Shown here: one piece after another, positions 1 through 64,000 of the stretch
Layout: every line of letters starts with the position of its first letter
How positions within the stretch are numbered: position 1 is the stretch's first letter
Assembly (NCBI GenBank): GCA_016787525.1
Contig: JAEUUP010000092.1
Location: 62,001 to 126,000, forward strand
Source of the DNA: Saprospiraceae bacterium
Lineage (GTDB): Bacteria; Bacteroidota; Bacteroidia; Chitinophagales; Saprospiraceae
DNA length: 64,000 nt
Direction: 5' to 3'
Position numbers and translations under genes: made by a program
Notes under the pieces: generated by a model
Told to the model about the DNA's origin: nothing
Seen by the model: the letters and a program-made list of their open reading frames with translations, nothing else
The model's database searches: none

Positions 1-547
1 GGATACCGACAATCCCGTGTTGATGACAGCCAAACGCACACAACAACGGCGGTTGATTGTGGGCATCGCCGCTTCGTTGCTCTTGGTCGTTGGATTTTGG
101 TGGTGGGATGTACAATCTACAACGGCGATTGATTTAGCCAATAAAGCACTCTTCAACGAGCATTTTGCTGCCCCCTCCGTACGCATGGGGACAAACGACG
201 ATGCGAAAAGCTGGGCTGATGCCAAAAATGCGTATCGTGACGGACAGTTTGAACAAGCAGCGACCTTGATTGAAGCGATTCCAACACCTTCTGTCGAGCA
301 ACAATTTTACCTTGCGCTCAGTCTGATGTATGCGGCGAAACCCAATTATGAGAAAGCTTCTGCGCTGTTCAAAAGCATCATTGACCAACGAAGTGGCAAT
401 TTTGAGACAGAATCGCAGTGGTTTTATGCCCTTTGCTGCATAAAATTAGGTAAAAATGAGGCTGCCAAGCAAAGTTTAGAAGCAATACTGAGGGGCGGAC
501 AAAAATGGAAAATGCAAGAAGCTCGCGAATTTTTAAAAAAATTATAG
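1..547 (+). CDS. C-terminal part of a membrane-anchored TPR-like protein (5' end outside window)
   Basis: The frame is open to the window edge, so the true start is probably upstream; in-window candidates are GTG at 17 and ATG at 23. The visible part has a basic stretch, one membrane helix (LIVGIAASLLLVVGFWWW), then a region with the alternating Ala/Tyr/Leu pattern of TPR repeats (for example YRDGQFEQAATLIEAI and YEKASALFKSII). In Bacteroidota this layout is common in proteins with an anti-sigma-like cytoplasmic N-terminus and periplasmic TPRs, but that half cannot be seen here. A strong terminator follows. Function unknown. Confidence 0.75.
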   Translation, partial: DTDNPVLMTAKRTQQRRLIVGIAASLLLVVGFWWWDVQSTTAIDLANKALFNEHFAAPSVRMGTNDDAKSWADAKNAYRDGQFEQAATLIEAIPTPSVEQQFYLALSLMYAAKPNYEKASALFKSIIDQRSGNFETESQWFYALCCIKLGKNEAAKQSLEAILRGGQKWKMQEAREFLKKL

Positions 548-568
548 CATCCAGCGAAACAAAAATAG

Positions 569-608
569 GCACTCGTCCGATTAAGGTTGGACGAGTGCTT
601 GTTTTTTT
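569..608 (+). terminator. Rho-independent terminator after the TPR-like gene
   Basis: A perfect 10-bp stem (GCACTCGTCC at 569-578, GGACGAGTGC at 589-598) with a 10-nt loop is followed by a T-rich run to about 608. It lies 22 bp past the stop codon. Confidence 0.88.
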
Positions 609-743
609 GGTACAAATATTGAGAAAATTCAAACCTACGCACAGTAATCACAAATCCTACCTTTGATTTCGCATTGAGCGGAATTCACACTTTATAGTTC
701 GTAAGCTAACTTTTATTTTTCACACTATTTAAAAATTGAATCA

Positions 744-1055
744 ATGGAACTATTTTTTCGTCGCGCCCTCAGCGCGGGTTGCTTTTTATTCGTCACCCAA
801 TTCTGTTCAGCACAACCTGTGATAACAGAATATTTCACGATGCGTGAAGCCTTCAAAATTGATTTGAACGACAAAAAAATCCAAAAGACCATTTACACAA
901 AAGGCGTTCTTGATATTGTGTGGAACGCGCCCAACTTCATTCTAGCTATCACCTACGACCCGCGTACGACTGACAGCAAAGAAGTAATGAAAACAATTCA
1001 AGACGTTGTGAAACTGAATACCGCGGGTATCGTTTCCACGCCCAATACAAAATAA
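744..1055 (+). CDS. Small secreted protein of unknown function
   Basis: A 103-residue protein with a likely signal peptide ending near FCSAQ. The mature part is about 80 residues. Its end (VLDIVWNAPNFILAITYDP followed by KEVMKTIQDVV) resembles a beta-alpha-beta heavy-metal-associated fold but has no CxxC, so metal binding is not supported. It stands alone between two terminators, so it is probably a single-gene transcript. I do not recognise the family. Confidence 0.6.
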   Translation: MELFFRRALSAGCFLFVTQFCSAQPVITEYFTMREAFKIDLNDKKIQKTIYTKGVLDIVWNAPNFILAITYDPRTTDSKEVMKTIQDVVKLNTAGIVSTPNTK

Positions 1056-1070
1056 CATATTTTGTCGTTT

Positions 1071-1115
1071 AATGAGTGAATTGAAGTCGAATAAGGGTTC
1101 ATTCACTCATTTTTT
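1071..1115 (+). terminator. Rho-independent terminator after the small secreted protein gene
   Basis: Arms AATGAGTGAAT (1071-1081) and ATTCACTCATT (1101-1111) pair perfectly over 11 bp and run into a T tract. Confidence 0.8.
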
Positions 1116-1135
1116 CATTTACTTTGTAGCAAAAA

Positions 1136-1750
1136 ATGGATGTATTAAACGAAATCAAACGCTTAAAAAACATTGCAGACATAGGTTTGCTTTATGCCAA
1201 AGACCCCTACGATAGGGAAAGATACTCAGAGTTATTCGACATCAGCCTCAATCTTTTAGCAACAGTTACAGATACCCCCCTCAGTAAATTGTCTGATTTT
1301 TATCTGCCACCGACCGACTATCCAACACCCAAAGTGGATGTCCGCGCACTTGTGTTGGACGAACAGAAACACATTCTGATGGCTCGTGAACGCTCGGATG
1401 GGCGTTGGTCGCTCCCCGGTGGTTGGGCCGACGTTGGCCTGTCGCCAAGAGAAATAGCCGTGAAAGAGGTTTTTGAAGAAACGGGCTTAACCGTTGAGCC
1501 ACAACATCTTTTGGCGGTTTTTGACAAAAAATGCCACCCACATCCGCCTCAAGGATTCTATGTTTACAAGTTGGTGATACTGTGTTCTTACGTTTCGGGG
1601 CATTTGCAACCCGCGCACGATATTCTCGATGCACAATTTTTCTCTATTGCCTCACTGCCACCTTTGTCTGAAAACCGAATTTTGGAGTCACAAGTAAAAT
1701 TGGTTTTTGAAAAAGCTGTTTCAGGCGATTTAAGAACTTACTTTGATTGA
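1136..1750 (+). CDS. NUDIX hydrolase with N-terminal helical domain
   Basis: 204 residues. An N-terminal helical segment (about 1-60) precedes the Nudix fold, as in the YjhB-like subfamily acting on ADP-ribose or similar nucleoside diphosphate derivatives. The Nudix helix reads VGLSPREIAVKEVFEETGL. The catalytic EExG part is intact, but the usual first Glu is Leu and the Arg of REUxEE is Lys, so metal binding may be altered. Substrate cannot be told from sequence. Residues 46-48 (PLS) are encoded by a copy of the dispersed ACTGAGGGG motif. Confidence 0.85.
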   Translation: MDVLNEIKRLKNIADIGLLYAKDPYDRERYSELFDISLNLLATVTDTPLSKLSDFYLPPTDYPTPKVDVRALVLDEQKHILMARERSDGRWSLPGGWADVGLSPREIAVKEVFEETGLTVEPQHLLAVFDKKCHPHPPQGFYVYKLVILCSYVSGHLQPAHDILDAQFFSIASLPPLSENRILESQVKLVFEKAVSGDLRTYFD

Positions 1751-1769
1751 AATTTATAAAACAATCAAA

Positions 1770-3131
1770 TTACCCATATTTTTTCAAGTCTATCAAATGA
1801 GTCGGCACATCTTTTTCATTCCAATGCGGATGAATGGCTAAAGCTGCACCCATAGCCGAAGCTTGCGCCACAGAAGCAGCATAGACTTGAATGTGGGGAA
1901 AAGCTTGTGCTAAAAGAGTCATATAAATCGGGTTCTTTGAAAAACCACCATCCACAAACAACCGTTCAATCGGCTCTGACCCCCTTAGTACCAACTCTGT
2001 CGAAGCAACTTGTTGCGCCATCAAATCCAAGATAAGTTGATGATAAGTATATTCGACCGTTTCTAAATCTGCCAAATCTCGTTGCCCAAAGACGGAAGCC
2101 GTGCGCACCGTAGCAGCCGTGAAACCGCGCAAAATACGGCGGTTGCGCTCCCTCAATATCGCGATGATTTCAGCATCGTAAGCGATGTTTTTATAAAAAT
2201 CTTGACTTAAATTGAAATACTCAGCGATGCGTTTGGTTTGTTCTTCATGTTCAAATCCTGCAAAAAGGCGGGCAGATTTTACAGGTTTGCCCTGAAAAGT
2301 CATGTAACAGAGGCAATCATTTTCCAACTCAAAATCCGTCAGAGGACTGTCGTTGAATGGATTCATCGAAATGCACCAAGTCCCTGTCGAAATCAATAAA
2401 AAAGGCTCATCGAAACTGCGCAAGTAAGGTATCAACGCCGAAGAACTATCGTGCAGCCCAACGCCTACTTTTAAATTTTCGTCTGTCTCGACAACAGAAT
2501 CCGAAGGGAAAAGGGGCGGCAATTTTTCCAAAATACCTTCTTTCGCCACCCAATCGGCATAACGATTTTCATCAAAATTCCACAAATTGGTGTGGCAACC
2601 GATGCTGGTGATGTCAGAATAGGTTTGCTTTGAAAACAAATAGCTCAAATATTGAGGCAAATGCAGTGAAAAAGCTATTTTTTTGAAGACTTCTGGTTTT
2701 TCATATTTCAAACGATAAATCTGCATACCCGAATTGAGGTTGCCCAAAACAGGTGAAGCCGATACACGTGAAAACGCGGCTTCGCTGCCATTGTCTTCGT
2801 AAAACTGACGTTTTAAAACCTCCGATAAGGGTTTCAAATAGTTGTAAAGTGGTGCAACAGCCACCCCCTCAGTATCGAGATGCACAAACGACGCACCATA
2901 AGCCGAAAAATTAACAGCCTTAATCTCAAACCTTTGGTCCTCGGACACTTCTCTAAAACTCGACACAACCCAATCCGTCAGTTTGCCCAAATCCTCACAG
3001 GCATCGCCGTCTTCGTCAGTGGTTTCTGCAAAATTTTCTGATTTTTCTAAAACGATACGGTACTGTTCGTCAATTAAAAACAGTTTTTTATTGGTCTTGC
3101 CTATATCAAAAATGGCAATTGCTGTTGTCAT
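1770..3131 (-). CDS. FGGY-family carbohydrate kinase, probably L-rhamnulose kinase
   Basis: 453 residues from the ATG at 3131, chosen because the conserved phosphate-binding start (AIAIFDIGKTNKKLFL) follows directly; an upstream start would add 14 unconserved residues. FGGY kinases phosphorylate sugars in the cytoplasm. The second ATP-binding segment is seen in ISTGTWCIS and LFVDGGFSKN. Kinases with this N-terminus accompany RhaI and the aldolase/dehydrogenase in Bacteroidota rhamnose loci, so it likely supplies the kinase step missing from the rhamnose genes at 34.8-48 kb. Fuculokinase or another ketose kinase is possible. It is divergent from the DUF1080 gene. Confidence 0.8.
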   Translation of the reverse strand: MTTAIAIFDIGKTNKKLFLIDEQYRIVLEKSENFAETTDEDGDACEDLGKLTDWVVSSFREVSEDQRFEIKAVNFSAYGASFVHLDTEGVAVAPLYNYLKPLSEVLKRQFYEDNGSEAAFSRVSASPVLGNLNSGMQIYRLKYEKPEVFKKIAFSLHLPQYLSYLFSKQTYSDITSIGCHTNLWNFDENRYADWVAKEGILEKLPPLFPSDSVVETDENLKVGVGLHDSSSALIPYLRSFDEPFLLISTGTWCISMNPFNDSPLTDFELENDCLCYMTFQGKPVKSARLFAGFEHEEQTKRIAEYFNLSQDFYKNIAYDAEIIAILRERNRRILRGFTAATVRTASVFGQRDLADLETVEYTYHQLILDLMAQQVASTELVLRGSEPIERLFVDGGFSKNPIYMTLLAQAFPHIQVYAASVAQASAMGAALAIHPHWNEKDVPTHLIDLKKYG

Positions 3132-3305
3132 ATTCCCTATTTTAAACTTTTCAGCTACAAACATAGCAAACAAAAGCAGATAATTCTTTGTCTTTTTTGC
3201 CCAACTTTATGCACTTATTGACTCGAAAAAAGGTGAAATAGCGTAAAGTTTGTACTTTTAGGCAATCTAAAAAAACTATTTTTTGACAATTCATCAAACG
3301 GTACA

Positions 3306-4508
3306 ATGAAAAACCTACTTCTCTTGGTTGCATTTTTAGCAATTGGCCTCAGCGGACAGGCTCAAAAATTTCAAAAAATATTCAATGGTAAAGACCTGAC
3401 AGGTTGGACCATCAACGGCACAGAAAAATGGTATGTCGAAAAGGGCGAACTCGTCTGTGAAAGCGGTCCAGAAAAAAAGTACGGTTATCTTTCGAGCAAT
3501 AGATCGTACAAAAACTTCATTTTGGAATTAAATTTCAAGTTGGAAGCCAATGGCAATAGTGGTGTATTCTTCCGTTCGAGCATCGAAGGCGTGAAAATCA
3601 GCGGTTGGCAAGTCGAGGTGGCTCCTCCTGACCACCACACAGGTGGCATTTATGAATCGTATGGCAGAGGTTGGCTCATCAAACCCAATCCTGCGCATGA
3701 AAAATATCTGAAAGCCACCGATTGGAACAAAATGAAAATCCATGTCAACGGTAATCACGTCACGACTTGGCTCAACGGTCACATGATGGTGGATATTGAC
3801 GATGAGAAAATTGGTCGTGGCAAGGGTTTTATTGCTTTGCAAATCCACGATGGCGGTGGCATCAAAGTGCGGTGGAAAAATATCAAGATAAAAGAATTGC
3901 CTTATACCCCCTCAGTAAGGACGCTTTTTGACGGTAAAACATTCAATGGCTGGCATATTTACAATAAAAAAGGCGAAGTGAAAGGTTGGACAATTGAAGA
4001 GGGCGCACTCGTTTGTCATGGCACAGGTGGTGATTTGGTGACAGATGCAGAATATGATAATTTTGAATTGTCGTGGGATTGGAAAATTACTGAGGGGGGC
4101 AATAGTGGTGTGATGTATCATGTGATCGAGAATGAAAAATACAAAGCACCGTACCACACAGCCCCTGAATATCAATTGATTGACGATATTGGTTTCCCTG
4201 GAAAATTGGAAGAATGGCAAAAGGCAGGTGCAGATTATGCCATGAATCTGCCGAACGATAAGAAAAAGCTCAAACCTGTTGGCGAATGGAACACAAGTAA
4301 AATCGTGTTCAACAATGGGGTGGTCGAACATTGGCTTAATGGTGAAAAAATCATCGCTTTCACACGAGATGCCAATTGGGAAAAAGCCAAACGGACAGGC
4401 AAGTGGAAAGATTTTCCTGACTACGGCTCGGCTAAAAAAGGTAAAATTGCATTACAAGAGCATGGCAATAAAGTGTATTTTCGGAATATTACTTTGAAGG
4501 AGTTATAA
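3306..4508 (+). CDS. Secreted protein with two DUF1080 (3-keto-disaccharide hydrolase) domains
   Basis: 400 residues with a signal peptide (MKNLLLLVAFLAIGLSGQAQ). Two homologous DUF1080 lectin-like beta-sandwich domains follow, about 25-200 (FNGKDLTGWTINGTEKW, NSGVFFRSS) and 205-400 (FDGKTFNGWHIYNKKG, NSGVMYHV). Family members hydrolyse 3-keto-glycosides or bind glycans in the periplasm, which fits the Gfo/Idh/MocA oxidoreductase elsewhere in the window that could make 3-keto sugars. It has two copies of the dispersed motif (encoding PSV and TEGG), one in each orientation. A terminator follows. Confidence 0.88.
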   Translation: MKNLLLLVAFLAIGLSGQAQKFQKIFNGKDLTGWTINGTEKWYVEKGELVCESGPEKKYGYLSSNRSYKNFILELNFKLEANGNSGVFFRSSIEGVKISGWQVEVAPPDHHTGGIYESYGRGWLIKPNPAHEKYLKATDWNKMKIHVNGNHVTTWLNGHMMVDIDDEKIGRGKGFIALQIHDGGGIKVRWKNIKIKELPYTPSVRTLFDGKTFNGWHIYNKKGEVKGWTIEEGALVCHGTGGDLVTDAEYDNFELSWDWKITEGGNSGVMYHVIENEKYKAPYHTAPEYQLIDDIGFPGKLEEWQKAGADYAMNLPNDKKKLKPVGEWNTSKIVFNNGVVEHWLNGEKIIAFTRDANWEKAKRTGKWKDFPDYGSAKKGKIALQEHGNKVYFRNITLKEL

Positions 4509-4519
4509 AAAACACTGTG

Positions 4520-4557
4520 AACTTGCGCCAAATTTTAGCCATTTGGCGCAAGTTTTT
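4520..4557 (+). terminator. Terminator after the DUF1080 gene
   Basis: Arms AACTTGCGCCAAAT (4520-4533) and ATTTGGCGCAAGTT (4541-4554) form a perfect 14-bp stem ending in a T run. It lies between convergent genes and could act on both. Confidence 0.85.
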
Positions 4558-4606
4558 CACTGATATGCCTCAATATAATCTGCAAATAAACCCCTCAGTA
4601 TCTGGC

Positions 4607-7276
4607 TTATCTACCTGATAATTTCACCATTTTTTCTATTTTTCCATTCAATTCAGTCTCTAAAAGCAGTTTTTCCATAGGTAAATGGAAACGGAAACGC
4701 CAATAGTGTTGTGGATTGGCAGGTTCGTTGATTTGCTCGGCGGTGGCATTGGTGCGACGTAGGGATTCGTTCATGCCCACGAGGTCTTGAATAGGGAAAA
4801 TCGCCCACATACTCGGTGCATCCAAATGTTGCTTGTTGATGGCTTCCACAATTTCGGGCGTGCAATCGTGCGGCGCAGTGCCGTAGCGTTTCAGACTGGC
4901 GTTGTAAAAACGTTGTGCCATAGCATAGTCGCTCTCCCACCAACCGCGAACGGTGGACATATCGTGACAAGACGGGCTGCATACTGAGGGGTATGGATAT
5001 TTATGCGTCTCGCCAAAATCCGTTGCCCCCTTTGGCATCCTTTGAATTTCTAAAGCAATGATATTCAAGGCTTGCATCACACTTGGGACTGAATTTGGAA
5101 TCATACCCAAATCTTCGCCACAGATAAACATGCGTGTTGCATGAATCAAAGCTGGCAGTTTCCACAAGGCTTGTTGTTTCCAAAACTCGTCGTGGCGATG
5201 GAAGAAATAGTCGTCGTACAATCGGTCAATGATGTATTTGCCAAAATCATCCAACTCTTTGTACGAACGCGTGGTGTGAACTGTGATTCGTGGGTTGAAA
5301 AACGCGCCATGACTGAGGGGTTCTTCAATCAATAACACTTCGCCTACGAGTTGCATCAAGCCTTTAGCTAAGTGTTTTTTATCTGAAAAATCTTTGTTTT
5401 CTGCAAAAAACTCTTTGATTTGGGCTTGCGTACGCACAAAAGATTTGAGTGAAAAATGTGAAAATGATGTTTCATCCAAAAAAGTTTGACGTACAAAGTC
5501 AGCGTCCTCGCCAAATATTTCATTCAAAAAATGTCCTCTGATATAGGGTTGAGTGTAGCGATCGAGATTGCCCCGCAGGCCCATCACATCCAATTCTTGC
5601 CGAGAATAAGGCAAACGAGGATTGAACAGCCCTAAAGTGCCTTCCACTTGGTCAATCGGAATCTGCCAAATGCGGAAAAAGCCCAAAATATGGTCAATAC
5701 GCAATGCGTCGAAATATTCACTCAGCTTGGTCATACGTTTGCGCCACCAAGCGAAATTGTCTTGCGCCATCACATCCCAATTGTAGGTCGGGAAGCCCCA
5801 ATTTTGCCCTGCGACAGCGTAGGCATCTGGTGGTGCGCCTGCCTGACCATCCATATTGTAGAGATGAGGGGCCACCCACGCATCGCAACTGTACCGATAA
5901 ATGCCAATGGGTAAGTCACCTTTTAGCACCACACCTTTTGAACGAGCGTAGTTTGTGGCTTCAAAAAGCTGTTTGTGCGCATGATACTGGATAAAATAGT
6001 ACACTGCGATTTCATCGAACTGCGGATACTGAGGGGTGCATAAGTCTGCTACAACCTGTGGCGAAAAGGTGCTGTATTGCGCCCATTTATGAAATTGTGT
6101 CGTACCATTTACATCTCTCAAATGACAGAACGCGGCATACGGTTTGAGCCAATCCGCATTGTCCGCTATGAAAGTTTGAACGTCTTTATTTTTGAAAAAC
6201 GCTTTTTTCTCTTGTTCAAAAAGCAGTTTGAAATAATAAAATTTATTGACACTAACTTGCTCATAATCAACTGTTTCCAATTGATTCAATACGTGTGTGG
6301 TCGCTTCTAATTGGGCGGCAGCAGCTTTGTCTTTTAGTTTGGCAATGGCTTGTAGATTGACGTAATAAGGGTGCAAAGCATAGACCGAAATAGCAGCATA
6401 AGGATAAGAATCCACCCATGTTTTGGTCGCAACGGTGTCATTGACAGGCAAAATTTGGACGAGTTTCATACCTGTTTGGGTCGCCCAATCTACAAGCATA
6501 GGAATGTCCGTAAATTCACCTATACCCAATCCTTTTTCGCTTCGCAACGAAAAAACGGGGATAGCAACACCTGCACCACGCCACAAAGCCGATGCATAGC
6601 GGAAACTTTCGTCGGTGCGCACCAAGGCATTGTTTTTTACTGAGGGGAAGGTGAAAGAGCAAGAACGATTTTCGCCTCTTTCCCACTCTATTATTTTATT
6701 CGTTTTAGGGTCGAAAATGACGAATTTGTACTCAAAATCTACTTGATTGCTCTCAATTTCGATGTCAGCTTGCCACAAAGGGAAGTTTTTGTCAGACATA
6801 CTGAGGGGGTGCTTCCACTCGCCCAACGCCTTTGAACTGCCCACAATACCGAATGACAAGTGCTGTGGAATAGCTGAGGCAAAAAGCTGTAAAACAAGAC
6901 GATTGGCAGAGGAGGTTTTAGAAATTGACTCACTCGCATGATTTCTTTTGAAAATAACATCTTGAAAAGCGGCTGAAAAAAAGGCACGCTCCAATTCGTA
7001 TTCAGCTCGCCAAGCGTCCTGATAGAATGCTTGTGTAAGCCCTTTCGGAATGGTCAATGGGCGCATAGCCCCATGTTCTGCTAATAAACCTTTGAACGAT
7101 TGAACGAAATATTTGTATGTAATCGTCTCATTGTCATCTACTTGTACGGCTGCGTGCCAATTGGTCGCGTCGTAACTTTGACAAATGATAATTTCTTCTA
7201 CGCCGTTTCGGTTGAATTGTATGGCTATTTGTTCTCCCTTCTTTGTGCCATAATTGATGTGGAAGTTGGCTATCAT
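4607..7276 (-). CDS. malQ: 4-alpha-glucanotransferase (amylomaltase, GH77) with N-terminal starch-binding domains
   Basis: 889 residues from ATG 7276; a longer frame adds 21 residues that look like leader sequence. It transfers maltodextrin segments between glucans in the cytoplasm. Two carbohydrate-binding modules of the CBM20/48 sort lie at about 1-105 and 120-235 (FGIVGSSKALGEWKHPLSM). The GH77 barrel follows, with nucleophile region ALRIDHILGFFR, acid/base region FICGEDLGMIP and the SCHDMSTVRGWWE motif. The two-CBM plant DPE2-like form is common in Bacteroidota. Six copies of the dispersed motif lie within the gene, the densest coding cluster in the window. Confidence 0.95.
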   Translation of the reverse strand: MIANFHINYGTKKGEQIAIQFNRNGVEEIIICQSYDATNWHAAVQVDDNETITYKYFVQSFKGLLAEHGAMRPLTIPKGLTQAFYQDAWRAEYELERAFFSAAFQDVIFKRNHASESISKTSSANRLVLQLFASAIPQHLSFGIVGSSKALGEWKHPLSMSDKNFPLWQADIEIESNQVDFEYKFVIFDPKTNKIIEWERGENRSCSFTFPSVKNNALVRTDESFRYASALWRGAGVAIPVFSLRSEKGLGIGEFTDIPMLVDWATQTGMKLVQILPVNDTVATKTWVDSYPYAAISVYALHPYYVNLQAIAKLKDKAAAAQLEATTHVLNQLETVDYEQVSVNKFYYFKLLFEQEKKAFFKNKDVQTFIADNADWLKPYAAFCHLRDVNGTTQFHKWAQYSTFSPQVVADLCTPQYPQFDEIAVYYFIQYHAHKQLFEATNYARSKGVVLKGDLPIGIYRYSCDAWVAPHLYNMDGQAGAPPDAYAVAGQNWGFPTYNWDVMAQDNFAWWRKRMTKLSEYFDALRIDHILGFFRIWQIPIDQVEGTLGLFNPRLPYSRQELDVMGLRGNLDRYTQPYIRGHFLNEIFGEDADFVRQTFLDETSFSHFSLKSFVRTQAQIKEFFAENKDFSDKKHLAKGLMQLVGEVLLIEEPLSHGAFFNPRITVHTTRSYKELDDFGKYIIDRLYDDYFFHRHDEFWKQQALWKLPALIHATRMFICGEDLGMIPNSVPSVMQALNIIALEIQRMPKGATDFGETHKYPYPSVCSPSCHDMSTVRGWWESDYAMAQRFYNASLKRYGTAPHDCTPEIVEAINKQHLDAPSMWAIFPIQDLVGMNESLRRTNATAEQINEPANPQHYWRFRFHLPMEKLLLETELNGKIEKMVKLSGR

Positions 7277-7325
7277 GCGCGATGATTTTGATTGTGTAGT
7301 AAAATTTGCACGGCAAAGTAACGGA

Positions 7326-8057
7326 CTATAAACGAACATTTAGCCCAAAAGTCAAAGTATTTTCTTCGTCAAACTCTATGCCGTTGGGTCGCTCTCGGTG
7401 ATTGCGCATATAGCCTAAATCTAAAGTATATTTAGGATTAAGTTGGAAAGCTGTTGAAAAAGAAGCCCAATTTTGGTCAAAAATATGAACTGGCTTGTTG
7501 GGTGGCATTGAAAAAAACACTTCATCGGAAGCCGTTAAACGCCATTTTGGGGTAACTTGATACTGGGTCATCGCTCGGAAACGCGAACGACCTGCTGGTT
7601 TGAAATTTTGTAATTTTGAAATTCGACATTCATACATAGCTCGCTCGCGAAAGGTCCATTTTTTCACTTTTTGTTGACCTTCTATACCTGCGGCACTGCT
7701 GAATGTGTGATTAGGCAAGAGGTTGTAGTCTGTCATTTTACCAATAAAAGGTGTCGAATAAACATAGCTAAAAGGATAAGAAATGATTGAATAGTTTTTT
7801 TGCCTGTAATTCAACCAAATACGCGGTTGCTGACTCCATTGTCTGGAGAATAGATTCCATCGTGAATGTTCCAAATCACTTTGAGTGCGATACCAATACT
7901 CGGCTTGCATTTCCCATTTTTTACTGAGGGGTACTGTCACTGACAATCTACCCCAAAAAGTGGCGTGCGTATAGTGTTGTGCTTGCGCGGTTTTACTGAT
8001 AAAAAACAAGGCACAAAGCACCAAAAGATGGCGAACGGGTGTTGAACGAGCATACAT
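7326..8057 (-). CDS. DUF2490 family outer-membrane beta-barrel protein
   Basis: 243 residues from the ATG at 8057, which gives a clean signal peptide (LLVLCALFFISKTAQAQ). The rest alternates aromatic and polar residues (WEMQAEYWYRTQSD, RIWLNYRQKN, LTFGLNVRL) and ends in a hydrophobic C-terminal strand typical of an outer-membrane barrel. DUF2490 proteins are uncharacterised. It lies 49 bp upstream of malQ on the same strand and could be cotranscribed. Confidence 0.75.
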   Translation of the reverse strand: MYARSTPVRHLLVLCALFFISKTAQAQHYTHATFWGRLSVTVPLSKKWEMQAEYWYRTQSDLEHSRWNLFSRQWSQQPRIWLNYRQKNYSIISYPFSYVYSTPFIGKMTDYNLLPNHTFSSAAGIEGQQKVKKWTFRERAMYECRISKLQNFKPAGRSRFRAMTQYQVTPKWRLTASDEVFFSMPPNKPVHIFDQNWASFSTAFQLNPKYTLDLGYMRNHRERPNGIEFDEENTLTFGLNVRL

Positions 8058-8194
8058 TTCTTTCCCTTTGATGTTGGATAAATAGGTGACATCAAAACTT
8101 AGGTTCAAAATTAGCTACTTGTACACATTTCGATACGTCATTGAGACAAAAACTTAGTATAAATTTAGATAAAATCAAGATTAAAAAGACATAA

Positions 8195-9691
8195 TCATTG
8201 AAACACCCGCACATAATCCACTTCTAAAGTTGCGGGAAAAATACTCTCATCTATGCCTTTCTCGCCACCCCAATTGCCACCAATCGCTAAGTTGAGCAAT
8301 AGATATTGCGGTTTGTCAAAAGGCCACTCCTTATCCGTTTTATGGTCATTTTGAACGGTCAAATACACCTGATTGTCAAAAAGAAAGTCCATTTTATCCT
8401 TAGTCCACTCAATAGCATAGACATGAAATTCGGTATTAACATTTCTGGCAAACAGCCGTTTGGTCTTTTGCGTGCCTTTGATATGGTTATACGAGGTGGT
8501 GTGGGTGCTGCCCACAATCGTGTCGGGGTCATAGCCGACGTGCTCCATAATGTCAATTTCGCCACATTGAGGCCAGCCAACTTCTTTGATATTTGCGCCT
8601 AACATCCAGCCTGCGGGCCAAGTACCTCGCCCTTTGGGTAGTTTTGCTCTGATTTCGATGCGACCGTATGTCCACGAGTCCTTGCCGCGTGTCACCAAAC
8701 GAGCCGAGGTATAGTCTTTACCTTCCTTTTTCTCCTTTCGTGCAACAATTGACAGCAGACCATCCTTCACAAAAGCATTCAATGTATCCCCCTCAGTATA
8801 ATACTGTGCTTCGTTGTTGCCCCAACCGTGACCACCGACATCGTAAGCCCATTTTCTGTCGTTAGGTAAACCTGAATAGTTGAATTCATCGCTCCAAATC
8901 AGTTTTCGCGTATTTTTTTTCAAATTCTCGACCTTCCTTAAAGCCAATTCAGGTTCGTCAGTTGTTAAAAAATCAATATGTCGAATGAGTAAAAAATCCA
9001 TAACGAGCGAATCGTTCACTGTCCAAGCATTCGTGACAATACCTATTTTTTGAGCATCCACCAACCACTCTTCGTCTTTTTGAAACAAACTAAAATGGTA
9101 ATCTGCGCCCGACAAACCATCTTTTTTCAACTGAGCAGCCGATACGCCACCATTGAGGTATTGTGTTGAGGCGTTTTTGTCCAATTCATGCACTTTTTTC
9201 AAAATATCGTAATCAAAACTGATATAAACAACCCAATCTTGCGCTTTTAGAGCTTTCACCATGTTCACAACTTTCTGCGCCAACAACAAGGAACGCTCTT
9301 TACCCGTAGGCGAAGGCTTGATTTCAGTTATCAATTTAGTCGTCTTTTGCTTTTTGCCTGCTTCCAAATATTGCTTCAACGTAGGTATTGGTTCACCATT
9401 TTTCAAAGGTTTTTTCAAAAGGTCGGCATAACGAGTCTTTTCGATATCTAAACCTTCGTGATGTGGGTCGTGGCAAATAACCAAAACTTCATCTAAAGTC
9501 ATACGTACATCAAATTCAGAACCAGAACAACCCAATTTCACAGCATTTTGTAGGGCAGCAATCGAGTTTTGCGGTGCGCCTGTGTGTTTCCAAGCACCAC
9601 GATGGGCAATGACTTTATTTTGATGAAAATGTTGAGCATTCAGATGTAGAACGCAAAAGAAAGCGAAAAATGCAGCGACTAATTTAGGCAT
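8195..9691 (-). CDS. Secreted fusion of a glycerophosphodiester phosphodiesterase domain and a GH16 glucanase
   Basis: 498 residues with a signal peptide (about 1-19). Residues 25-235 are a GDPD domain: the first motif VIAHRGAW, the metal site EFDVRM, the catalytic HDPHHEG and TEIKPS. Residues 245-498 are GH16: WSDEFNYSG, then the catalytic ExDxxE in GEIDIMEHVG, and a C-terminal strand. GH16 enzymes cut beta-1,3/1,4 glucans such as laminarin. The fusion suggests one secreted protein removing both a phosphodiester-linked glycerol and a glucan backbone, or debranching glycerophosphorylated glucan. Both active sites look intact. Confidence 0.9.
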   Translation of the reverse strand: MPKLVAAFFAFFCVLHLNAQHFHQNKVIAHRGAWKHTGAPQNSIAALQNAVKLGCSGSEFDVRMTLDEVLVICHDPHHEGLDIEKTRYADLLKKPLKNGEPIPTLKQYLEAGKKQKTTKLITEIKPSPTGKERSLLLAQKVVNMVKALKAQDWVVYISFDYDILKKVHELDKNASTQYLNGGVSAAQLKKDGLSGADYHFSLFQKDEEWLVDAQKIGIVTNAWTVNDSLVMDFLLIRHIDFLTTDEPELALRKVENLKKNTRKLIWSDEFNYSGLPNDRKWAYDVGGHGWGNNEAQYYTEGDTLNAFVKDGLLSIVARKEKKEGKDYTSARLVTRGKDSWTYGRIEIRAKLPKGRGTWPAGWMLGANIKEVGWPQCGEIDIMEHVGYDPDTIVGSTHTTSYNHIKGTQKTKRLFARNVNTEFHVYAIEWTKDKMDFLFDNQVYLTVQNDHKTDKEWPFDKPQYLLLNLAIGGNWGGEKGIDESIFPATLEVDYVRVFQ

Positions 9692-9933
9692 CCGACTGTA
9701 ATTTTAGGTTTGATGAAAAGGCATAAAAGTAAAAAATGTTTTCATTATGCGACAATTTACAGGATTAGATTGTCATCGAACGAATGTTTTTAACTAATTC
9801 CTTTCATAGGTGTCAATTTTATCCTTTTTTTGTTCATAAATTTTTGATTGACAAGAGGATGAAAAACAGCGAACGACTGGAATCGTACATTCGCAGATTC
9901 ATGTTATGCGCCATTCATCTAAAATTACAATTC

Positions 9934-10410
9934 ATGCAAGACTTTACGCATTTAGACGCTGACGGCAACCCTTCAATGGTGGATGTTTCAGCGAAAAAAA
10001 TAACAAAACGCACTGCCAGAGCAAGAGCTGTGGTGGTTTTGACAGATGAGATTTTAAGCCATTTTGAGCATAACGACATCAAAACTAAAAAAGGCTCAGT
10101 GTTCCAAATCGCTGTGATTGCGGGTGTGATGGCCGCTAAAAAAACAGGCGATTTGATTCCATTGTGCCACCCTATTGGGCTGGAAAATTGCCAAATTGAT
10201 ATTGTTTTGAACGAAAAACGGGAAGTTGTGATTGACTGCACTGCCAGCTTAACTGCTAAAACAGGTGTTGAAATGGAAGCCTTAACGGGAGCAAGCGTTG
10301 CTGCTTTGACTATTTATGATATGTGTAAAGCATTTTCGCATGATATTGAGATAAAGTCTATTCGATTAATGGAGAAAACGGGTGGCAAACGAGACTTTAA
10401 ACGGGATTAA
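9934..10410 (+). CDS. moaC: Cyclic pyranopterin monophosphate synthase MoaC
   Basis: 158 residues from ATG 9934, matching the family start just before MVDVSAKKITKRTA; the open frame continues upstream but without conservation. MoaC, with MoaA, makes the pterin ring of molybdenum cofactor. Seen motifs are LCHPIGLENCQIDI and VEMEALTGASVAALTIYDMCKA, which carry active-site residues. No other mo genes lie nearby, so this is an isolated copy. A terminator follows 2 bp after the stop. Confidence 0.95.
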   Translation: MQDFTHLDADGNPSMVDVSAKKITKRTARARAVVVLTDEILSHFEHNDIKTKKGSVFQIAVIAGVMAAKKTGDLIPLCHPIGLENCQIDIVLNEKREVVIDCTASLTAKTGVEMEALTGASVAALTIYDMCKAFSHDIEIKSIRLMEKTGGKRDFKRD

Positions 10411-10412
10411 AA

Positions 10413-10450
10413 AAACAGGCGATTCAAGCACCTGCATGAATCGCCTGTTT
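10413..10450 (+). terminator. Hairpin terminator after moaC
   Basis: Arms AAACAGGCGATTCA (10413-10426) and TGAATCGCCTGTTT (10437-10450) form a perfect 14-bp stem, with A and T runs on either side. It could also serve the convergent small gene at 10503-10721. Confidence 0.8.
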
Positions 10451-10502
10451 AAAACAAAGCCAACCAATTTTTTAACTCGATTAAATCCAGTTAAAATATA
10501 TC

Positions 10503-10721
10503 TTAATAGCCTGGCTGATGGTCAACGTGTACGAACGAAGAGTCCAAAAGCTCTGATGCCATTTTGTTTTCTGTTTCTTTGACCAATGTAATTCGTACAT
10601 CGCCATTGGTTGTGTTTTTAGCTGTTTGCAATTCTGCTGCAATGCCGTTTTCTTTCAACAACTCTGAAATACGGTTCATCAAAGTTTCACTTGACTGGTG
10701 GTATGCGATGCGGATTTCCAT
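10503..10721 (-). CDS. Small conserved-looking protein of unknown function
   Basis: 72 residues (MEIRIAYHQSSETLMNRISELL, VRITLVKETENKM) with a beta-alpha-beta pattern and no signal peptide or membrane helix. Codon use and composition look like real coding sequence, and the gene ends facing the moaC terminator. I do not recognise the family. It may be a small regulatory or ferredoxin-like fold protein. Confidence 0.5.
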   Translation of the reverse strand: MEIRIAYHQSSETLMNRISELLKENGIAAELQTAKNTTNGDVRITLVKETENKMASELLDSSFVHVDHQPGY

Positions 10722-11017
10722 GATTCAATATTTTAAAAATGTTTGATAATCAATTTTAGTTTTTAATTATGAAACAAAGATAGGCTATTAGCGAAAAATT
10801 CGCAACTGGAAAAAATATAGCTTTACGAGATTTAAACGCTTTTCGCCAAGTTATCCACTCTTCCAAACTTACCAAAAACAATCAAAAACAATATTTTTAC
10901 GATTAAAAAATGTTTAAAAAGACTGTTTTTAAAGCTATTTTTGCCCCTACACTGTTTCACGGATTTACGATTTTCACCGATTTTTTTTTATAAAATTTTC
11001 TCAAAAAAAATATAAAA
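10722..11017. other. Intergenic region, divergent promoters expected
   Basis: 296 bp, very AT-rich, between a minus-strand small gene and the plus-strand dehydrogenase. Near 10950-10990 it holds the phrase CACGGATTTACGATTTTCACC, followed by a T run; this type of sequence is often dispersed in genomes. A single DnaA-box-like TTATCCACT at 10851-10859 is not convincing on its own. No clear promoter was assigned. Confidence 0.4.
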
Positions 11018-11989
11018 ATGACTAAAAAACTTAAAATTGTTGTCACTGATGGTTTTGCTTTGAGTCGAAATGACCTGTCTTGGATAGACTTTGAGGCATT
11101 GGGAGAAGTGTGCGTTTATGACTATACTGCGCCACATGAGTTGCTCGAAAGAGCCAAAGAAGCCGATATTCTGATTGTCAATAAAACAGTTCTAACGGCT
11201 GAAACCATACAGAATTTGCCGAATTTGGCTTATATCGGTGTCACTGCCACAGGTTATAATAATGTGAATACGCAAGCGGCGGCAGCACGCCACATTCCTG
11301 TTTGCAATGTGGCGGGTTATGGTTCAAGAGCAGTGGCACAACATGTTTTTGCTTTGATTTTGGCACTCACCAATCAAGTCGCGGTTCATCACGAGGCTGT
11401 TCAGAAGGGCGAATGGGGCGCACAACCTCATTTTTGCATCGCTAAAACCCCTCTGATAGAACTTTCGGGTAAAACTTTGGGGATTTATGGATTCAGTGGT
11501 ATCGGTCGCGAAGTTGCCAAAATTGGACAGGCATTCGGCATGAATATTATTGTGCATCGGCGCAATATGTCCTCTGATACTGAGGGGGGCATTCGCTATG
11601 TGGCACTCGATGATTTGCTGGCGCAAAGCGATTTTTTAAGTCTCAACGCCTCATTAAGTCATGACAATCAAGGGCTTATCAATTTAGAAAATTTAAAAAA
11701 GATGAAACCAAACGCTTTCCTCATCAATACGGCAAGAGGCGGTTTCATTGTCGAATCAGATTTGAAAACAGCTTTAGAGAATGGTATCATTGCTGGAGCA
11801 GCGTTGGATGTATTGTCCATAGAGCCGCCTACTGAGGGGTCTATTTTGTTCGGAGTCAAGAACTGTTTGATAACGCCGCACAATGCTTGGGCAGCTTTTG
11901 AAGCTCGAAAACGGTTGATGCACTTGACAATTGAGAATCTAAAAGCTTTTTTGACAGGGAAACCTCAAAATGTGGTGAATGGTCAATGA
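11018..11989 (+). CDS. D-2-hydroxyacid dehydrogenase (hydroxypyruvate/glyoxylate reductase-like)
   Basis: 323 residues. It uses NAD(P)H to interconvert 2-keto and D-2-hydroxy acids. The Rossmann glycine motif is in LGIYGFSGIGREVAKIG. Catalytic residues are in the usual places: Arg in NTARGGFI, Glu in LSIEPP, and His in ITPHNAW. The family is close to glycerate dehydrogenase (HprA-like), but substrate cannot be fixed. Two copies of the dispersed motif encode DTEGG and PTEGS, both in the sense direction. Confidence 0.88.
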   Translation: MTKKLKIVVTDGFALSRNDLSWIDFEALGEVCVYDYTAPHELLERAKEADILIVNKTVLTAETIQNLPNLAYIGVTATGYNNVNTQAAAARHIPVCNVAGYGSRAVAQHVFALILALTNQVAVHHEAVQKGEWGAQPHFCIAKTPLIELSGKTLGIYGFSGIGREVAKIGQAFGMNIIVHRRNMSSDTEGGIRYVALDDLLAQSDFLSLNASLSHDNQGLINLENLKKMKPNAFLINTARGGFIVESDLKTALENGIIAGAALDVLSIEPPTEGSILFGVKNCLITPHNAWAAFEARKRLMHLTIENLKAFLTGKPQNVVNGQ

Positions 11990-12046
11990 TGAAAAGCCTT
12001 GAAGGTTTTTTATGATTAACCATTCTCCACACGAATTTTAAAATAA

Positions 12047-13252
12047 TTACACTCTTTCCAAAATCACAGCATAGCCTTGCCCCACACCAATACACATTGT
12101 GACCAAAGCATAACGTTTTCTCTGTTCTTGCAATTCAATGGCTGCGGTGTTCAATATACGTGTACCACTCATGCCTAATGGATGCCCTAAAGCAATTGCT
12201 CCGCCATTGGGATTGATACGTACATCATCGTCTGCGATGCCCAAAGCACGTGTGCAAGCTAAACTTTGAGCCGCAAACGCTTCGTTCAATTCAATGATGT
12301 CCATGTCTTTGATATTCAAACCTGCTTTTTTCAAGGCAATTTGTGAAGCAGGGACGGGGCCAATACCCATGATGCGAGGTTCGACACCAGCAACTCCTGA
12401 AGCTACGATACGTGCTGTGGGTGTTAAACCGAACCTTTTGATACCTTCTTCCGATACTAACATCACAGCTGCCGCCCCGTCGTTCAGACCCGATGAATTG
12501 CCTGCGGTTACTGTGCCATCGTTGCGGAAAACGGTTTTTAGTTTGGCTAAAACATCCAATGAAGTGGTCGGTTTCACAAATTCGTCTTGACTGAACACAT
12601 GTACTTCGCCTTTTTTCAAAGGAATCTCAACAGGTGTAATTTCTTTTTCCAAACGTCCTTTTTGTATGGCTATGGTTGCTTTTTGTTGCGAGCGATAGGC
12701 AAATAAATCTTGGTCAGCTCGATTGATATGGTGCATTTCGGCGAGGTTTTCGGCGGTTTTGCCCATGGCATCTGTACCATAAAGAGCCTGCAAACGGGTA
12801 TTGATGAATCGCCAACCGAAGGTTGTATCGAACATTTGAGCATCGCGACCAAAAGGCGTTGTTGTTTTTGAAATGACCCAAGGTGCGCGTGTCATTTGTT
12901 CAACACCGCCTGCCAACATAATATCGCCATCACCACATTGCACATATCGAGCGGCATCCATAACGGCGGCTAAACCCGATGCACACAAGCGATTGACTGT
13001 CTGAGCAGGTATTTCGACGGGCAAACCTGCCAAAAGAGTAGCCATACGAGCCACATTGCGATTGTCTTCGCCTGCTTGATTGGCACAACCAACGATGACA
13101 TCGGCAATACTGAGGGGGTCAACAGAAGACTGTCGCTCCATCAATTTCTTAATCACTAAAGCCAATAAATCGTCGGGACGGATGGGAGATAAACTACCGC
13201 CAAAACTGCCAATTGGCGTGCGGATACCGTCAATAAGATAAGCTGATTTCAT
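12047..13252 (-). CDS. Acetyl-CoA acyltransferase (thiolase), PcaF/FadA-like
   Basis: 401 residues, the full thiolase length. It cleaves or forms beta-ketoacyl-CoA in the cytoplasm. Active-site Cys is in VNRLCASGLAAV, His in GGAIALGHPLGMSG, and the second Cys near the end in VTMCIGVGQGYAVIL. The N-terminus (MKSAYLIDGIRTPIGSFGG) resembles beta-ketoadipyl-CoA thiolases, but no other ketoadipate or phenylacetate genes are nearby, so fatty-acid oxidation is equally possible. Confidence 0.9.
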   Translation of the reverse strand: MKSAYLIDGIRTPIGSFGGSLSPIRPDDLLALVIKKLMERQSSVDPLSIADVIVGCANQAGEDNRNVARMATLLAGLPVEIPAQTVNRLCASGLAAVMDAARYVQCGDGDIMLAGGVEQMTRAPWVISKTTTPFGRDAQMFDTTFGWRFINTRLQALYGTDAMGKTAENLAEMHHINRADQDLFAYRSQQKATIAIQKGRLEKEITPVEIPLKKGEVHVFSQDEFVKPTTSLDVLAKLKTVFRNDGTVTAGNSSGLNDGAAAVMLVSEEGIKRFGLTPTARIVASGVAGVEPRIMGIGPVPASQIALKKAGLNIKDMDIIELNEAFAAQSLACTRALGIADDDVRINPNGGAIALGHPLGMSGTRILNTAAIELQEQRKRYALVTMCIGVGQGYAVILERV

Positions 13253-13351
13253 TGCGTTTTTGATGCAAAGTAAATAGGTTTGAACTAAATCTGAGTGTTT
13301 AGGTTTGAAAAGTACAAGAATTAGGTTCGATTGTACAATTCAAACCTCCTT

Positions 13352-13933
13352 TTACGACAAACCCAAATGTATCTGGGCATATTGGAGTAACAAAACGGTC
13401 TTTGCGTCTTTTATCTCTTTGGTTTTCACCATCTCTAAGGCTTGGGCAAATGGAATTTCAAGTACATCAATTTCTTCTTCCTCATGTTCCAAACCACCCC
13501 CCTCAGTAATTTTCTGCTCTTTGGTGTATTCGGCGACAAAAAGATGTAGAATCTCGGTCACTGACCCAGGCGACATATAGAGTTCAAGTACTTTCTGCAC
13601 GTCTGATACTTTGTAGCCCGTTTCTTCTTCTGTTTCACGGCGAATGCACTCTTCGGCGTTGTTTTCTTCCAACAACCCTGCACAAACTTCAATCATCAAA
13701 CCCGTTTCATTGCCATTCACAAAGGTCGGCATTCGGAATTGTCGGGTCAAAATGACCGTTCTTTGGGCGCGATTGTACAGCAAAATGCCTGCACCGTTGC
13801 CTCGGTCGTAGGCTTCACGATTCTGGGCTTCCCAATCGCCATTCTTTTTCTGATACTCAAAACTAACTCTATACAATTTGTACCAATTGTCGGACAGAAG
13901 ATGCTTTTGAACGTTTCTAACTCTTGGATTCAT
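13352..13933 (-). CDS. NUDIX hydrolase, GDP-mannose pyrophosphatase (NudK)-like
   Basis: 193 residues. It shows NudK features: GAGILLYNRAQRTVILTRQFRMP and the Nudix helix AGLLEENNAEECIRRETEEETGY, with the family's non-Glu residue at the first Glu position, as in E. coli NudK. It likely hydrolyses GDP-mannose or ADP-ribose. A dispersed-motif copy encodes ITEGG in the C-terminal half. It is preceded on the minus strand by the HMA gene's terminator. Confidence 0.85.
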   Translation of the reverse strand: MNPRVRNVQKHLLSDNWYKLYRVSFEYQKKNGDWEAQNREAYDRGNGAGILLYNRAQRTVILTRQFRMPTFVNGNETGLMIEVCAGLLEENNAEECIRRETEEETGYKVSDVQKVLELYMSPGSVTEILHLFVAEYTKEQKITEGGGLEHEEEEIDVLEIPFAQALEMVKTKEIKDAKTVLLLQYAQIHLGLS

Positions 13934-13971
13934 CTTTTTTTGTGGTAAAAGTACAGTTTAAATCCATAGAA

Positions 13972-14002
13972 CAAAAAAACCTTTGCCTATGTAGCAAAGG
14001 TT
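13972..14002 (-). terminator. Terminator after the HMA-domain gene
   Basis: Arms AACCTTTGC (13978-13986) and GCAAAGGTT (13994-14002) form a 9-bp stem. On the minus strand the stem is followed by a run of seven T. It lies 63 bp past the HMA gene's stop. Confidence 0.8.
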
Positions 14003-14064
14003 TCCATCAATACAACCAAAAAAATTATCATTATGGATAAATCAAAACGTCTTCTTTTATTGAA

Positions 14065-14358
14065 TCACGATTCATTATCGCTCATTCGACCAATGGCACA
14101 ACTCACAAATGACTTGGCGGTCGCTGCCACAGCACTCAAACCCTCTGTTGTGCCTGTTTCGGGATAGCCCATGCGTTTCAAAGCATCTGTCAATAGCTCA
14201 CGATTGACCCCCTCAGTATGAATAACCGACACCTCATCTTTGTCAAAATCAATTGAAACATTGTTAACACCTTCTATGTTTTTGAGTGTTTTTTTAATGG
14301 TCGAGCCGCAGCCGCCGCATTTCAAGTTGTCAATCCTTATCGTTTCAGAGATAGTCAT
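14065..14358 (-). CDS. Heavy-metal-associated (HMA) domain protein, copper-chaperone-like
   Basis: 97 residues from the ATG at 14358. The upstream ATG at 14424 is at or before the predicted transcription start, which supports the shorter form. An HMA fold with metal site DNLKCGGCGSTIKK fills residues 1-68; a short tail follows. It likely carries Cu(I) in the cytoplasm. The promoter has paired FNR-type boxes like those of the copper ATPase ccoI and the cbb3 genes, so it probably helps supply copper to cbb3 oxidase under low oxygen. Confidence 0.82.
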   Translation of the reverse strand: MTISETIRIDNLKCGGCGSTIKKTLKNIEGVNNVSIDFDKDEVSVIHTEGVNRELLTDALKRMGYPETGTTEGLSAVAATAKSFVSCAIGRMSDNES

Positions 14359-14428
14359 GATTTTTAGTTTTTCATTAATGAGTATTGTTTTGTTATTGTC
14401 AAAGCAAAACTGAATCGCTTTCATGGTT

Positions 14429-14494
14429 CAAATATACGCACATACTGAGGGGGTATCTGATGATAAATATCAACTTATGAGGTGATTTAAGTCA
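14429..14494 (-). promoter_or_regulatory. Tandem FNR-type box promoter of the HMA gene
   Basis: On the minus strand a perfect TAnnTTTG element (TATATTTG) lies at 14436-14429. A proximal palindrome TGATAAATATCA is at 14461-14472 and a distal TGATTTAAGTCA at 14483-14494. Box centres are 22 bp apart; the proximal centre is 36 bp from the centre of TTTG. The region 14461-14498 resembles 34770-34806 in front of the sensor kinase. Confidence 0.75.
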
Positions 14495-15217
14495 TAAAAA
14501 CGCTTTTAACACCATACTCAAACCAATCAAAAAAATCAAAATGAGCACTATTCTCTTAAAAACCTCTTGAGAGATGCGATTCAGCACCAGTTTGCCGAAA
14601 TATGTGCCAACCACCGAAGCCACAAAAAGTAGTGGAATATACGACCAATACTGAGGGGTCAAGAAACCATTGTTGAGATAGACAATCATCCGACTCGCAT
14701 CTACGCCAAAATCTATTGCACCAGACGTTGCGACAAAAACATTCTTCTCTAAATCGAAAGCCGCCATGCTTGCTCCACGCACTGCACCACCTGTCCCGAC
14801 AAACCCTGCTAAGAAACCAGCCAAACTACCACTTGTCAGAGCATTGGCATTATTGGCAGGCAGCTTTTTATTGGGAAATAATAAAAAGAAGCCACTGAAA
14901 ACAATAAGAAATGCACCTAAAATCAATTCGCCATAAGTCAATGATGTGTGAGCCGTCAACCATGCACCGATGATTGAAAACAACAAACTTGGCACACCAT
15001 AAAGCAAGAAAAACCGACGATCAATATGCTGCCAAAACATACCTATCTTACTGATATTGCTGAATACGTGCAAAATGCTAGTCAGTACAAGTACTATTTT
15101 GAACGAAAAAAACCATTGTGCCAGAGGTACGAAGATGACAGATGAGCCAAAACCGCCGACTGTACCGATGATTTCACACAGCAATGTGAACAGGAAAAAC
15201 AAGATATATGCTTGCAT
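14492..15217 (-). CDS. TSUP (TauE/SafE) family membrane permease
   Basis: 241 residues with about seven to eight hydrophobic helices. The family signature GTVGGFGSSVIFVPL is near the N-terminus and GFLAGFVGTGGAVRGA in the middle. TSUP proteins export sulfite, sulfoacetate or related anions, but the substrate cannot be predicted. Its stop codon overlaps the distal FNR-type box of the HMA promoter. The CBS-domain gene lies just upstream with an 11-bp gap if the long form is used, so these two may form an operon. Confidence 0.87.
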   Translation of the reverse strand: MQAYILFFLFTLLCEIIGTVGGFGSSVIFVPLAQWFFSFKIVLVLTSILHVFSNISKIGMFWQHIDRRFFLLYGVPSLLFSIIGAWLTAHTSLTYGELILGAFLIVFSGFFLLFPNKKLPANNANALTSGSLAGFLAGFVGTGGAVRGASMAAFDLEKNVFVATSGAIDFGVDASRMIVYLNNGFLTPQYWSYIPLLFVASVVGTYFGKLVLNRISQEVFKRIVLILIFLIGLSMVLKAFL

Positions 15218-15228
15218 AAAAAAATTGA

Positions 15229-15669
15229 TTAAGCAACGATAATGGGTTGTGTTTCGTAAGCATATCGAATCAAATCGTAAGTCGTAACCATACCTACCAA
15301 TTTTTCATCTGCCACAACGGGCAATGAGTGGAATTGGTTGGTGTTGAATAATTTAGCCGCATAGCTGATGGTGTCATTGGGTGATAAGACGGTAGTGCTT
15401 GCCGACATCACCTCTTCTGCTAAGAGAGATTTGAACAATTGATCGTTGTATTCTTCATTCTTTTTGGAATGAAACAAATCCAAACAATGTGATACGCGAT
15501 ACAAATCTACTTTGCTCAAAATACCGCGCAAACGCCCCTCTTCGACCACAGGGATGTGGTGGAAATTGTGCGTATCGAATATCTCTTTGACCTTATCGAG
15601 CGTCATATTGGGTGTGGCAACGATGAGGTTTTTAGTCATAATGTCTGAAACAGGTGCTGTAATATTCAT
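15229..15669 (-). CDS. Tandem CBS-domain protein
   Basis: 146 residues from ATG 15669, matching the start of the paralogue at 19669-20112 (MNILAPVSSIMTKK versus MNITAPVSDIMTKN). Two CBS motifs (about 7-60 and 85-140) form one Bateman module that usually binds adenine nucleotides. There is no catalytic domain, so it is probably a sensor or partner of the TSUP permease or universal stress proteins. Such CBS-only proteins sit with Usp genes in many Bacteroidota microaerobic clusters. Confidence 0.85.
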   Translation of the reverse strand: MNITAPVSDIMTKNLIVATPNMTLDKVKEIFDTHNFHHIPVVEEGRLRGILSKVDLYRVSHCLDLFHSKKNEEYNDQLFKSLLAEEVMSASTTVLSPNDTISYAAKLFNTNQFHSLPVVADEKLVGMVTTYDLIRYAYETQPIIVA

Positions 15670-15799
15670 GTCTTTTATTTTTATGATGAAAAAAAGTGTG
15701 TTGGTCAATAAAGTCAATGTCATTAGTCAGTGGTCATTCTGTAAGAGCCTAATGACACAATGACTAGTGACTAGTGCCCATTAACTCAATGACAGCCTA

Positions 15800-16549
15800 T
15801 CATTTTCGTTCAAAAAGCCAAGAAAAAGGTCTATAAGGTAGCTCAGGTTGCAAATTGAATTTGTGAATACCATTGTGGTGAATGTGCTTGACAGCTTCTT
15901 CTATGCTATCCGTCACGAGAAACAATGACAAATCTGCTTCAGCAATCGTACCCCTCAGTACCATGCCATTGATGTGGTTTAAAAGGTCTTGATGAAAGTC
16001 TTTATCGAATATGACGATTGGAAATGCACTCAGTTTTTTGGTTTGTATGAGCGTAATGGCTTCAAAAAACTCATCGAGTGTGCCAAAGCCACCGGGCATG
16101 ACAACAAAAGCGTAGGAGTATTTGATAAGCAAGGTTTTTCTAACAAAAAAGTAGCGGATATTGACCCATTTGTCGAGATAAGGATTGGGGCGTTGCTCTC
16201 GAGGCAAGATGATATTGCAACCAACCGAACGACCACCGACATCCTTTGCCCCTCTATTGGCAGCTTCCATGATGCCTGGGCCACCGCCTGTCATAATTGT
16301 GAAGCCTAATTTGGCTATTTCTGCAGCTAAAGCCTGTGTTTTTTTATAGAAAGGGTGATGTTCATCGAAACGGGCAGAGCCAAATATAGTGACACACGGC
16401 CCGACAAAATGTAAAGCCCGAAAGCCTCGCAAAAAGTCAACCAACACGAAGGTGGTCATCTTCAATTCTTCCCATCTCGATTGTGGCCCTGCCAAAAAGC
16501 GGATTTCTTCTTTTCTCATCGTTGGTTGCGTCTTTTGATGGTGAGCCAT
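15800..16549 (-). CDS. LOG-family (TIGR00730) nucleotide phosphoribohydrolase
   Basis: 249 residues. The signature PGGFGTLDEFFEAITLIQT and the upstream TGGGPGIMEAANRG define the LOG/lysine-decarboxylase-like family, which cleaves nucleoside 5'-monophosphates to base and ribose phosphate (cytokinin activation in plants, purine salvage in bacteria). An N-terminal extension of about 50 residues is present. It could start at the inner Met of MRKEEIRF. A copy of the dispersed motif encodes VLRGT. Confidence 0.85.
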   Translation of the reverse strand: MAHHQKTQPTMRKEEIRFLAGPQSRWEELKMTTFVLVDFLRGFRALHFVGPCVTIFGSARFDEHHPFYKKTQALAAEIAKLGFTIMTGGGPGIMEAANRGAKDVGGRSVGCNIILPREQRPNPYLDKWVNIRYFFVRKTLLIKYSYAFVVMPGGFGTLDEFFEAITLIQTKKLSAFPIVIFDKDFHQDLLNHINGMVLRGTIAEADLSLFLVTDSIEEAVKHIHHNGIHKFNLQPELPYRPFSWLFERK

Positions 16550-16666
16550 AATTCAACGCATAGATGGTATGGTGAATTATGGCTCAGATACTGAGGGGTC
16601 AAATTTAAACAATCTTTGCTTTAGATTTAGCTTAGTAACGCAACATAAATAAACGACACTATTATA

Positions 16667-16810
16667 CACTGTTTCGTGCTACGCACGAAAGGCGTACAAA
16701 ATAATTTTTTTTTATGGATTGAAGCTAAAAATTGAGGCAAAAGCCTCAATTTTTAGCTTCAATCCGAAAGAAATATTCTCAAAGCACGCTTTGCGTAATG
16801 GTGGCATTTA
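16667..16810 (+). repeat. Multi-hairpin intergenic element, copy 1
   Basis: The stretch 16550-16862 has no gene. It holds a short hairpin TTTCGTG/CACGAAA (16672-16690), a GGCGT box, a T run, then a perfect 23-bp stem (16716-16738 with 16743-16765, four-A loop), and a weak third hairpin near 16790. Copy 2 at 19375-19530, in reverse orientation, has the same order and the same CACTGTTTCG and CGAAAGGCGT boxes, but different stem sequences that still pair. This is a structured repeat or RNA of unknown role. Confidence 0.6.
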
Positions 16811-16862
16811 TTAAAACCGTCTTACTTATTAAGCCAAACAAAATAGAAATAAAGTCATATCA

Positions 16863-17276
16863 CTACCGTACAGCATCATCGTTGGTTCGTTCATCATAAA
16901 CCATCTCAACGACTGTTGTGGCAGAAGACATACCCTTGCGTTCTTGCTCACCCAAAGTCCAACTATCCGTCCGTGTAGATTCGAGCCAAGAACCCATTGA
17001 CTTTCTAAAAACTTGAATAAACAAACCATAGCGCACAGAGAGCAATTGCTCAAACTCGCCTGTGACAGTGTCATCCGTCAATGTCAGTACACCTTCTTTG
17101 AGCATCCCTATTTTTTCTAAGGTTTGCGTACGATCTGTTATCATGTGTTTAGACCATGATGAAGCATTCATGTCATGTGGTCGTGTGAAAAACTCGATTT
17201 TCAAGTGTGGGTAACTGTCAGAAAATGCTTGTTGTACATCTTCTATTGTCTTTGAATGTGTGAGCAAAAGCTTCAT
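16863..17276 (-). CDS. Conserved-looking hypothetical protein next to universal stress genes
   Basis: 137 residues with no signal peptide or membrane helix. It reads as an alpha/beta protein with MKLLLTHSKTIEDVQQAFSDSYPHLKIEFF at the start. Related proteins are found beside Usp and CBS genes in other Bacteroidota, to my recollection, but I know of no function. The promoter lies beyond a 19-bp inverted repeat at 17320-17374. Possibly part of the low-oxygen stress set by position only. Confidence 0.65.
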   Translation of the reverse strand: MKLLLTHSKTIEDVQQAFSDSYPHLKIEFFTRPHDMNASSWSKHMITDRTQTLEKIGMLKEGVLTLTDDTVTGEFEQLLSVRYGLFIQVFRKSMGSWLESTRTDSWTLGEQERKGMSSATTVVEMVYDERTNDDAVR

Positions 17277-17319
17277 AATGGTGTCAATTAAAATGTTAAA
17301 AAATTTGGTTTTATTTGGT

Positions 17320-17374
17320 CATGGGTCATCAGTTGATTGGTCGTTAGTCATTTGTAATCAACTAATGACCCATG
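17320..17374. repeat. 19-bp inverted repeat between stress genes
   Basis: Arms 17320-17338 and 17356-17374 (core ATGGGTCAT and ATGACCCAT) pair over 19 bp with one G-T mismatch. It follows the stop of the universal stress gene at 17383 by 9 bp, so it may end its transcript, but it has no T run. Similar hairpins built on GGTCATTA or TTATGGGT lie at 19600-19647 and 23234-23282. Confidence 0.65.
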
Positions 17375-17382
17375 GCGACGAG

Positions 17383-18228
17383 CTATTTATCATCAAGGTG
17401 CATCACAAGCATCGGTGTATCTGTCGAAATAGCGACATTTTGAGTGACACTGCGGTGCATCAAGTTTTGCCAGAAGTTTCTTTTTTTATTGACAAAGGCT
17501 ATTAAATTGATATTGTGGTCATCTGCATAATGCTTCAACTGCTCGACCACATCGCCTTTGTATATCGTGTGCATTTCAAACGCAACACGTGGGTCAGCTG
17601 CCTCAAATAATTCATCCCAAATGGTATCCATCAACTTTTCGTCTTCCATACGACTTTCATTGACATGGACAAAGTGGATATTCGCATTCAGTATTTCGGC
17701 AAAATCCATGACTTCTCGCACCATTTTAGGTGATGTAGAGAGGTAGTTGGCTGTAAACATGATACGATTGATGGGCTGCCAATCCGCATCACGTGGGACG
17801 AGTATGACTGGGCAGTGCGCTTTTTGAGCCACCTCAAGTGATACTGTGCCTATGATTTTGGAAACAAAATCTTGCAAGCCTGTTGTCCCCATCACGATTA
17901 TAGACCCCTCTTTTTTGGCTGAATATTGAACAACTTCATCTATGGCATTACCCCTCAGTATTTTGGCTTTGACTTTGGTTTTGACTGATGTGCCGCCTTC
18001 AATGCCTTCGTTCTCGATGAAGTTTTTCATCGTGTCTGTCAGAGATAGGTCATCATAGATGGACATGGCGGGTATGGTCACTTCGGAAGCTGGCAAAAAA
18101 TGCTCTTTGACATGAAGGACTGTTATTTCCGCATTCAAGGCATCTGCTAAAACTTGAGCATAGGCATAAGCATTGCTCGATGTGGCAGAGAAATCGGTTG
18201 GTACGATGATGTTTTTAAATGTTTTCAT
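17383..18228 (-). CDS. Universal stress protein, two UspA domains
   Basis: 281 residues made of two UspA folds. The first domain (1-145) keeps the nucleotide-binding pattern VPTDFSATSSNA, then VMGTTGLQDFVSKIIGTVS and CPVILVPRD. The second (about 150-281) is more divergent and lacks a clear G-x2-G-x9-G. Tandem Usp proteins are cytoplasmic stress proteins, often raised under low oxygen. A Usp paralogue lies directly upstream (18441). A dispersed-motif copy encodes ILRGN. Confidence 0.9.
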   Translation of the reverse strand: MKTFKNIIVPTDFSATSSNAYAYAQVLADALNAEITVLHVKEHFLPASEVTIPAMSIYDDLSLTDTMKNFIENEGIEGGTSVKTKVKAKILRGNAIDEVVQYSAKKEGSIIVMGTTGLQDFVSKIIGTVSLEVAQKAHCPVILVPRDADWQPINRIMFTANYLSTSPKMVREVMDFAEILNANIHFVHVNESRMEDEKLMDTIWDELFEAADPRVAFEMHTIYKGDVVEQLKHYADDHNINLIAFVNKKRNFWQNLMHRSVTQNVAISTDTPMLVMHLDDK

Positions 18229-18259
18229 TGCTGTAAGATTTTAAGGTGATAGTAGGTTT

Positions 18260-18295
18260 TATAAAAAAGTTAGCGGTCACGGATGACCGCTAACC
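18260..18295 (-). terminator. Minus-strand terminator between the two universal stress genes
   Basis: Arms GTTAGCGGTCA (18269-18279) and TGACCGCTAAC (18284-18294) form an 11-bp stem with a 4-nt loop. On the minus strand it is followed by six T. It sits 146 bp after the upstream Usp gene and about 40 bp before the start of the next, so it could end the first transcript or attenuate the second. Confidence 0.75.
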
Positions 18296-18440
18296 CCACC
18301 CAAACAACATTTAAAACACTCCTTTTACGAGATGGCGATTACTTTATTCGCTTTTTTCTTATCAAATTTCGATTGACTGATAATCAACTGATTGATAGCA
18401 CAAAGCTATACTGAGGGGGGGTGTCTTTTAATGATTAATC

Positions 18441-19325
18441 TCAGTTTGGCGGATGATTTTTAACATCACTGTATAGATAAAGAATAGGTAAACGCGTGTG
18501 CAACGACAAGTCTTTAGAAACACTGTGGTGGTTAAAACTTTCCCAAAAGCCACGATGATGCGATACCACTACAACCAAATCCATGTTGTGCTTGTGTGCA
18601 TAGTTCCAAATACCAGCCATCACCGATTTAGATGTCACTGAAGCGACATCGTGTGGCAAGTCGGGCGCATATTCGTTGATATAGTTCCTAAAAAAGAAGC
18701 GCATGGGTTCAGTCAACTCGTCTTTAGGTTCGACATTGATATGCACAAAGTGCAGACATGCCATGAAGTATTTGGCCCAATCTACTGCTATACGCACGGT
18801 TTTGGGCTTTGCAGAGTCATCTGAGGCGGCATACAGTATATTGTGAATACCTTGAAAGTCTGCCTTTTGTGGCACTAATAACACAGGGCATTGTGCGCTC
18901 TGTGATACTTCAACAGCGACACTACCCAAAAGACGGTCGAACCATTTTTTCTCACCTGATGTACCTAAAACCAGCAGATCTACTGAGGGGTCTTTTGATA
19001 TTTCGATAAGCACATCGGGGGTGAAGCCCATTTTTACTTCCGTAGTGACTGGCACATGGCTCACCACAATGGTATCACTGCCTAAGACCTCTTCTGTTTC
19101 GTGTATGAAGTCAGACATTCGTTGCTCATTCAAGGTCTGCAATTCAGCGATACTGGGCGTATATTCATTCAACTCAGGTCTCGATGGATTGACAAAGACC
19201 TGATAAGCATGAACAACCTTTAAGGATGCTTGAAAACGGCTCGCCAAACGGTGGGCATAGTGGTAGGCAATACGTGAAGCATCTGAAAAGTCTGTTGCTA
19301 CGACGATATTTTTAAATGTTTTCAT
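18441..19325 (-). CDS. Universal stress protein, two UspA domains (paralogue)
   Basis: 294 residues with two UspA domains. Domain 1 holds VATDFSDASRIAYHYA and VLGTSGEKKWFDRLLGSVAVEV with CPVLLVPQK; domain 2 starts near 160. It is clearly related to the gene at 17383-18228 and probably arose by duplication. It lies upstream of the multi-hairpin element (copy 2). A dispersed-motif copy encodes KDPSVD in place of part of the loop before the nucleotide-binding strand. Confidence 0.9.
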   Translation of the reverse strand: MKTFKNIVVATDFSDASRIAYHYAHRLASRFQASLKVVHAYQVFVNPSRPELNEYTPSIAELQTLNEQRMSDFIHETEEVLGSDTIVVSHVPVTTEVKMGFTPDVLIEISKDPSVDLLVLGTSGEKKWFDRLLGSVAVEVSQSAQCPVLLVPQKADFQGIHNILYAASDDSAKPKTVRIAVDWAKYFMACLHFVHINVEPKDELTEPMRFFFRNYINEYAPDLPHDVASVTSKSVMAGIWNYAHKHNMDLVVVVSHHRGFWESFNHHSVSKDLSLHTRLPILYLYSDVKNHPPN

Positions 19326-19374
19326 AGTTAGTTAGTAGTTAAGGGGTGGGCATAACTAAAAACAGTATTAAATA

Positions 19375-19530
19375 GGCACAGACTGTTTTTCCTACGGAAA
19401 AAAGCGAGCATTGCCCTTTTCTTATGCGAGCCTATATTTTTTTTGGTGAGCCCCAAAAATATAGGCTCGCTCCATAAAAAATTCTTTTTCGCACGCCTTT
19501 CGCCTATGGCGAAACAGTGCGAAACCTGTA
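19375..19530 (-). repeat. Multi-hairpin intergenic element, copy 2
   Basis: The gap 19326-19668 has no gene. Read on the minus strand it repeats the layout of 16667-16810: CACTGTTTCG, hairpin TTTCGCC/GGCGAAA (plus coordinates 19498-19514), GGCGT, a T run, then a 16-bp stem (19426-19441 with 19455-19470) and a third hairpin TTTTTCC/GGAAAAA near 19387-19403. Stem sequences differ from copy 1 while pairing is kept. Confidence 0.6.
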
Positions 19531-19599
19531 TATTTAACAATATTTAGTTATGCCCACCCCTCAGTTAGTAGTTGACTGGTTATTGGTCATTATGAGATT

Positions 19600-19647
19600 G
19601 GGTAGTGGTCATTATGTCGTTTTTTTTAGCACTAATGACCACTACCC
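19600..19647 (-). terminator. Hairpin after the CBS-domain gene
   Basis: Arms GGGTAGTGGTCATTA (19600-19614) and TAATGACCACTACCC (19633-19647) form a perfect 15-bp stem. It lies 22 bp past the stop of the CBS gene (19669). There is a T-rich loop but no T run after the stem on the minus strand, so termination may be Rho-assisted or weak. Confidence 0.5.
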
Positions 19648-19668
19648 CATCACAGAATGACCCATCCA

Positions 19669-20112
19669 CTAAACCTTATAATCTGAATCGTGTATGGTTT
19701 CGTTTGATAGTGCATTGATGATGTCGTAGGTGGTGACAATGCCCACCAATTCATCATCTTGCACAACAGGCAGGGCATGGAAGCGATTGACCTTAAAGAC
19801 TTCAAGCACGACATTGATGCGGTCGTCAGGCTCAACCTTTGCCAATTTCGATGTCATAATCTCCTTCACGCGATGCACCTTTAGCAGTGTATCGTTCACG
19901 AAATTGTCATCGAAGTGGCGATTGAGGGTTTTGTAATAGACATCAAAATCTGTTTTGCTGACCATACCCACCAAGGTATCGTGGCGTACCACAGGTAAAT
20001 GGTGGATATTGTGTTGTGCAAAAATGTCTTTGACCATCGCCAATTCGTCCTCTGGGCCGATGGCGATTACCTTTTTGGTCATAATGCTGGAAACGGGTGC
20101 TAAGATATTCAT
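19669..20112 (-). CDS. Tandem CBS-domain protein (paralogue)
   Basis: 147 residues, two CBS motifs (about 7-60 and 83-140), closely similar in plan to the protein at 15229-15669. It likely binds adenine nucleotides as a Bateman module. It lies 42 bp downstream of the DUF2892 gene on the same strand and is probably cotranscribed from that gene's FNR-box promoter, which would put it in the low-oxygen set. Confidence 0.87.
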   Translation of the reverse strand: MNILAPVSSIMTKKVIAIGPEDELAMVKDIFAQHNIHHLPVVRHDTLVGMVSKTDFDVYYKTLNRHFDDNFVNDTLLKVHRVKEIMTSKLAKVEPDDRINVVLEVFKVNRFHALPVVQDDELVGIVTTYDIINALSNETIHDSDYKV

Positions 20113-20154
20113 TGTATTGGTCGCGTTAAATGGTGAATGAATGTGTATTGCTGT

Positions 20155-20373
20155 TTAATGTTCTTTCTTAGTCGCATGGTTGATGCCCATCAACTCGTAG
20201 AGGGGACACCAGCCGAGTATGGCTGTGATGAATAAAATGGGTGCTACTGGTACTAAAATGAAGAAAATAGACGACACATAGTGACCTAAGAACCCACCCA
20301 AAAGGGCAATAAGCATACCACCGAAAAAGCGGTAAATGTTTTCTAACATGCTGAGATTAGTCTGGAATTTCAT
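20155..20373 (-). CDS. DUF2892 small membrane protein (YgaP-like)
   Basis: 72 residues with two membrane helices (FGGMLIALLGGFLGHYV and FFILVPVAPILFITAILGWCPLYELMGI). This DUF2892 hairpin domain is seen alone or fused to rhodanese in YgaP. The conserved GWCPLYELMG end is present. Its promoter carries three FNR-type boxes, so it is probably induced under low oxygen. Confidence 0.85.
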   Translation of the reverse strand: MKFQTNLSMLENIYRFFGGMLIALLGGFLGHYVSSIFFILVPVAPILFITAILGWCPLYELMGINHATKKEH

Positions 20374-20420
20374 AACTGATGTATTTTAAATTGTTGAACA
20401 ATATTTTTTCTTTGATGATA

Positions 20421-20514
20421 CAAAGTTCAACTATTCTTAAAGCGTGGGCGATGAGGGGAGTCAATGTAGGCAGTGACTTTGGTCAGTTGGGGCAATTATT
20501 GATGACTTTGGTCA
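20421..20514 (-). promoter_or_regulatory. FNR-type box promoter of the DUF2892/CBS genes
   Basis: Minus-strand element GAACTTTG (20428-20421) is preceded by boxes TGAGGGGAGTCA (20452-20463), TGACTTTGGTCA (20474-20485) and a second TGACTTTGGTCA (20503-20514). The first two are centred 22 bp apart, and the proximal one is 35 bp from the TTTG centre. The third is 29 bp further and could also serve the divergent lipoprotein gene. Confidence 0.75.
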
Positions 20515-20583
20515 TTTTCTTACTGAGGGGGGTAGTGAATTAGAACTATTCTCACTAATTTTAACAAAAAATAATGAGATTCA

Positions 20584-21792
20584 ATGACAAAGCTCTACCC
20601 TTTCTTCTGTTTATGTTTGGTTGTGCTATTTTCTCATTGCCACAAAGAGGAAACGCTTGATGCAGCCATTCCCAATTATCTATCCAGCAATCGGATTTTG
20701 GTGGATGTGACTGAGGCTAAATCCCTCAATCCTTATCTCAATGACAGTCTGATGAAGGCGAATGACATTGTTATGGTAGGCGAAAACCACTCGGTGTCCA
20801 ACAATGCGCCCAACCGCCTGCTTTTCATTCGGGGGGTGCATCAATTTACGGATACCTTGTACTACTTTCCTGAACTGAGTTTTGCGGCCTGTCAACTACT
20901 CAATCATTATCTCAAAACGGGTGATGAGGTACTTTTGCAGTTCCTATACACCAACTACAAGGGTAGCTTGGAATATACCAAAGAGAACTATGCTTTTTGG
21001 CAAGACTTACGCGCCTATACACAGGGCTTGGCTAGCACCAAAAAGCTGATAGTGGTCGGTCTGGATTTAGAGCATCAGTCGCTCAATGCACTGCGGTATA
21101 TGCGGCTGTTGTTCGAGAGTCCACCCCCTCAGTCTATTGACACGATTGTGACCAATATCAAGAACAAAGCGAGTTTGAACTATCGCCTTGCGAGTGACCA
21201 GAATTGGTTGCGGCAATACCGTGAATTAATACTGTCGAATCAGTCGGCGTTCCGTTCTTATCTGGGTGATAAATACAACGACTTGGAGTTCACCCTTATC
21301 AATATGCAACAGACAGTTGACTTTATGATCTCTAATTCTTCTTTGCCACTCCGTGAGAATAAAATTTGGGACAACTTCAAACGCCTTTATCCGACCTTAC
21401 CACAAGGCAAATGGTTTGGTCAATGGGGGTCGTACCATGCTTTGCAGCGGTCATCAACCCACCCTGCTTTGGCCAGCTTTATGCGCTACAATCTTGAGTC
21501 ACCTGTCAAGGGTCGGGTGGTGACGTTCTTCTCTTTTTATGAGAATTGTAATTACATGAATCCCAATACAGGCGATGCGTTTAGGCTCACCAATATCCAA
21601 TCAGAGAACCCATTTAGTCCGTTGGCGACGACCAGCTACACGGCTTTTAAGTTGGATAAAGCCGACTCGCCCTTCCGTTCACGAATGTTGTGGTGGGGGA
21701 CAGAGGAAAAATTGACGGAAGGCAATACGCTCGACTATTTCCAGTATGTTCTCTATGTGAAGAACTCATCAGCGATGAAGATTTATAAATGA
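20584..21792 (+). CDS. Lipoprotein with an EreA/ChaN-like (erythromycin esterase/Tiki) fold
   Basis: 402 residues. The signal ends in a lipobox (LFSHC, Cys19), so it is a lipoprotein. The hallmark is MVGENHSVSN near residue 65, the GEnH motif of the EreA/ChaN-like superfamily, followed by helical segments and LIVVGLDLEHQ. Family members include erythromycin esterases, haem-binding ChaN and Tiki proteases, so the activity cannot be fixed. It is divergent from the FNR-controlled DUF2892 operon. Confidence 0.6.
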   Translation: MTKLYPFFCLCLVVLFSHCHKEETLDAAIPNYLSSNRILVDVTEAKSLNPYLNDSLMKANDIVMVGENHSVSNNAPNRLLFIRGVHQFTDTLYYFPELSFAACQLLNHYLKTGDEVLLQFLYTNYKGSLEYTKENYAFWQDLRAYTQGLASTKKLIVVGLDLEHQSLNALRYMRLLFESPPPQSIDTIVTNIKNKASLNYRLASDQNWLRQYRELILSNQSAFRSYLGDKYNDLEFTLINMQQTVDFMISNSSLPLRENKIWDNFKRLYPTLPQGKWFGQWGSYHALQRSSTHPALASFMRYNLESPVKGRVVTFFSFYENCNYMNPNTGDAFRLTNIQSENPFSPLATTSYTAFKLDKADSPFRSRMLWWGTEEKLTEGNTLDYFQYVLYVKNSSAMKIYK

Positions 21793-21836
21793 GCGGTGGG
21801 TCGGGGGTCGTCTCAGTGTTCTATCAAGGCTGTTGC

Positions 21837-22538
21837 TCAATGACAAACAGGAGCGGGTGTGAGCATCCAGAATACTGAGGGGTCCACGGAGAAGGCTCTG
21901 TAAATGAGGAAGACACCTAAAGCGAATTGATAGACGGGAATGAACCGATAGAAACGACGCACTGCTGAGCGATGCAAACCCCTGCTCGCTAAGACGGTTG
22001 CCAACATCAAAGGCATCGTACCGAGACCAAATAAGGACATGTACGCAGCTCCTTCGATGGGGTTGAAGGTCATCAAGGAGGCGGCTATTGCCCAATAGAC
22101 GATACCGCAGGGCATCAAACCGTTGAGCATACCCAAAGCGAAAAAGCCACTTCTATGTTTCATAAACTGGGCAAACAATCCTCTGATGCGTTGTGAAAAG
22201 TGGCGGTTCAAGAAGGCATCTAATTGTTCTAGGCCTTGCCTTTTGATGGCGACTACTATGAATAACAAACCAAAAAGAACTGACAGTGCTTGACTGAAGC
22301 CAACCACTGCCAGCCCTCTACCCAAAAATCCGAACAACAACCCCAGAAAGGTATATGTTACTATACGCCCTATGTTGTAGGTTAGGGTCTCAATAAAAAC
22401 CCGCCCACGTAGTTTGTTCCAAAACGATGGTGCTGAATGCCCCCCCTCAGTATAAGGCAACATCATAGCGATGGGGCCACACATCCCAACGCAATGTAAG
22501 CTGCTAACGAGTCCAAGTATGAGAGCTGTGTATAACAT
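21837..22538 (-). CDS. TauE/UreH-like membrane protein of the cbb3 locus
   Basis: 233 residues, about six membrane helices. The start MLYTALILGLVSSLHCVGMCGPIAMMLPY is the signature of the sulfite-exporter/UreH-like family that follows ccoGH in many bacteria. The Cys and His of HCVGMCGP suggest a metal, likely copper, in oxidase assembly; this is inference from context. Two dispersed-motif copies lie within (YTEGGH with a seven-C run, and VDPSVF). Confidence 0.82.
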   Translation of the reverse strand: MLYTALILGLVSSLHCVGMCGPIAMMLPYTEGGHSAPSFWNKLRGRVFIETLTYNIGRIVTYTFLGLLFGFLGRGLAVVGFSQALSVLFGLLFIVVAIKRQGLEQLDAFLNRHFSQRIRGLFAQFMKHRSGFFALGMLNGLMPCGIVYWAIAASLMTFNPIEGAAYMSLFGLGTMPLMLATVLASRGLHRSAVRRFYRFIPVYQFALGVFLIYRAFSVDPSVFWMLTPAPVCH

Positions 22539-22620
22539 TTTGATTGATTGTTATTAATTGATTATTGCCTTTTGTCGGGCTTCCTTTACTTGATTGCCCT
22601 ATTGGGCAAAACTTTTTGGT

Positions 22621-22730
22621 TCTCTGATAGTTTTTGTGGATATAATACAAGATAAATCGAGAATACGTATCCTTTTGAAGTATCCGATACGTGACCCCCT
22701 CAGTATTAGAGCCACGAAATTGTCAGCGAG
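22621..22730 (-). mobile_element. MITE-like element, copy B (degenerate ends)
   Basis: This ~110-bp stretch is the reverse complement of 26675-26789. Shared parts are the end TGATAGTTTTTGTGG, the ATAATACAAGATAAATCGAG block, the ACGTATCC/GTATCCGATACGT hairpin and the TACTGAGGGGGTCACG block. One terminal repeat is intact (22621-22639) and the other has decayed (22712-22729). It has no coding capacity. It lies between the TauE-like gene and ccoH. Confidence 0.72.
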
Positions 22731-22748
22731 CTACCTTTTTTATAAGAA

Positions 22749-23195
22749 TCAGTGGGCGATGACCAATGACTGCTCTTTATAATAATCCTTGTCGGCCGCT
22801 TTCCAATCTACTTTTATCTTCCATAAACCAGCTTTGAGGGATTGAGTGGGTACTTCTACCCTACTATTGGCATCGGGCTTTATGTCTATGTCCACGTCCG
22901 TCCCTGTCTGTGAGGGGCGGAATAGGAGGATTTTGCCCGTGGGGCTTGGCAAGTCTGTCGGGAATGACAGTACGATGAAGTCGCCCAGTGAGTCTAAAGT
23001 AACCTTTAGGTCAGTCTTCAATGCTCTGGCATTCTGCATTTTGACATAGTGGGTTTGGTAGTTGATGTCGTCTTCGTAGTAGTCTTTTTTGACCAAACCG
23101 ACATCGTATTTGGTGGTGTTTAAGGCAAATGCTAACATAGAGGCAGCAAATAGACCATAAACAAGTGCGATTCCTTTTCCCCAATTGAGTTTCAT
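22749..23195 (-). CDS. ccoH: CcoH/FixH family cbb3 oxidase assembly protein
   Basis: 148 residues. One N-terminal membrane helix (GIALVYGLFAASMLAFAL) is followed by VKKDYYEDDINYQ, the FixH signature, and a periplasmic beta domain. CcoH is needed for stable assembly of cbb3 oxidase in rhizobia and Rhodobacter. It is downstream of ccoG with a 93-bp gap that holds a 19-bp inverted repeat. Confidence 0.9.
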   Translation of the reverse strand: MKLNWGKGIALVYGLFAASMLAFALNTTKYDVGLVKKDYYEDDINYQTHYVKMQNARALKTDLKVTLDSLGDFIVLSFPTDLPSPTGKILLFRPSQTGTDVDIDIKPDANSRVEVPTQSLKAGLWKIKVDWKAADKDYYKEQSLVIAH

Positions 23196-23233
23196 TGTTG
23201 CTATTTTTTTATTCGTTATTAGTTATGGGAGTC

Positions 23234-23282
23234 TTCGTTATGAGCTATGGGTTATTTTAAAACACCCATAACTCATAACGAA
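23234..23282. repeat. 19-bp inverted repeat between ccoG and ccoH
   Basis: Arms 23234-23252 and 23264-23282 (core CGTTATGAG and CTCATAACG) pair over 19 bp with one mismatch and a loop of 11 nt. It starts 6 bp past the ccoG stop. It may act as an mRNA-stabilising or partial stop signal between ccoG and ccoH. Confidence 0.6.
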
Positions 23283-23288
23283 AACCTG

Positions 23289-24818
23289 TTAGTACATCGG
23301 GCCGACGAAGCTGGTTTTGACTTTGTCCATGAGCTTATTGTCGGAATAGACTTCTATGTAGAGCGTGGTTTTGACCCCTGTCAATTTTGATTTGTCCATC
23401 TCTATAAAAAATGCCCCTTCTGACATTTTACCTGCTGATACTGAGGGGGCCGTTGTTGCACCCACGAATTTGAGAACACCTGCGTCGTCTTTGATTTTTA
23501 ATACCAAAGGCATGTCTTTATGCGTCTTGTTCACAATCTGAAAGGTGTATAAATTGCTGATGTGCTGGGCATCTACCTCTTGGAACATCTGACCTGGACT
23601 GCGCAAAACGGTGGTTTCAATGTCGGAACGACCTGTCAAAAGAAAAACATCTAAGCCTAAAAGAATGGCTAAGACCACCGAATAGGCCGCTACACGGACG
23701 GTGAATATTTTGCGTTTACCCGCCTTGATGCCATTGAGTGAGTCGTAGCGAATCAAGCCTTTGGGGCGATTGACTTTGACCATCACCTCGTCGCACGCAT
23801 CAATACAGGCCGTGCAATTGGTGCATTCCAGCTGCGTGCCGTTGCGTATGTCAATGCCTGTGGGGCAGACTTGGACACACAAGTTGCAATCAATACAGTC
23901 GCCCACAACTCTCTTAGGTGGTTCGACGACTGTTGCTGTCTCTTGGATACTCTCCAGTATATTTTTTGCCGCTCTGGCCGCCGCACATTCTTCGCAGTCG
24001 GGGCAATCGCTTTTGCAGGGTTCTTTGCGGAGGGGTTCTTTCTGCTTTTTGATTTTGCCACGGGGTTCACCGCGCACAAAGTCATAGGCCACGACGATGC
24101 TATCGGGTACAAGCAAAACACTTTGTAAACGACCATACGGACAAATAGTGGTACACACTTGCTCACGCATACGGGCGAATACGCCATAGAACACAAATGA
24201 GAAAAGAATCATGGCAGCAAATCCGCCCACATGCTGGGTCACAGGTTCGCTGATGATTTTAGTCACCTCTTTCATACCTATGACGTATGCCAAAAAATAG
24301 TTGGCAACCACCACCGCTATGAGGAAGAAGATGGCGTGTTTGAGGGCCTTTTTTCTTATTTTCTCGGCAGACCAATCGGCGTTGTTGAGGCGGCGTTGGG
24401 CATTGGCATCCCCTTCAATCCAGTATTCGATGCGGCGGAATATCATTTCCATAAACACCGTCTGTGGACACACCCACCCGCAGAATAATCGCCCGAACAC
24501 CACTGTGAACAAAACAATGAACACAATGAATGTTAACATAGCCAAGACAAAAAGGTGGAAGTCTTGTGGCATAAACAATAAGCCAAAGATGATAAACTTG
24601 CGCTCCAATACATTGAGCAAAAATATGGGTTCACCTTGGTGTGTGATGAAGGGCAGCGTCAAGAAGATGGCTAAAAAGCCTACTGTTGTCCATGTACGGG
24701 CGTTATAGAAGCGACCTGATGGTTTTTTTGGATAGAGCCAGACGCGTTTACCGTCCTTGCCAATCGTGGCGACGCTGTCGCGATAGGCTTCTGTGTCATG
24801 TTCAAATTCTTCGTACAT
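23289..24818 (-). CDS. ccoG: Cytochrome oxidase accessory protein CcoG (FixG/RdxA), polyferredoxin
   Basis: 509 residues. Membrane helices flank cytoplasmic Fe-S motifs: CGWVCPQTVFMEMIFRRIEYWIEG, CTTICPYGRLQS, an extra CKSDCPDCEECAAAR cluster, then two 4Fe-4S motifs (DCIDCNLCVQVCPTGID and CTNCTACIDACDE). A C-terminal Ig-like FixG domain (about 390-509) lies in the periplasm. CcoG reduces copper for cbb3 assembly. The 445-bp leader contains the 44-bp tandem array. Confidence 0.94.
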   Translation of the reverse strand: MYEEFEHDTEAYRDSVATIGKDGKRVWLYPKKPSGRFYNARTWTTVGFLAIFLTLPFITHQGEPIFLLNVLERKFIIFGLLFMPQDFHLFVLAMLTFIVFIVLFTVVFGRLFCGWVCPQTVFMEMIFRRIEYWIEGDANAQRRLNNADWSAEKIRKKALKHAIFFLIAVVVANYFLAYVIGMKEVTKIISEPVTQHVGGFAAMILFSFVFYGVFARMREQVCTTICPYGRLQSVLLVPDSIVVAYDFVRGEPRGKIKKQKEPLRKEPCKSDCPDCEECAAARAAKNILESIQETATVVEPPKRVVGDCIDCNLCVQVCPTGIDIRNGTQLECTNCTACIDACDEVMVKVNRPKGLIRYDSLNGIKAGKRKIFTVRVAAYSVVLAILLGLDVFLLTGRSDIETTVLRSPGQMFQEVDAQHISNLYTFQIVNKTHKDMPLVLKIKDDAGVLKFVGATTAPSVSAGKMSEGAFFIEMDKSKLTGVKTTLYIEVYSDNKLMDKVKTSFVGPMY

Positions 24819-24940
24819 GATGTCTGATTTATGGATTGATGTTGTCGGATTTAATTGAATTTAAGTATTAGTGTGTCAAAGGGGTGCTTAATAAAATCAT
24901 CCCTTACGGGGTTTTTCTTTAGCTTGTCGTTTCAATATTG

Positions 24941-25256
24941 ATGACAACTGTGTCATCTTTTTTATGACACCTATGTCATTTTTTATGACAGGGGGGTCAC
25001 CTTTTTCATGATACCCCTAGCACTTTTTATGACAGGGGGGTCACCTTTTTCATGATACCCCTAGCACTTTTTATGACAGGGGTATCACCTTTTTTATGAT
25101 ACCCCTAGCACTTTTTATGACAGGGGTATCATCTTTTTTATGATACCCCTAGCACTTTTTATGACAGGGGGATCATCTTTTTCATGATACCCCTAGCACT
25201 TTTTATGACAGGGGGGTCATCTTTTTTATGATACCCCTAGCACTTTTTATGACAAT
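24941..25256. repeat. Tandem 44-bp repeat array between ccoP and ccoG
   Basis: The 445-bp gap between ccoP and ccoG holds two short palindromes (ATGACA-N4-TGTCAT at 24941 and 24964), then six units of exactly 44 bp, marked by the AG of CCCCTAGCAC at 25019, 25063, 25107, 25151, 25195 and 25239. Each unit holds a potential hairpin, perfect in units 3 and 4 (AGGGGTATCAT with ATGATACCCCT). ATGAYA recurs every 21-23 bp and T tracts every ~22 bp. There are no spacers, so it is not CRISPR. Confidence 0.92.
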
Positions 25257-25263
25257 GTGTACC

Positions 25264-26271
25264 TTATTTTTTAGCAACCGTGTCTTTCTTAGCAGCAGGT
25301 GCGGCAGTCGTTGCTTTTGCGCCTGTTGAATCTGCGGCTGGTGCGGCCCCCTCAGTAGTGGCTACATATTTTTCACCTTGTGGTGCTTTAGGATTCGGTG
25401 GATTAGTGCCTTTCAATGTCAAGATGTAGCTGGCAACTTTTTGTATTTCACTGGCAGACAATTGACCTTGCCAAGAAATCATCCCTTTGTCAGGTACACC
25501 ATGTTTGATGGTTGAAAACACATTTTTGATACCACCACCATGCAACCAATATTCGTCGGTCATATTAGGGCCTACGCCACCCTCGCCTTTCTGACCATGA
25601 CAAGCGGCACATTTGCCCGTGAATATGCCCTGACCATCGCCCAATGCCTTGGCATCTGTCAATGCAGTGACATTGTTTTCGTTGACCAGATTGGCTTGAC
25701 GTTCTGCAACCTCTGCTTTTAGGATTTCACCTTTGCGCACTTGCTCTTTGTATTCTGCCAACATACCCTTGGTTTCACTTGTATTGAAATAGTGGTAGTA
25801 GCCCAAATAGCCTACGGCAAATATGACGGTCACATAGAACATAGAGACCCACCAAGGTGGTAAGCGGTTGTCGAGTTCGTAGATACCATCATGTGGGTGA
25901 TTAATCATGATGTCTGCTTCTTTCTCGATAGCCACTGCACCCGTCCCTACGAGTTGGAAGCGCAATTTGTCGAGCCAAGTTTGTTTGCTGGCCGCTTCTT
26001 TGACGGCTTCGGCGATGTCACGACCTTGTTCTTTGGCGATAGCCGTGGTCAATAGGTCTTGATACATTTTCATCGTGCGCATCACGACGAAGCCCACGAC
26101 TGTCACCATCAGACCGATGACACCCAAAAAGACCCATTGCATCAAGCTATTGAACTCTTCTACGCCCGATACGGGTTTGGCGGCAGCAGCATCTGTTTCG
26201 GCTGCCATAGCTGCGGTTGCTGTCAAGAGCAGCATGAGGGCAGCCATTATATGTTGTTTTTTAGTCTTCAT
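25264..26271 (-). CDS. ccoP: cbb3 oxidase subunit CcoP, single c-type haem form
   Basis: 335 residues. There is an N-terminal hydrophobic helix (about 50-70), a central helix (VSMFYVTVIFAVGYLGYYHYF) after the conserved NRLPPWW, and one cytochrome c domain with CAACHGQKGEGG and the distal Met in HGVPDKGMISW. Classical CcoP has two haem c sites; only one CxxCH is present. The C-terminal 35 residues are Ala/Lys-rich. It passes electrons to CcoO/CcoN. Confidence 0.92.
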   Translation of the reverse strand: MKTKKQHIMAALMLLLTATAAMAAETDAAAAKPVSGVEEFNSLMQWVFLGVIGLMVTVVGFVVMRTMKMYQDLLTTAIAKEQGRDIAEAVKEAASKQTWLDKLRFQLVGTGAVAIEKEADIMINHPHDGIYELDNRLPPWWVSMFYVTVIFAVGYLGYYHYFNTSETKGMLAEYKEQVRKGEILKAEVAERQANLVNENNVTALTDAKALGDGQGIFTGKCAACHGQKGEGGVGPNMTDEYWLHGGGIKNVFSTIKHGVPDKGMISWQGQLSASEIQKVASYILTLKGTNPPNPKAPQGEKYVATTEGAAPAADSTGAKATTAAPAAKKDTVAKK

Positions 26272-26484
26272 TAATCTTTGATTTTAATTAAAACGCCATG
26301 TCCCACTGAGAGGGTATCAAGGTATTTTGATTAGTAACTCGGATAAAATAAAATCTATTGAGACCGTTTTTCTCTGCCTCAACCTTTAGAATAGGGTGTC
26401 AGGAGAATCTTGTTTAGATAGTCTATCCAAAAGATGGAGGCAGAGACAAAAACGATCTGCGGTTGATTCATTTAGGCGTACTGT

Positions 26485-26658
26485 TTAGTCTTGTTTTGTG
26501 CCGTCCTCTAATGGTAAGCTCGACATCTTGCTGACTTGTTTTTTATTCATGAGAAACAAATAAGCCAACGTACCAATGAAGACGAGTAAGAACAGTACCA
26601 ACGGAACGCCCGCCATCAAATCACGACCCTCTTGGGTTCTTAAAAGATATTTGAACAT
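26485..26658 (-). CDS. ccoQ: CcoQ-like small subunit of cbb3 oxidase
   Basis: 57 residues from ATG 26658 (MFKYLLRTQEGRDLMAGVP), with one membrane helix. A longer frame reaches ATG 26697, but its 13 extra residues come from the terminal repeat of the MITE-like element, so the shorter start is preferred. Position between ccoNO and ccoP fits CcoQ/FixQ. The element insertion separates it from ccoNO by 298 bp. Confidence 0.7.
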   Translation of the reverse strand: MFKYLLRTQEGRDLMAGVPLVLFLLVFIGTLAYLFLMNKKQVSKMSSLPLEDGTKQD

Positions 26659-26674
26659 GACTTTATTATTTGAT

Positions 26675-26789
26675 TCTTTGACAGTTTTTGTGGACATAAT
26701 ACTGAGGGGGTCACGTATCGGATACTTTTGAAGTATCCGATACGTATTCTCGATTTATCTTGTATTATAGCCACAAAAACTGTCAAAGA
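26675..26789 (+). mobile_element. MITE-like element, copy A
   Basis: Perfect 19-bp terminal inverted repeats, TCTTTGACAGTTTTTGTGG (26675-26693) and its complement (26771-26789), continue after a 2-nt break into ATAATA/TATTAT. Inside is a 15-bp hairpin (ACGTATCGGATACTT, 3-nt loop) and one dispersed-motif copy (TACTGAGGGGG at 26700). The total is 115 bp with no ORF, consistent with a miniature element moved by an unseen transposase. Confidence 0.8.
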
Positions 26790-26956
26790 GCTTTATTTTT
26801 AAAATACAAAGACAAAAGGTTTAAAGGATAAAGACTTGCCACCCTATACTGCTCATTCATTAAAAGGTATCCGACACATCGTTTTATGCAGCTTTACCTT
26901 TTGGATACTGAGGGGGTGATTAGAACCTTGAAACCCCCTTGTCTTTGTTGTTGAAC

Positions 26957-29092
26957 CTATTGCGTATTCGCTTCCTTCGATTTGATGTCCGTACCCAATC
27001 GTTGCAAATAAGCGATAAGGGCAACGATTTCGCGTTTGTCTAAGTCTGGGTCTTTGACACCTGCATCATGTAAATTTTTAGCCACCTTGAGTGCTTGCTC
27101 GCGCAAGTCGTTATTTGCTTCTTTGTCAAAGCCTTTAGGATAAGGCGTATTGAGCAATTGTAAGGTGCGTATCTTAGCAGCAGTAGAGCTTGTATCCAAC
27201 TTATTGCGCAACAACCAAGCATAAGTAGGCATGATAGAGCCAGGCGACATGGTAGTAGGGTCCATCATATGGTTGTAGTGCCATGAGTCAGGATACTTGC
27301 CACCGACACGGTGCAAATCTGGCCCTGTCCGTTTTGAACCCCACAAGAAAGGACGGTCGTAGATGAACTCACCCGATTTTGAGTACTCCCCATAACGTTC
27401 TGTTTCATCACGGAATGGACGAATCATCTGAGAGTGGCAACCGACACAACCTTCACGGATATAAATGTCACGACCTTGCAATTCAAGCGGCGTATAAGGT
27501 TTGACCGAAGTAATGCGTGGTACATTGTCTTGAATCGCCATCATAGGGATGATTTCAATCAAACCACCAATCAAAACAGCTATCAAAGCACCAAAAGTTA
27601 ACCAACCCGCACGACCTTCAATCCAACGGTGCCAGTGACCACCGACTTTGCTGACTGCATCTTTTTCAAGAGCGGGTGCTTCAGCTTCCTCTTTAGCCAT
27701 AAATTCACCCTGCTTCACCGTTTTGTAAAGGTTGAAACCCATGATACAAGCCCCAGTCAAGTACAAAGCACCACCCAAAGAACGCAACGCATACATAGGA
27801 ATCAATTGCGTCACAGTTTCGAGGAAGTTACCGTATTTCAAGAAGCCATCTGGCGTAAACTCCTTCCACATCATAGCTTGCGTCCAACCCGCCCAATACA
27901 TCGGGATAGCCCAGAACAAGATACCCATCGTGCCAATCCAAAAGTGGGTATTAGCCAATTTTTCAGAGTATAGTTTAGTTTGATAAATACGAGGTATAAT
28001 CCAGTATAAAATACCAAAAGTCAAAAAGCCATTCCAACCCAATGCGCCAACGTGTACGTGCGCCACAGTCCAGTCAGTATAGTGACTAATCGCATTGACC
28101 GTTTTGATAGATAAAAGTGGTCCCTCAAACGTTGCCATACCATAAGCCGTAACCGCAACCACCATGAATTTCAATACAGCATTCTCACGTACGCGGTCCC
28201 AAGCCCCCCTCAGTGTCAACAAGCCATTCAACATACCACCCCAAGATGGTGCAATCAACATCACCGAAAAGACCATACCTAAAGATTGCGCCCAGTCAGG
28301 CAAAGAAGTATAAAGCAAGTGGTGAGGTCCCGCCCAGATGTACAAGAAAATCAAAGCCCAGAAGTGGATAATGGATAACTTGTAGGAATAAACAGGACGA
28401 TTAGCAGCCTTCGGCATGAAATAGTACATCATGCCAAGGTACGAAGTGGTCAAGAAGAAAGCGACCGCATTGTGACCATACCACCACTGCACGAGAGCCG
28501 CTTGCACCCCTGCAAATACAGGATAGCTTTTGGTCAATGACACAGGTACTTCCAAGTTGTTGATAACGTGCAACATAGTCACTGTCACCCAAGTCGAAAT
28601 GTAGAACCAAATAGCCACATACAAATGCGATTCACGGCGTTTGATAATCATACCAAAGATATTGACACCAAAAGCAATCCAGATGACAGCAATCATTAAG
28701 TCAATAGGCCACTCTAATTCGGCATACTCATTAGAAGTTGTGATACCACTTGGCAATGTCAAAGCCGCCAATAGAATAATCAACTGCCAACCCCAGAAGT
28801 GAAGCCACCCCCATTTCATGGAAAAGATAGAGGTCTTCAAAAGACGCTGCATGGAGTAATAAACGCCTAAAAAGATACCATTCCCGACAAAAGCGAAAAT
28901 GACTGCATTGGTGTGTAGTGGACGTAACCGTCCGAATGTAGTCTGTGGAAGACCAAAACTAAGCGCAGGAAAAACTAATTGCAGGGCTATAATCAGACCG
29001 ACGAGCATACCCACGATGCCCCAAATAGCCGTCGCAAAAGCAAACGCGCGTACGAGCTTGTTGTCGTACTTAAACTGTTCGATTCTACTCAT
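26957..29092 (-). CDS. ccoN: Fused cbb3 oxidase subunits CcoN and CcoO
   Basis: 711 residues from ATG 29092, whose ATGAGTAG overlaps the ccoS stop; an upstream start would lie antisense to no conserved sequence and was rejected. Residues 1-470 are CcoN: haem and CuB ligands in RLRPLHTNAVIF, WYGHNAVAFFLT, AGPHHLLYTS and TVAHVHVGALGWN. Residues ~520-711 are CcoO with one haem c site, CVGCHSQMIRPF. CcoNO fusion is typical of Bacteroidota. It is the catalytic core for respiration at low oxygen. Confidence 0.95.
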   Translation of the reverse strand: MSRIEQFKYDNKLVRAFAFATAIWGIVGMLVGLIIALQLVFPALSFGLPQTTFGRLRPLHTNAVIFAFVGNGIFLGVYYSMQRLLKTSIFSMKWGWLHFWGWQLIILLAALTLPSGITTSNEYAELEWPIDLMIAVIWIAFGVNIFGMIIKRRESHLYVAIWFYISTWVTVTMLHVINNLEVPVSLTKSYPVFAGVQAALVQWWYGHNAVAFFLTTSYLGMMYYFMPKAANRPVYSYKLSIIHFWALIFLYIWAGPHHLLYTSLPDWAQSLGMVFSVMLIAPSWGGMLNGLLTLRGAWDRVRENAVLKFMVVAVTAYGMATFEGPLLSIKTVNAISHYTDWTVAHVHVGALGWNGFLTFGILYWIIPRIYQTKLYSEKLANTHFWIGTMGILFWAIPMYWAGWTQAMMWKEFTPDGFLKYGNFLETVTQLIPMYALRSLGGALYLTGACIMGFNLYKTVKQGEFMAKEEAEAPALEKDAVSKVGGHWHRWIEGRAGWLTFGALIAVLIGGLIEIIPMMAIQDNVPRITSVKPYTPLELQGRDIYIREGCVGCHSQMIRPFRDETERYGEYSKSGEFIYDRPFLWGSKRTGPDLHRVGGKYPDSWHYNHMMDPTTMSPGSIMPTYAWLLRNKLDTSSTAAKIRTLQLLNTPYPKGFDKEANNDLREQALKVAKNLHDAGVKDPDLDKREIVALIAYLQRLGTDIKSKEANTQ

Positions 29093-29243
29093 TTTTAACA
29101 GGTTTTTCATTATCAAAAAGCATCCGTACTGAGGGGGTGTAATCATCGTCAAACTGCCCTGACCGCGTCGCCCACACAAAGGCAACCAAGAAACCGACAG
29201 CCACCAATAGGCTCAAGATGATTAGGAAGAACATGATTTTCAT
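29085..29243 (-). CDS. ccoS: CcoS, cbb3 oxidase maturation protein
   Basis: 52 residues: MKIMFFLIILSLLVAVGFLV membrane helix, then FVWATRSGQFDDD, the CcoS signature, and a short charged tail. It is a small gene easily missed. Its TAG stop lies within ATGAGTAG, overlapping the ccoNO start, so translation is probably coupled. CcoS is needed to insert cofactors into cbb3 oxidase. ATG 29243 was chosen; ATG 29249 (MLMKIM) and 29234 are alternatives. A dispersed-motif copy encodes YTPSV. Confidence 0.9.
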   Translation of the reverse strand: MKIMFFLIILSLLVAVGFLVAFVWATRSGQFDDDYTPSVRMLFDNEKPVKNE

Positions 29244-29264
29244 CAGCATTACGTTTTAATGACA

Positions 29265-29329
29265 CAAATTTCGGTAGCAGATGGAGGGGTTAAGATGAGA
29301 AAGGTCAGTGGAGAGGGTGATTTTGGTCA
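29265..29329 (-). promoter_or_regulatory. Tandem FNR-type box promoter of ccoS-ccoNO
   Basis: Minus-strand element GAAATTTG (29272-29265), followed by TGTCATTAAAA, is preceded by boxes TGAGAAAGGTCA (29296-29307) and TGATTTTGGTCA (29318-29329). Box centres are 22 bp apart; the proximal is 35 bp from the TTTG centre and 58 bp upstream of the ccoS start. Confidence 0.82.
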
Positions 29330-29354
29330 AATGGGAAGGAATTTGTTACCTATT

Positions 29355-29401
29355 CTAAAAAGCGAAAGGCTGCACCGTGATTACGCACGATGCAGCCTTT
29401 C
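29355..29401 (-). terminator. Terminator after ccoI
   Basis: Arms GAAAGGCTGCA (29364-29374) and TGCAGCCTTTC (29391-29401) form an 11-bp stem with a nested CGTG/CACG. On the minus strand it is followed by GCTTTTTAG. It separates ccoI from the ccoS promoter. Confidence 0.85.
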
Positions 29402-29443
29402 AAAATTATGATATACCTATTTTATGGTGACATACTGAGGGGG

Positions 29444-31888
29444 TCATTTTTCCAGTCGTCGAGCCATATAATTGCCCGTCAAAACGCCAAACAGCACAAT
29501 GGTCACTGAACTCAAAGGCATCAAAATGGCCGCTACGACTGGCGACAGGTTACTCGAAACAGCATAGCTCAAACCCACTATATTGTAGCACAAGGCTATC
29601 AAATAGGCTCGATTGACAATAACTGACCCCATCTTTGACAGATGCAAAAACTCTGGTAGCTTCGGAAATTGGTCAGCCTTCAGAATGGCATCGCAGGCAG
29701 GTGAAAAATTGTTGGTATTTTCAGAAATAACAACACCAATATCGGACTGTTGCAATGCACCTGCATCGTTCAAACCATCGCCAATCATCAGCACTTTTTG
29801 ACCTTGGCTTTGCAATTTTTTGATAAAATTGAGCTTGTCTGACGGCGTTTGATTGAAATTTAAAAATTTATCAGTTAAGAATTGTGCTAAGAAAGGACGC
29901 TCTTTTTCGTTATCCCCCGATAAGATAAAAACATCTTTACCTGCCGTTTTAAATGTGTTTATAATTTGCTGAAAACCCGTTCGGTATGTTGGTTTCATAT
30001 CGAAATAGCCTATTACTAGGTCATCAATCGAAACAAAAACACCTTTTACTGAGGGGTCGCTTTGTGCCTTTTCGCCTATAAATTCTGCCGAGCCAACTTT
30101 TACAAGTTGTTGATTGGCATTGGCTTGTACGCCTTTTCCGATTACTTCTTCATAGTCGGTGATGTCAACAAAAGGCGAGTCTTTCAAATACTCGGCAATC
30201 TGAATACTGAGGGGGTGGTTGGAGTGTCGCACGACCGACAAAATTTGACTTTTCGCTGAATCGAGATTGTCGCTATGACTTGTGTTCACAAACGAGACTT
30301 CATTTTTAAGCCGCTCTGTGATTGTCCCCGTTTTATCGAAGACAACAGCATCTATACGTTCAAAATTTTCTATAACTTGCGTATTTTTCACATAAAACTC
30401 ATGCCGCCCCAATATGCGCAAGATATTGCCCATCGTGAACGGAATGGCTAAAGCCACCGCACATGGGCAAGCAACGATTAACACAGCTGTCGCTGCATTT
30501 ATAGCCTTGCCCATGTCCTGCGGAAGCCAATAAAAAAACGCAACCATTGAAACCAATAGTATCACACCTGTAAAGTAGCGACCTGCTCGGTCAGCTAAAT
30601 AACTGATATGAGATTTTTTAGCTGTTTTGAAAGCTTCATTATTCCACAATTCAGTCAGATAACTTTGCGACACGCGCTTGGTTAAAGTGATGTCAACAGA
30701 CGACCCCATTTGTCGTCCACCAGCAAACACTTTGTCGCCAGATTTTTTACTGACGGGGTCTGCCTCACCTGTCACGAATGAATAGTCCATGCGTGCATCA
30801 CCCCTCAGTATCACACCGTCGGCAGGTACTAATTCGCCATTCCGAACGGTAATTATTTCACCAATTTGCAATTTATTGATAGGTGTCGGCACTTCCCTAC
30901 CCTCGCGGCGCACATTAGCGGCTACTGGAAAATAACTTTTATAATCGCGCTCAAACGATAAATGATTGAACGTTTTTTGTTGAAACCATTTGCCTGAAAG
31001 TAAGAAAAAAATCAAGCCTGCAAATGAGTCCATATACCCCGCACCTGTATGCGTCAAAATCTCGAAAGCACTGCGCCCGTATAAAGCAATGATACCCAAT
31101 GACAATGGAATGTCAATATTCAAAGTCTGCTGTTTGACACCTTGCCATGCCGAAACGAGATAGTCACGAGAAGAATACAACAATACAGGTGTCGCTAAAA
31201 CCAAATTGATATACCCAAAAAATTTGGCAAAACCTCGTTCCAAAGAGGCATCTAAACCCAAATATTCGGGAAAACTTAGCAACATGATATTGCCAAAAGC
31301 AAAAAAAGCGACCCCTAATTTGTAATAAATGGTGCGGTCAATCGGCACTTCGCCTTCATTTTCAACATCATTGAAGTTGATTTCGGGTGCATAACCAATC
31401 GAAGCCAAAATTTCGGCAATGCGACGCAGTTTTATCTCTTGATTTGAAAACAGAATCGTCACTTCTCTTTTCAAAAAATTCACTTTTGAATTAAAGATAG
31501 CTGGATCTATGCGGTGCAAGTTTTCAAGCAACCATATACATGAAGCACAGTGCATACTGGGCAACAAGAAAGTCACTCTCGTGGTGCTATCATCTTGATA
31601 ATCAACTATTTTTGACACAGTTTCAGCATCATCCATGTACGCATACTGAGGGGTTTTGCCTTTTTGTGTCGTACCTGCATTTACATCCAATGTATAAAAA
31701 GTACAAAGATTATTTTCATCCAGAATCTGATATACTGTTTTACAGCCTTCGCAGCAAAAGGATTTATCAGCAAAAAGTATGGGTTTCTCAGTGATGGTAT
31801 CGTGGCAGTGAAAACAGGTTGTTTTCGACTTTGCGATGGGCATCGGTTGAGAAACAAGAATAGGTTGTTGTATGGTTGCGGTTGTCAT
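29444..31888 (-). CDS. ccoI: Copper-translocating P-type ATPase CcoI (FixI)
   Basis: 814 residues from ATG 31888 (a start at 31909 adds seven). N-terminal Cys-rich metal site TTCFHCHDTI...FCCEGCKTVY, then an HMA domain with MHCASCIWLLEN, eight membrane helices, the CPC site VACPCAVALAIPF, phosphorylation DKTGTIT, and hinge MIGDGLNDAGAL. CcoI-type pumps export Cu(I) for insertion into cbb3 CuB rather than for detoxification. The FNR-box promoter supports this. It contains four full dispersed-motif copies. Confidence 0.94.
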   Translation of the reverse strand: MTTATIQQPILVSQPMPIAKSKTTCFHCHDTITEKPILFADKSFCCEGCKTVYQILDENNLCTFYTLDVNAGTTQKGKTPQYAYMDDAETVSKIVDYQDDSTTRVTFLLPSMHCASCIWLLENLHRIDPAIFNSKVNFLKREVTILFSNQEIKLRRIAEILASIGYAPEINFNDVENEGEVPIDRTIYYKLGVAFFAFGNIMLLSFPEYLGLDASLERGFAKFFGYINLVLATPVLLYSSRDYLVSAWQGVKQQTLNIDIPLSLGIIALYGRSAFEILTHTGAGYMDSFAGLIFFLLSGKWFQQKTFNHLSFERDYKSYFPVAANVRREGREVPTPINKLQIGEIITVRNGELVPADGVILRGDARMDYSFVTGEADPVSKKSGDKVFAGGRQMGSSVDITLTKRVSQSYLTELWNNEAFKTAKKSHISYLADRAGRYFTGVILLVSMVAFFYWLPQDMGKAINAATAVLIVACPCAVALAIPFTMGNILRILGRHEFYVKNTQVIENFERIDAVVFDKTGTITERLKNEVSFVNTSHSDNLDSAKSQILSVVRHSNHPLSIQIAEYLKDSPFVDITDYEEVIGKGVQANANQQLVKVGSAEFIGEKAQSDPSVKGVFVSIDDLVIGYFDMKPTYRTGFQQIINTFKTAGKDVFILSGDNEKERPFLAQFLTDKFLNFNQTPSDKLNFIKKLQSQGQKVLMIGDGLNDAGALQQSDIGVVISENTNNFSPACDAILKADQFPKLPEFLHLSKMGSVIVNRAYLIALCYNIVGLSYAVSSNLSPVVAAILMPLSSVTIVLFGVLTGNYMARRLEK

Positions 31889-31906
31889 ATAAAATTGATT
31901 TTGACA

Positions 31907-31971
31907 CAAAGGTCAACTTGTCGCATATCTTACTTGCTGATAAGCGTCACAACACGAGTTGATTTTTGTCA
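31907..31971 (-). promoter_or_regulatory. Tandem FNR-type box promoter of ccoI
   Basis: Minus-strand element GACCTTTG (31914-31907), followed by TGTCAAAATCA, is preceded by boxes TGATAAGCGTCA (31938-31949) and TGATTTTTGTCA (31960-31971). Centres are 22 bp apart, and the proximal box is 35 bp from the TTTG centre. The distal box lies over the end of the thioredoxin-like gene. Confidence 0.82.
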
Positions 31972-32213
31972 TAAATAAAAGATGAAAGTAGCGATTGAAT
32001 CTCTGCCACACTCGGCACAAACCCTTGGCTTAAAACTTGATTTCGGATGACTAAAGCGGGTGTGCGGATGATGCGATAAGCCACTATTTCCTCCCAATTG
32101 GAAACAGTTTTGACGTTCGCATCTATCCTTGAAGCATCTATGGCTTGCTGAACATGCCGTGCAAGTTGCTTTTGTTTGCTATCTTCTGTACCTATGATTT
32201 CTATTTTCAACAT
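31947..32213 (-). CDS. Small thioredoxin-fold protein without cysteines
   Basis: 88 residues from ATG 32213. It follows the plan of small Thioredoxin_3/TIGR00412 proteins (beta-alpha-beta, then IIRTPALVIRNQVLSQG with the cis-Pro), but the CxxC site is replaced by GTEDSKQ and the protein has no Cys at all. It therefore cannot do thiol exchange. It lies between the regulator gene and ccoI and has its own FNR-box promoter, suggesting a binding or assembly role. Confidence 0.72.
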   Translation of the reverse strand: MLKIEIIGTEDSKQKQLARHVQQAIDASRIDANVKTVSNWEEIVAYRIIRTPALVIRNQVLSQGFVPSVAEIQSLLSSFIYDKNQLVL

Positions 32214-32234
32214 TCTCCACACAATTTTTAATAG

Positions 32235-32299
32235 CAAAAATCGAGTGAAAAGGATAACATTCAGATGAGGTCAGTCATCAAGGCAGGTGATTTGTATCA
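32235..32299 (-). promoter_or_regulatory. Tandem FNR-type box promoter of the thioredoxin-like gene
   Basis: Minus-strand element GATTTTTG (32242-32235) is preceded by boxes TGAGGTCAGTCA (32266-32277) and TGATTTGTATCA (32288-32299). Centres are 22 bp apart, and the proximal is 35 bp from the TTTG centre and 58 bp upstream of ATG 32213. Confidence 0.8.
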
Positions 32300-32316
32300 G
32301 TTTCGTATGTTTTAAA

Positions 32317-33363
32317 TCAATTAAACAGTTTTTTTAACTTTTCTACTGACAAAACAGTGATTTTACCCTCCTCTACATCAATTAATTTTTCTTCTCTAAA
32401 GTCTGTTAAAGTTCGTATAACTGTCTCTTTGGCAGTGCCTGCCAAAGCAGCGATGTCTTCTCGAAGCATCGAAATTGGCTTTTTTTCATAACGTTCGTGC
32501 AGCAAAATCAAAGTATCGGCCACTCTTTTTCGGACAGAATTGTAGGCTAAATGCAGCAATTGCTCCTCTTGCGCTATGACATTGCCTGCTAACATTTTTA
32601 TAAAATTGACCGATACATCACGATTTGCATGGAGTAAATGTAGAAAATCGTCTTTCGGAATCGTTACAATCGTACAATCCTCCAGGGCAATAGCGTTGTC
32701 CGTTTGAGCACTCCCCCTCAGTATAGGCATGAATCCAAAAAAATCTTTTGCTCCTAAAATACTGATAATCAGCTCTTTGCCATCGTCATTTGTTTTCGAT
32801 ATTTTGACTTTTCCTTTTTCAATGTAGTACAAAAAGCGTGGGATAGACCCCTCAGTATAAACAGCTGATTTTTTCAAAAACTGGCGTGTTTCACGGTCAA
32901 TTGTCAAGTTTTTTAGGGCTTCTTCTCCTTTTGCTTCATTGATAAAAAGTGAGAAATCTGAACCGTTGTTTGTTGATGTTGCCTTTTTTATTTTGTCTGA
33001 TTTTGCTAAACGCATTTCTACAACTTTGAGCAATTCATTGCTTTCGAAGGGTTTGGTGATGTAATCGTCTGCACCTAAGTTCATGCCGTAGCGAAAATCA
33101 GTTTTTTCAGATTTTGCTGTTAAAAAAATAAACGGGATGTCTGCTGTCGCAGGTTTTTTATGTAATATACTCAATGTGCCATAACCGTCTAAAACAGGCA
33201 TCATCACATCGCAAAGTATCAAATCAGGGCGTTCGCGTTCAGCAATTTCAACGCCAAGTTTGCCATTTTCTGCCATGAAAGCCTCATAACCTGCCAATTC
33301 AAGTATTTCTGCAAGGTTTTCGCGTATATCTTCGTGGTCTTCTATGATGAGTATTTTTTTCAT
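32317..33363 (-). CDS. Response regulator: receiver domain fused to a CRP/FNR-type DNA-binding protein (FixJ-FixK-like)
   Basis: 348 residues. Residues 1-120 are a receiver (acidic pair EDHED, phospho-Asp52 in LILCDVMMP, LTAKS). About 145-265 is a cNMP-binding-like beta roll (FLYYIEKGKVKI, GAKDFFGFMPIL). About 270-345 is a Crp HTH with recognition helix TAKETVIRTLTDF, like FNR/FixK (E..R). There is no FNR-type Cys cluster. It is probably phosphorylated by the kinase 69 bp upstream and binds the paired FNR-type boxes of this locus. Two dispersed-motif copies encode YTEGS and ILRGS. Confidence 0.9.
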   Translation of the reverse strand: MKKILIIEDHEDIRENLAEILELAGYEAFMAENGKLGVEIAERERPDLILCDVMMPVLDGYGTLSILHKKPATADIPFIFLTAKSEKTDFRYGMNLGADDYITKPFESNELLKVVEMRLAKSDKIKKATSTNNGSDFSLFINEAKGEEALKNLTIDRETRQFLKKSAVYTEGSIPRFLYYIEKGKVKISKTNDDGKELIISILGAKDFFGFMPILRGSAQTDNAIALEDCTIVTIPKDDFLHLLHANRDVSVNFIKMLAGNVIAQEEQLLHLAYNSVRKRVADTLILLHERYEKKPISMLREDIAALAGTAKETVIRTLTDFREEKLIDVEEGKITVLSVEKLKKLFN

Positions 33364-33432
33364 TTAAAGTTGTTTTAATTTTAAAAAAATCCTGAATAGT
33401 ACGCTCTGTATCGGAAAATCCACGTGCTCTAG

Positions 33433-34713
33433 CTACAATGTAAAAGTAACAGTAAAAGTTGAACCTTTACCCAATTCGCTTTTAAAAGATAAATCACCAT
33501 TCATCATTTCGGCATAACGTTTTACAATGTGCAACCCTAAGCCTGTACCTTTGATATTCACAGCGTTAGAAGCTCGAAAAAAACGGTCGAACATATGCGG
33601 TTTATCTTCTTCTGGAATGCCCATGCCTTCGTCAATGATACTGACGCTGAACTCTTTTCCAAGCAGTTTGGTCGCGCATACAATAAGTGTACTTTCGTCA
33701 GAGTACTTCGACGCATTAGAAATAAGATTGATAAGGATGAGTTTCAGCAGTTTTTTATCTGCAGCTATGACCAAATCGCTATCGGTATGGTGCGTTACAA
33801 TGTGTTGCCCTTTTTTCAGAAAACTGCTCATTTCTTCAATAATTTCGTGGCAAAACGTATGAAAATTAAATTTTTCAAGATTCAATTCTACTTTACCTTC
33901 CTCTAAACGGCTGATGGATAAAAAGTCGTTGAGCAGCATTGTAAGTATCTCAACACTGTTTTTTATTTTCAAGAAATGACGATGACGTTTGTCTTGTTGG
34001 TCAGTTTGGGTGTATTGATCCATCAAACTTGCCGACGAAAGAATTGTACTGAGGGGGGTACGAAACTCATGAGAGGCCATCGAAACGAAACGGGTTTTGA
34101 GTTGGCCCAAGTCTTGTTCTTTCTTTAGGGCTTGTTGCAATTCTACTTGTAGCAACAAAAGGGATTGTTCGGCAGCCTTTCGTTCTTGGATTTCGTGATA
34201 GAGTTGTTGGTTGGTTGCCAAAAGTTTGTTGACAACGTCGGAGAGTTTTTCAGTACGCTCTGCAATGCGTCCTTCGAGCTCTTGATTGAGTTTTAAGAGT
34301 GCCTCTTCCGCCTTTTTTTGCTCAGTCATATCGTGAACAATCCCAGTGAAAAGTCGTTTCTCTCCCAATTTCACTTCACTAACCGCCAACCAAAAAGGGA
34401 AAACAGAACCATCCTTTTTCTTACCTAAGACCTCACGACCAATACCGATGATTTTGCGCATTCCTGTTCGCAAGTAGTTGTTGACGTAGTCATCGTGTGC
34501 TTTATCGTGTGGTGATGGCATAAGTCGAGAAATATTACTACCAATCAGCTCAGAAGATTCGTAACCAAAAATCTTACACGTAGCAGGATTAACCGACTCA
34601 ATAAAGCCTCGTTCACTTATGGTTATGATGCCATCAACTGCTGTTTGGATGATGGCATCCAATCGGCTGGCAACATGGCTGATATTTTCGTTTTCTTTAT
34701 TCACATTCATCAT
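33433..34713 (-). CDS. FixL-like PAS sensor histidine kinase
   Basis: 426 residues, no membrane helix. PAS domain (about 15-130) closely follows the FixL haem PAS: KAHDDYVNNYL then IIGIGREVLGKKKDG. His73 and Arg93 keep the 20-residue spacing of haem ligand His200 and Arg220 in Bradyrhizobium FixL; the Arg206 position is Asn79. A coiled coil (130-200), HisKA (HEFRTPLSTIL) and HATPase (NASKYSDES, GMGIPEEDK, GTGLGLHIVKRY) follow. It is probably a cytoplasmic oxygen sensor controlling the neighbouring REC-CRP regulator. A dispersed-motif copy encodes the PLS of the H box. Confidence 0.88.
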   Translation of the reverse strand: MMNVNKENENISHVASRLDAIIQTAVDGIITISERGFIESVNPATCKIFGYESSELIGSNISRLMPSPHDKAHDDYVNNYLRTGMRKIIGIGREVLGKKKDGSVFPFWLAVSEVKLGEKRLFTGIVHDMTEQKKAEEALLKLNQELEGRIAERTEKLSDVVNKLLATNQQLYHEIQERKAAEQSLLLLQVELQQALKKEQDLGQLKTRFVSMASHEFRTPLSTILSSASLMDQYTQTDQQDKRHRHFLKIKNSVEILTMLLNDFLSISRLEEGKVELNLEKFNFHTFCHEIIEEMSSFLKKGQHIVTHHTDSDLVIAADKKLLKLILINLISNASKYSDESTLIVCATKLLGKEFSVSIIDEGMGIPEEDKPHMFDRFFRASNAVNIKGTGLGLHIVKRYAEMMNGDLSFKSELGKGSTFTVTFTL

Positions 34714-34738
34714 TTTTGCAAAACTAAAAAGTCAATGA

Positions 34739-34803
34739 CAAAAATCAATGTTTTGCAAAAAATGACTATTGATAAATATCAACTGAGGGCGTGATTTCAG
34801 TCA
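34739..34803 (-). promoter_or_regulatory. Tandem FNR-type box promoter of the sensor kinase operon
   Basis: Minus-strand element GATTTTTG (34746-34739) is preceded by a perfect anaerobox TTGATAAATATCAA (34769-34782) and TGATTTCAGTCA (34792-34803). Centres are 22 bp apart; the proximal is 35 bp from the TTTG centre. This suggests the two-component pair controls its own expression. Confidence 0.82.
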
Positions 34804-34812
34804 TTAGGTTAG

Positions 34813-35127
34813 CTATGGTAAATGAAAAACCTCTCGTAAGGGCTTCACTATAGGCGAATTATCTGTATTTGCATCCATGATGTCGCCCATATAGGCCCAC
34901 CAACGTTGCATCACTTCATAGGTAGGCAAAGTGTCTATCAAGGCTGGGTTTTCTATTTTCAAAATAGCAAACAAAGCATACGTTTCTTCGTCCAAAAAAA
35001 TTGAATAATCGTTGATACCTATGCTTTTGAGCAACGCAGCAAGGTCTGCCCATATTTCATCGTGGCGTTTTTTGTATTCCGCAGCTTGCCCTTTGTGAAG
35101 CTGCATTTTAAAAGCAACTCTTTGCAT
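34813..35127 (-). CDS. rhaM: L-rhamnose mutarotase
   Basis: 104 residues, the full RhaM length. It converts alpha- and beta-L-rhamnose in the cytoplasm. Family features seen are the start MQRVAFKMQLHKGQAAEYKKRHDEIWADL, the NDYSIFLDEET strand and the end RWWAYMGDIMDAN with LREVFHL. It follows rhaT on the same strand, with a 43-bp inverted repeat between them. Confidence 0.93.
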   Translation of the reverse strand: MQRVAFKMQLHKGQAAEYKKRHDEIWADLAALLKSIGINDYSIFLDEETYALFAILKIENPALIDTLPTYEVMQRWWAYMGDIMDANTDNSPIVKPLREVFHLP

Positions 35128-35178
35128 AATAATTAGTTATAAATTTTAAATTTAGGATATTATCTACTGAGGGGGGAC

Positions 35179-35277
35179 TTTAGAGCTACGAATTACACGA
35201 ATTGACTAATTTTACTAATTAGGATTAATTGAAATAATTAGTAAAATTAGTCAATTCGTGTAATTCGTAGCTCTAAA
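35179..35277. repeat. Perfect 43-bp inverted repeat between rhaT and rhaM
   Basis: Arms 35179-35221 and 35235-35277 are exact reverse complements with a 13-nt loop. The arms contain ACGAATTACACGAATT, a phrase resembling dispersed intergenic repeats of other bacteria. It begins just after a dispersed-motif copy (35165-35176) and ends 3 bp before the rhaT stop. No transposase or target duplication was seen. Confidence 0.93.
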
Positions 35278-35279
35278 AT

Positions 35280-36332
35280 CTAAAGCGAATTTCCAATACC
35301 CACTAGAACGATAGAAGCCAAAATAGTCAAAATGCCAATCACGAACGTTCTGAACGTTTTTTTGCTCACACCTGACCATTCTTTGAGATAAAGTCCCCAC
35401 ATATTCGCTGTCAAAATGATGGTTGCCATGTGCAGAATCCATGAGCTGGCACCGTTGCCCATTTTGCTTTCGCCCATGCCATAGAAGAAAAATTGCAAAA
35501 ACCAAAGAGTCCCCGCCAAACCACAATAGAAAATATTCGCACTAGTGGGAGCTTCTGATTTTGTAAAATCGCCAAAAGTTTTATTTTTGAAAAGCAGATA
35601 TAAACACCAAATAAGGTTGGTTGTCAAACCACCCCACAGTATTACCACATAGGTCACATTGTTTTGAAACAAAGGATTAAAGCCTTGTTTCACAGCTTCA
35701 TCGGCCATTGGTTTGCCCGCTTCGATACCAAAATTGAAAAAAGAACTCAAAATACCCGAAATGATGGCTATAATAAGACCTTTTACCAAATTAAATTCTT
35801 TCGTACTCGCTTGTTTTTGCTCAGTTGTCAGTTCATTCTCTTTCATCATACCAGCTTTGCCAGCGATACCGATTCCAGTTAGACACACCACGACACCCAA
35901 CAAAACCAATTGACCACCCGTATTGGAAAGCATATCCGAAAATGATGTCTTCCCAGGGGTCGGATTGAAATTATAATAAATCGAAGGCACTAAAGCACCA
36001 AAAGCAGAACAGAAACTTAAAACAACAGAATTCCCCAGCGACATACCCAAATAGCGTACACCTAAACCATAAGTCAAGCCTCCAATACCCCACAACAAAC
36101 CCATCAAATAGGTTGTAGATTTTATATTTGAAGCTGTTGAAGCGATGATTTCTGAAAAGTTAGGCACTGTCAAATAAGCGGCAATAGGTGGCACAATGAG
36201 CCATGAAAATAAACCGCCCATGAGCCAGAAATTTTCCCAAGCCCAATTTTTTACTTTGTTGAAAGGCATGTAGAAGCTGCCCGAGGAAATGCCACCGATG
36301 GTGTGAAAAATGATACCGAGAATGACCTGCAT
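35280..36332 (-). CDS. rhaT: L-rhamnose/proton symporter RhaT
   Basis: 350 residues from ATG 36332 (MQVILGIIFHTIGGISSGSFYMPFNKVKNWAWENFW), the RhaT start; a longer frame adds 17. There are about ten membrane helices. It imports L-rhamnose with H+ across the inner membrane. It lies upstream of rhaM and most likely in the same transcript. The intracellular catabolic genes lie beyond the replicon module. Confidence 0.93.
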   Translation of the reverse strand: MQVILGIIFHTIGGISSGSFYMPFNKVKNWAWENFWLMGGLFSWLIVPPIAAYLTVPNFSEIIASTASNIKSTTYLMGLLWGIGGLTYGLGVRYLGMSLGNSVVLSFCSAFGALVPSIYYNFNPTPGKTSFSDMLSNTGGQLVLLGVVVCLTGIGIAGKAGMMKENELTTEQKQASTKEFNLVKGLIIAIISGILSSFFNFGIEAGKPMADEAVKQGFNPLFQNNVTYVVILWGGLTTNLIWCLYLLFKNKTFGDFTKSEAPTSANIFYCGLAGTLWFLQFFFYGMGESKMGNGASSWILHMATIILTANMWGLYLKEWSGVSKKTFRTFVIGILTILASIVLVGIGNSL

Positions 36333-36630
36333 GAGTGTTGTTGTTTTCGTTGATAGTAAAATAATGAAAAGTTCATTTATCAAAAAATGAAACTTTTAAA
36401 TTGTTTCGATTTCTAAAAATAATAAAATAAAGATTTGAAAGGGTAAATACCCAAATGAAATTTGTTTATTTTAGCCACAAATAAAACATAATTGCTCGAT
36501 TTCGCAGTTATTCCTTTTGTTTCTTTTTTTGTACTTTCTGATATAATGGTTGTTCTGCCATCCATCATTGGTCATCGAATCATCCATAGATTCTCAGACT
36601 TCAGTAAACAAAAGCCTTAATATGGAATGG
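36333..36630. other. Intergenic region between the replicon primase gene and rhaT
   Basis: 298 bp, AT-rich. It contains GGTAAATACCCAAATG and phrases such as ATTGGTCATCGAATCATCC and GGCTAATGACCCAAAA near the primase end, echoing the GGTCATTA hairpins elsewhere. No gene or clear terminator was found. It may mark the left edge of the plasmid-type module. Confidence 0.4.
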
Positions 36631-37533
36631 CTAATGACCCAAAAATAGCATCTTTTTGACCCAAAAAGCATTGAAATCCTTGTGCGGATAGTACAAAGCA
36701 TTGCAAGGTTCAAGTTGTTGGGCAAACTGTTTTCCAATAGCGTAAGTCAGCTCCTCCCCTGCCCTATCGTTGTCGAAATAGGTGAAAATACGAGAAAATG
36801 AACGTGCATTTAGGTAGGCTAAAACCGAATTTTGAAAAGCATTGGAGTGCATCACGATGACCTCCCCCTCAGTAAGCGTTGCCCCATAATACTTTGATGC
36901 GCTCAAAAAATCGAAAAAACTGTGAAAAATAGATACTTTATTCTCCATATCCTCTGCTTTGGGGCTTAAAATGGAGATGTCTTTTTTGAAAATCGAACCT
37001 TTGAAGTATTTATTCCTAATCTCAAAGCCTCCTAACCGATTGGCCATACCTAAAGCATAAAAATCTTTACCTGTTTGTGCTTGCGAATAAATCACTTCTA
37101 CGAGGTGTTTTTGTGCTGTATTGAGGTCAATTTTGCGGTCTTCGGTCAAATAAGCTATCAAATGTGGGTTACTTATTGGTTGAGCGCGTTTGAGTGTTAA
37201 GGTTTCGGGAGCATCAAACCGTTTTTTGCCATCGTGCAGTTTGTCCTTTTTTTGAGCTTTTGGAAAAAGTGCATCTAAAAAAATTAAGGCTTCGGTTTCG
37301 TCTGTTTTATTAAATTCTTTGATAAATTTGAGTGTATCACCTCCTTGATTTGAGCCAAAATCGAACCAAACGTTCTCTCTTGTATTCACATGAAAGTTGG
37401 TATCACGCTCCAAGGGTCGAAAAGGCGATTTGTACCACATATCGTTGCCGCTGTGCTTACTTCGACTCGCTTGAAATCCCATTTTTTCAAGCAAAATACT
37501 GAGGGGGATGCTTTTTGCTTCTTGTTTCGTCAC
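36631..37533 (-). CDS. CHC2-like/Toprim primase-type protein
   Basis: 300 residues if started at GTG 37533 (MTKQEAKSIPL), the family's usual start; TTG 37581 would add 16. The N-terminus (MWYKSPFRPLERDTNFHVNT, VWFDFGSNQGGDTLKF) follows the CHC2 zinc-finger primase region but lacks the zinc ligands. A Toprim domain follows (VIVMHSNAFQNSVLA, TYFDNDRAGEEL). Such proteins are common on plasmids and mobile elements of Bacteroidota and probably prime plasmid DNA synthesis. Its promoter and start overlap iteron 1. Confidence 0.78.
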   Translation of the reverse strand: MTKQEAKSIPLSILLEKMGFQASRSKHSGNDMWYKSPFRPLERDTNFHVNTRENVWFDFGSNQGGDTLKFIKEFNKTDETEALIFLDALFPKAQKKDKLHDGKKRFDAPETLTLKRAQPISNPHLIAYLTEDRKIDLNTAQKHLVEVIYSQAQTGKDFYALGMANRLGGFEIRNKYFKGSIFKKDISILSPKAEDMENKVSIFHSFFDFLSASKYYGATLTEGEVIVMHSNAFQNSVLAYLNARSFSRIFTYFDNDRAGEELTYAIGKQFAQQLEPCNALYYPHKDFNAFWVKKMLFLGH

Positions 37534-37575
37534 TATGATGCCTATTTTTTGAGATTTAAAAGTAAGTTTTAAATC

Positions 37576-37961
37576 TACCAAACTTCACGTTGCCGTTTTA
37601 GTCTATTTAAATATGTTAAAAGATTTTGGAAAAATAAAAATTCAAAAAAAAATTTCATTTCAGGCGGACTATATAGGAAATAAAAAGATAAAGGGATACT
37701 ATATAGGTTTGTCAACCAAACTACACGTGAAAAGACTACCAAACCACACGTTAAAATTAGAAAATCTCCTACCAAAGTTCACGTTGATAATTTATGTAGA
37801 CGGATTCTTTTCATGGATTCTACCAAAGTTCACGTTGATAATGAGAGAATCTTCATTTTCAATCAATTATATACTAAACTACACGAATATTCTTTACAAA
37901 TCCTACCAAAGTTCACGTCAAATTTATCCATTCTATTCTTTTATACCAAAGTTCACGTTGA
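37576..37961 (+). repeat. Iteron array, likely plasmid replication origin
   Basis: Eight direct copies of a site with consensus TACCAAAGTTCACGTTGA begin at 37576, 37714, 37737, 37770, 37821, 37872, 37904 and 37944. Those at 37770, 37821 and 37944 are exact, 37904 nearly so, and the others differ at a few positions. Spacing varies from 23 to 138 bp, several being 32-51. The surroundings are AT-rich. Located between the primase and repA genes, this is the expected binding region for the initiator. Confidence 0.85.
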
Positions 37962-38041
37962 CATAGTGGGAGGTATTCGTTTCATCTGCTCATGATTTTG
38001 ATTGTTATCACTTATTTTGCCCATTCAAGGCTAATTTACTC

Positions 38042-38998
38042 TTATTCTCCCGTTTTTAGTTGAGAAAATAAGTCTGGAATCAAGAGCGATTTGGTAGGAA
38101 TAGGCGATGGCGAATGATATAGCTTCAAACCTTTGTTTGGGTCTTCCTCGATACGTGCATTTGGGTATTGTGATTTTACTGTCAGCAAAGTTTTTCTAAA
38201 AACCTGCTTGAACTTAAACATTTGATCGTAACCATGCCCAAATTGTTCCTTCAACACAGCCCAAGCGATGAAAACAGGTTGATGTGGGTCAATTCGGTGC
38301 AGTCGCTGCGCCAACCACGCATATATATCGAGTGCCATCGCATTGTGCGACAATGCTGCCAGTGCACGTTCATCCAGCGGAATTGCGTGGTTGGTGAGAC
38401 TATTAAAATAATCTTCCGACAGTACAATTTTGGATGTCCACATCACCTTATTTTTTTCGTCTTTCGGAAACCACAAATTGAAAGCTTTCACAATTTGCAT
38501 ATTAACCTGCATACTTTCTTCACCATTGAAATAGCTGATGCTGATAATCGAAGAAGTCAGGCGACGCAATTGTTCTTTCACTTCTTTGATGGTGCGCCCG
38601 TCCGTTCCTAAGCCGATTTTTTTAATGAAAGCGGTCATACTTTCTTCAACATCTACCACCCGACTTTGCGATTTGATGGCTTCACTATTGATATGAGCCA
38701 AAATCAACCGTGCTTTTGTGCCGTAAGGCAATCCGACGAACTCATAGTCTCCTGTATTGGGGTTGGCAGCGTGGTTGGCTTGCACTGCCAAGCTCACATT
38801 ACCTTGTTTTTGTTGCCAAATAACCGTTTCGTCGCCAGGATTGCGATAAGGCAAAAACGTTTGGCACAAAGCTGAATGTTGAAAAATAGCATCCTCGATG
38901 CCAGCTCTGTCAATCCGAATAGTCATCGAGCTATCTACGAGGCGGCTTAAGATGCGGCTTGTTGTGCTACCACCTATATTGTCTTTTTTTGTTGCCAT
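38042..38998 (-). CDS. repA: Plasmid replication initiator RepA (plasmid-encoded RepA family)
   Basis: 318 residues. It matches the plasmid-encoded RepA family (PF04796 type) in the central VGLPYGTKARLILAHINSEAIK, the IGLGTDGRTIKEVKEQLRRL block and SEDYFNSLTNHAIPLD. RepA binds iterons to open the origin. Gene order fits: iterons lie just past its 3' end. No copy of the dispersed motif lies within repA or parA, the only substantial module genes free of it. Confidence 0.88.
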   Translation of the reverse strand: MATKKDNIGGSTTSRILSRLVDSSMTIRIDRAGIEDAIFQHSALCQTFLPYRNPGDETVIWQQKQGNVSLAVQANHAANPNTGDYEFVGLPYGTKARLILAHINSEAIKSQSRVVDVEESMTAFIKKIGLGTDGRTIKEVKEQLRRLTSSIISISYFNGEESMQVNMQIVKAFNLWFPKDEKNKVMWTSKIVLSEDYFNSLTNHAIPLDERALAALSHNAMALDIYAWLAQRLHRIDPHQPVFIAWAVLKEQFGHGYDQMFKFKQVFRKTLLTVKSQYPNARIEEDPNKGLKLYHSPSPIPTKSLLIPDLFSQLKTGE

Positions 38999-39489
38999 TT
39001 TCTATAGTGTCATTCTTCTTCGTTTATTTTGAAGAGAATATTTATTTTTTTATTTCAATAATATTTATACTCAAATAGTTTTGTGGAATATTTATTTTAA
39101 AAAATAAATAATTTTTACTTAAATAATATTTGCATAAATAATCTACTTATTTCCTCATGATTTTACTGACCTTCGAAAAATATCCGACTTCATATTTTAA
39201 TTCTGAGCATTTCAATTTTTCGTTTTGCTTTGCTATTCGTTTTCACAAGGCAATTCGGCGAAAATCGAAAAAAATCAGTTTTTTACTGAGGGGGTAGCTT
39301 TTGTCTATCATTAGAATTTTCTGATACCACTCAGCTTTTGATAGATTTGTATTATTTATGTAAAAATTATTTCTATTTTTACTTTTTTATAGAAATAATA
39401 TTTATGAATTTATTTTTAAGTATTTTTATTATTTAAGTATTTATGTTTTTATTCAAAAATATAAATAATATTTCCTTAAAAATATGAAA
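38999..39489. other. AT-rich intergenic region with AATAATATTT boxes
   Basis: 491 bp, extremely AT-rich, between repA and the RHH gene. AATAATATTT occurs at 39057, 39122, 39394 and 39464; a fifth exact copy is at 40556 upstream of parA. One dispersed motif is at 39284. These repeated boxes on both sides of the partition genes could be operator or centromere sites of the RHH protein. No gene is supported here. Confidence 0.55.
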
Positions 39490-39804
39490 CTACATTGCGC
39501 CTCGGCGTTTCATATCTTCATAAATCAATTCGAGCATATATTCACGCATCGTAATCGTGCGGGTGAAGGTGTGCATTTTGACATGTTTATAAACCTCGAC
39601 GGGCAAGTCTAAGCTGATTTTTTTAACTTCATTGGTTACAACAGGTTCAGGTTCTGCGACAATAGCCTGAACGACTGAGGGGGTAGGTGAGGCGTGAATC
39701 GTCTCAACTGCTTTTTCGACGATTTGATTTGCTTCTTCTTTTTTGATGACACTGGGCTTTGTTGGCAAAGCCAATTTCCCGAAATCTATTTCTTTTTTTG
39801 CCAT
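39490..39804 (-). CDS. Ribbon-helix-helix partition partner protein
   Basis: 104 residues. A flexible N-terminus (1-60) is followed by KKISLDLPVEVYKHVKMHTFTRTITMREYMLELIYEDMKRR, a ribbon-helix-helix DNA-binding fold. It starts 3 bp after parA, as ParG/ParR-type centromere-binding proteins do in type Ib partition loci. It probably binds repeated AT-rich sites and stimulates ParA ATPase. A dispersed-motif copy (GACTGAGGGGG) encodes TPSV in the linker. Confidence 0.8.
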   Translation of the reverse strand: MAKKEIDFGKLALPTKPSVIKKEEANQIVEKAVETIHASPTPSVVQAIVAEPEPVVTNEVKKISLDLPVEVYKHVKMHTFTRTITMREYMLELIYEDMKRRGAM

Positions 39805-39807
39805 GAT

Positions 39808-40470
39808 TTATGATTCTGATATTTTGATTAAACCTAAATTTTCTGCTTTTTCTAAAATTTCTTTGGTCAATTCGACCATTTCACTTTTTGCCTTATTGTC
39901 GCCACTTTCATATACACCGCGTCCATCTAGAGCAGTTTCGACGTATGCAGCTCTTTTATTGACATTTGATTTCAAGACTTCGAGTCCAAAATTGCCGATG
40001 GCTTCACGCATACCTTTGTAGATATTGCCCGAATGTGAGAATTGATTGATGAGAAAATACGCTGGTATATCCGAGCGGAACTCTTTGGCTTGTTCGTAGC
40101 GTTCAAAAAATGGCTGCATCGCTCTAAAGTCATGCGCACTTGGTAAAATTGGGATAATAAGCATGTCGCTTGATAGAATAATACGTGTTGTCATCTCGGA
40201 CAGCGAGGGCGTTCCATCAATGATGACGACTTCGTAGTCGCGGTGCAAGTTTTCTACGGTTTTGCCCAAAGCTTTCGCATCGGTTGCTCCTACAACGGTA
40301 ATATTTGCGAGACCTTCATCTCGAACGCCGCTCCAAGCTAATGAGTTTTGATTGGTATCGGTGTCTACAATGCACGTTTTGAAACCCATACTTGCGAAGC
40401 ATACAGCCAAATTCTGTGAAATAGTTGTTTTGCCAACACCGCCTTTGAGGTTTGTGATGCCTATTTTCAT
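39808..40470 (-). CDS. parA: ParA-family partition ATPase
   Basis: 220 residues. Deviant Walker A KGGVGKTTISQN near the N-terminus, Walker A' in VIIDGTPSLSEMT, and Walker B-like IPILPSAHDF. The short length without an HTH fits type Ib plasmid partition. ParA moves replicon copies to daughter cells along with the RHH partner. It is the first gene of the partition operon, with an AT-rich leader at 40471-40749. Confidence 0.92.
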   Translation of the reverse strand: MKIGITNLKGGVGKTTISQNLAVCFASMGFKTCIVDTDTNQNSLAWSGVRDEGLANITVVGATDAKALGKTVENLHRDYEVVIIDGTPSLSEMTTRIILSSDMLIIPILPSAHDFRAMQPFFERYEQAKEFRSDIPAYFLINQFSHSGNIYKGMREAIGNFGLEVLKSNVNKRAAYVETALDGRGVYESGDNKAKSEMVELTKEILEKAENLGLIKISES

Positions 40471-40749
40471 TTTCTAGTACAAAAGTGTAAATGTTAAAAT
40501 AAAAGATTTTCAAGTGCAATAATAAATAATCTTTCTATAAAAAAACATTTATGTAAATAATATTTCTATAAAAACATAAAAATATCATAGATGTGTCATA
40601 ATATTTATAGGAATAATACAAAACCTTACAACTTAAGCTCCCCTCAGTATTTAGTGAAAAAATATTGTGTCAAAAAGACACGAAAACATAAAGTGATTTT
40701 TACCTTTGTTGCTATCAACTAAATTTTAAAAAATAAAAATAGTGAATCA
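40471..40749. other. Intergenic AT-rich leader of parA and the GH51 gene
   Basis: 279 bp, divergent. It contains AATAATATTT at 40556 and a related ATAATATTT at about 40599, TTTCTATAAAAA twice (near 40532 and 40563), and a dispersed-motif copy at 40640. It likely holds parA regulation and RHH-binding sites. No gene is supported. Confidence 0.45.
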
Positions 40750-42291
40750 ATGAAAAAAAGACTTATTCTATTTTGTGTTTTAGCCACTTTTCAAACTTTT
40801 ATTGTAGCTCAGAATAAGGTCATCGTCAATGCTGATATGGGCAAAGACGTGATTAGCAAACATATTTATGGACATTTTGCCGAACATTTGGGTCGTTGCA
40901 TCTATGACGGCTTCTATGTTGGTGAAAAGAACACAACAATTCCAAACAAAGATGGTATTCGGACAGACATCGTCCAAGCACTTAAAAAACTGAAAATTCC
41001 AAATTTACGTTGGCCGGGTGGTTGTTTTGCCGATACCTATCACTGGAAAGATGGTATTGGCCCGAAAGACAAACGCCCCTCAATGCTCAATGTCTGGTGG
41101 GGTGGGGTAACAGAAGACAATAGTTTCGGTACACACGATTTTTTAAATATGTGTGAGGAAATCGGCACAGAACCCTATTTGGCAGCAAATGTCGGTAGCG
41201 GCACAGTGCAAGAGCTGATTGACTGGACACGCTATGTCAATTTTGAAAAAGGTAACCCAATGGCTGACTTGCGCAAACAAAATGGTCGCGAGAAGGCATG
41301 GAACGTCAAATTATGGGGTGTTGGCAATGAAGTGTGGGGTTGCGGTGGCAATATGAAACCCGAATATTACGCCAATGTGTATCGCCAATATGCGACTTTT
41401 ATGACAGGTTGGGACAATAACAATAAGTTGTTCCGCATCGCTTCGGGTGCAAGCGATGATGATTACAATTGGACAGAAGTTTTGATGCGTGATATTCCCC
41501 ACAATATGCTGGAAGGTGTCGCAGTGCACCACTATTCGGTCATTGATTGGCGCAAAAAAGGCTCAGATAGAGCCTTTTCGGAGCAAGAATATTTCACAAC
41601 GATGCAAAAGGCATTGTTTATGGACGAAATCGTACGCCGACACTCAATTGTGATGGATAAATATGACCCTAAAAAGAAAGTGGCCATGGTGGTTGATGAA
41701 TGGGGCGGCTGGTATGAGGTCGAACAGGGAACGAATGGTGCGTTTTTGTATCAACAAAACACCATGCGCGACGCGATGATAGCAGGCACAACATTGAATA
41801 TTTTCCACAAATACTGCGACCGTGTGCGTATTGCAAACTTAGCACAAGCTATCAATGTCTTGCAAGCTGTGATTCTGACGAAAGGTGAAAAGATGATTTT
41901 GACACCAACGTATCATGTGATGGAGATGTACAACGTGCATCAAGATGCGACGAATCTACCCCTCAGTATCCAAACCGAAAACTATAAAGTAGGGAAGGAC
42001 AGTTTGCCAGCCGTTTCAGTATCAGCTTCGAGAGATAAAGAGGGCGTGGTGCATATTTCGCTGGTCAATATCAATCCGAACAAAGCACAAGATGTATCAG
42101 TCAGTTTGCGTGGCATGTTGGCAAAAGCGGTGAGCGGTCGTATTTTGACCTCGGATAAAGTCCAAGACCATAACACATTTGAATCACCTGATAAAGTATC
42201 GCCCAAAGAATTTAAAGGAGCGAGCTTGAAAGGGGAGGAGTTGAAGGTCAGTTTGCCGCCTGTTTCAGTGGTGGTTTTGACCTTAAAATAG
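40750..42291 (+). CDS. Secreted alpha-L-arabinofuranosidase (GH51)
   Basis: 513 residues with signal peptide (about 1-20). It removes terminal L-arabinofuranose from arabinan or arabinoxylan. Typical GH51 features: IYGHFAEHLGRCIYDGF, WPGGCFADTYHWKDGIGP, acid/base Glu in WGVGNEVWGCGG and nucleophile Glu in VVDEWGGWYEVE, followed by a C-terminal beta domain. Family members without secretion are also known, but the leader here ends in VAQ, suggesting periplasmic location. It ends at the bidirectional motif-pair hairpin. Confidence 0.93.
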   Translation: MKKRLILFCVLATFQTFIVAQNKVIVNADMGKDVISKHIYGHFAEHLGRCIYDGFYVGEKNTTIPNKDGIRTDIVQALKKLKIPNLRWPGGCFADTYHWKDGIGPKDKRPSMLNVWWGGVTEDNSFGTHDFLNMCEEIGTEPYLAANVGSGTVQELIDWTRYVNFEKGNPMADLRKQNGREKAWNVKLWGVGNEVWGCGGNMKPEYYANVYRQYATFMTGWDNNNKLFRIASGASDDDYNWTEVLMRDIPHNMLEGVAVHHYSVIDWRKKGSDRAFSEQEYFTTMQKALFMDEIVRRHSIVMDKYDPKKKVAMVVDEWGGWYEVEQGTNGAFLYQQNTMRDAMIAGTTLNIFHKYCDRVRIANLAQAINVLQAVILTKGEKMILTPTYHVMEMYNVHQDATNLPLSIQTENYKVGKDSLPAVSVSASRDKEGVVHISLVNINPNKAQDVSVSLRGMLAKAVSGRILTSDKVQDHNTFESPDKVSPKEFKGASLKGEELKVSLPPVSVVVLTLK

Positions 42292-42307
42292 AGAAAACAA
42301 GGGGAAA

Positions 42308-42337
42308 TACTGAGGGGTATCAAAAGACCCCTCAGTA
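42308..42337. terminator. Inverted pair of the dispersed motif between convergent genes
   Basis: TACTGAGGGG (42308-42317) and CCCCTCAGTA (42328-42337) form a 10-bp perfect stem; with TATC/GA inside, the loop is about 10 nt. It lies between the stops of the GH51 gene (42291) and the AraC gene (42342), so it can end both transcripts, as paired uptake sequences do in Haemophilus and Neisseria. Confidence 0.75.
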
Positions 42338-42341
42338 TCAG

Positions 42342-43238
42342 CTATTTTTCAATGCCTTTTCGATAGTCCGAGGGTTTTATGTTCATTTTCTTTTTGAAAA
42401 TGCGTGAAAAATAAAATTCTGACTCAAAACCAGCTTTGGCAGCGACTTCCGACACTAAAAGAGTCGTCTCTTTGAGCATTTGAGCCGCTTTTTCGATTTT
42501 TAAATTCAAATGATATTGCCCCGGCGAAATGCCCATTATCTCTTTAAATGCTTTGCGAAACCAGACATAACTAACGTTTTGTTCAGAGGCTAATTTCTCC
42601 AAATCCAATTCATCTGCCCAGTTTTGATGTATTTTGTAGCGGATGGCTCTTATGATATGCTCTTGTCGGCTGCGCGATTTTTCAGTCATCAAGGCCGAAG
42701 CATATACTAAGCCAAGCAACTGAATAACCAGACACGATGACATCTGCGTGTAAGCGATGCCCTCGTACTTGACCGTATCAATCAGGCGAATGAACACATT
42801 GAGAAACTCCGTATTGAAACCCATGTTCAAAACTGGGTTTTGAGGACTGAAACAGTCTTGGCGCATCAAATATTCGGCATAGTGACCGTCGAAACCGACC
42901 CAAAACTCTTCCCAACCTGTATCTTTTAGGGGTTTATAACGATGCCAAGTGTCAGGAAAAAGTAAAAACAAAGTACCCCCTTCTACAACAACAGGTTCGG
43001 CATTACTATACTCAAAAATACCTTTACCATTTGAAATATAAACCATTTGATATTCTTTGAGCCGTCGTCCCCGTTCCCAATTGAAATAGTGTGAAGCTGG
43101 GTGTTTAGGATCAGGATAAGCCTTGTTCGGTTCATGCACATAGTGACCGACGGTTTTGACATTGACCCCCCAGCTTGGTTCAGATTCTGCTAACTGGCGC
43201 AATTCGTCGTCGTTAAAATATTTTCTATAAGCATTCAT
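42342..43238 (-). CDS. AraC-family transcriptional regulator with N-terminal sugar-sensing domain
   Basis: 298 residues. N-terminal cupin-like AraC binding domain (about 30-170, GRRLKEYQMVYISNGKGIFEY, FPDTWHRYKP), then two HTH motifs (ENLASEQNVSYVWFRKAFKEIMGISPGQY-like, and ETTLLVSEVAAKAGFESEFYFSRIFKK). Probably a sugar-responsive activator of the flanking GH51 and rhamnose genes; the ligand is unknown. Confidence 0.9.
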   Translation of the reverse strand: MNAYRKYFNDDELRQLAESEPSWGVNVKTVGHYVHEPNKAYPDPKHPASHYFNWERGRRLKEYQMVYISNGKGIFEYSNAEPVVVEGGTLFLLFPDTWHRYKPLKDTGWEEFWVGFDGHYAEYLMRQDCFSPQNPVLNMGFNTEFLNVFIRLIDTVKYEGIAYTQMSSCLVIQLLGLVYASALMTEKSRSRQEHIIRAIRYKIHQNWADELDLEKLASEQNVSYVWFRKAFKEIMGISPGQYHLNLKIEKAAQMLKETTLLVSEVAAKAGFESEFYFSRIFKKKMNIKPSDYRKGIEK

Positions 43239-43593
43239 ATCAGAAAGTATAAGATAATGAACAAAAGCGATAAAGGCTGGTTGCCGTAGTTTTACTTATT
43301 TTGTGAAATATTTGGCGAATATAATTGTGTTTTTTGATGATTTTTGAAAAAAAAGATAATTATTTATTTGTGACAGCTGATTGAAAAAATGGCGAACCTC
43401 TACTTTTTGATATTTTCTCGCACTGTTTGAAAAAATACTGAGGGGGCTTGGAAAGGAATGGCTAACAGTTTTTATCAATCGGCATTTAGGTTAGTTTTTC
43501 ATACATTCTATATTTTTGTCGTCACGACAATGTCTGGGCGACATTTTTTGATAAAGTCGAAAAATTGTAAAATCATAAAATCCAAAATTTAAA
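43239..43593. other. Intergenic region with divergent promoters
   Basis: 355 bp between the AraC gene and the aldolase/dehydrogenase gene, expected to hold promoters for both. It has one dispersed motif (43436) and the short palindrome TTGTCGTCACGACAA at about 43517-43531, a possible operator. No gene was seen. The palindrome is close to the aldolase gene start and could bind a rhamnose regulator. Confidence 0.4.
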
Positions 43594-45711
43594 ATGGCAT
43601 CACTCGGCACAATCCAACAATTCAAACACGTCAGTTACCTTTGGGATGAAGCAAAAGCCGCAGAATTAGCAGGCGATGAAGTCGCTTTGTTCATCTATCG
43701 CTCCAATATATTGGGTGCAGATTTGCGTTTGACGAACTATGGCGGTGGCAATACATCGGTCAAAATCACCGACAAAGACCCTTTGACCCAACAAGAAACC
43801 AATGTGATGTGGATCAAAGGCTCGGGTGGCGATATTGGTACTTTGACAAAATCGGGTTGTGCTGCATTGTACCTCGACCGTTTGCGCAGCCTCGAAAATG
43901 TGTATCGTGGCGTTGAGTTTGAAGATGAAATGGTCGAATTGTTTAATCATTGTATTTTCGATTTAGCGTCAAAAGCACCTTCTATTGATACGCCTTTGCA
44001 TGGTTTTTTACCCTTCAAACACATTGACCACTTGCATCCTGATGCAGCCATTGCGATTTGTGCGGCAAAAGATGGTAAAAAAATAACCGAAGAACTGTTC
44101 GGAGGTGAAGTCGGTTGGGTGGAGTGGAAACGCCCAGGGTTTGAGTTGGGCTTAGAATTGCGCCGATGTTTGGAGGCAAATGCGGCAAAAGGAATTGCCT
44201 TGAAAGGCATTATACTTGGTTCGCATGGCTTGTTCACGTGGGGCGATACGTCCTACGAAAGCTATATGAACACTTTGGAAGTAATTGAAAAATGTGCGCA
44301 GTACCTTGAAGATAATTATGGAAAAACGCGTCCCATCTTTGGTGGCACAAAAATAAATAGCCTCGAAACGGCAGAACGCCACAAAACGGCAGCAAAACTT
44401 GCACCTATACTGAGGGGGTATTGTTCGTCTGAGCGCAAGATGGTTGGTCATTTTTCGGATACTGAAACGGTTCTGCAATTTGTCAATGCCAATGATTTGG
44501 CAAAATTAGCACCGATGGGAACGTCTTGTCCCGACCATTTTTTGCGGACAAAAATTGCGCCTTTGGTGCTTGACCCATCGAAACTGGATGAAAAAGGTTA
44601 TCTGGATGGTGTTTTCGCAGCATATAGAGCAGGTTATCGTGAATATTACGAAGCGTGCAAACACCCTAACTCACCTGCCATGCGCGACCCGAATCCAGTG
44701 GTGATTCTCGTGCCAAGCGTTGGTATGTTCACTTTTGCAAAGGACAAAACAATGGCACGTTTGGCCTCTGAATACTATATCAACGCCATAAACGTTATGC
44801 GTGGTGCAGAAGCTATTTCGGAGTACACCTCGCTGCCACATCAAGAAGCCTTCGACATCGAATATTGGTTGCTCGAAGAAGCCAAATTGCAGCGTTTGCC
44901 CAAACCCAAACCCCTCAGTGGTCGTGTCGCTTTGGTGACAGGTAGCGCAGGGGGAATTGGCAAAGCGATTGCGAAAAAATTAGCTTCTGAAGGGGCTTGT
45001 GTTATTTTAAATGACATCAATCAAGAGCGTTTAGACGGTGCAAAAGCCGAATTTTTGACAACTTTTGGCAAAGATGCAGTCGCTACCACGCTTTTAGATG
45101 TCACCAATTCGGATTCCATAGAGGCAGCATTGGCAGCAACATGTTTGGCATTTGGGGGTGTGGACATTGTGGTAAACAACGCTGGTATCAGTTTGTCGAA
45201 GCCGATTCAAGACCATACCATCGCCGACTGGGATAAGGTTTATGATATATTGGTAAAAGGTCAATTCTTAGTGAGTCGCGAAGCCGTTGCGGTGATGCGC
45301 AAACAAGGTTTTGGAGGTGATATTGTGAATATTGTTTCAAAAAATGCAGTGGTTGCTGGACCTAATAACTTAGCGTATGGTTCTGCAAAATCGGCTCAGG
45401 CACATGGTACACGTTTGTTAGCAGCTGAATTGGGGGCAGACAAAATTCGTGTCAATATGGTCAATCCCGATGCTGTCATCGCTGACTCGAATATTTGGGC
45501 AGGTGGTTGGGCAGAAGGTCGTGCTAAGGCTTATGGCATCACAGTTGAAGAATTGCCAGCTTACTATGCCAAACGCACGCTTCTGAATGAAATCATTTTG
45601 CCAGAAGATATTGCTAATGCAACGTTCGCTTTGGTAGGTGGTTTGCTCAATAAATCAACTGGCAATGCTTTGAATGTAGATGGAGGTGTAGCAATGGGTT
45701 TTCTACGTTGA
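43594..45711 (+). CDS. Bifunctional rhamnulose-1-phosphate aldolase / lactaldehyde dehydrogenase (RhaEW-like)
   Basis: 705 residues. Residues 1-430 form a class II aldolase (zinc-type, LPFKHIDHLHPDAAI and GSHGLFTWG), which cuts L-rhamnulose-1-phosphate to DHAP and L-lactaldehyde. Residues ~440-705 are a short-chain dehydrogenase: LVTGSAGGIGKAIA, NNAGIS, Tyr/Lys in AYGSAKSAQ. It oxidises L-lactaldehyde. The fusion is characteristic of rhamnose pathways in Bacteroidota and some Gram-positives. Copies of the dispersed motif encode PILRG and PLSG. Confidence 0.92.
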   Translation: MASLGTIQQFKHVSYLWDEAKAAELAGDEVALFIYRSNILGADLRLTNYGGGNTSVKITDKDPLTQQETNVMWIKGSGGDIGTLTKSGCAALYLDRLRSLENVYRGVEFEDEMVELFNHCIFDLASKAPSIDTPLHGFLPFKHIDHLHPDAAIAICAAKDGKKITEELFGGEVGWVEWKRPGFELGLELRRCLEANAAKGIALKGIILGSHGLFTWGDTSYESYMNTLEVIEKCAQYLEDNYGKTRPIFGGTKINSLETAERHKTAAKLAPILRGYCSSERKMVGHFSDTETVLQFVNANDLAKLAPMGTSCPDHFLRTKIAPLVLDPSKLDEKGYLDGVFAAYRAGYREYYEACKHPNSPAMRDPNPVVILVPSVGMFTFAKDKTMARLASEYYINAINVMRGAEAISEYTSLPHQEAFDIEYWLLEEAKLQRLPKPKPLSGRVALVTGSAGGIGKAIAKKLASEGACVILNDINQERLDGAKAEFLTTFGKDAVATTLLDVTNSDSIEAALAATCLAFGGVDIVVNNAGISLSKPIQDHTIADWDKVYDILVKGQFLVSREAVAVMRKQGFGGDIVNIVSKNAVVAGPNNLAYGSAKSAQAHGTRLLAAELGADKIRVNMVNPDAVIADSNIWAGGWAEGRAKAYGITVEELPAYYAKRTLLNEIILPEDIANATFALVGGLLNKSTGNALNVDGGVAMGFLR

Positions 45712-45724
45712 AAACCCATAAACT

Positions 45725-46552
45725 TTACTGAGGGGGTAGCTCGTCTGTTTCACTTTTTTTTTGTAATAGATGTAAATAGTTTTCGGGCGAAACAACTTGT
45801 GTATTTTGGACAGATTCAAAGCGTTTACGGGCTTCGCCTGCAGCATTGCCTCCTTTCAAAGCCGCCTCGTGATTTTCTGTAAACCCTTGAGCATCAAGAC
45901 TTATGGCATTCAAACGAGTTGCCTCTTCACCCAAAGCGGTGAAAATCAATTCAAGCGGAGTCATGTGGTCGCGGAGGTTTTCTTTTTCCAAACTTTTCAA
46001 CTGAGCGTGTTGCGAAGGCGTTAAACCAAAAGTGGCTTTAGCAATTTCGGCGGTCAAGATAGCGTATTCTTGTCCTTCTTTTACGCCTCGTTTTTGCCAT
46101 TCGGTGGTCAGGCGTTTGCGGGCTTCGATACTTTGTTGGCGGCGTTCAATCCATTCGTCAGAGTAACCTTTGGCGCGGTAGTAGTCAATACTGCGTTGAG
46201 CAGCCAGTTCAGGGTCAGCCATTTCGTCGAGGCGTTCTTTGCCGATTTGCGCCAACCACTGTTTGAATGGCTCTGCTTTGGGCGATGGAACGGACATGAT
46301 GAGCCGAAACACCCCCTCAGTATTGGCGGCATCACTTTTATATTTTTTGCCATCAGATGCTGTAATTTTCAGTTGACTACATATTGTAGCCAACTGCGGC
46401 TCTCGATTTTTTAAAACACTCCAATATTTACGAGGATTGACACTATCTGTCAGTGCCTCAATAACATCAATAACAGAAAAATACCATTCTTCAGCGTGCC
46501 AAACCCGACGAATTTCTTTTTCTTGAAAAAGGATAATTTTGTTATTTTCCAT
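45725..46552 (-). CDS. Bro-N domain protein
   Basis: 275 residues. The N-terminus (about 5-110) is a Bro-N (phage antirepressor-type) domain: RRVWHAEEWYFSVIDVIEALTDS, PRKYWSVLKNRE, TEGVFRLIMSVPSPKAEPFKQWL. The rest is helical and charged. Bro-N proteins are common in phages, integrons and plasmids. It is antisense between the two rhamnose genes and looks like an insertion. It has its stop within a dispersed-motif copy (PPQ end). Function unknown; no phage genes lie nearby. Confidence 0.85.
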   Translation of the reverse strand: MENNKIILFQEKEIRRVWHAEEWYFSVIDVIEALTDSVNPRKYWSVLKNREPQLATICSQLKITASDGKKYKSDAANTEGVFRLIMSVPSPKAEPFKQWLAQIGKERLDEMADPELAAQRSIDYYRAKGYSDEWIERRQQSIEARKRLTTEWQKRGVKEGQEYAILTAEIAKATFGLTPSQHAQLKSLEKENLRDHMTPLELIFTALGEEATRLNAISLDAQGFTENHEAALKGGNAAGEARKRFESVQNTQVVSPENYLHLLQKKSETDELPPQ

Positions 46553-46668
46553 ATTTTAACCCAAAACCTCTTATTGACAATACATTTTTAACAAAGATAA
46601 AGGCTAAAAAGCATATTCAAATACTTTAAAACAAAATTTTTAATTGTTTATAAAACAAAAAATAGAAG

Positions 46669-47943
46669 ATGCAAATCGAAAAATACCAACTTGACGCTCA
46701 CAATGAGCAAGGCTATGCCAAGCATAAAAAACGCCTCGATTTTCTGACCTCAGAAATCGAAGGCGAACGTGCCATTTTACAAAAACTGATTGACTTCCAA
46801 ATTGCCATACCTTCATGGGCATTGGGGACAGGCGGCACGCGTTTTGGTCGCTTTTCGGGTGGTGGTGAGCCGCGCTCTTTGGAGGAAAAAATAGAAGATG
46901 TCGGTCTTTTGCACGCCTTAAATCGTTCAAGTGGGGCAATTTCGTTGCATATTCCATGGGATATTCCTGAAAATCCAGCAGCCATTCGGGCTTTGGCAGC
47001 GCAACATGGCTTGGCATTTGATGCAGTCAATTCCAATACTTTTCAAGACCAAAAAGACCAAAAACTGAGCTACAAATTTGGCTCTTTGCAACACACCGAC
47101 CCCTCAGTACGTCAGCAAGCGATTGAGCATAATATTGAGGTGATTCGGCATGGTATCGAATTAGGCTCAAAATCCATAACTGTTTGGTTATCAGACGGTT
47201 CTTGCTTTCCAGGACAATTGAATTTCAGAAAAGCATTTCAAAATACTTTGGAAAGTTTGCAAGAAATCTATGCTGCTATGCCATCGGATTGGAAAATGTT
47301 CATCGAATACAAAGCTTTTGAACCCAATTTTTACTCCATGACCGTTGGCGATTGGGGACAATCGTTGCTCTATGCGAGCAAATTGGGCGAACGGGCTTAC
47401 ACATTGGTTGATTTGGGGCATCATTTGCCCAATGCGAATATTGAGCAAATCGTGGCATTATTGCTCATGGAGGGCAAATTGGCAGGTTTCCACTTCAATG
47501 ATTCAAAATATGGCGACGACGATTTGACCGTTGGTAGCATCAATCCGTATCAATTGTTCTTGATTTTCAATGAGTTAATTGAGGGTATGGATGCGCGCGG
47601 CATGAATCATGCGACAGACTTAGGTTGGATGATTGACGCATCGCACAATGTGAAAGACCCTCTCGAAGACCTTTTACAATCAGTGGAAGCCATCATGCAA
47701 GCTTATGCAAAATCATTGTTAATTGACAGAAAGGCTTTGAATAAAGCACAAGCGGCAAACGATGTCGTGCGGTGTCAAGAGATTTTGCAAACAGCGTATT
47801 TGACTGATGTGCGTGCATTGGTAGCTGAGGCGCGCTTGAAATCGGGCGGTGCATTAGACCCCCTCAGTATCTACCGCGATTTGAAGGTGCGCGAGCAGTT
47901 GATACAAGAACGCGGCGCGGTTACGGTGGCAACGGGACTGTAA
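46669..47943 (+). CDS. rhaI: L-rhamnose isomerase (RhaI type)
   Basis: 424 residues. It isomerises L-rhamnose to L-rhamnulose. The start MQIEKYQLDAHNEQGYAKHKKRLDFL and the metal-site region LVDLGHHLPNANIEQIVALLLMEGKLAGFHFNDSKYGDDDL (Asp/His/Glu) match the RhaI/TIM-barrel sugar isomerase family rather than E. coli RhaA. It follows the aldolase gene on the same strand with the Bro-N gene inserted in between. Two dispersed-motif copies encode DPSV and DPLS. Confidence 0.9.
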   Translation: MQIEKYQLDAHNEQGYAKHKKRLDFLTSEIEGERAILQKLIDFQIAIPSWALGTGGTRFGRFSGGGEPRSLEEKIEDVGLLHALNRSSGAISLHIPWDIPENPAAIRALAAQHGLAFDAVNSNTFQDQKDQKLSYKFGSLQHTDPSVRQQAIEHNIEVIRHGIELGSKSITVWLSDGSCFPGQLNFRKAFQNTLESLQEIYAAMPSDWKMFIEYKAFEPNFYSMTVGDWGQSLLYASKLGERAYTLVDLGHHLPNANIEQIVALLLMEGKLAGFHFNDSKYGDDDLTVGSINPYQLFLIFNELIEGMDARGMNHATDLGWMIDASHNVKDPLEDLLQSVEAIMQAYAKSLLIDRKALNKAQAANDVVRCQEILQTAYLTDVRALVAEARLKSGGALDPLSIYRDLKVREQLIQERGAVTVATGL

Positions 47944-47963
47944 AAAATACTTGTTCAAATCAG

Positions 47964-48002
47964 AAATCTGCGTTGAGTTCAGTAACTTAACGCAGATTTT
48001 TT
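47964..48002 (+). terminator. Terminator after rhaI
   Basis: Arms AAATCTGCGTT (47964-47974) and AACGCAGATTT (47989-47999) form an 11-bp stem, with a T run to about 48002. Confidence 0.85.
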
Positions 48003-48020
48003 ATATCAAAACCTTATGTC

Positions 48021-48512
48021 ATGGAAAAACCTTTAGTCAACCAAACCTTTCAACTCGAAAAATTTGCAGGCAAAGGCGGATGGACATACGCCGCAATTCC
48101 CGAAATCCAACAAAACAAAAATGCACCATTCGGTTGGGTACAAGTCAAAGGCTCAATAGATGGGTATGAAATCAAGCAATATAAATTGATGCCAATGGGC
48201 AATGGCAATTTGTTTTTGCCCGTAAAAGCCGAAATTCGGAAAAAAATTGGTAAAAAAGAAGGCGACTGGATACATGTGATTTTATATGCAGACAATTCCC
48301 CCATTGTCGTTCCAGACGAATTGATGCTTTGTCTTTTAGATGCTCCCCAAGCGCATCAGTTTTTTATGACTTTGACCGAAAGCAATAAAAAATACTATAT
48401 AGATTGGATTTTTGAGTCCAAACGTTTAGAAACAAAAGTAAACCGCATGGCAAAAGCGATTGAGCGTTTGGAAAAAGGTTTAAAAATGTACGAGAAAGAA
48501 GACGATATGTGA
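48021..48512 (+). CDS. DUF1905/YdeI-type protein
   Basis: 163 residues. A DUF1905 beta-barrel (about 1-95) with GWTYAAIPEIQ and GDWIHVILYAD, then a YdeI/OmpD-associated helical segment (100-160, FMTLTESNKKYYIDWIFESKRLETKVNRMAKAIERL). This family is linked to bacteriocin or peptide protection but has no proven activity. It has its own short leader after the rhaI terminator. A strong motif-pair hairpin follows. Confidence 0.82.
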   Translation: MEKPLVNQTFQLEKFAGKGGWTYAAIPEIQQNKNAPFGWVQVKGSIDGYEIKQYKLMPMGNGNLFLPVKAEIRKKIGKKEGDWIHVILYADNSPIVVPDELMLCLLDAPQAHQFFMTLTESNKKYYIDWIFESKRLETKVNRMAKAIERLEKGLKMYEKEDDM

Positions 48513-48517
48513 GACCC

Positions 48518-48556
48518 TACTGAGGGGGGCTTTTCGAGGAAAGCACCCCCTCAGTA
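48518..48556 (+). terminator. Inverted pair of the dispersed motif after the DUF1905 gene
   Basis: TACTGAGGGGG (48518-48528) and CCCCCTCAGTA (48546-48556) pair perfectly over 11 bp, and the inner GCTTT/AAAGC extends the stem. It starts 6 bp after the stop codon. No T run follows on the plus strand. This is the second inverted motif pair at a gene end. Confidence 0.75.
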
Positions 48557-48657
48557 TTTAAGCAAAATAAAACAGCGTTTTGTATCTATTTTGACCAAAA
48601 AATGAAAGAAATAAGTATTTTTAGCCGCTATTAATTTCAACAACATGCACAATTTTT

Positions 48658-50031
48658 TTGATAATGAAAAATAAAATGACACGCCGAAGTTTTCTGGAAA
48701 CTTCAGCAAAAGCGAGTATCGCTATGAGCCTACCAACCATCGTTCCCGCCTCTGTTTTTGGTAAAAATGCACCAAGCAATCGTATCAACATCGGTTGTAT
48801 AGGTGCAGGACGGATTGCACGCACGCACGATATACCGGGTGTTTGGCAATATGACCACGCCCAAATTGTCGCCGTGTGCGATTTGGATAGCAGGCGAACA
48901 GAAGATGGTAAAAAACTGATAAATGATTATTACACCAAAAAAACAGGCAAGCCTTTCGATGGCATAAGAGGCTATGAGGACTATCGTGAAATGCTGCTCA
49001 ACAAGGATATTGATGCCGTCACCATCAGTACGCCCGACCACTGGCATGCCAAATGTGCCATTGACGCAGCTCGTGCGGGTAAACATGTTTATTTGCAAAA
49101 ACCGACTTCTTTGACGATTTCAGAAGGACGCATTATGAGCGATATTATTCAAAAATCGGGTATAACATTCCAATTGGGTAGTCAACAACGTTCTTGGGCG
49201 CAATTCAGAATTGCGGCAGAATTGGTACGCAATGGTCGTATCGGGCAACTGAAAACAGTGTATGTTGGTTTGCCCGGCGACCCAGCAGGCGATGATGAAC
49301 CTGAAATGCCGACTCCGAAAAACCTGAATTACGATATGTGGCTCGGCTCGACCCCCTCAGTATATTACACCGAAAAACGGGTGCATCCACAAAAAGATTA
49401 CGATCGCCCAGGCTGGTTGCGCTGTGAACAGTTCGGTGCAGGTATGATTACAGGTTGGGGAACGCACCACATTGATTCCGCACATTGGGGCATGGATACC
49501 GAATTGACAGGACCTATTGAAGTTTGGGGACAGGCAGAATTTCCGAAAAAAGGGCTTTGGGATGTGCATGGTATTTTTAAAACCGAAGCGATTTACGCCA
49601 ATGGTGTCAGAATGGTTGTGAGCAATGAAATTCCAAACGGTATTAAATTCGAAGGTACTGAGGGGTGGATTTTTGTAACACGTGGTGCTTATCGAGCGAC
49701 ATCGAGCGACCCTGTTGATCCAAAAGCACCCAAAGCCTTGGATGCCAGCGACCCGAAAATCTTGACTTCGGTGATTGGACCGAACGAAATTCACCTGCCC
49801 GTGAGCGAAGAACATCATGGCAACTGGCTCGATGCTATCAAAAACAAAACACCAACAATTTCGCCCGTAGAAGTAGCGCATCGCGGTTGTTCGGCTTGTT
49901 TGGTGCATCATATTGCTATGAAATTGAAGCGAAAAGTGTATTGGGATCCAACAAAAGAGCAGTTCAAAAACGATGCTGAGGCAAATGCAATGTTGTCACG
50001 TCCACAGAGAAAAGGATATGAAGTGAAGTAA
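48658..50031 (+). CDS. Gfo/Idh/MocA oxidoreductase with Tat signal
   Basis: 457 residues. A Tat leader (MTRRSFLETSAKASIAMSLP) directs the folded enzyme to the periplasm. Rossmann NAD-binding GCIGAGRIARTHDIP, then DYREMLLNKDIDAVTISTPDHWHAKCAIDAARAGKHVYLQKP, where Lys and Pro-Thr define the Gfo/Idh/MocA family. Members oxidise sugars, often at C3, which suits the DUF1080 3-keto-glycoside enzyme near the left end. The substrate is unknown. Start could be 48664. Confidence 0.88.
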   Translation: MIMKNKMTRRSFLETSAKASIAMSLPTIVPASVFGKNAPSNRINIGCIGAGRIARTHDIPGVWQYDHAQIVAVCDLDSRRTEDGKKLINDYYTKKTGKPFDGIRGYEDYREMLLNKDIDAVTISTPDHWHAKCAIDAARAGKHVYLQKPTSLTISEGRIMSDIIQKSGITFQLGSQQRSWAQFRIAAELVRNGRIGQLKTVYVGLPGDPAGDDEPEMPTPKNLNYDMWLGSTPSVYYTEKRVHPQKDYDRPGWLRCEQFGAGMITGWGTHHIDSAHWGMDTELTGPIEVWGQAEFPKKGLWDVHGIFKTEAIYANGVRMVVSNEIPNGIKFEGTEGWIFVTRGAYRATSSDPVDPKAPKALDASDPKILTSVIGPNEIHLPVSEEHHGNWLDAIKNKTPTISPVEVAHRGCSACLVHHIAMKLKRKVYWDPTKEQFKNDAEANAMLSRPQRKGYEVK

Positions 50032-50041
50032 ATTAACGAGT

Positions 50042-50095
50042 GATTGTTGCCGATTTGGTGGATTTTCAAGGAAAAACATCAAATCGGCAGCAATC
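50042..50095. terminator. Hairpin between convergent oxidoreductase and desaturase genes
   Basis: Arms 50042-50060 and 50077-50095 (core TTGCCGATTTG with CAAATCGGCAGCAA) pair over 19 bp with two G-T type mismatches. It lies between the two stop codons, so it may serve as a bidirectional terminator. There is no T run. Confidence 0.6.
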
Positions 50096-50103
50096 TAAAT
50101 CCA

Positions 50104-51195
50104 TCAAATATCGGCGTGTTCAAAGAAATCGGGTGGTAAACCATTCTTTTTTAGAAAATAAAAATGCGAAATGACGGACTCTCGAATAGTCGGAAAACAA
50201 CGGTAGTGGATGCCAAATTCATCAGCTGTTTGCTGAGTCAGCTTGGTCAATGCGGGATAATGAATATGTGATACATTCGGAAAAAGATGATGCACAACAT
50301 GATGATTAAAACCACCAAAAAGATGTGTTACAAAAGTATTTTCAGGCGCGAAATCTGTTGTTGTGATGAGTTGATGCTCTGACCACGTGTGCGCTAACCT
50401 CCCCTCAGTATCAGGCACTGGAAAAATCGCACTTTCGCCTACATGAGCTGAAACCAGCACTAAAAAAGTCGTCGCACTCATCGTAAATTGCATAGCCATA
50501 AAACCCATCCAAACAGTACTATGCTCTCCTTTCAATACCAGTAATGGTAGAATAAGTATATACGAAAAATAGAAAACCTTACTCAGCAAAAGCACAATAA
50601 ATTGCCATACTCGTCTTGGAGAATGACTAAATAGCAAGCGAAAATCTTTGAAATCGCGATAAATCAACCAATTCAACGTATAAATTAGGTACAGAAATGG
50701 CATGTACACATGTTGAAAACGATGCGCTCGCAGATAACGCGCAGTAGGTGCGATGCGTGCCAAATCATTTTGTGCAATGTCCATATCCATGCCAGCGATA
50801 TTTGGGAAAACATGGTGCGATTGTGTGTGTTTGTATTGCCAAATCGTGCCTTCTGCACCCAAAATATTGAAAATTCTGACCAAAATAGTATTCAAAATAG
50901 GTGAACTTGAAAATGTATTGTGAGCTGCTTCATGACCGATATTCAAAATCAAAGGCACTGCCAAAAAGCCCATACCGATATAGGCTAAAATGCTCACTAA
51001 TCCACCTTTGAAAATAAGTGTGTATAAGTTTATATACAACACAATGAGTATTAAAGCTTTGATAAACAATAGCTTATCGCCTTTTTTACTTAGTTTTTGT
51101 TGATTGAAATAAAGGTCGGCACGTTTGCGAAGTGTGGCGTAAAAACCATCGAGGTTTTCACTTTTGAATTTGACAGTTTGGCTGTTCATCGTCAA
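50104..51195 (-). CDS. Membrane fatty acid desaturase
   Basis: 363 residues with four or so membrane helices and the three His boxes of the desaturase family: GHEAAHNTF, HTQSHHVFPN, and FNHHVVHHLFPNVSHIHY. It introduces a double bond into acyl chains in the inner membrane, using oxygen and an electron donor not seen here. It is followed by a GNAT gene upstream on the same strand with a 32-bp gap. A dispersed-motif copy encodes DTEGR. Confidence 0.9.
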   Translation of the reverse strand: MTMNSQTVKFKSENLDGFYATLRKRADLYFNQQKLSKKGDKLLFIKALILIVLYINLYTLIFKGGLVSILAYIGMGFLAVPLILNIGHEAAHNTFSSSPILNTILVRIFNILGAEGTIWQYKHTQSHHVFPNIAGMDMDIAQNDLARIAPTARYLRAHRFQHVYMPFLYLIYTLNWLIYRDFKDFRLLFSHSPRRVWQFIVLLLSKVFYFSYILILPLLVLKGEHSTVWMGFMAMQFTMSATTFLVLVSAHVGESAIFPVPDTEGRLAHTWSEHQLITTTDFAPENTFVTHLFGGFNHHVVHHLFPNVSHIHYPALTKLTQQTADEFGIHYRCFPTIRESVISHFYFLKKNGLPPDFFEHADI

Positions 51196-51227
51196 TTATT
51201 TTATGGTTTGAAAATGGGAATGCGTGA

Positions 51228-51833
51228 TTAAAAAGTTAGACCAAAAGTTGATGGTTCGCGTTTGAGAAACCATGTTGTCAGATGATTACTCAGATTATTC
51301 CATTCATGGAAAACTTTGAATCCGTAGCGGACATAAGCCAATCGAGCTTTGGGAACGGTGGTTTCGATATAAATAGGTAGGTTTTCTTCGACAGATTTTT
51401 TGAAAATGCTGTTTTTCAAATCCACGATTGTTGCATTTTGTTCATGTGCGACAGCACCAATGAACCAAACGTAGATAAATTGTTTGTTACTCTGTCTGAT
51501 GGTTTTACAATATTTTTCGCGCTTTATCAAATCAGGTAATTTGCGAAAACCTGCAACTTGAAGAATAAATCTGAGGTTCAACCACACTGTTTTGAGGCTA
51601 ATGGAACGTTTAGGTTCTTGGAAATAAAGAATAACGCCTTTGTGATTGTCGGCAATACCTATTTCACCTTGTAAAAAGGTTAACTCAACGGCAAACTCAA
51701 AAAATCGTTTGAGTTTTGCCTCTCTATTTTTCGGGGTTGAACCGACAATCCATTGAATATTCGGATTGTCGCCAAATGCTTCAATCAAAATACTGACCAC
51801 AAGGTCTTTGTCGCTATACTTGGCTTTTTTCAT
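51228..51833 (-). CDS. GNAT-family N-acetyltransferase-like protein
   Basis: 201 residues. The pattern ends in VPKARLAYVRYGFKVFHEW, typical of the GNAT C-terminus, and the middle has a strand-helix order around FIYVWFIGAVAHEQ (the usual QGxG/A motif is weak). Probably acetylates a small molecule or lipid precursor. It is directly upstream of the desaturase and likely cotranscribed. No motif copy is present. Confidence 0.75.
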   Translation of the reverse strand: MKKAKYSDKDLVVSILIEAFGDNPNIQWIVGSTPKNREAKLKRFFEFAVELTFLQGEIGIADNHKGVILYFQEPKRSISLKTVWLNLRFILQVAGFRKLPDLIKREKYCKTIRQSNKQFIYVWFIGAVAHEQNATIVDLKNSIFKKSVEENLPIYIETTVPKARLAYVRYGFKVFHEWNNLSNHLTTWFLKREPSTFGLTF

Positions 51834-51984
51834 CTGAAAATTGTAGATTTTAAGCGTTTTAAAATTTTTTCTACAAATTTCAATGAAAAATAAAGGGCTT
51901 TTTCAGCGAATTTCGATAATAATAAATTTGTTTTTCTCTAATTTTAATAAATAGTCAAACGCTGTATCGGGTGTCTGTTTTAGC

Positions 51985-54405
51985 TTATTGCACGACAAAA
52001 CGCCCTAAAAATTGCTGTTTGCCACAGTTCATGCGCAACATATAATAACCTTTGGGCAAATTCGTCGTTTCGATTTCCAAATCTTGCCCTCCAAAAAACA
52101 ATTTTTCATTTTTTAGAACTTGCCCATTGAGGTGATATATCTGTAAAATATATTCGCCATGCACCCCCTCAGTATTTGGACTTATTTTCAAAATATCGCC
52201 CTGTCGTATGGGATTGGGGTAAATCTTTACATTCTGAGTGGCTATTTCTGTTGTTTTTGTTACAATTGGACTGGCTCTAAATGCCAAATCCCAATTTATA
52301 GGTGGTACTGTGAACGTGAGTTTATTGTCCAAAACATCGGCTCGAATAGACATTCCCAGTTTTTCAGCAGTCGAGCAATCGTAAAATGAGACTTCGTAAA
52401 GGCCATTGTTCATACCTTCAACAGAAACCTGCACGTCTGAAACCATTGCTGGCACGCCCGAAGTGCCGACATCTTTCCAGTTGTACTTCCGATTGTGAAT
52501 CCAACCCACAGCTTTTTCATTACCTATTGACTTGAGAGCGTAAACGTTGAAAGGTGCGGCTGCGATACCCGTAAATTCATAAGCAGAAATGTAAATCCAG
52601 TCTTTGCCCAGATTATCAATTTTTATCTTGTGTTGACCCGTAGGAATATTGATTGTATAGGTTTGATTGACACTGGCTGAGGAAATATTGAGTGCCACAT
52701 TGCCATCGAGATAGATGGCCAAACTCGGACTTTGGCCCATCGAACCGCCTGTTTTGACTTTAAAAGTGCCTGCTGAGGTATAGTTGACATTGAAAGTTGG
52801 TGGATTTCGATACTGTGTATTGAATTGATTGCCATATAGATAAACGCTCAATTGCGTCACACTTGGCGAGATACTACCTGTCGCATCAATTGTGAAAGTG
52901 TTGGATGTCGGTTGTCCCCAACCACTTCCGGGTGTTAGAGAGAGTTGTCCGATTTGGTTGCCGTCCATCGAGACAGCTTTGGTTGATTTAAAATTGTCAG
53001 CTTTTAAAGACTGTTTTGACAGAAAATTACTGAGGGGGGTAAAATGACGATACAAATTGCTCAGCTCAACGTAACTGTCCCACCACCAAGTACCACCAGC
53101 ACCCATTGCACCCGAAAAAGTGGTTCCCCACAAAGCATTGTGGATGTGAATACCATTCGGGTCAATAGTTGAAAGTGAAATATTACTCGGATTCAAGCCA
53201 AATTCTGTATTTAAAGTCGGTTTTCCAAACGTATTGATGTTATTTCGGCTGATTTCTGCTAAGATAGATTCCAAATTTGCGGCATCAACGTAGGAGTGAT
53301 TTTGGGTAAAATCTATTTCTGAACGTTGCCAAAGCACAGGGTCTTCTTCTCCACTAAAACTTGTGGTCACGAGATGTTTGTGTGGGTCTTTTTGTCGGAT
53401 GAACTGCGCCATTTCGATGTGCCAATTGCGAACAGCTGTTTTTACTGAGGGGGTCAAAAAACCATCGGTATAACTCACTTCGTTGAACAATTCCCAAGCC
53501 ATGATTTGAGTTGAGTAGCCCCAACGTGCAATGACGTAGCGCAATCGATTTTTATGGAGTTTTTTAGCTGTTTCATTATCAAAAAAATTCACTGTTTGGG
53601 CGCAGGGTCCACCATTGGCAGCGTTGTAAGGGTTGTCATTCCATGCAGGATTGACAGTTGTGGACACTTGACCGTGGTGATTTTGACAAAACATGATGTA
53701 AATGCCCTGTTCGCGGCATTTTTCTACGATATAGTCAATGTACCACGCATTGTTTTGTTTGTATTTTTTCAAACCTTCAAAACCTGCTCCTGTTCCTATC
53801 TTTCCTTCCAAACCAACGCCCCATTCGCTGAGCCAAAGACGCATGAAGTTGGCTTTTGCCGCACCCATTTTTTCTAACCATTTTTTATAGTCCAAATAAG
53901 GATTGGTATTGTGCCAAGCCAAATTTTGACCTACGGGAACATATTGTTCGCCCATATCAAAACCCAAGTAGTTTGTGCCATTTTTGCGAATAAAACCTTT
54001 TGAGTTGTTGTTTTGAACACTAAAATTGCCCGTAAAGGCTTGTCCAGTGGCAAGGGAAAAACTGTATTGCCAAGTACCTATTTCGTTGGGGGAGAAACGA
54101 ATGCGGAAATTAGATGCACTTGTCGTTAGAGAGCCAGTTGACGTATTGAGGTCAAAATCTTGCATAAAAAAGCCTTCAATAGTATCTTTTCGCCCGCTTG
54201 GTGCAGTGAAGATACCCCTCAGTAAAACCTCGTCGTAGTCGTAAGGATTATTGATTGTGCCATTGATGGTGATAGCGGCTTCAAATTTTTCAAAACGCCC
54301 AATATTGGGTGTCATAACATTGACATTGCCAATATTGGGCGTTTGAGCTTGCAAGACGGAAAGCGACATGAAGCTAAAAAGGAGGTTTGCGAGTTGTTTT
54401 TTCAT
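51985..54405 (-). CDS. Secreted glycoside hydrolase (DUF5060 + GH5-like barrel) with T9SS sorting domain
   Basis: 806 residues from ATG 54405, signal peptide to LQAQ. An N-terminal DUF5060 Ig-like domain (about 25-130) precedes a TIM barrel (about 140-460) with acid/base Glu in AWELFNEVSYTDG and nucleophile in LNTEFGL. A carbohydrate-binding beta domain (500-620) and a C-terminal type IX sorting domain (KIYPNP, LPKGYYMLRMNCG, FVVQ) follow. It likely acts on a plant polysaccharide at the cell surface. Four dispersed-motif copies lie inside. Confidence 0.88.
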   Translation of the reverse strand: MKKQLANLLFSFMSLSVLQAQTPNIGNVNVMTPNIGRFEKFEAAITINGTINNPYDYDEVLLRGIFTAPSGRKDTIEGFFMQDFDLNTSTGSLTTSASNFRIRFSPNEIGTWQYSFSLATGQAFTGNFSVQNNNSKGFIRKNGTNYLGFDMGEQYVPVGQNLAWHNTNPYLDYKKWLEKMGAAKANFMRLWLSEWGVGLEGKIGTGAGFEGLKKYKQNNAWYIDYIVEKCREQGIYIMFCQNHHGQVSTTVNPAWNDNPYNAANGGPCAQTVNFFDNETAKKLHKNRLRYVIARWGYSTQIMAWELFNEVSYTDGFLTPSVKTAVRNWHIEMAQFIRQKDPHKHLVTTSFSGEEDPVLWQRSEIDFTQNHSYVDAANLESILAEISRNNINTFGKPTLNTEFGLNPSNISLSTIDPNGIHIHNALWGTTFSGAMGAGGTWWWDSYVELSNLYRHFTPLSNFLSKQSLKADNFKSTKAVSMDGNQIGQLSLTPGSGWGQPTSNTFTIDATGSISPSVTQLSVYLYGNQFNTQYRNPPTFNVNYTSAGTFKVKTGGSMGQSPSLAIYLDGNVALNISSASVNQTYTINIPTGQHKIKIDNLGKDWIYISAYEFTGIAAAPFNVYALKSIGNEKAVGWIHNRKYNWKDVGTSGVPAMVSDVQVSVEGMNNGLYEVSFYDCSTAEKLGMSIRADVLDNKLTFTVPPINWDLAFRASPIVTKTTEIATQNVKIYPNPIRQGDILKISPNTEGVHGEYILQIYHLNGQVLKNEKLFFGGQDLEIETTNLPKGYYMLRMNCGKQQFLGRFVVQ

Positions 54406-54414
54406 AAAAATCAC

Positions 54415-54745
54415 ATTTTCAAATCCGTTTACCTAATGGACAGCGGGCTGAGTTATAAAGCCAAAAATAAATAAAAGTCTAACCCAATATTCTGTTTTTC
54501 TATGACAATTGAGTTTTTATGTGAAAAATAGCGATTAAAAAGGCTTGGAATCACCTTTACATAGGGTTAAAAACTCTCTTTTTTTTACAAAATACGATAA
54601 AGTGTAATTTATTTTTGTTTTTTCAGAAAAAAGCCCAAAGAAAATTTCAAGTTGGTACACATTTTGTAGAATTTTATTATAAATAAACAGCTAAAAGCCA
54701 ATTCATTATTTTTCTCTCATGTTCATAATTTTAAAATCAATCGCC
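54415..54745. other. AT-rich intergenic region with divergent promoters
   Basis: 331 bp between the T9SS glycoside hydrolase gene and the small plus-strand gene. It has a strongly AT composition and poly-T/poly-A tracts but no conserved operator or gene seen. Confidence 0.4.
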
Positions 54746-55003
54746 ATGTCAACTCAAAGTAGATACAAATCGCAGATTCAGAAAGCAGAGGACTTACCTA
54801 ACGTCCTACAAACTCAAACTGACTGGAATTCCATCAAAGATTGCGAACGCTCTGTCTTCCGTTCACTCGATATTACGCTTGTCGCAGAACGCAAAGTGAC
54901 GCTTCTTGATGCGATGGATTCGGAAGTAAAAACCATCATTGCCGATGCCCTCGAAAAAGGCATTTTAGTTCGTCGAGAGGATGGGAAGATTAGCTTAATT
55001 TGA
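54746..55003 (+). CDS. Small hypothetical protein
   Basis: 85 residues from ATG 54746 (MSTQSRYKSQIQKAEDLPNVLQTQTDWNSIKDCERSVF). It is an alpha-rich soluble protein ending with DALEKGILVRREDGKISLI, a winged-helix-like end. A convincing terminator after the gene supports expression. Function not recognised; an alternative start at 54719 adds nine residues. Confidence 0.55.
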   Translation: MSTQSRYKSQIQKAEDLPNVLQTQTDWNSIKDCERSVFRSLDITLVAERKVTLLDAMDSEVKTIIADALEKGILVRREDGKISLI

Positions 55004-55117
55004 AGATTGATTATTATATATTTGATTATTTTTGTAAGTCGTTAATAATCAATTTTTAACAGGCGAAATCGGTCAACATTCATTGTTGTTTTTGTTTTGA
55101 TTTATCATGTAGCTGAA

Positions 55118-55154
55118 CCTTGTCTCGACTAAAAATCGAGACGAGGTTTTTTTT
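55118..55154 (+). terminator. Terminator after the small plus-strand gene
   Basis: Arms GTCTCGA (55122-55128) and TCGAGAC (55136-55142), extended by CCT/AGG with one mismatch, are followed by eight T. It overlaps the end of the convergent gene by two bases. Confidence 0.85.
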
Positions 55155-56592
55155 ATCTCAAAATAGATACATCCCCTGATAGTTCGCGTACCTGCCATTT
55201 GCCATTGAGTAATAATTTGACGCGAATCGTCCAAATATAGACACCAGACTCTACTTGTTGACCTTTGAAACGCCCGTCCCACGATTCATTAAGGTCTTTT
55301 GTTGTGAAAACAAGGCTGCCCCAACGATTGAAAATACGCATGTCGTAAGATTCAATCTTGATAAAATCGGTTTTGAAGAAAGGTTTGAAGTCATCATTCG
55401 CCCCGTCGTTATTGGGCGAGAAAGTGTTTGGCACAAATACTTCTAAGCCACAACTTTGTAAACGCAAGCGAAAAGTATCTGTCCACGAGGCACAATTGTT
55501 TTTTATTTTAGCAAAATAGACCCCCTCAGTACGAGACTCAAATTGGCGGCTTTTTGAGCCATTTTGCCATTCAATTGTCTCATTTTCAAGATTTGTTCCT
55601 GCGGTGAAGATGACTTTTTCACCTTGGCAGGCGACCGTATCGAAGGCGATTGGTTTGTAGTTGTCACCTAAAACTTTAAAGTTCATATCACCATAAGCCA
55701 CACAATTTTCAGTGGGATAAATGACTTTGGCTGAAATTCGTTCAGTTTTTGAAGCCTTATACTGAGGGGTCGTCGAATTGTCGTGCCATTGATAACGCAA
55801 GGAGTCAATCAGCGTATTGCCGACATCGAACGATACCGTTTGCCCTTGACAAACGACCGTATCTTTTAGATTGACCGTCACGGGTACAAGAACGATATTG
55901 TCCACAACATGTGTACTGCTGGTGTACTGAGTGGGGCTTGTCTTGCCTGTTGGGACGCGGGTTGTTTCTGCATTAGACCTAAAATTGCCTATAATGAGGT
56001 ATTTTTCGCCACCTCTTGCCGTGAAACATCCTTTGAGTTTGTGCCAATTATAGTCTTTTACGAGAGGGTGACTGAGTATGGGTTTTAGTGAAATATAATT
56101 GTTAGGAATACTCCAATCATAAAGAGGGAAATCGTTTGTGAAAGCAATGGCGTGCGAATCTGTGAAGTCAGTTGTCACCCGAACCAAGTTTGGCACTGTA
56201 TCGAGCGTCCGAAACGACATCTCGAAGTAGTAGTTTTGATTGGCAACGAGTGGCTCTTTGAGGACATGCGCCAAATAAGCCCGATGATGCGACACATTCT
56301 GAATGATGATGAAAAAACCATAGGTCTCAAATGAACAACTTTTAGACTTGTTGATACCAAAAGTGTCCACATTGCCAGCCCAATAGATGCCGTATTGGCA
56401 AGGGTCGGAGAGGTTAATGGGCGTATTTTGAGGCGTAAACCAACCCGTAGGTACATGAAAAGTCGTCAAACCAGAAATACAATCCTTCGTTTCTTCAAAA
56501 TCGCCGTTGGGGACGAGATTGGTTTGTGCTGTATTTTTTAAGTAAAAAAACAGCAATATAAGAACGAATAAGCCGTGTTTGTTCCATTTCAT
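55153..56592 (-). CDS. Secreted protein with T9SS type B (gliding motility-associated) C-terminal domain
   Basis: 479 residues from ATG 56592. Signal peptide (LFVLILLFFYLKNTAQT), a mid region with NLVPNGDFEET near the start, Ig/PKD-like beta repeats (around 255-390), and the CHU_C sorting domain (VPNTFSPNNDGANDDFKPF, YDMRIFNRWGSLVF, WDGRFKGQQVESGVYIW) at about 390-479. It is exported by the type IX system and likely attached to the surface. Its start overlaps the stop of the upstream membrane protein (ATGA), so they are translated together. Confidence 0.88.
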   Translation of the reverse strand: MKWNKHGLFVLILLFFYLKNTAQTNLVPNGDFEETKDCISGLTTFHVPTGWFTPQNTPINLSDPCQYGIYWAGNVDTFGINKSKSCSFETYGFFIIIQNVSHHRAYLAHVLKEPLVANQNYYFEMSFRTLDTVPNLVRVTTDFTDSHAIAFTNDFPLYDWSIPNNYISLKPILSHPLVKDYNWHKLKGCFTARGGEKYLIIGNFRSNAETTRVPTGKTSPTQYTSSTHVVDNIVLVPVTVNLKDTVVCQGQTVSFDVGNTLIDSLRYQWHDNSTTPQYKASKTERISAKVIYPTENCVAYGDMNFKVLGDNYKPIAFDTVACQGEKVIFTAGTNLENETIEWQNGSKSRQFESRTEGVYFAKIKNNCASWTDTFRLRLQSCGLEVFVPNTFSPNNDGANDDFKPFFKTDFIKIESYDMRIFNRWGSLVFTTKDLNESWDGRFKGQQVESGVYIWTIRVKLLLNGKWQVRELSGDVSILR

Positions 56593-57206
56593 GTTGTCAA
56601 AGTTAATACAGCCGCCGCAATTAACATTAAAGTCGCAACGATTAAATGTGGCGCAATGATTTTCCAATTCACCAACATGCCGTTGCGCCGATTGAGTCCT
56701 TCGTATGCACCCATCAAAAAGCAAGAAGCCAATACACCCAACGAGCCAATGAACAGAAGTTGGATGACAGAAGATTGCTTTTCGTGTATATAATTGTAAA
56801 AAACTGTGAAAAAAGTAGCTAAGAAACTAAAACCAACCCCAATACCTGTTATCAGAAAACCATAGTAGAGTGTGTCTGAAATGGCATTTTTAGGCATATT
56901 CATCAGTAATTTACTATCTAAAAAGTTCATCAAGCTGCTTTCAGGCGATTTCAGTTCCAATTCTTCGATAACTTCGAGTAAGGACAAATTGATTTTGTTC
57001 AATTCTTGTATTTCCATCTCAAAAGTTATCAAATCTCTTTGTTTTGAGTTTTTTAGAACACTGTAACGACTGCCGAGTAATATCAAGTCTTCTACAATTT
57101 TGTTGCTTTCCAATTTGATATTGCCGAGATACTCCCTCAGTAAAGTGATGGCACGTTCGGGTTCGCCCTCTTGTATGGCTGATTTTGCAGAATCAAGGTA
57201 TTTCAT
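56589..57206 (-). CDS. EAD11-like domain protein with C-terminal membrane helices
   Basis: 205 residues. Residues 1-90 (SAIQEGEPERAITLLREYL, LLGSRYSVLKNSKQRDLITFEMEIQELNKINLSLLEVIEEL) match the plan of effector-associated domain 11 of conflict and signalling systems. Three membrane helices follow (about 113-138, 147-168, 184-205). It overlaps the T9SS type B protein gene by four bases. EAD11 usually links proteins by homotypic contact, so an unseen partner is implied. Confidence 0.72.
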   Translation of the reverse strand: MKYLDSAKSAIQEGEPERAITLLREYLGNIKLESNKIVEDLILLGSRYSVLKNSKQRDLITFEMEIQELNKINLSLLEVIEELELKSPESSLMNFLDSKLLMNMPKNAISDTLYYGFLITGIGVGFSFLATFFTVFYNYIHEKQSSVIQLLFIGSLGVLASCFLMGAYEGLNRRNGMLVNWKIIAPHLIVATLMLIAAAVLTLTT

Positions 57207-57224
57207 CTGAAACTTTTACTTAGT

Positions 57225-58706
57225 TTATGAATAACTATCCAATGCCAAATAGACACCGTTTGTCCAACCAAAACCATCTTGAAGTGGGTATTCGCCGCCA
57301 CCTGCTTCGAGATCTTGTTCATAGACATTGTATTTTTCTGTCATTTTGCCTGTTTTTTCATAGATGACTTTATTGGCTCTTAACCAATGTGCTTTGATTC
57401 GATTAGCCAAGTTTGAAAAACCATAATTGTGTAAGCCTTTGAAAACAATCCATTGCAAAGGTGCCCAACCATTGGGGGCATCCCATTGCTGACCTGTGAC
57501 GTTGAGCGTTGTCGTTACGCCGCCTATCTGTAGGAATTGGTTTTCAATGATTTGTGCAACCTTTTGCGCTTGCTCCTGATTGGCTAAATTAAAAAACAAA
57601 GGAAAGACCGCCGCCAATGTAAAATGAGGTGTTTGACTATTGGTCACAAAATCATAATCGAAATAGAAACCTTTTTCAGCGTTCCAACAATAATCATTGA
57701 TAGCTTTTTTTCTGACAAGAGCCTTGTCTATATAATCTTGTGCTTTATCGGCATTGTCAGCCAGTTGATGTGCTTCTGCCAAAGTCATTTCTAAATGCCA
57801 CATCAAACAGTTCAAATCCACGGGAATGATGTCCGTTGTGTGAATGGTTGCCAAAGACTGACCATCTTTGAACCAACGACTACTAAAATCCCAACCCGAC
57901 TCTGCCGCCGCCCGAAGATGACGATAAATTACTGAGGGGTCTTGCGAAGACTCGTGAGCTGTTTCGACATCTTCTTTATATGATTCTGGACGAGGTGTAT
58001 TGTTTTCATCCCAATAGCGGTTCATAACTGTCTCATTAGGCATCAAGACAGAATGATTTTCAGACCTATGTCCCCCCCTCAGTATATCACTGCCTTTCAT
58101 CCAAAATGAATACTCTTTTTCCAATCCAGGCAGATACTCAACAAGCGTACTTTGTCCTTTCTCTTCGCTCAATAGTCGAATCATAAGCGCATAGAAGGGT
58201 GGTTGCGAACGTCCGATATAATAAGTTCGATTGCCATTGGGAATATGACCAACCGTATTGAGCAAATGAGAGAAGTTTTTGACCATGTTTTCAATCATAT
58301 CCACCCGACCAGAGACTTGAAGTCCAAGCATAGTGAAATAACTGTCCCAATAGTAAATCTCTCGAAACCGTCCGCCTGGCACAATAAAAGAGTAGGGGAG
58401 AGGAATCAAACTACTTTGCGTCTTATCGGGCTGACGTGTCAACACGTGCCATAGTGAAGTGATGTGTGCCGTAATACTTTTCGTTGTATCACTCGTAAAA
58501 TCATCCCCATTATTGGTTGGCAACTCGAAATGTGCTTCTATAAATGCACCTAAATCGAACCCCTCAGTATTTCGTTCCTGTTCATAGCTCGCTTTGATGG
58601 TTTCAAGAGGGTATTTTGGCAAACAATCAGGAAAAGTTTTGCCATCAGATAGAATATTATTCATTTGGACAGCTTCGAAAAGGTGTCCGAGTTCAAAAAT
58701 TTGCAT
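57225..58706 (-). CDS. Alpha,alpha-trehalase (GH37), cytoplasmic
   Basis: 493 residues without a signal peptide. GH37 signatures are PGGRFREIYYWDSYF and QWDAPNGWAPLQW. It hydrolyses trehalose to two glucose in the cytoplasm, like TreF. The gene lies just downstream of an MFS transporter on the same strand (31 bp gap), suggesting uptake and hydrolysis in one unit. Three dispersed-motif copies lie within (NTEG, ILRGG with a seven-C run, DPSV). Confidence 0.95.
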   Translation of the reverse strand: MQIFELGHLFEAVQMNNILSDGKTFPDCLPKYPLETIKASYEQERNTEGFDLGAFIEAHFELPTNNGDDFTSDTTKSITAHITSLWHVLTRQPDKTQSSLIPLPYSFIVPGGRFREIYYWDSYFTMLGLQVSGRVDMIENMVKNFSHLLNTVGHIPNGNRTYYIGRSQPPFYALMIRLLSEEKGQSTLVEYLPGLEKEYSFWMKGSDILRGGHRSENHSVLMPNETVMNRYWDENNTPRPESYKEDVETAHESSQDPSVIYRHLRAAAESGWDFSSRWFKDGQSLATIHTTDIIPVDLNCLMWHLEMTLAEAHQLADNADKAQDYIDKALVRKKAINDYCWNAEKGFYFDYDFVTNSQTPHFTLAAVFPLFFNLANQEQAQKVAQIIENQFLQIGGVTTTLNVTGQQWDAPNGWAPLQWIVFKGLHNYGFSNLANRIKAHWLRANKVIYEKTGKMTEKYNVYEQDLEAGGGEYPLQDGFGWTNGVYLALDSYS

Positions 58707-58737
58707 TCTGCTTTAAAGTTTTAAAATAAAAACAATA

Positions 58738-60003
58738 TTAATGTCCTCCCGAAACACTATTTATCTGTGCTGATTGACCTGTTTTCTGTTGTTGTTTATT
58801 GAAAAAGAATAAACATATCAACAGAAGTGTGATAGGAATAAGTGAGAAATAAAAAGCAGACTGACCACCATAAGCCTCAAATATATGTCCTGTAATTAGC
58901 GAACCTGTTGTCCCACCCAATGCTGAAAACACAACAATTAGACCCGACATCGTTGCATGTTTGTTGGTGGGTAAACTACTTAGAATCAATGAGTTGATAG
59001 CAGGATAGATAGGTGCAAGTAATAAACCAATCATTGGAAAGACAAAAGCACCAAGTGGTGCATTAGACCAACTTGTTATTTCTGATGTGCCAACATTTTG
59101 AGCTAAGGGAATAGCAACCAAAACCAAACCAGCTGCTGCCAATAAACAAACGGTCAGAACCAAATACCAATGAAATTGTCTTAACACAACGCCTGCCAAA
59201 AAACGACCTGCGGCTGTTGAGAACGCTAAAATACTTGACATCTGAATACTTAAAGTCGTCGAAAGATGCAAAACTTTATTATTGAAGGTCGGTAACCAAC
59301 TCATAATGCTTTGTTCAATCAGGACATACAAAAATGCGCTGGCAATGAACACCATGACAATCGGCAAAACAGCCAATTTGAACATATCCGCAAAATCTTC
59401 CAAGAGTGGTTTCGCTTCGGCGGCTTGTACGGAAGACTCGTCCAAAGGTGAGATGAACAATAGGAAAAATGCCGCAGCAGACAAACCTGCCAACAAATAA
59501 TAGACATTGAGCCAAGCTGTTGATTGAGGATTACCATTTTCGACAAAGGAGGCGAATACAAAGTACCCCGTCAGTATCCCAATCATAAAAAACGATTCGA
59601 TAAAGTTCATGAAGCTCGCATGGTCTTTTTCGTTTTCCGTCACTAAGCCAATGGTGGCATAAACAGAGACTTTAATGAGCGCGAAACTGGTGCCAACCAT
59701 TGCAAACAATAACTTAGTTGTTGCGAAACTGGGGAACACAGTCATCAATAAACAACCCGCAGTCACGATGGCTAAAGCGATGAGCATGGCACGTTTGTAA
59801 CCAATGCGCACCATATAAGAAGCGACCAAAAACGATACGATGGCAATACTCAAATCTTTAAAGGCTTCCAACACACTCGCGTCACCTTCTGCCACACCAT
59901 AATTGCCTTGAACCTGTAGGATAACTGTGCCGACGCTGTTGAGCAGAATCGCAAACACAAAATAGTTGATAAAAAGGGAGAGTTTGATTTTCCAATTTGA
60001 CAT
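58738..60003 (-). CDS. MFS sugar transporter
   Basis: 421 residues from ATG 60003 (the longer frame adds nine). Twelve membrane helices; MFS pattern MVRIGYKRAMLI after helix 2 and the KHATMSGLIVVFSALGGTTGSLITGHIF block. It resembles FucP/glucose-galactose type symporters. By position it likely imports trehalose or glucose for the trehalase. It contains only a one-mismatch form of the dispersed motif (59566). Confidence 0.85.
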   Translation of the reverse strand: MSNWKIKLSLFINYFVFAILLNSVGTVILQVQGNYGVAEGDASVLEAFKDLSIAIVSFLVASYMVRIGYKRAMLIALAIVTAGCLLMTVFPSFATTKLLFAMVGTSFALIKVSVYATIGLVTENEKDHASFMNFIESFFMIGILTGYFVFASFVENGNPQSTAWLNVYYLLAGLSAAAFFLLFISPLDESSVQAAEAKPLLEDFADMFKLAVLPIVMVFIASAFLYVLIEQSIMSWLPTFNNKVLHLSTTLSIQMSSILAFSTAAGRFLAGVVLRQFHWYLVLTVCLLAAAGLVLVAIPLAQNVGTSEITSWSNAPLGAFVFPMIGLLLAPIYPAINSLILSSLPTNKHATMSGLIVVFSALGGTTGSLITGHIFEAYGGQSAFYFSLIPITLLLICLFFFNKQQQKTGQSAQINSVSGGH

Positions 60004-60283
60004 AGTTTGGTTGTTGTTAAGTTTATACATTCTTGTTATAATCGCTCAAAACTATCTTTTTTTGATTAAAAACGTATGGTTGTTTAGGTATAAATTTGGC
60101 GAAGCTTGTTAAAGGTTAGTATGAATCAATGGATTCAAGATTTCAAACAGTTCCATACTTTGAAAACTGTTTTTTCTTAGTCTTGGACACAGATAGATAG
60201 TAGTCAAGTTCCCAATTTACTGAGGGGGACTCGACACGTTCTTAAACGCCCCCAAATCATGAAGACTTTTTGTTCCCTATCTT

Positions 60284-61690
60284 TTACCAAACATAAGTTG
60301 CTACGCTGCCACTTGGCAAAGTTACAAGAGCTGATTTTCCATTGTATCGAATATTGAAAGTTTCATCTTTGGCACTGTTGTTTTCGGCTATTAAAACAAT
60401 CTTGCCCGCAGGCGTTTTAAACGCGACATTCTGCACTTGACCTACAAAGTTGCTGCTGATACGCACCGAATTAGGCGGTACAAATCGAGACGCATGACCG
60501 ATGATGTAGTAAGCAACGTTGCGCTCTACTTTCTCACCGATTGTCAAAGCTCCTTTGCAAGTTGTACACCCCCCCTCAGTATGCGGCTCGAATTTTGGGT
60601 CATTTGCCAAATTCCATTCAAAAGCGGTGCGACTCCAGTTGCGTATTGTGCCAATGACCACATTTTGAATGTGCCAATGCAAATCACCACCAAATTGCCC
60701 ATCAATGCCTGTGTATTGTTCCGTAAAATAAAGATGTTTGTCGGGATGCGCTTCATGCACCTTCGACAAGGCACTGGCATCGCCTGCATAAAGATGAAAA
60801 GCGGAACCCCAAACATAAGGTTTTACTGAGGGGTCGTTCAAAATCGCCAATGGATAGTCGGGACGGTCGCAATTGTGGTCGTAAACGATGATTTTGGTTT
60901 TGATATTCGCTTTCTGAAACGCTGGAGCTAAGTGGTTTTTAATAAAATCCGCCTGTTGCGTTGCCAACATCAAAAGACTTGGGTTATTCCCTGGGTGCAA
61001 AGGCTCGTTTTGAGGTGTAATGGCTTCAATGTCAATACCTTCTGTCCGCATTTGTTGAATGTATTTGACAAAATATTGGGCATAAACACCATAATATTGA
61101 GGTTGCAAACTGCCACCTATAAAGCTAAACGTGTCTTTCATCCACAAAGGCGGCGACCATGGTGTCGCTAAAATTTTAATTTTAGGATTGATTGTCAAGA
61201 TCTCTTTCAATAGTGCAATCACTCCTTTTCTGTCTTTATCCAAACTAAAATACTTTAATGCTGTATCCGTCTCGCCTTTTGGTACATCGTCATAAGTGAA
61301 AGACGTGGCGTGCAAATCCGATGCGCCAATACTGATACGTAAATAGCTGATAGCCATTTGATTTGGCGAAAACAATTCTTGTAACAAAGCGGCTTTATCT
61401 GCCGATTTCATGCGATTGATAACATCCGCACTGCCACCTGTCAAAGTATAGCCAAAGCCATCCATGGTTTGGAAACGTGTCGTTTCGTCAACCTTAATAG
61501 TTGGAAAGCTATTTGTTTCTGGTCCAAAAACAAGGGGTGTATTTTGCTTTTGCAATAAAGCCGTTTGGTCGCTTTTGGTGAGCCAAACGGTTATTTGGGA
61601 CGCTGTTTGCCTATTTTTATTAACTTTTTTAGAACAATTGAGTGTCAAAAAACAAAGAGCTGCCAATAAAGAATACTTGAATAGAGACAT
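60284..61690 (-). CDS. GH30 family glycoside hydrolase lipoprotein
   Basis: 468 residues. Lipobox LTLNC (Cys19) anchors it to a membrane. GH30 barrel: FQTMDGFGYTLTGGSADVIN, LATPWSPPLWMKDT, acid/base Glu in AITPQNEPLHPGN and nucleophile Glu in LYFTEQYTG, with a C-terminal beta domain. GH30 includes beta-1,6-glucanases and glucosylceramidases; an endo-beta-1,6-glucanase role is most plausible. It is last in an operon with a SnoaL-like protein and an EEP phosphatase. Confidence 0.9.
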   Translation of the reverse strand: MSLFKYSLLAALCFLTLNCSKKVNKNRQTASQITVWLTKSDQTALLQKQNTPLVFGPETNSFPTIKVDETTRFQTMDGFGYTLTGGSADVINRMKSADKAALLQELFSPNQMAISYLRISIGASDLHATSFTYDDVPKGETDTALKYFSLDKDRKGVIALLKEILTINPKIKILATPWSPPLWMKDTFSFIGGSLQPQYYGVYAQYFVKYIQQMRTEGIDIEAITPQNEPLHPGNNPSLLMLATQQADFIKNHLAPAFQKANIKTKIIVYDHNCDRPDYPLAILNDPSVKPYVWGSAFHLYAGDASALSKVHEAHPDKHLYFTEQYTGIDGQFGGDLHWHIQNVVIGTIRNWSRTAFEWNLANDPKFEPHTEGGCTTCKGALTIGEKVERNVAYYIIGHASRFVPPNSVRISSNFVGQVQNVAFKTPAGKIVLIAENNSAKDETFNIRYNGKSALVTLPSGSVATYVW

Positions 61691-61701
61691 AATGATTGCT
61701 T

Positions 61702-62166
61702 TTATTTTTTTTGATACTTAGCCAAAAGCGAGTTTGTCCGCTGTTGAATCTTATTTTTCATAAAACCCGACCAACCCAACAACCAACCGCTGAGACCCAA
61801 GGCTTGACGCGACCATCGCCACATATCAAAATAGTCGGTGTGCTGGATGATTTGCCCGTTTTTAAACACAAAAGAGGCGTGGATTTTATTCACAACAAAC
61901 CGACCTGTTTGACTGAATGTGTATTCTGCTTGCCAGTTGGCAGAGCCAGTTGTGTCGTTGGCTTGCACATTGCCATAGGTGATTTTGATGCCATCTCTGT
62001 TGTTATTAATCAGCATACGCCACATATCTTTAGCGTCTTTCCCTTGCAATCTGCCAAAAGCGGGGTCTTCAAACGTGATATTATCCGCATAATGACTGAC
62101 CATGCTTTCGGCATCGCCTTTGGCAAAGGATTGATAAAAATGCTCGATGATTGCTTTGTTGTCCAT
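61702..62166 (-). CDS. SnoaL-like/NTF2 fold protein
   Basis: 154 residues. The NTF2-like cone fold pattern appears in MDNKAIIEHFYQSFAKGDAESMVSHYADNITFEDPAFGRLQGKDAKDMWRML, followed by NWQAEYTFSQTGR strands. These proteins bind small hydrophobic ligands or catalyse isomerisations; specificity is unknown. It sits between the EEP and GH30 genes with 6 and 11-bp gaps. Confidence 0.82.
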   Translation of the reverse strand: MDNKAIIEHFYQSFAKGDAESMVSHYADNITFEDPAFGRLQGKDAKDMWRMLINNNRDGIKITYGNVQANDTTGSANWQAEYTFSQTGRFVVNKIHASFVFKNGQIIQHTDYFDMWRWSRQALGLSGWLLGWSGFMKNKIQQRTNSLLAKYQKK

Positions 62167-62172
62167 TCTATT

Positions 62173-63015
62173 TTATTTAAAAGTTAATTCGACATAAACA
62201 GGAAGATGGTCGGATGGGTAGTGCAAATCTTTAGAATCACTCAGTACAGCGTGCTTTTTGACAGTTATTTTGGGCGACTTTGAGACAAAAATATAGTCAA
62301 TCAGCAATTTTACAGGCTCGTGAAACTTAAATCCATTGAACGTGCCGCTTGGACCAAACGGCTTTTCAAGTGAAATGTCGCGGGTATCCACCATTTCTTT
62401 TTTCAAATTGATGACACGCTCTGTCGTGGGTTCAGAGTTGAAATCCCCCATGAATACGACAGGATAGTTTTTGGTATTCACGGCTTTTATGCGCGACACA
62501 ATCAGTTCAAGGCTCTTTGTGCGTGCCACTTCGCCCATGTGGTCAAGGTGTGTATTGAAAACCCAAAAGGTTTTTTTCGACTTTTTATCTTTGAACAAAG
62601 CATAGGTACAGACACGATTGAGCGCAGCGTCCCAGCCTTTCGAGACTTTGTCGGGCGTTTCAGATAGCCACATCGTGTGGTCTTCTTTGAGTCGAAAACG
62701 CTCTTTATCGTAGTAAATATTCGACGATTCGCCTTTGCCATTCTCGTCGCGCCCGACACCTACGTAAGCATATTGGGGCAAAGCCTTGGCAATATCAACG
62801 ACCTGATGCGGCAAACCTTCTTGGATACCAAAAATATCAGGCGCATAGAACTGAATTTGCGCCGTGAAATAGTCCTTGCGAAGCGGCCACGCATTGTCTT
62901 TGTCGGAAGCCACATCGAGGCGAATGTTGTAAGACATAAATTTCAAAGATTGACTTTGAATAGATGTACACCACAAAAGCAGGAAAAGTGCAGCTAAAAG
63001 TGTTGGTTTTTTCAT
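62173..63015 (-). CDS. Secreted endonuclease/exonuclease/phosphatase (EEP) family protein
   Basis: 280 residues with signal peptide. EEP motifs are MSYNIRLDVASDKDNAWPLRKD, DIFGIQEGLPHQV, FNTHLDHMGEVAR, VFMGDFNSEPTT and YPSDHLPVYVEL. It likely hydrolyses a phosphodiester in the periplasm; the substrate may be a lipid, an inositol phosphate or nucleic acid. It is the first gene of the operon with SnoaL-like and GH30 genes. Confidence 0.9.
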   Translation of the reverse strand: MKKPTLLAALFLLLWCTSIQSQSLKFMSYNIRLDVASDKDNAWPLRKDYFTAQIQFYAPDIFGIQEGLPHQVVDIAKALPQYAYVGVGRDENGKGESSNIYYDKERFRLKEDHTMWLSETPDKVSKGWDAALNRVCTYALFKDKKSKKTFWVFNTHLDHMGEVARTKSLELIVSRIKAVNTKNYPVVFMGDFNSEPTTERVINLKKEMVDTRDISLEKPFGPSGTFNGFKFHEPVKLLIDYIFVSKSPKITVKKHAVLSDSKDLHYPSDHLPVYVELTFK

Positions 63016-63102
63016 ATTATACGCGAATTAAGAGTTAAAAAAGCCCTATCGGGTTCAAGGCGAAATATTGGTAGCCCTTTTGAATAGTATTTTCACCAAA
63101 GA

Positions 63103-63133
63103 TAGAAAAGGCGCGCCTTATTTATGCACGCCT
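63103..63133 (-). terminator. Possible terminator after the MOSC gene
   Basis: On the minus strand AGGCGTGC and GCGCGCCT can pair with one G-T and are followed by TTTTC. The stem is short, so this is a weak call. Confidence 0.4.
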
Positions 63134-63156
63134 CTTGCGTTTTATATCGAAACATC

Positions 63157-63996
63157 TCAAAATACGGTGATTGGGTCGCCCACTTTCACTTCAGGTTGCC
63201 AAGCCCATTGCCATTTTTGATTATTCCAAATCACATTTTGACCAAAGAGAATCTTTTTCCCACGTTCACGGAAGGTCATTAAAGTGTCCAAAGGTTCTTT
63301 GCCTTTTTCGCCTGTATCGGGGTCTTGTGTCGTCATAACACACCGTCCGCAAGGTTTAACGCCTTTGAAATCCACTTCGCCAATCCGAAAATCCCCAAAA
63401 TAATCCTCCGCAAAAGGAGTACCGCCTGAGAAAACAAAATTGGTACGGAAGCGGCGCATACTGAGGGGGGCATTCGACGGTTTTCTTTCGGCTATTTTTT
63501 CGTTCAATTGCACCATCGAGGCTTCGCCAATGATTAAAAACGGAAAACCATCGGCATAGCTCACAATATCGTCGCCCGTGTTGAAATCTTCATCCACCCG
63601 CCTTTGGCTGTGCGGTGGCATCGTGACGAGTTGGCACTTTTTACCTAAGAAATCGCTCAAAAACGCATTGGCTTCTGGACTTACCAGTACCGAAACCACG
63701 CGGTCGTCCCAGATTTCCGTATCCATCACCCCCTCAGTAATTTGGTCGAAAATGCTTAGTTTTACGCCATTTTGAGGGTTTTCTTTTTCAAAAATCAACA
63801 ACTGATTGTCTTCGACGACGGCTTTGAGCAAAGCCATGCGTTTATTATTTCGCAGGGTCATAAACAGACCTTTTTCGTCAGTTATCATCCAACGGCGATC
63901 GTATTGCAAGCCTTGTTTTTCGACCACAGCCGATTGCGGCGAGTACCCATCGAGCGATTTGACGGGAAAAACATTGATTTGAGTGAGTGTCAGCAT
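63157..63996 (-). CDS. MOSC-domain protein with N-terminal beta barrel
   Basis: 279 residues, complete within the window. N-terminal MOSC_N barrel (TQINVFPVKSLDGYSPQSAVVEKQGLQYDRRWMITDEKG) and C-terminal MOSC domain with conserved Cys in GVKPCGRCVMTTQDPDTGE. It is a molybdenum-cofactor sulfurtransferase-like or mARC-type protein that reduces N-hydroxylated compounds. It is the only other molybdenum-linked gene besides moaC. Confidence 0.9.
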   Translation of the reverse strand: MLTLTQINVFPVKSLDGYSPQSAVVEKQGLQYDRRWMITDEKGLFMTLRNNKRMALLKAVVEDNQLLIFEKENPQNGVKLSIFDQITEGVMDTEIWDDRVVSVLVSPEANAFLSDFLGKKCQLVTMPPHSQRRVDEDFNTGDDIVSYADGFPFLIIGEASMVQLNEKIAERKPSNAPLSMRRFRTNFVFSGGTPFAEDYFGDFRIGEVDFKGVKPCGRCVMTTQDPDTGEKGKEPLDTLMTFRERGKKILFGQNVIWNNQKWQWAWQPEVKVGDPITVF

Positions 63997-64000
63997 ACCT

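What the first reader, a model, noticed from the sequence alone, without database searches (positions are those of the whole stretch)
1275..63739. A 10-bp motif, TACTGAGGGG, is repeated 79 times: a candidate uptake or recombination signal in Bacteroidota
Seen in sequence: 43 plus-strand and 36 minus-strand copies in 64 kb, about one per 810 bp. At roughly 41-42% GC, the 9-mer ACTGAGGGG is expected about 0.25 times on both strands, so it is enriched some 300-fold (hand estimate). The core is fixed; the G run is 4 (31 copies), 5 (33), 6 (11) or 7 (4), and T usually follows. Copies occur evenly across genes of different function, including the plasmid-type module, and strand use is near balanced. 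Established knowledge: such density, mixed strands and coding location are the hallmarks of DNA-uptake sequences in Neisseria and Pasteurellaceae; chi sites are dense but oriented. Inference: an uptake sequence, or else a chi-like, nucleoid or methylation signal. I know of no such motif described for Bacteroidota.
Basis: partly seen in the sequence, partly recalled or inferred. Interest (0 to 1): 0.95.

Follow-up and report, generated by a model that had tools for sequence, protein, structure and literature searches.

The report
Genome-wide self-DNA tag in Bacteroidota
One bacterium, likely of the phylum Bacteroidota, carries the same 10-letter DNA word 6,920 times, on both strands and throughout its genome, while 444 related genomes carry it 0 to 14 times each; the word likely works as a self-recognition tag for taking up the species' own DNA, as known tags do in Neisseria and Haemophilus, but here in a cell that seems to lack the pili those tags rely on.

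Summary
Confirmed, and genome-wide. The window has 80 ACTGAGGGG (74 TACTGAGGGG; chance 0.03). The whole draft genome (7.27 Mb) has 6,920 (3,457/3,463) against 3 for the reversed word; 444 relatives have 0-14, and 386 further genomes of the phylum 0-4 of an 11-letter form. Copies use every codon frame without a stop, are spaced more evenly than chance, and show no orientation with GC skew. They mostly evolved in place: 141 of 160 alignable sites have no gap against homologues. Flanks carry a 10.5-bp AT/GC rhythm locked to the motif, equal in genes and between genes, so it is a DNA-level signal. Three more unrelated dispersed words turned up: TGGGGGGCWWWW (1,955 and 2,721 copies) in two of twelve Hymenobacter, GGCTTTCGCC (455) in another Saprospiraceae, TGGCCTA(G) in H. 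wooponensis (two regions only). This matches DNA uptake sequences. ComEC, DprA, ComF-like and HhH proteins are present, but no type IV pilus/Tad ATPase passes cut-off in the five motif-rich genomes tested, so the pilin receptor of known systems is unlikely. Best reading: a pilus-independent uptake signal (0.6). Main rival: a wrapped nucleoid or topoisomerase site. Uptake itself is untested.

The parts
486..495 (+). motif copy, G4
1275..1286 (-). motif copy, G6
2864..2874 (-). motif copy, G5
3907..3917 (-). motif copy, G5
4088..4099 (+). motif copy, G6
4591..4600 (-). motif copy, G4, between ORFs
4982..4991 (+). motif copy, G4
5312..5320 (+). motif copy without leading T, G4
6027..6036 (+). motif copy, G4
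6638..6647 (+). motif copy, G4
6799..6809 (+). motif copy, G5
7922..7931 (+). motif copy, G4
8788..8798 (-). motif copy, G5
11578..11589 (+). motif copy, G6
11830..11839 (+). motif copy, G4
13108..13118 (+). motif copy, G5
13497..13508 (-). motif copy, G6
14208..14218 (-). motif copy, G5, between ORFs
14443..14453 (+). motif copy, G5, between ORFs
14649..14658 (+). motif copy, G4
15951..15960 (-). motif copy, G4
16589..16598 (+). motif copy, G4, between ORFs
17951..17960 (-). motif copy, G4
18409..18421 (+). motif copy, G7, between ORFs
18981..18990 (+). motif copy, G4
19557..19565 (-). motif copy without leading T, G4, between ORFs
20521..20532 (+). motif copy, G6, between ORFs
21124..21133 (-). 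motif copy without leading T, G5
21873..21882 (+). motif copy, G4
22440..22452 (-). motif copy, G7
22695..22705 (-). motif copy, G5, between ORFs
23439..23449 (+). motif copy, G5, in FixG-like ORF
25347..25357 (-). motif copy, G5
26700..26710 (+). motif copy, G5, between ORFs
26906..26916 (+). motif copy, G5, between ORFs
28204..28214 (-). motif copy without leading T, G6, in COX1/FixO fusion ORF
29127..29137 (+). motif copy, G5, near start of the COX1/FixO fusion ORF
29433..29443 (+). motif copy, G5, between ORFs
30047..30056 (+). motif copy, G4, in E1-E2 ATPase ORF
30205..30215 (+). motif copy, G5, in E1-E2 ATPase ORF, encoding part of NHPLS
30801..30810 (-). motif copy, G4, in E1-E2 ATPase ORF
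31644..31653 (+). motif copy, G4, in E1-E2 ATPase ORF
32713..32723 (-). motif copy, G5
32848..32857 (-). motif copy, G4
34047..34058 (+). motif copy, G6, written into conserved SHEFRTPLST residues
35165..35176 (+). motif copy, G6, between ORFs
36864..36874 (-). motif copy, G5, plasmid-type module (Toprim/DnaG-like ORF)
37497..37507 (+). motif copy, G5, plasmid-type module
39284..39294 (+). motif copy, G5, between RepA- and ParA-like ORFs
39674..39683 (+). motif copy without leading T, G5, between ORFs
40640..40649 (-). motif copy, G4, between ORFs
41959..41968 (-). motif copy, G4
42308..42317 (+). motif copy, G4, left arm of hairpin 42308-42337
42328..42337 (-). motif copy, G4, right arm of the hairpin, between convergent ORFs
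   Evidence: -21.4 kcal/mol, z -3.3
43436..43446 (+). motif copy, G5, between ORFs
44408..44418 (+). motif copy, G5
44911..44919 (-). motif copy without leading T, G4
45726..45736 (+). motif copy, G5
46312..46322 (-). motif copy, G5
47100..47109 (-). motif copy, G4
47859..47869 (-). motif copy, G5
48518..48529 (+). motif copy, G6, left arm of hairpin 48518-48556
48546..48556 (-). motif copy, G5, right arm of the hairpin
   Evidence: -29.5 kcal/mol, z -5.3
49352..49362 (-). motif copy, G5
49656..49665 (+). motif copy, G4
50401..50410 (-). motif copy, G4
52164..52174 (-). motif copy, G5
53028..53039 (+). motif copy, G6
53443..53453 (+). motif copy, G5
54215..54224 (-). motif copy, G4
55521..55531 (-). 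motif copy, G5
55760..55769 (+). motif copy, G4
57930..57939 (+). motif copy, G4
58072..58084 (-). motif copy, G7
58560..58569 (-). motif copy, G4
60218..60228 (+). motif copy, G5, between ORFs
60569..60581 (-). motif copy, G7
60824..60833 (+). motif copy, G4
63459..63470 (+). motif copy, G6
63729..63739 (-). motif copy, G5

Best explanation
The motif, present 6,920 times in the genome, is likely a DNA uptake sequence: a tag that a competence machine is predicted to recognise, so that the cell would prefer its own species' DNA. Steps. (1) Shown: a strict core (A/T)TACTGAGGGG(G/T), on both strands, evenly spaced, inside and between genes, with a 10.5-bp AT/GC rhythm in the flanks. (2) Shown for most sites that could be aligned: they arose by base changes in existing sequence, not by insertion. 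(3) Shown: genes for ComEC, DprA, a ComF-like phosphoribosyltransferase, a four-HhH (ComEA-like) protein and an outer-membrane beta-barrel are present, four of these five in one 8-kb cluster; no type IV pilus or Tad ATPase passes the cut-off. (4) Inferred: an unidentified outer-membrane or surface receptor reads the core and bends the phased flank while DNA enters; ComEC carries one strand inwards; DprA and RecA recombine it. (5) Inferred: because fragments with the tag enter more often, alleles that gain or regain a tag spread without any benefit of the single site (molecular drive), which would account for thousands of near-perfect, evenly spaced copies.
For: 6,920 copies against 3 for the reversed control; 0-14 in each of 444 relatives and 0-4 of the 11-letter form in 394 genomes over the phylum, 386 of them new. 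1,152 exact against 165 one-mismatch copies in 1.163 Mb, that is 14% (21% for kingDUS, PMC3630211 passages). All stop-free frames used, sense 448 and antisense 506. Spacing CV 0.735 against 0.993 for random placement, lowest of 1,000 0.905; 10-kb variance/mean 0.52. No orientation with GC skew, 585 of 1,128. 141 of 160 alignable sites without gaps, and residues under the motif less conserved than flanks, 0.349 against 0.452, p 1e-6. Flank rhythm equal in intergenic, sense and antisense sites. Other words in other lineages; in two Hymenobacter 8 of 14 sites shared at orthologous places. Competence genes. Own-DNA preference shown in Riemerella columbina, a Flavobacteriaceae member of the phylum (PMC7965970, section 16).
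Against: No uptake or transformation experiment is known to me for this organism. ComEC is also in 22 of 24 relatives without the motif, and DprA matched in 11 of 14 control genomes, so these genes are not specific. No pilus ATPase over cut-off, only four weak hits, so the receptor type of the proven systems is missing. The strong DUF5689 protein seen in many relatives (same domain as the Riemerella competence protein RS04920) is not in this genome, which has only two weak partial hits in other kinds of protein. Hairpin pairs are few: 8 inverted among 10 pairs closer than 60 bp, of 1,152 copies. Gaps, though rare, are three times as frequent at the motif as in flanks (0.063 against 0.021), so a minority of copies may lie in inserted loops. 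The long helical phasing has no counterpart in the known uptake sequences that I know of, and recalls wrapped topoisomerase sites. The one same-genus genome held has only 3 copies, so site history in this lineage could not be followed.
Confidence: 0.6

Rival explanations
1. The motif is a binding site for a chromosome protein that wraps DNA (an HU-like nucleoid protein, gyrase or topoisomerase IV), placed about once per kilobase to organise or relax the chromosome; selection keeps the sites.
For: 10.5-bp AT/GC rhythm locked to the motif, strongest within about 55 bp upstream (amplitude 0.075) and to about +110 downstream (0.041, 0.025), weaker to about -160 and +230; at DNA level, not protein level. 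E. coli gyrase sites have a 130-bp pattern with 10.75-bp GC periodicity (PMC6379681 passages). Even spacing.
Against: The gyrase pattern is described as symmetrical and degenerate; here the core is a strict asymmetric 10-mer and the upstream rhythm is about twice the downstream one. The word is confined to one species among those searched while such proteins are general (recalled). Selecting thousands of near-perfect sites one by one is hard without drive (inference). Part of the far rhythm may be the genome's own 10-11 bp periodicity.
Confidence: 0.16
2. The motif is a recombination or repair signal acting inside the cell (chi-like for AddAB/RecBCD, or a KOPS-like guide).
For: High density and short G-rich core; G-rich chi sites are known (recalled).
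Against: No strand bias with local GC skew, 585 of 1,128, and 146 of 279 where skew exceeds 0.04; contigs are drafts, so ori and ter were not mapped. Over-even spacing is not expected of chi (inference).
Confidence: 0.08
3. A repeat of the HIP1 type, enriched by an unknown modification, repair or conversion process unrelated to DNA uptake.
For: HIP1 is also highly repeated and unexplained; a link to orphan methyltransferases is proposed (PMC4390886, start of abstract in the listing).
Against: HIP1 is palindromic, this word is not. No methylation data or methyltransferase analysis was made here.
Confidence: 0.12
4. A very small mobile element inserted thousands of times.
For: High copy number, near-perfect copies, expansion in one species among those searched. 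Gap fraction at motif residues 0.063 against 0.021 in flanks; 3 of 160 sites wholly gapped.
Against: 141 of 160 alignable coding copies have no gap against homologues; copies use residues conserved in homologues, such as SHEFRTPLST.
Confidence: 0.02

Closest known systems
DNA uptake sequence (DUS) of Neisseriaceae, read by the minor pilin ComP
   Same: 10-12 nt, non-palindromic, thousands of copies, lineage dialects, few one-mismatch copies (14% here; 21% for kingDUS, PMC3630211 passages).
   Different: No pilus ATPase over cut-off; the words of the lineages found here are unrelated, whereas the Neisseriaceae dialects share CTG (PMC3630211 passages). The CTGA inside TACTGAGGGG echoes that core, probably by chance. 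Long helical phasing in the flanks.
Uptake signal sequence (USS) of Pasteurellaceae
   Same: Short core plus AT-rich tracts that aid uptake (PMC7811141 passages); the Hymenobacter word TGGGGGGCWWWW has an AT tail.
   Different: In the window's species the AT/GC rhythm lies on both sides, is stronger upstream and runs over many helical turns; no type IV pilus ATPase over cut-off.
HIP1 (GCGATCGC) of cyanobacteria
   Same: Very frequent, function unsettled (PMC4390886, start of abstract in listing).
   Different: HIP1 is palindromic and linked to methyltransferases; this word is not a palindrome.
DNA gyrase cleavage pattern of E. coli
   Same: AT/GC rhythm of about one helical turn around a centre (PMC6379681 passages).
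   Different: Gyrase pattern symmetrical and degenerate; here a strict asymmetric 10-mer.
Riemerella natural transformation system (Bacteroidota)
   Same: ComEC, DprA, ComF, RecA, an HhH protein and a CarboxypepD_reg outer-membrane protein are required there (PMC8459023, abstract, section 19 and passages); genes with the ComEC, DprA, ComF-like, HhH and CarboxypepD_reg domains are present here. R. columbina prefers own DNA (PMC7965970, section 16).
   Different: No dispersed word was reported there: the k-mer table lists only A/T-rich words. Orthology of the beta-barrel was not tested; a strong DUF5689 partner is not found here.

Membership tests
DUS/USS-type uptake sequence (general) | Short non-palindromic word, hundreds to thousands of copies on both strands genome-wide | tested here: met
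   3,457/3,463 against control 1/2
DUS/USS-type uptake sequence (general) | Copies inside genes in all permitted frames, evolved by substitution | tested here: met
   (141 of 160 ungapped; gap fraction 0.063 at motif, 0.021 in flanks)
DUS/USS-type uptake sequence (general) | More even spacing than chance | tested here: met
   CV 0.735 against 0.993 random
DUS/USS-type uptake sequence (general) | Lineage-specific dialects, sites kept at orthologous places | tested here: inconclusive
   Unrelated words in other lineages; 8 of 14 sites shared in two Hymenobacter. Not testable in the window's own lineage: no close relative with the word was found, and the words of the lineages are not variants of one another
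DUS/USS-type uptake sequence (general) | Frequent inverted pairs forming terminators (recalled for DUS) | tested here: inconclusive
   Two in the window fold well, but only 8 inverted pairs under 60 bp among 1,152 copies
DUS/USS-type uptake sequence (general) | Competence genes present | tested here: met
   ComEC, DprA, ComF-like, HhH; ComEC also in 22 of 24 relatives without the word
DUS/USS-type uptake sequence (general) | DNA with the word is taken up or transforms better | not testable with these tools
   needs bench work
Neisseria/Pasteurellaceae pilus-dependent uptake system | Type IV pilus with pilin receptor (ComP; ComN predicted, PMC12616744 in listing) | tested here: not met
   No T2SSE (PilB/PilT/Tad) hit over cut-off in G000, G445, G446, G447 or G843; four weak hits in G000, one in G843; pilins were not searched
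Chi / KOPS | Orientation biased with replication | tested here: not met
   585 of 1,128 with local G-rich strand, p 0.22; local skew used as proxy
HIP1-like highly iterated palindrome | Palindromic | tested here: not met
   TACTGAGGGG read directly
Gyrase-type wrapped site | Symmetrical periodic flanks, degenerate core | tested here: not met
   asymmetric amplitudes 0.087 and 0.039 and strict core
Mobile element | Copies are insertions | tested here: not met
   141 of 160 ungapped, 3 wholly gapped

The most novel reading that the evidence does not exclude
Several Bacteroidota lineages have, independently, evolved self-DNA tags for a pilus-free uptake machine, with words unrelated to each other; in this species the receptor reads a strict 10-mer together with many turns of helically phased, wrapped DNA, a recognition mode not described for any uptake sequence.
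Probability: 0.42. Interest if true: 0.93.

Novelty: new variant of a known kind. Interest (0 to 1): 0.82.

Why it matters
Uptake sequences are described for Pasteurellaceae and Neisseriaceae (PMC7811141, start of abstract and passages), both using type IV pili (recalled). An uptake-type tag in Bacteroidota without detectable pilus ATPase would mean the trait arose again with different machinery, give a handle on the unknown DNA receptor of Bacteroidota competence, and offer a sequence tag to make environmental Bacteroidota transformable. It would also turn 'which Bacteroidota are naturally competent, and with whom do they exchange DNA' into a genome-reading question. If instead the sites are wrapped nucleoid or topoisomerase sites, a strict 10-mer at one per kilobase would be as surprising.

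Tried and rejected
Slippage of the G run: rejected, since the downstream rhythm keeps its place relative to the A for G4 to G7. Protein-level origin of the rhythm (alpha-helix periodicity): rejected, same phase in intergenic, sense and antisense sites and in every frame. Composition as the cause of the rhythm: nine other words give amplitudes 0.005-0.026 upstream and downstream against 0.087 and 0.039; some of these are small but above noise (GGGG 6.4 and 7.6 sd, ACTGAG 4.3 sd upstream, GATGGC 4.2 and 5.1 sd); a tenth row, the reversed core, had one site and is left out. 300 draws of random positions reach at most 0.0125 upstream and 0.0093 downstream. The genome has a weak periodicity of its own. 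Rhythm in Hymenobacter: n = 120, 3.8 and 3.1 sd, while other GGGG sites give 3.1 and 3.9 sd, so I do not claim it. Insertion origin: rejected for most copies, although gaps are three times as frequent at the motif as in flanks. Chi/KOPS: not supported.

Other dispersed words in the survey (129 of 142 loci were long enough, 2 of them own): many weak hits look like codon or composition effects; GTGCGACGCAAG-type words (L229, L074, L086) are longer repeats, some as inverted pairs, set aside. L041, L047 and L062 are mainly tandem repeats, L099 and L103 longer inverted repeats. DUF5689 as receptor: only weak partial hits in a nuclease-like and a PLD-like protein with secretion tails, dropped. The beta-barrel of the cluster has homologues elsewhere in the genome and in relatives, so it is only a candidate. 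Rfam: no family over cut-off in the window. The printed listing shows only plus copies late in contig C6; this is a listing limit, as fetched C6 stretches have both strands. My note says 0-5 copies; the table gives 0-4. In one search, 786 of 946 in-ORF sites had no usable homologue, alignments under 35% identity were dropped, and at most three alignments per site were used. Structure prediction and protein homology searches were not used.

Full report
Observation. The word TACTGAGGGG occurs 74 times in the 64-kb window against 0.03 expected from shuffles, ACTGAGGGG 80 times (44 plus, 36 minus). In the whole draft genome (7,267,541 bases in 169 contigs, 98% complete; the window is contig C48, 62001-126000) there are 3,457 forward and 3,463 reverse copies, while the same word read backwards occurs 1 and 2 times: one copy per about 1,050 bp.

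Where else. In 118 relatives (one in the same genus) each genome has 0-14 copies; in 397 other genomes of the family 0-14. Without double counting these are 444 genomes. In 394 others drawn over the phylum, 386 of them new, the 11-letter form ending in K occurs 0-4 times (own genome 3,270 and 3,282). The massive presence is thus confined to this species among the genomes searched. The nearest named genomes by a cytochrome oxidase protein (COX1/FixO fusion) are Saprospiraceae, best Phaeodactylibacter sp. at 74% identity, so the organism is placed in Bacteroidota near there by inference; its own record seems to be left out of that search.

Anatomy of a copy. I took 1.163 Mb of the genome (and the window). 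Of the 10-letter word there are 1,152 exact copies against 0.5 expected and 165 one-mismatch copies: 67 at the first T, 82 at the four G positions, and 16 within ACTGA, where 10 are expected. The base before TACTGAGGGG is A in 57% and T in 27%. The apparent variable G run is a preference for G or T at the next positions: sequence beyond it keeps register with the core whatever the run length.

A helical rhythm. AT-rich and GC-rich positions alternate around the motif with a period of 10.5 bp: AT peaks near -13, -22, -34, -44, -55 and near +14, +25, +35, +47, +56 relative to the first A of ACTGAGGGG. Amplitude is 0.087 upstream and 0.039 downstream (27.7 and 15.5 sd), against 0.005-0.026 around nine other words, some of them above noise, and at most 0.0125 upstream and 0.0093 downstream in 300 draws of random positions. 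Phase and size are alike in 255 intergenic, 448 sense and 506 antisense sites and in each codon frame, so the rhythm belongs to DNA, not to protein. It is strong to about 55 bp upstream and fades slowly to about 200 bp downstream; the genome also has a weak 10-11 bp periodicity of its own, to which part of the far signal may be due.

Distribution. Of 1,214 sites, 954 lie in ORFs of at least 100 aa, which cover 86% of the sequence; 255 lie between and 5 at edges. All five frames without a stop are used. Spacing is more even than random: CV 0.735 against 0.993 (minimum of 1,000 simulations 0.905); variance/mean in 109 10-kb bins 0.52; 10 pairs closer than 60 bp against 65 expected; longest gap 5.9 kb, in and beside an ORF of 4,340 aa. 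Orientation follows the local G-rich strand in 585 of 1,128 sites (p 0.22). In the window, the stretch with Toprim-, RepA- and ParA-like ORFs (36.6-40.5 kb) carries four copies as well, so that module has probably been in the genome for long (inference).

How copies arise. Against homologues in relatives, 141 of 160 alignable coding copies show no gap at the motif residues and 3 are wholly gapped; identity at the motif residues is 0.349 against 0.452 in flanks (p 1e-6). Against this, the gap fraction at the motif, 0.063, is three times that of flanks, 0.021, so a minority of copies may sit in inserted loops (160 of 946 in-ORF sites had a usable homologue). Examples: the conserved SHEFRTPLST of a protein that looks like a histidine kinase by that box (recalled, no family search) and NHPLS of the E1-E2 ATPase. 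Most copies were therefore written by base changes into existing genes, at some cost to, or at weak points of, the proteins.

Other words. Among 129 loci of at least 12 kb (2 of them own) dispersed two-strand words appeared in a few others: TGGGGGGC followed by A/T in Hymenobacter qilianensis and Hymenobacter sp. BT188, genome-wide 1,955 (1,008/947) and 2,721 (1,393/1,328) for the form with four A/T, against 2-14 in ten other Hymenobacter; reversed control 1 in each of the two. GGCTTTCGCC in Saprospiraceae bacterium 354-166, 455 (221/234; control 18; in ten other genomes 6-120 with controls 4-76). TGGCCTA(G) in H. wooponensis, TGGCCTA 37 in 22 kb and 23 in another 20 kb, not counted genome-wide. 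In the two Hymenobacter, in 86-87% identical DNA, 8 of 14 sites (core only) are shared and five of six unshared differ by a single base or gap. Spacing in H. qilianensis has CV 0.83 in 222 kb, with no random control run. The rhythm could not be shown there.

Machinery. One contig carries, within 8 kb and on one strand, a ComF-like phosphoribosyltransferase with a weak zinc-ribbon match, ComEC, a protein with four HhH stretches, a 3D-domain protein and a TonB-type beta-barrel with CarboxypepD_reg (L163:6773-14789 = G000:C7:132773-140789); DprA lies on another contig. ComEC and an HhH protein are also neighbours in at least three of nine relatives, whose loci reach only about 1 kb beyond ComEC. 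In Riemerella anatipestifer, also Bacteroidota, ComEC, DprA, ComF, RecA, an HhH protein, an outer-membrane CarboxypepD_reg protein, a DUF5689 protein and a DUF1343 protein are required for transformation (PMC8459023: abstract, section 19 and passages). R. columbina prefers its own DNA, but its k-mer table shows only A/T-rich words (PMC7965970, section 16). No T2SSE ATPase of type IV or Tad pili passes the cut-off in this genome, in the three Hymenobacter with words or in Saprospiraceae 354-166; weak hits below it are four in this genome and one in 354-166.

Interpretation. Density, two-strand balance, frame use, in-place evolution, evenness, few degenerate copies and lineage-specific words are together the signature of DNA uptake sequences. 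PMC3630211 (passages) gives 5,918 copies in 2.4 Mb plus 21% one-mismatch for the densest case it found; PMC7811141 (passages) gives 1,465 and 1,892 for H. influenzae and N. meningitidis. I take the word to be an uptake tag of a machine without type IV pilus, spread by molecular drive. The receptor is unknown and uptake is untested. The long phased flank suggests that DNA is bent or wrapped when the word is read; that is where this differs most from known tags, and it is also the best argument for the rival, a wrapped chromosome-protein site (PMC6379681 passages).

Print search. Library searches for DNA uptake sequence with Bacteroidetes gave 5 papers, by title on other subjects, listing only; with Bacteroidota (uptake signal sequence and natural transformation), Hymenobacter or Saprospiraceae none. 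A wider search on uptake sequences and dialects listed 25 of 79 papers, the one on Bacteroidota by title being the R. columbina paper above. Searching for the letters themselves listed 20 of 81 papers, by title on unrelated, mostly medical subjects. Only open-licence PMC papers are held, so absence there is not absence in print.

Noticed in passing
L107, L102 and L265-L274 (Hymenobacter qilianensis and sp. BT188): Dispersed word TGGGGGGC plus A/T tail, about 2,000-2,700 per genome, in places as close inverted pairs ending in TTTT that would form terminators (listing); 2-14 copies in ten other Hymenobacter.
   Followed up: partly
L075, L264 (Hymenobacter wooponensis): Dispersed word TGGCCTAG/TGGCCTAC on both strands, 60 TGGCCTA in 42 kb; one-mismatch forms are frequent at several positions.
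   Followed up: partly
L044 (Saprospiraceae bacterium 354-166): Dispersed word GGCTTTCGCCAAA; the 10-mer GGCTTTCGCC occurs 455 times in the genome against 18 for the reversed control.
   Followed up: partly
L229, L074, L086: Repeats around TTGCGTCGCA, in L229 and L074 extended (CTTGCGTCGCACTCTTGTAC in L074) and partly in close inverted pairs; looks like a REP-type element.
   Followed up: no
L188:5718-18740: An ORF of 4,340 aa with very few motif copies, giving the two largest gaps found (5.9 and 5.2 kb); perhaps a young or repetitive gene.
   Followed up: no
window:36631-40470: Plasmid-type module (Toprim/DnaG-like, RepA, ParA-like) inside the contig, carrying motif copies; contig C48 (166 kb) may be or contain a second replicon.
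   Followed up: partly
own genome, 1.163 Mb sampled: Genome-wide AT autocorrelation with a 10-11 bp period reaching about 100 bp.
   Followed up: partly
G002, G003, G005, G008, G013, G014 and others: Strong DUF5689 matches, often two or three side by side in one ORF, in many relatives; only weak ones in the window's genome, its same-genus relative G001 and G004, none in G006 and G007.
   Followed up: no
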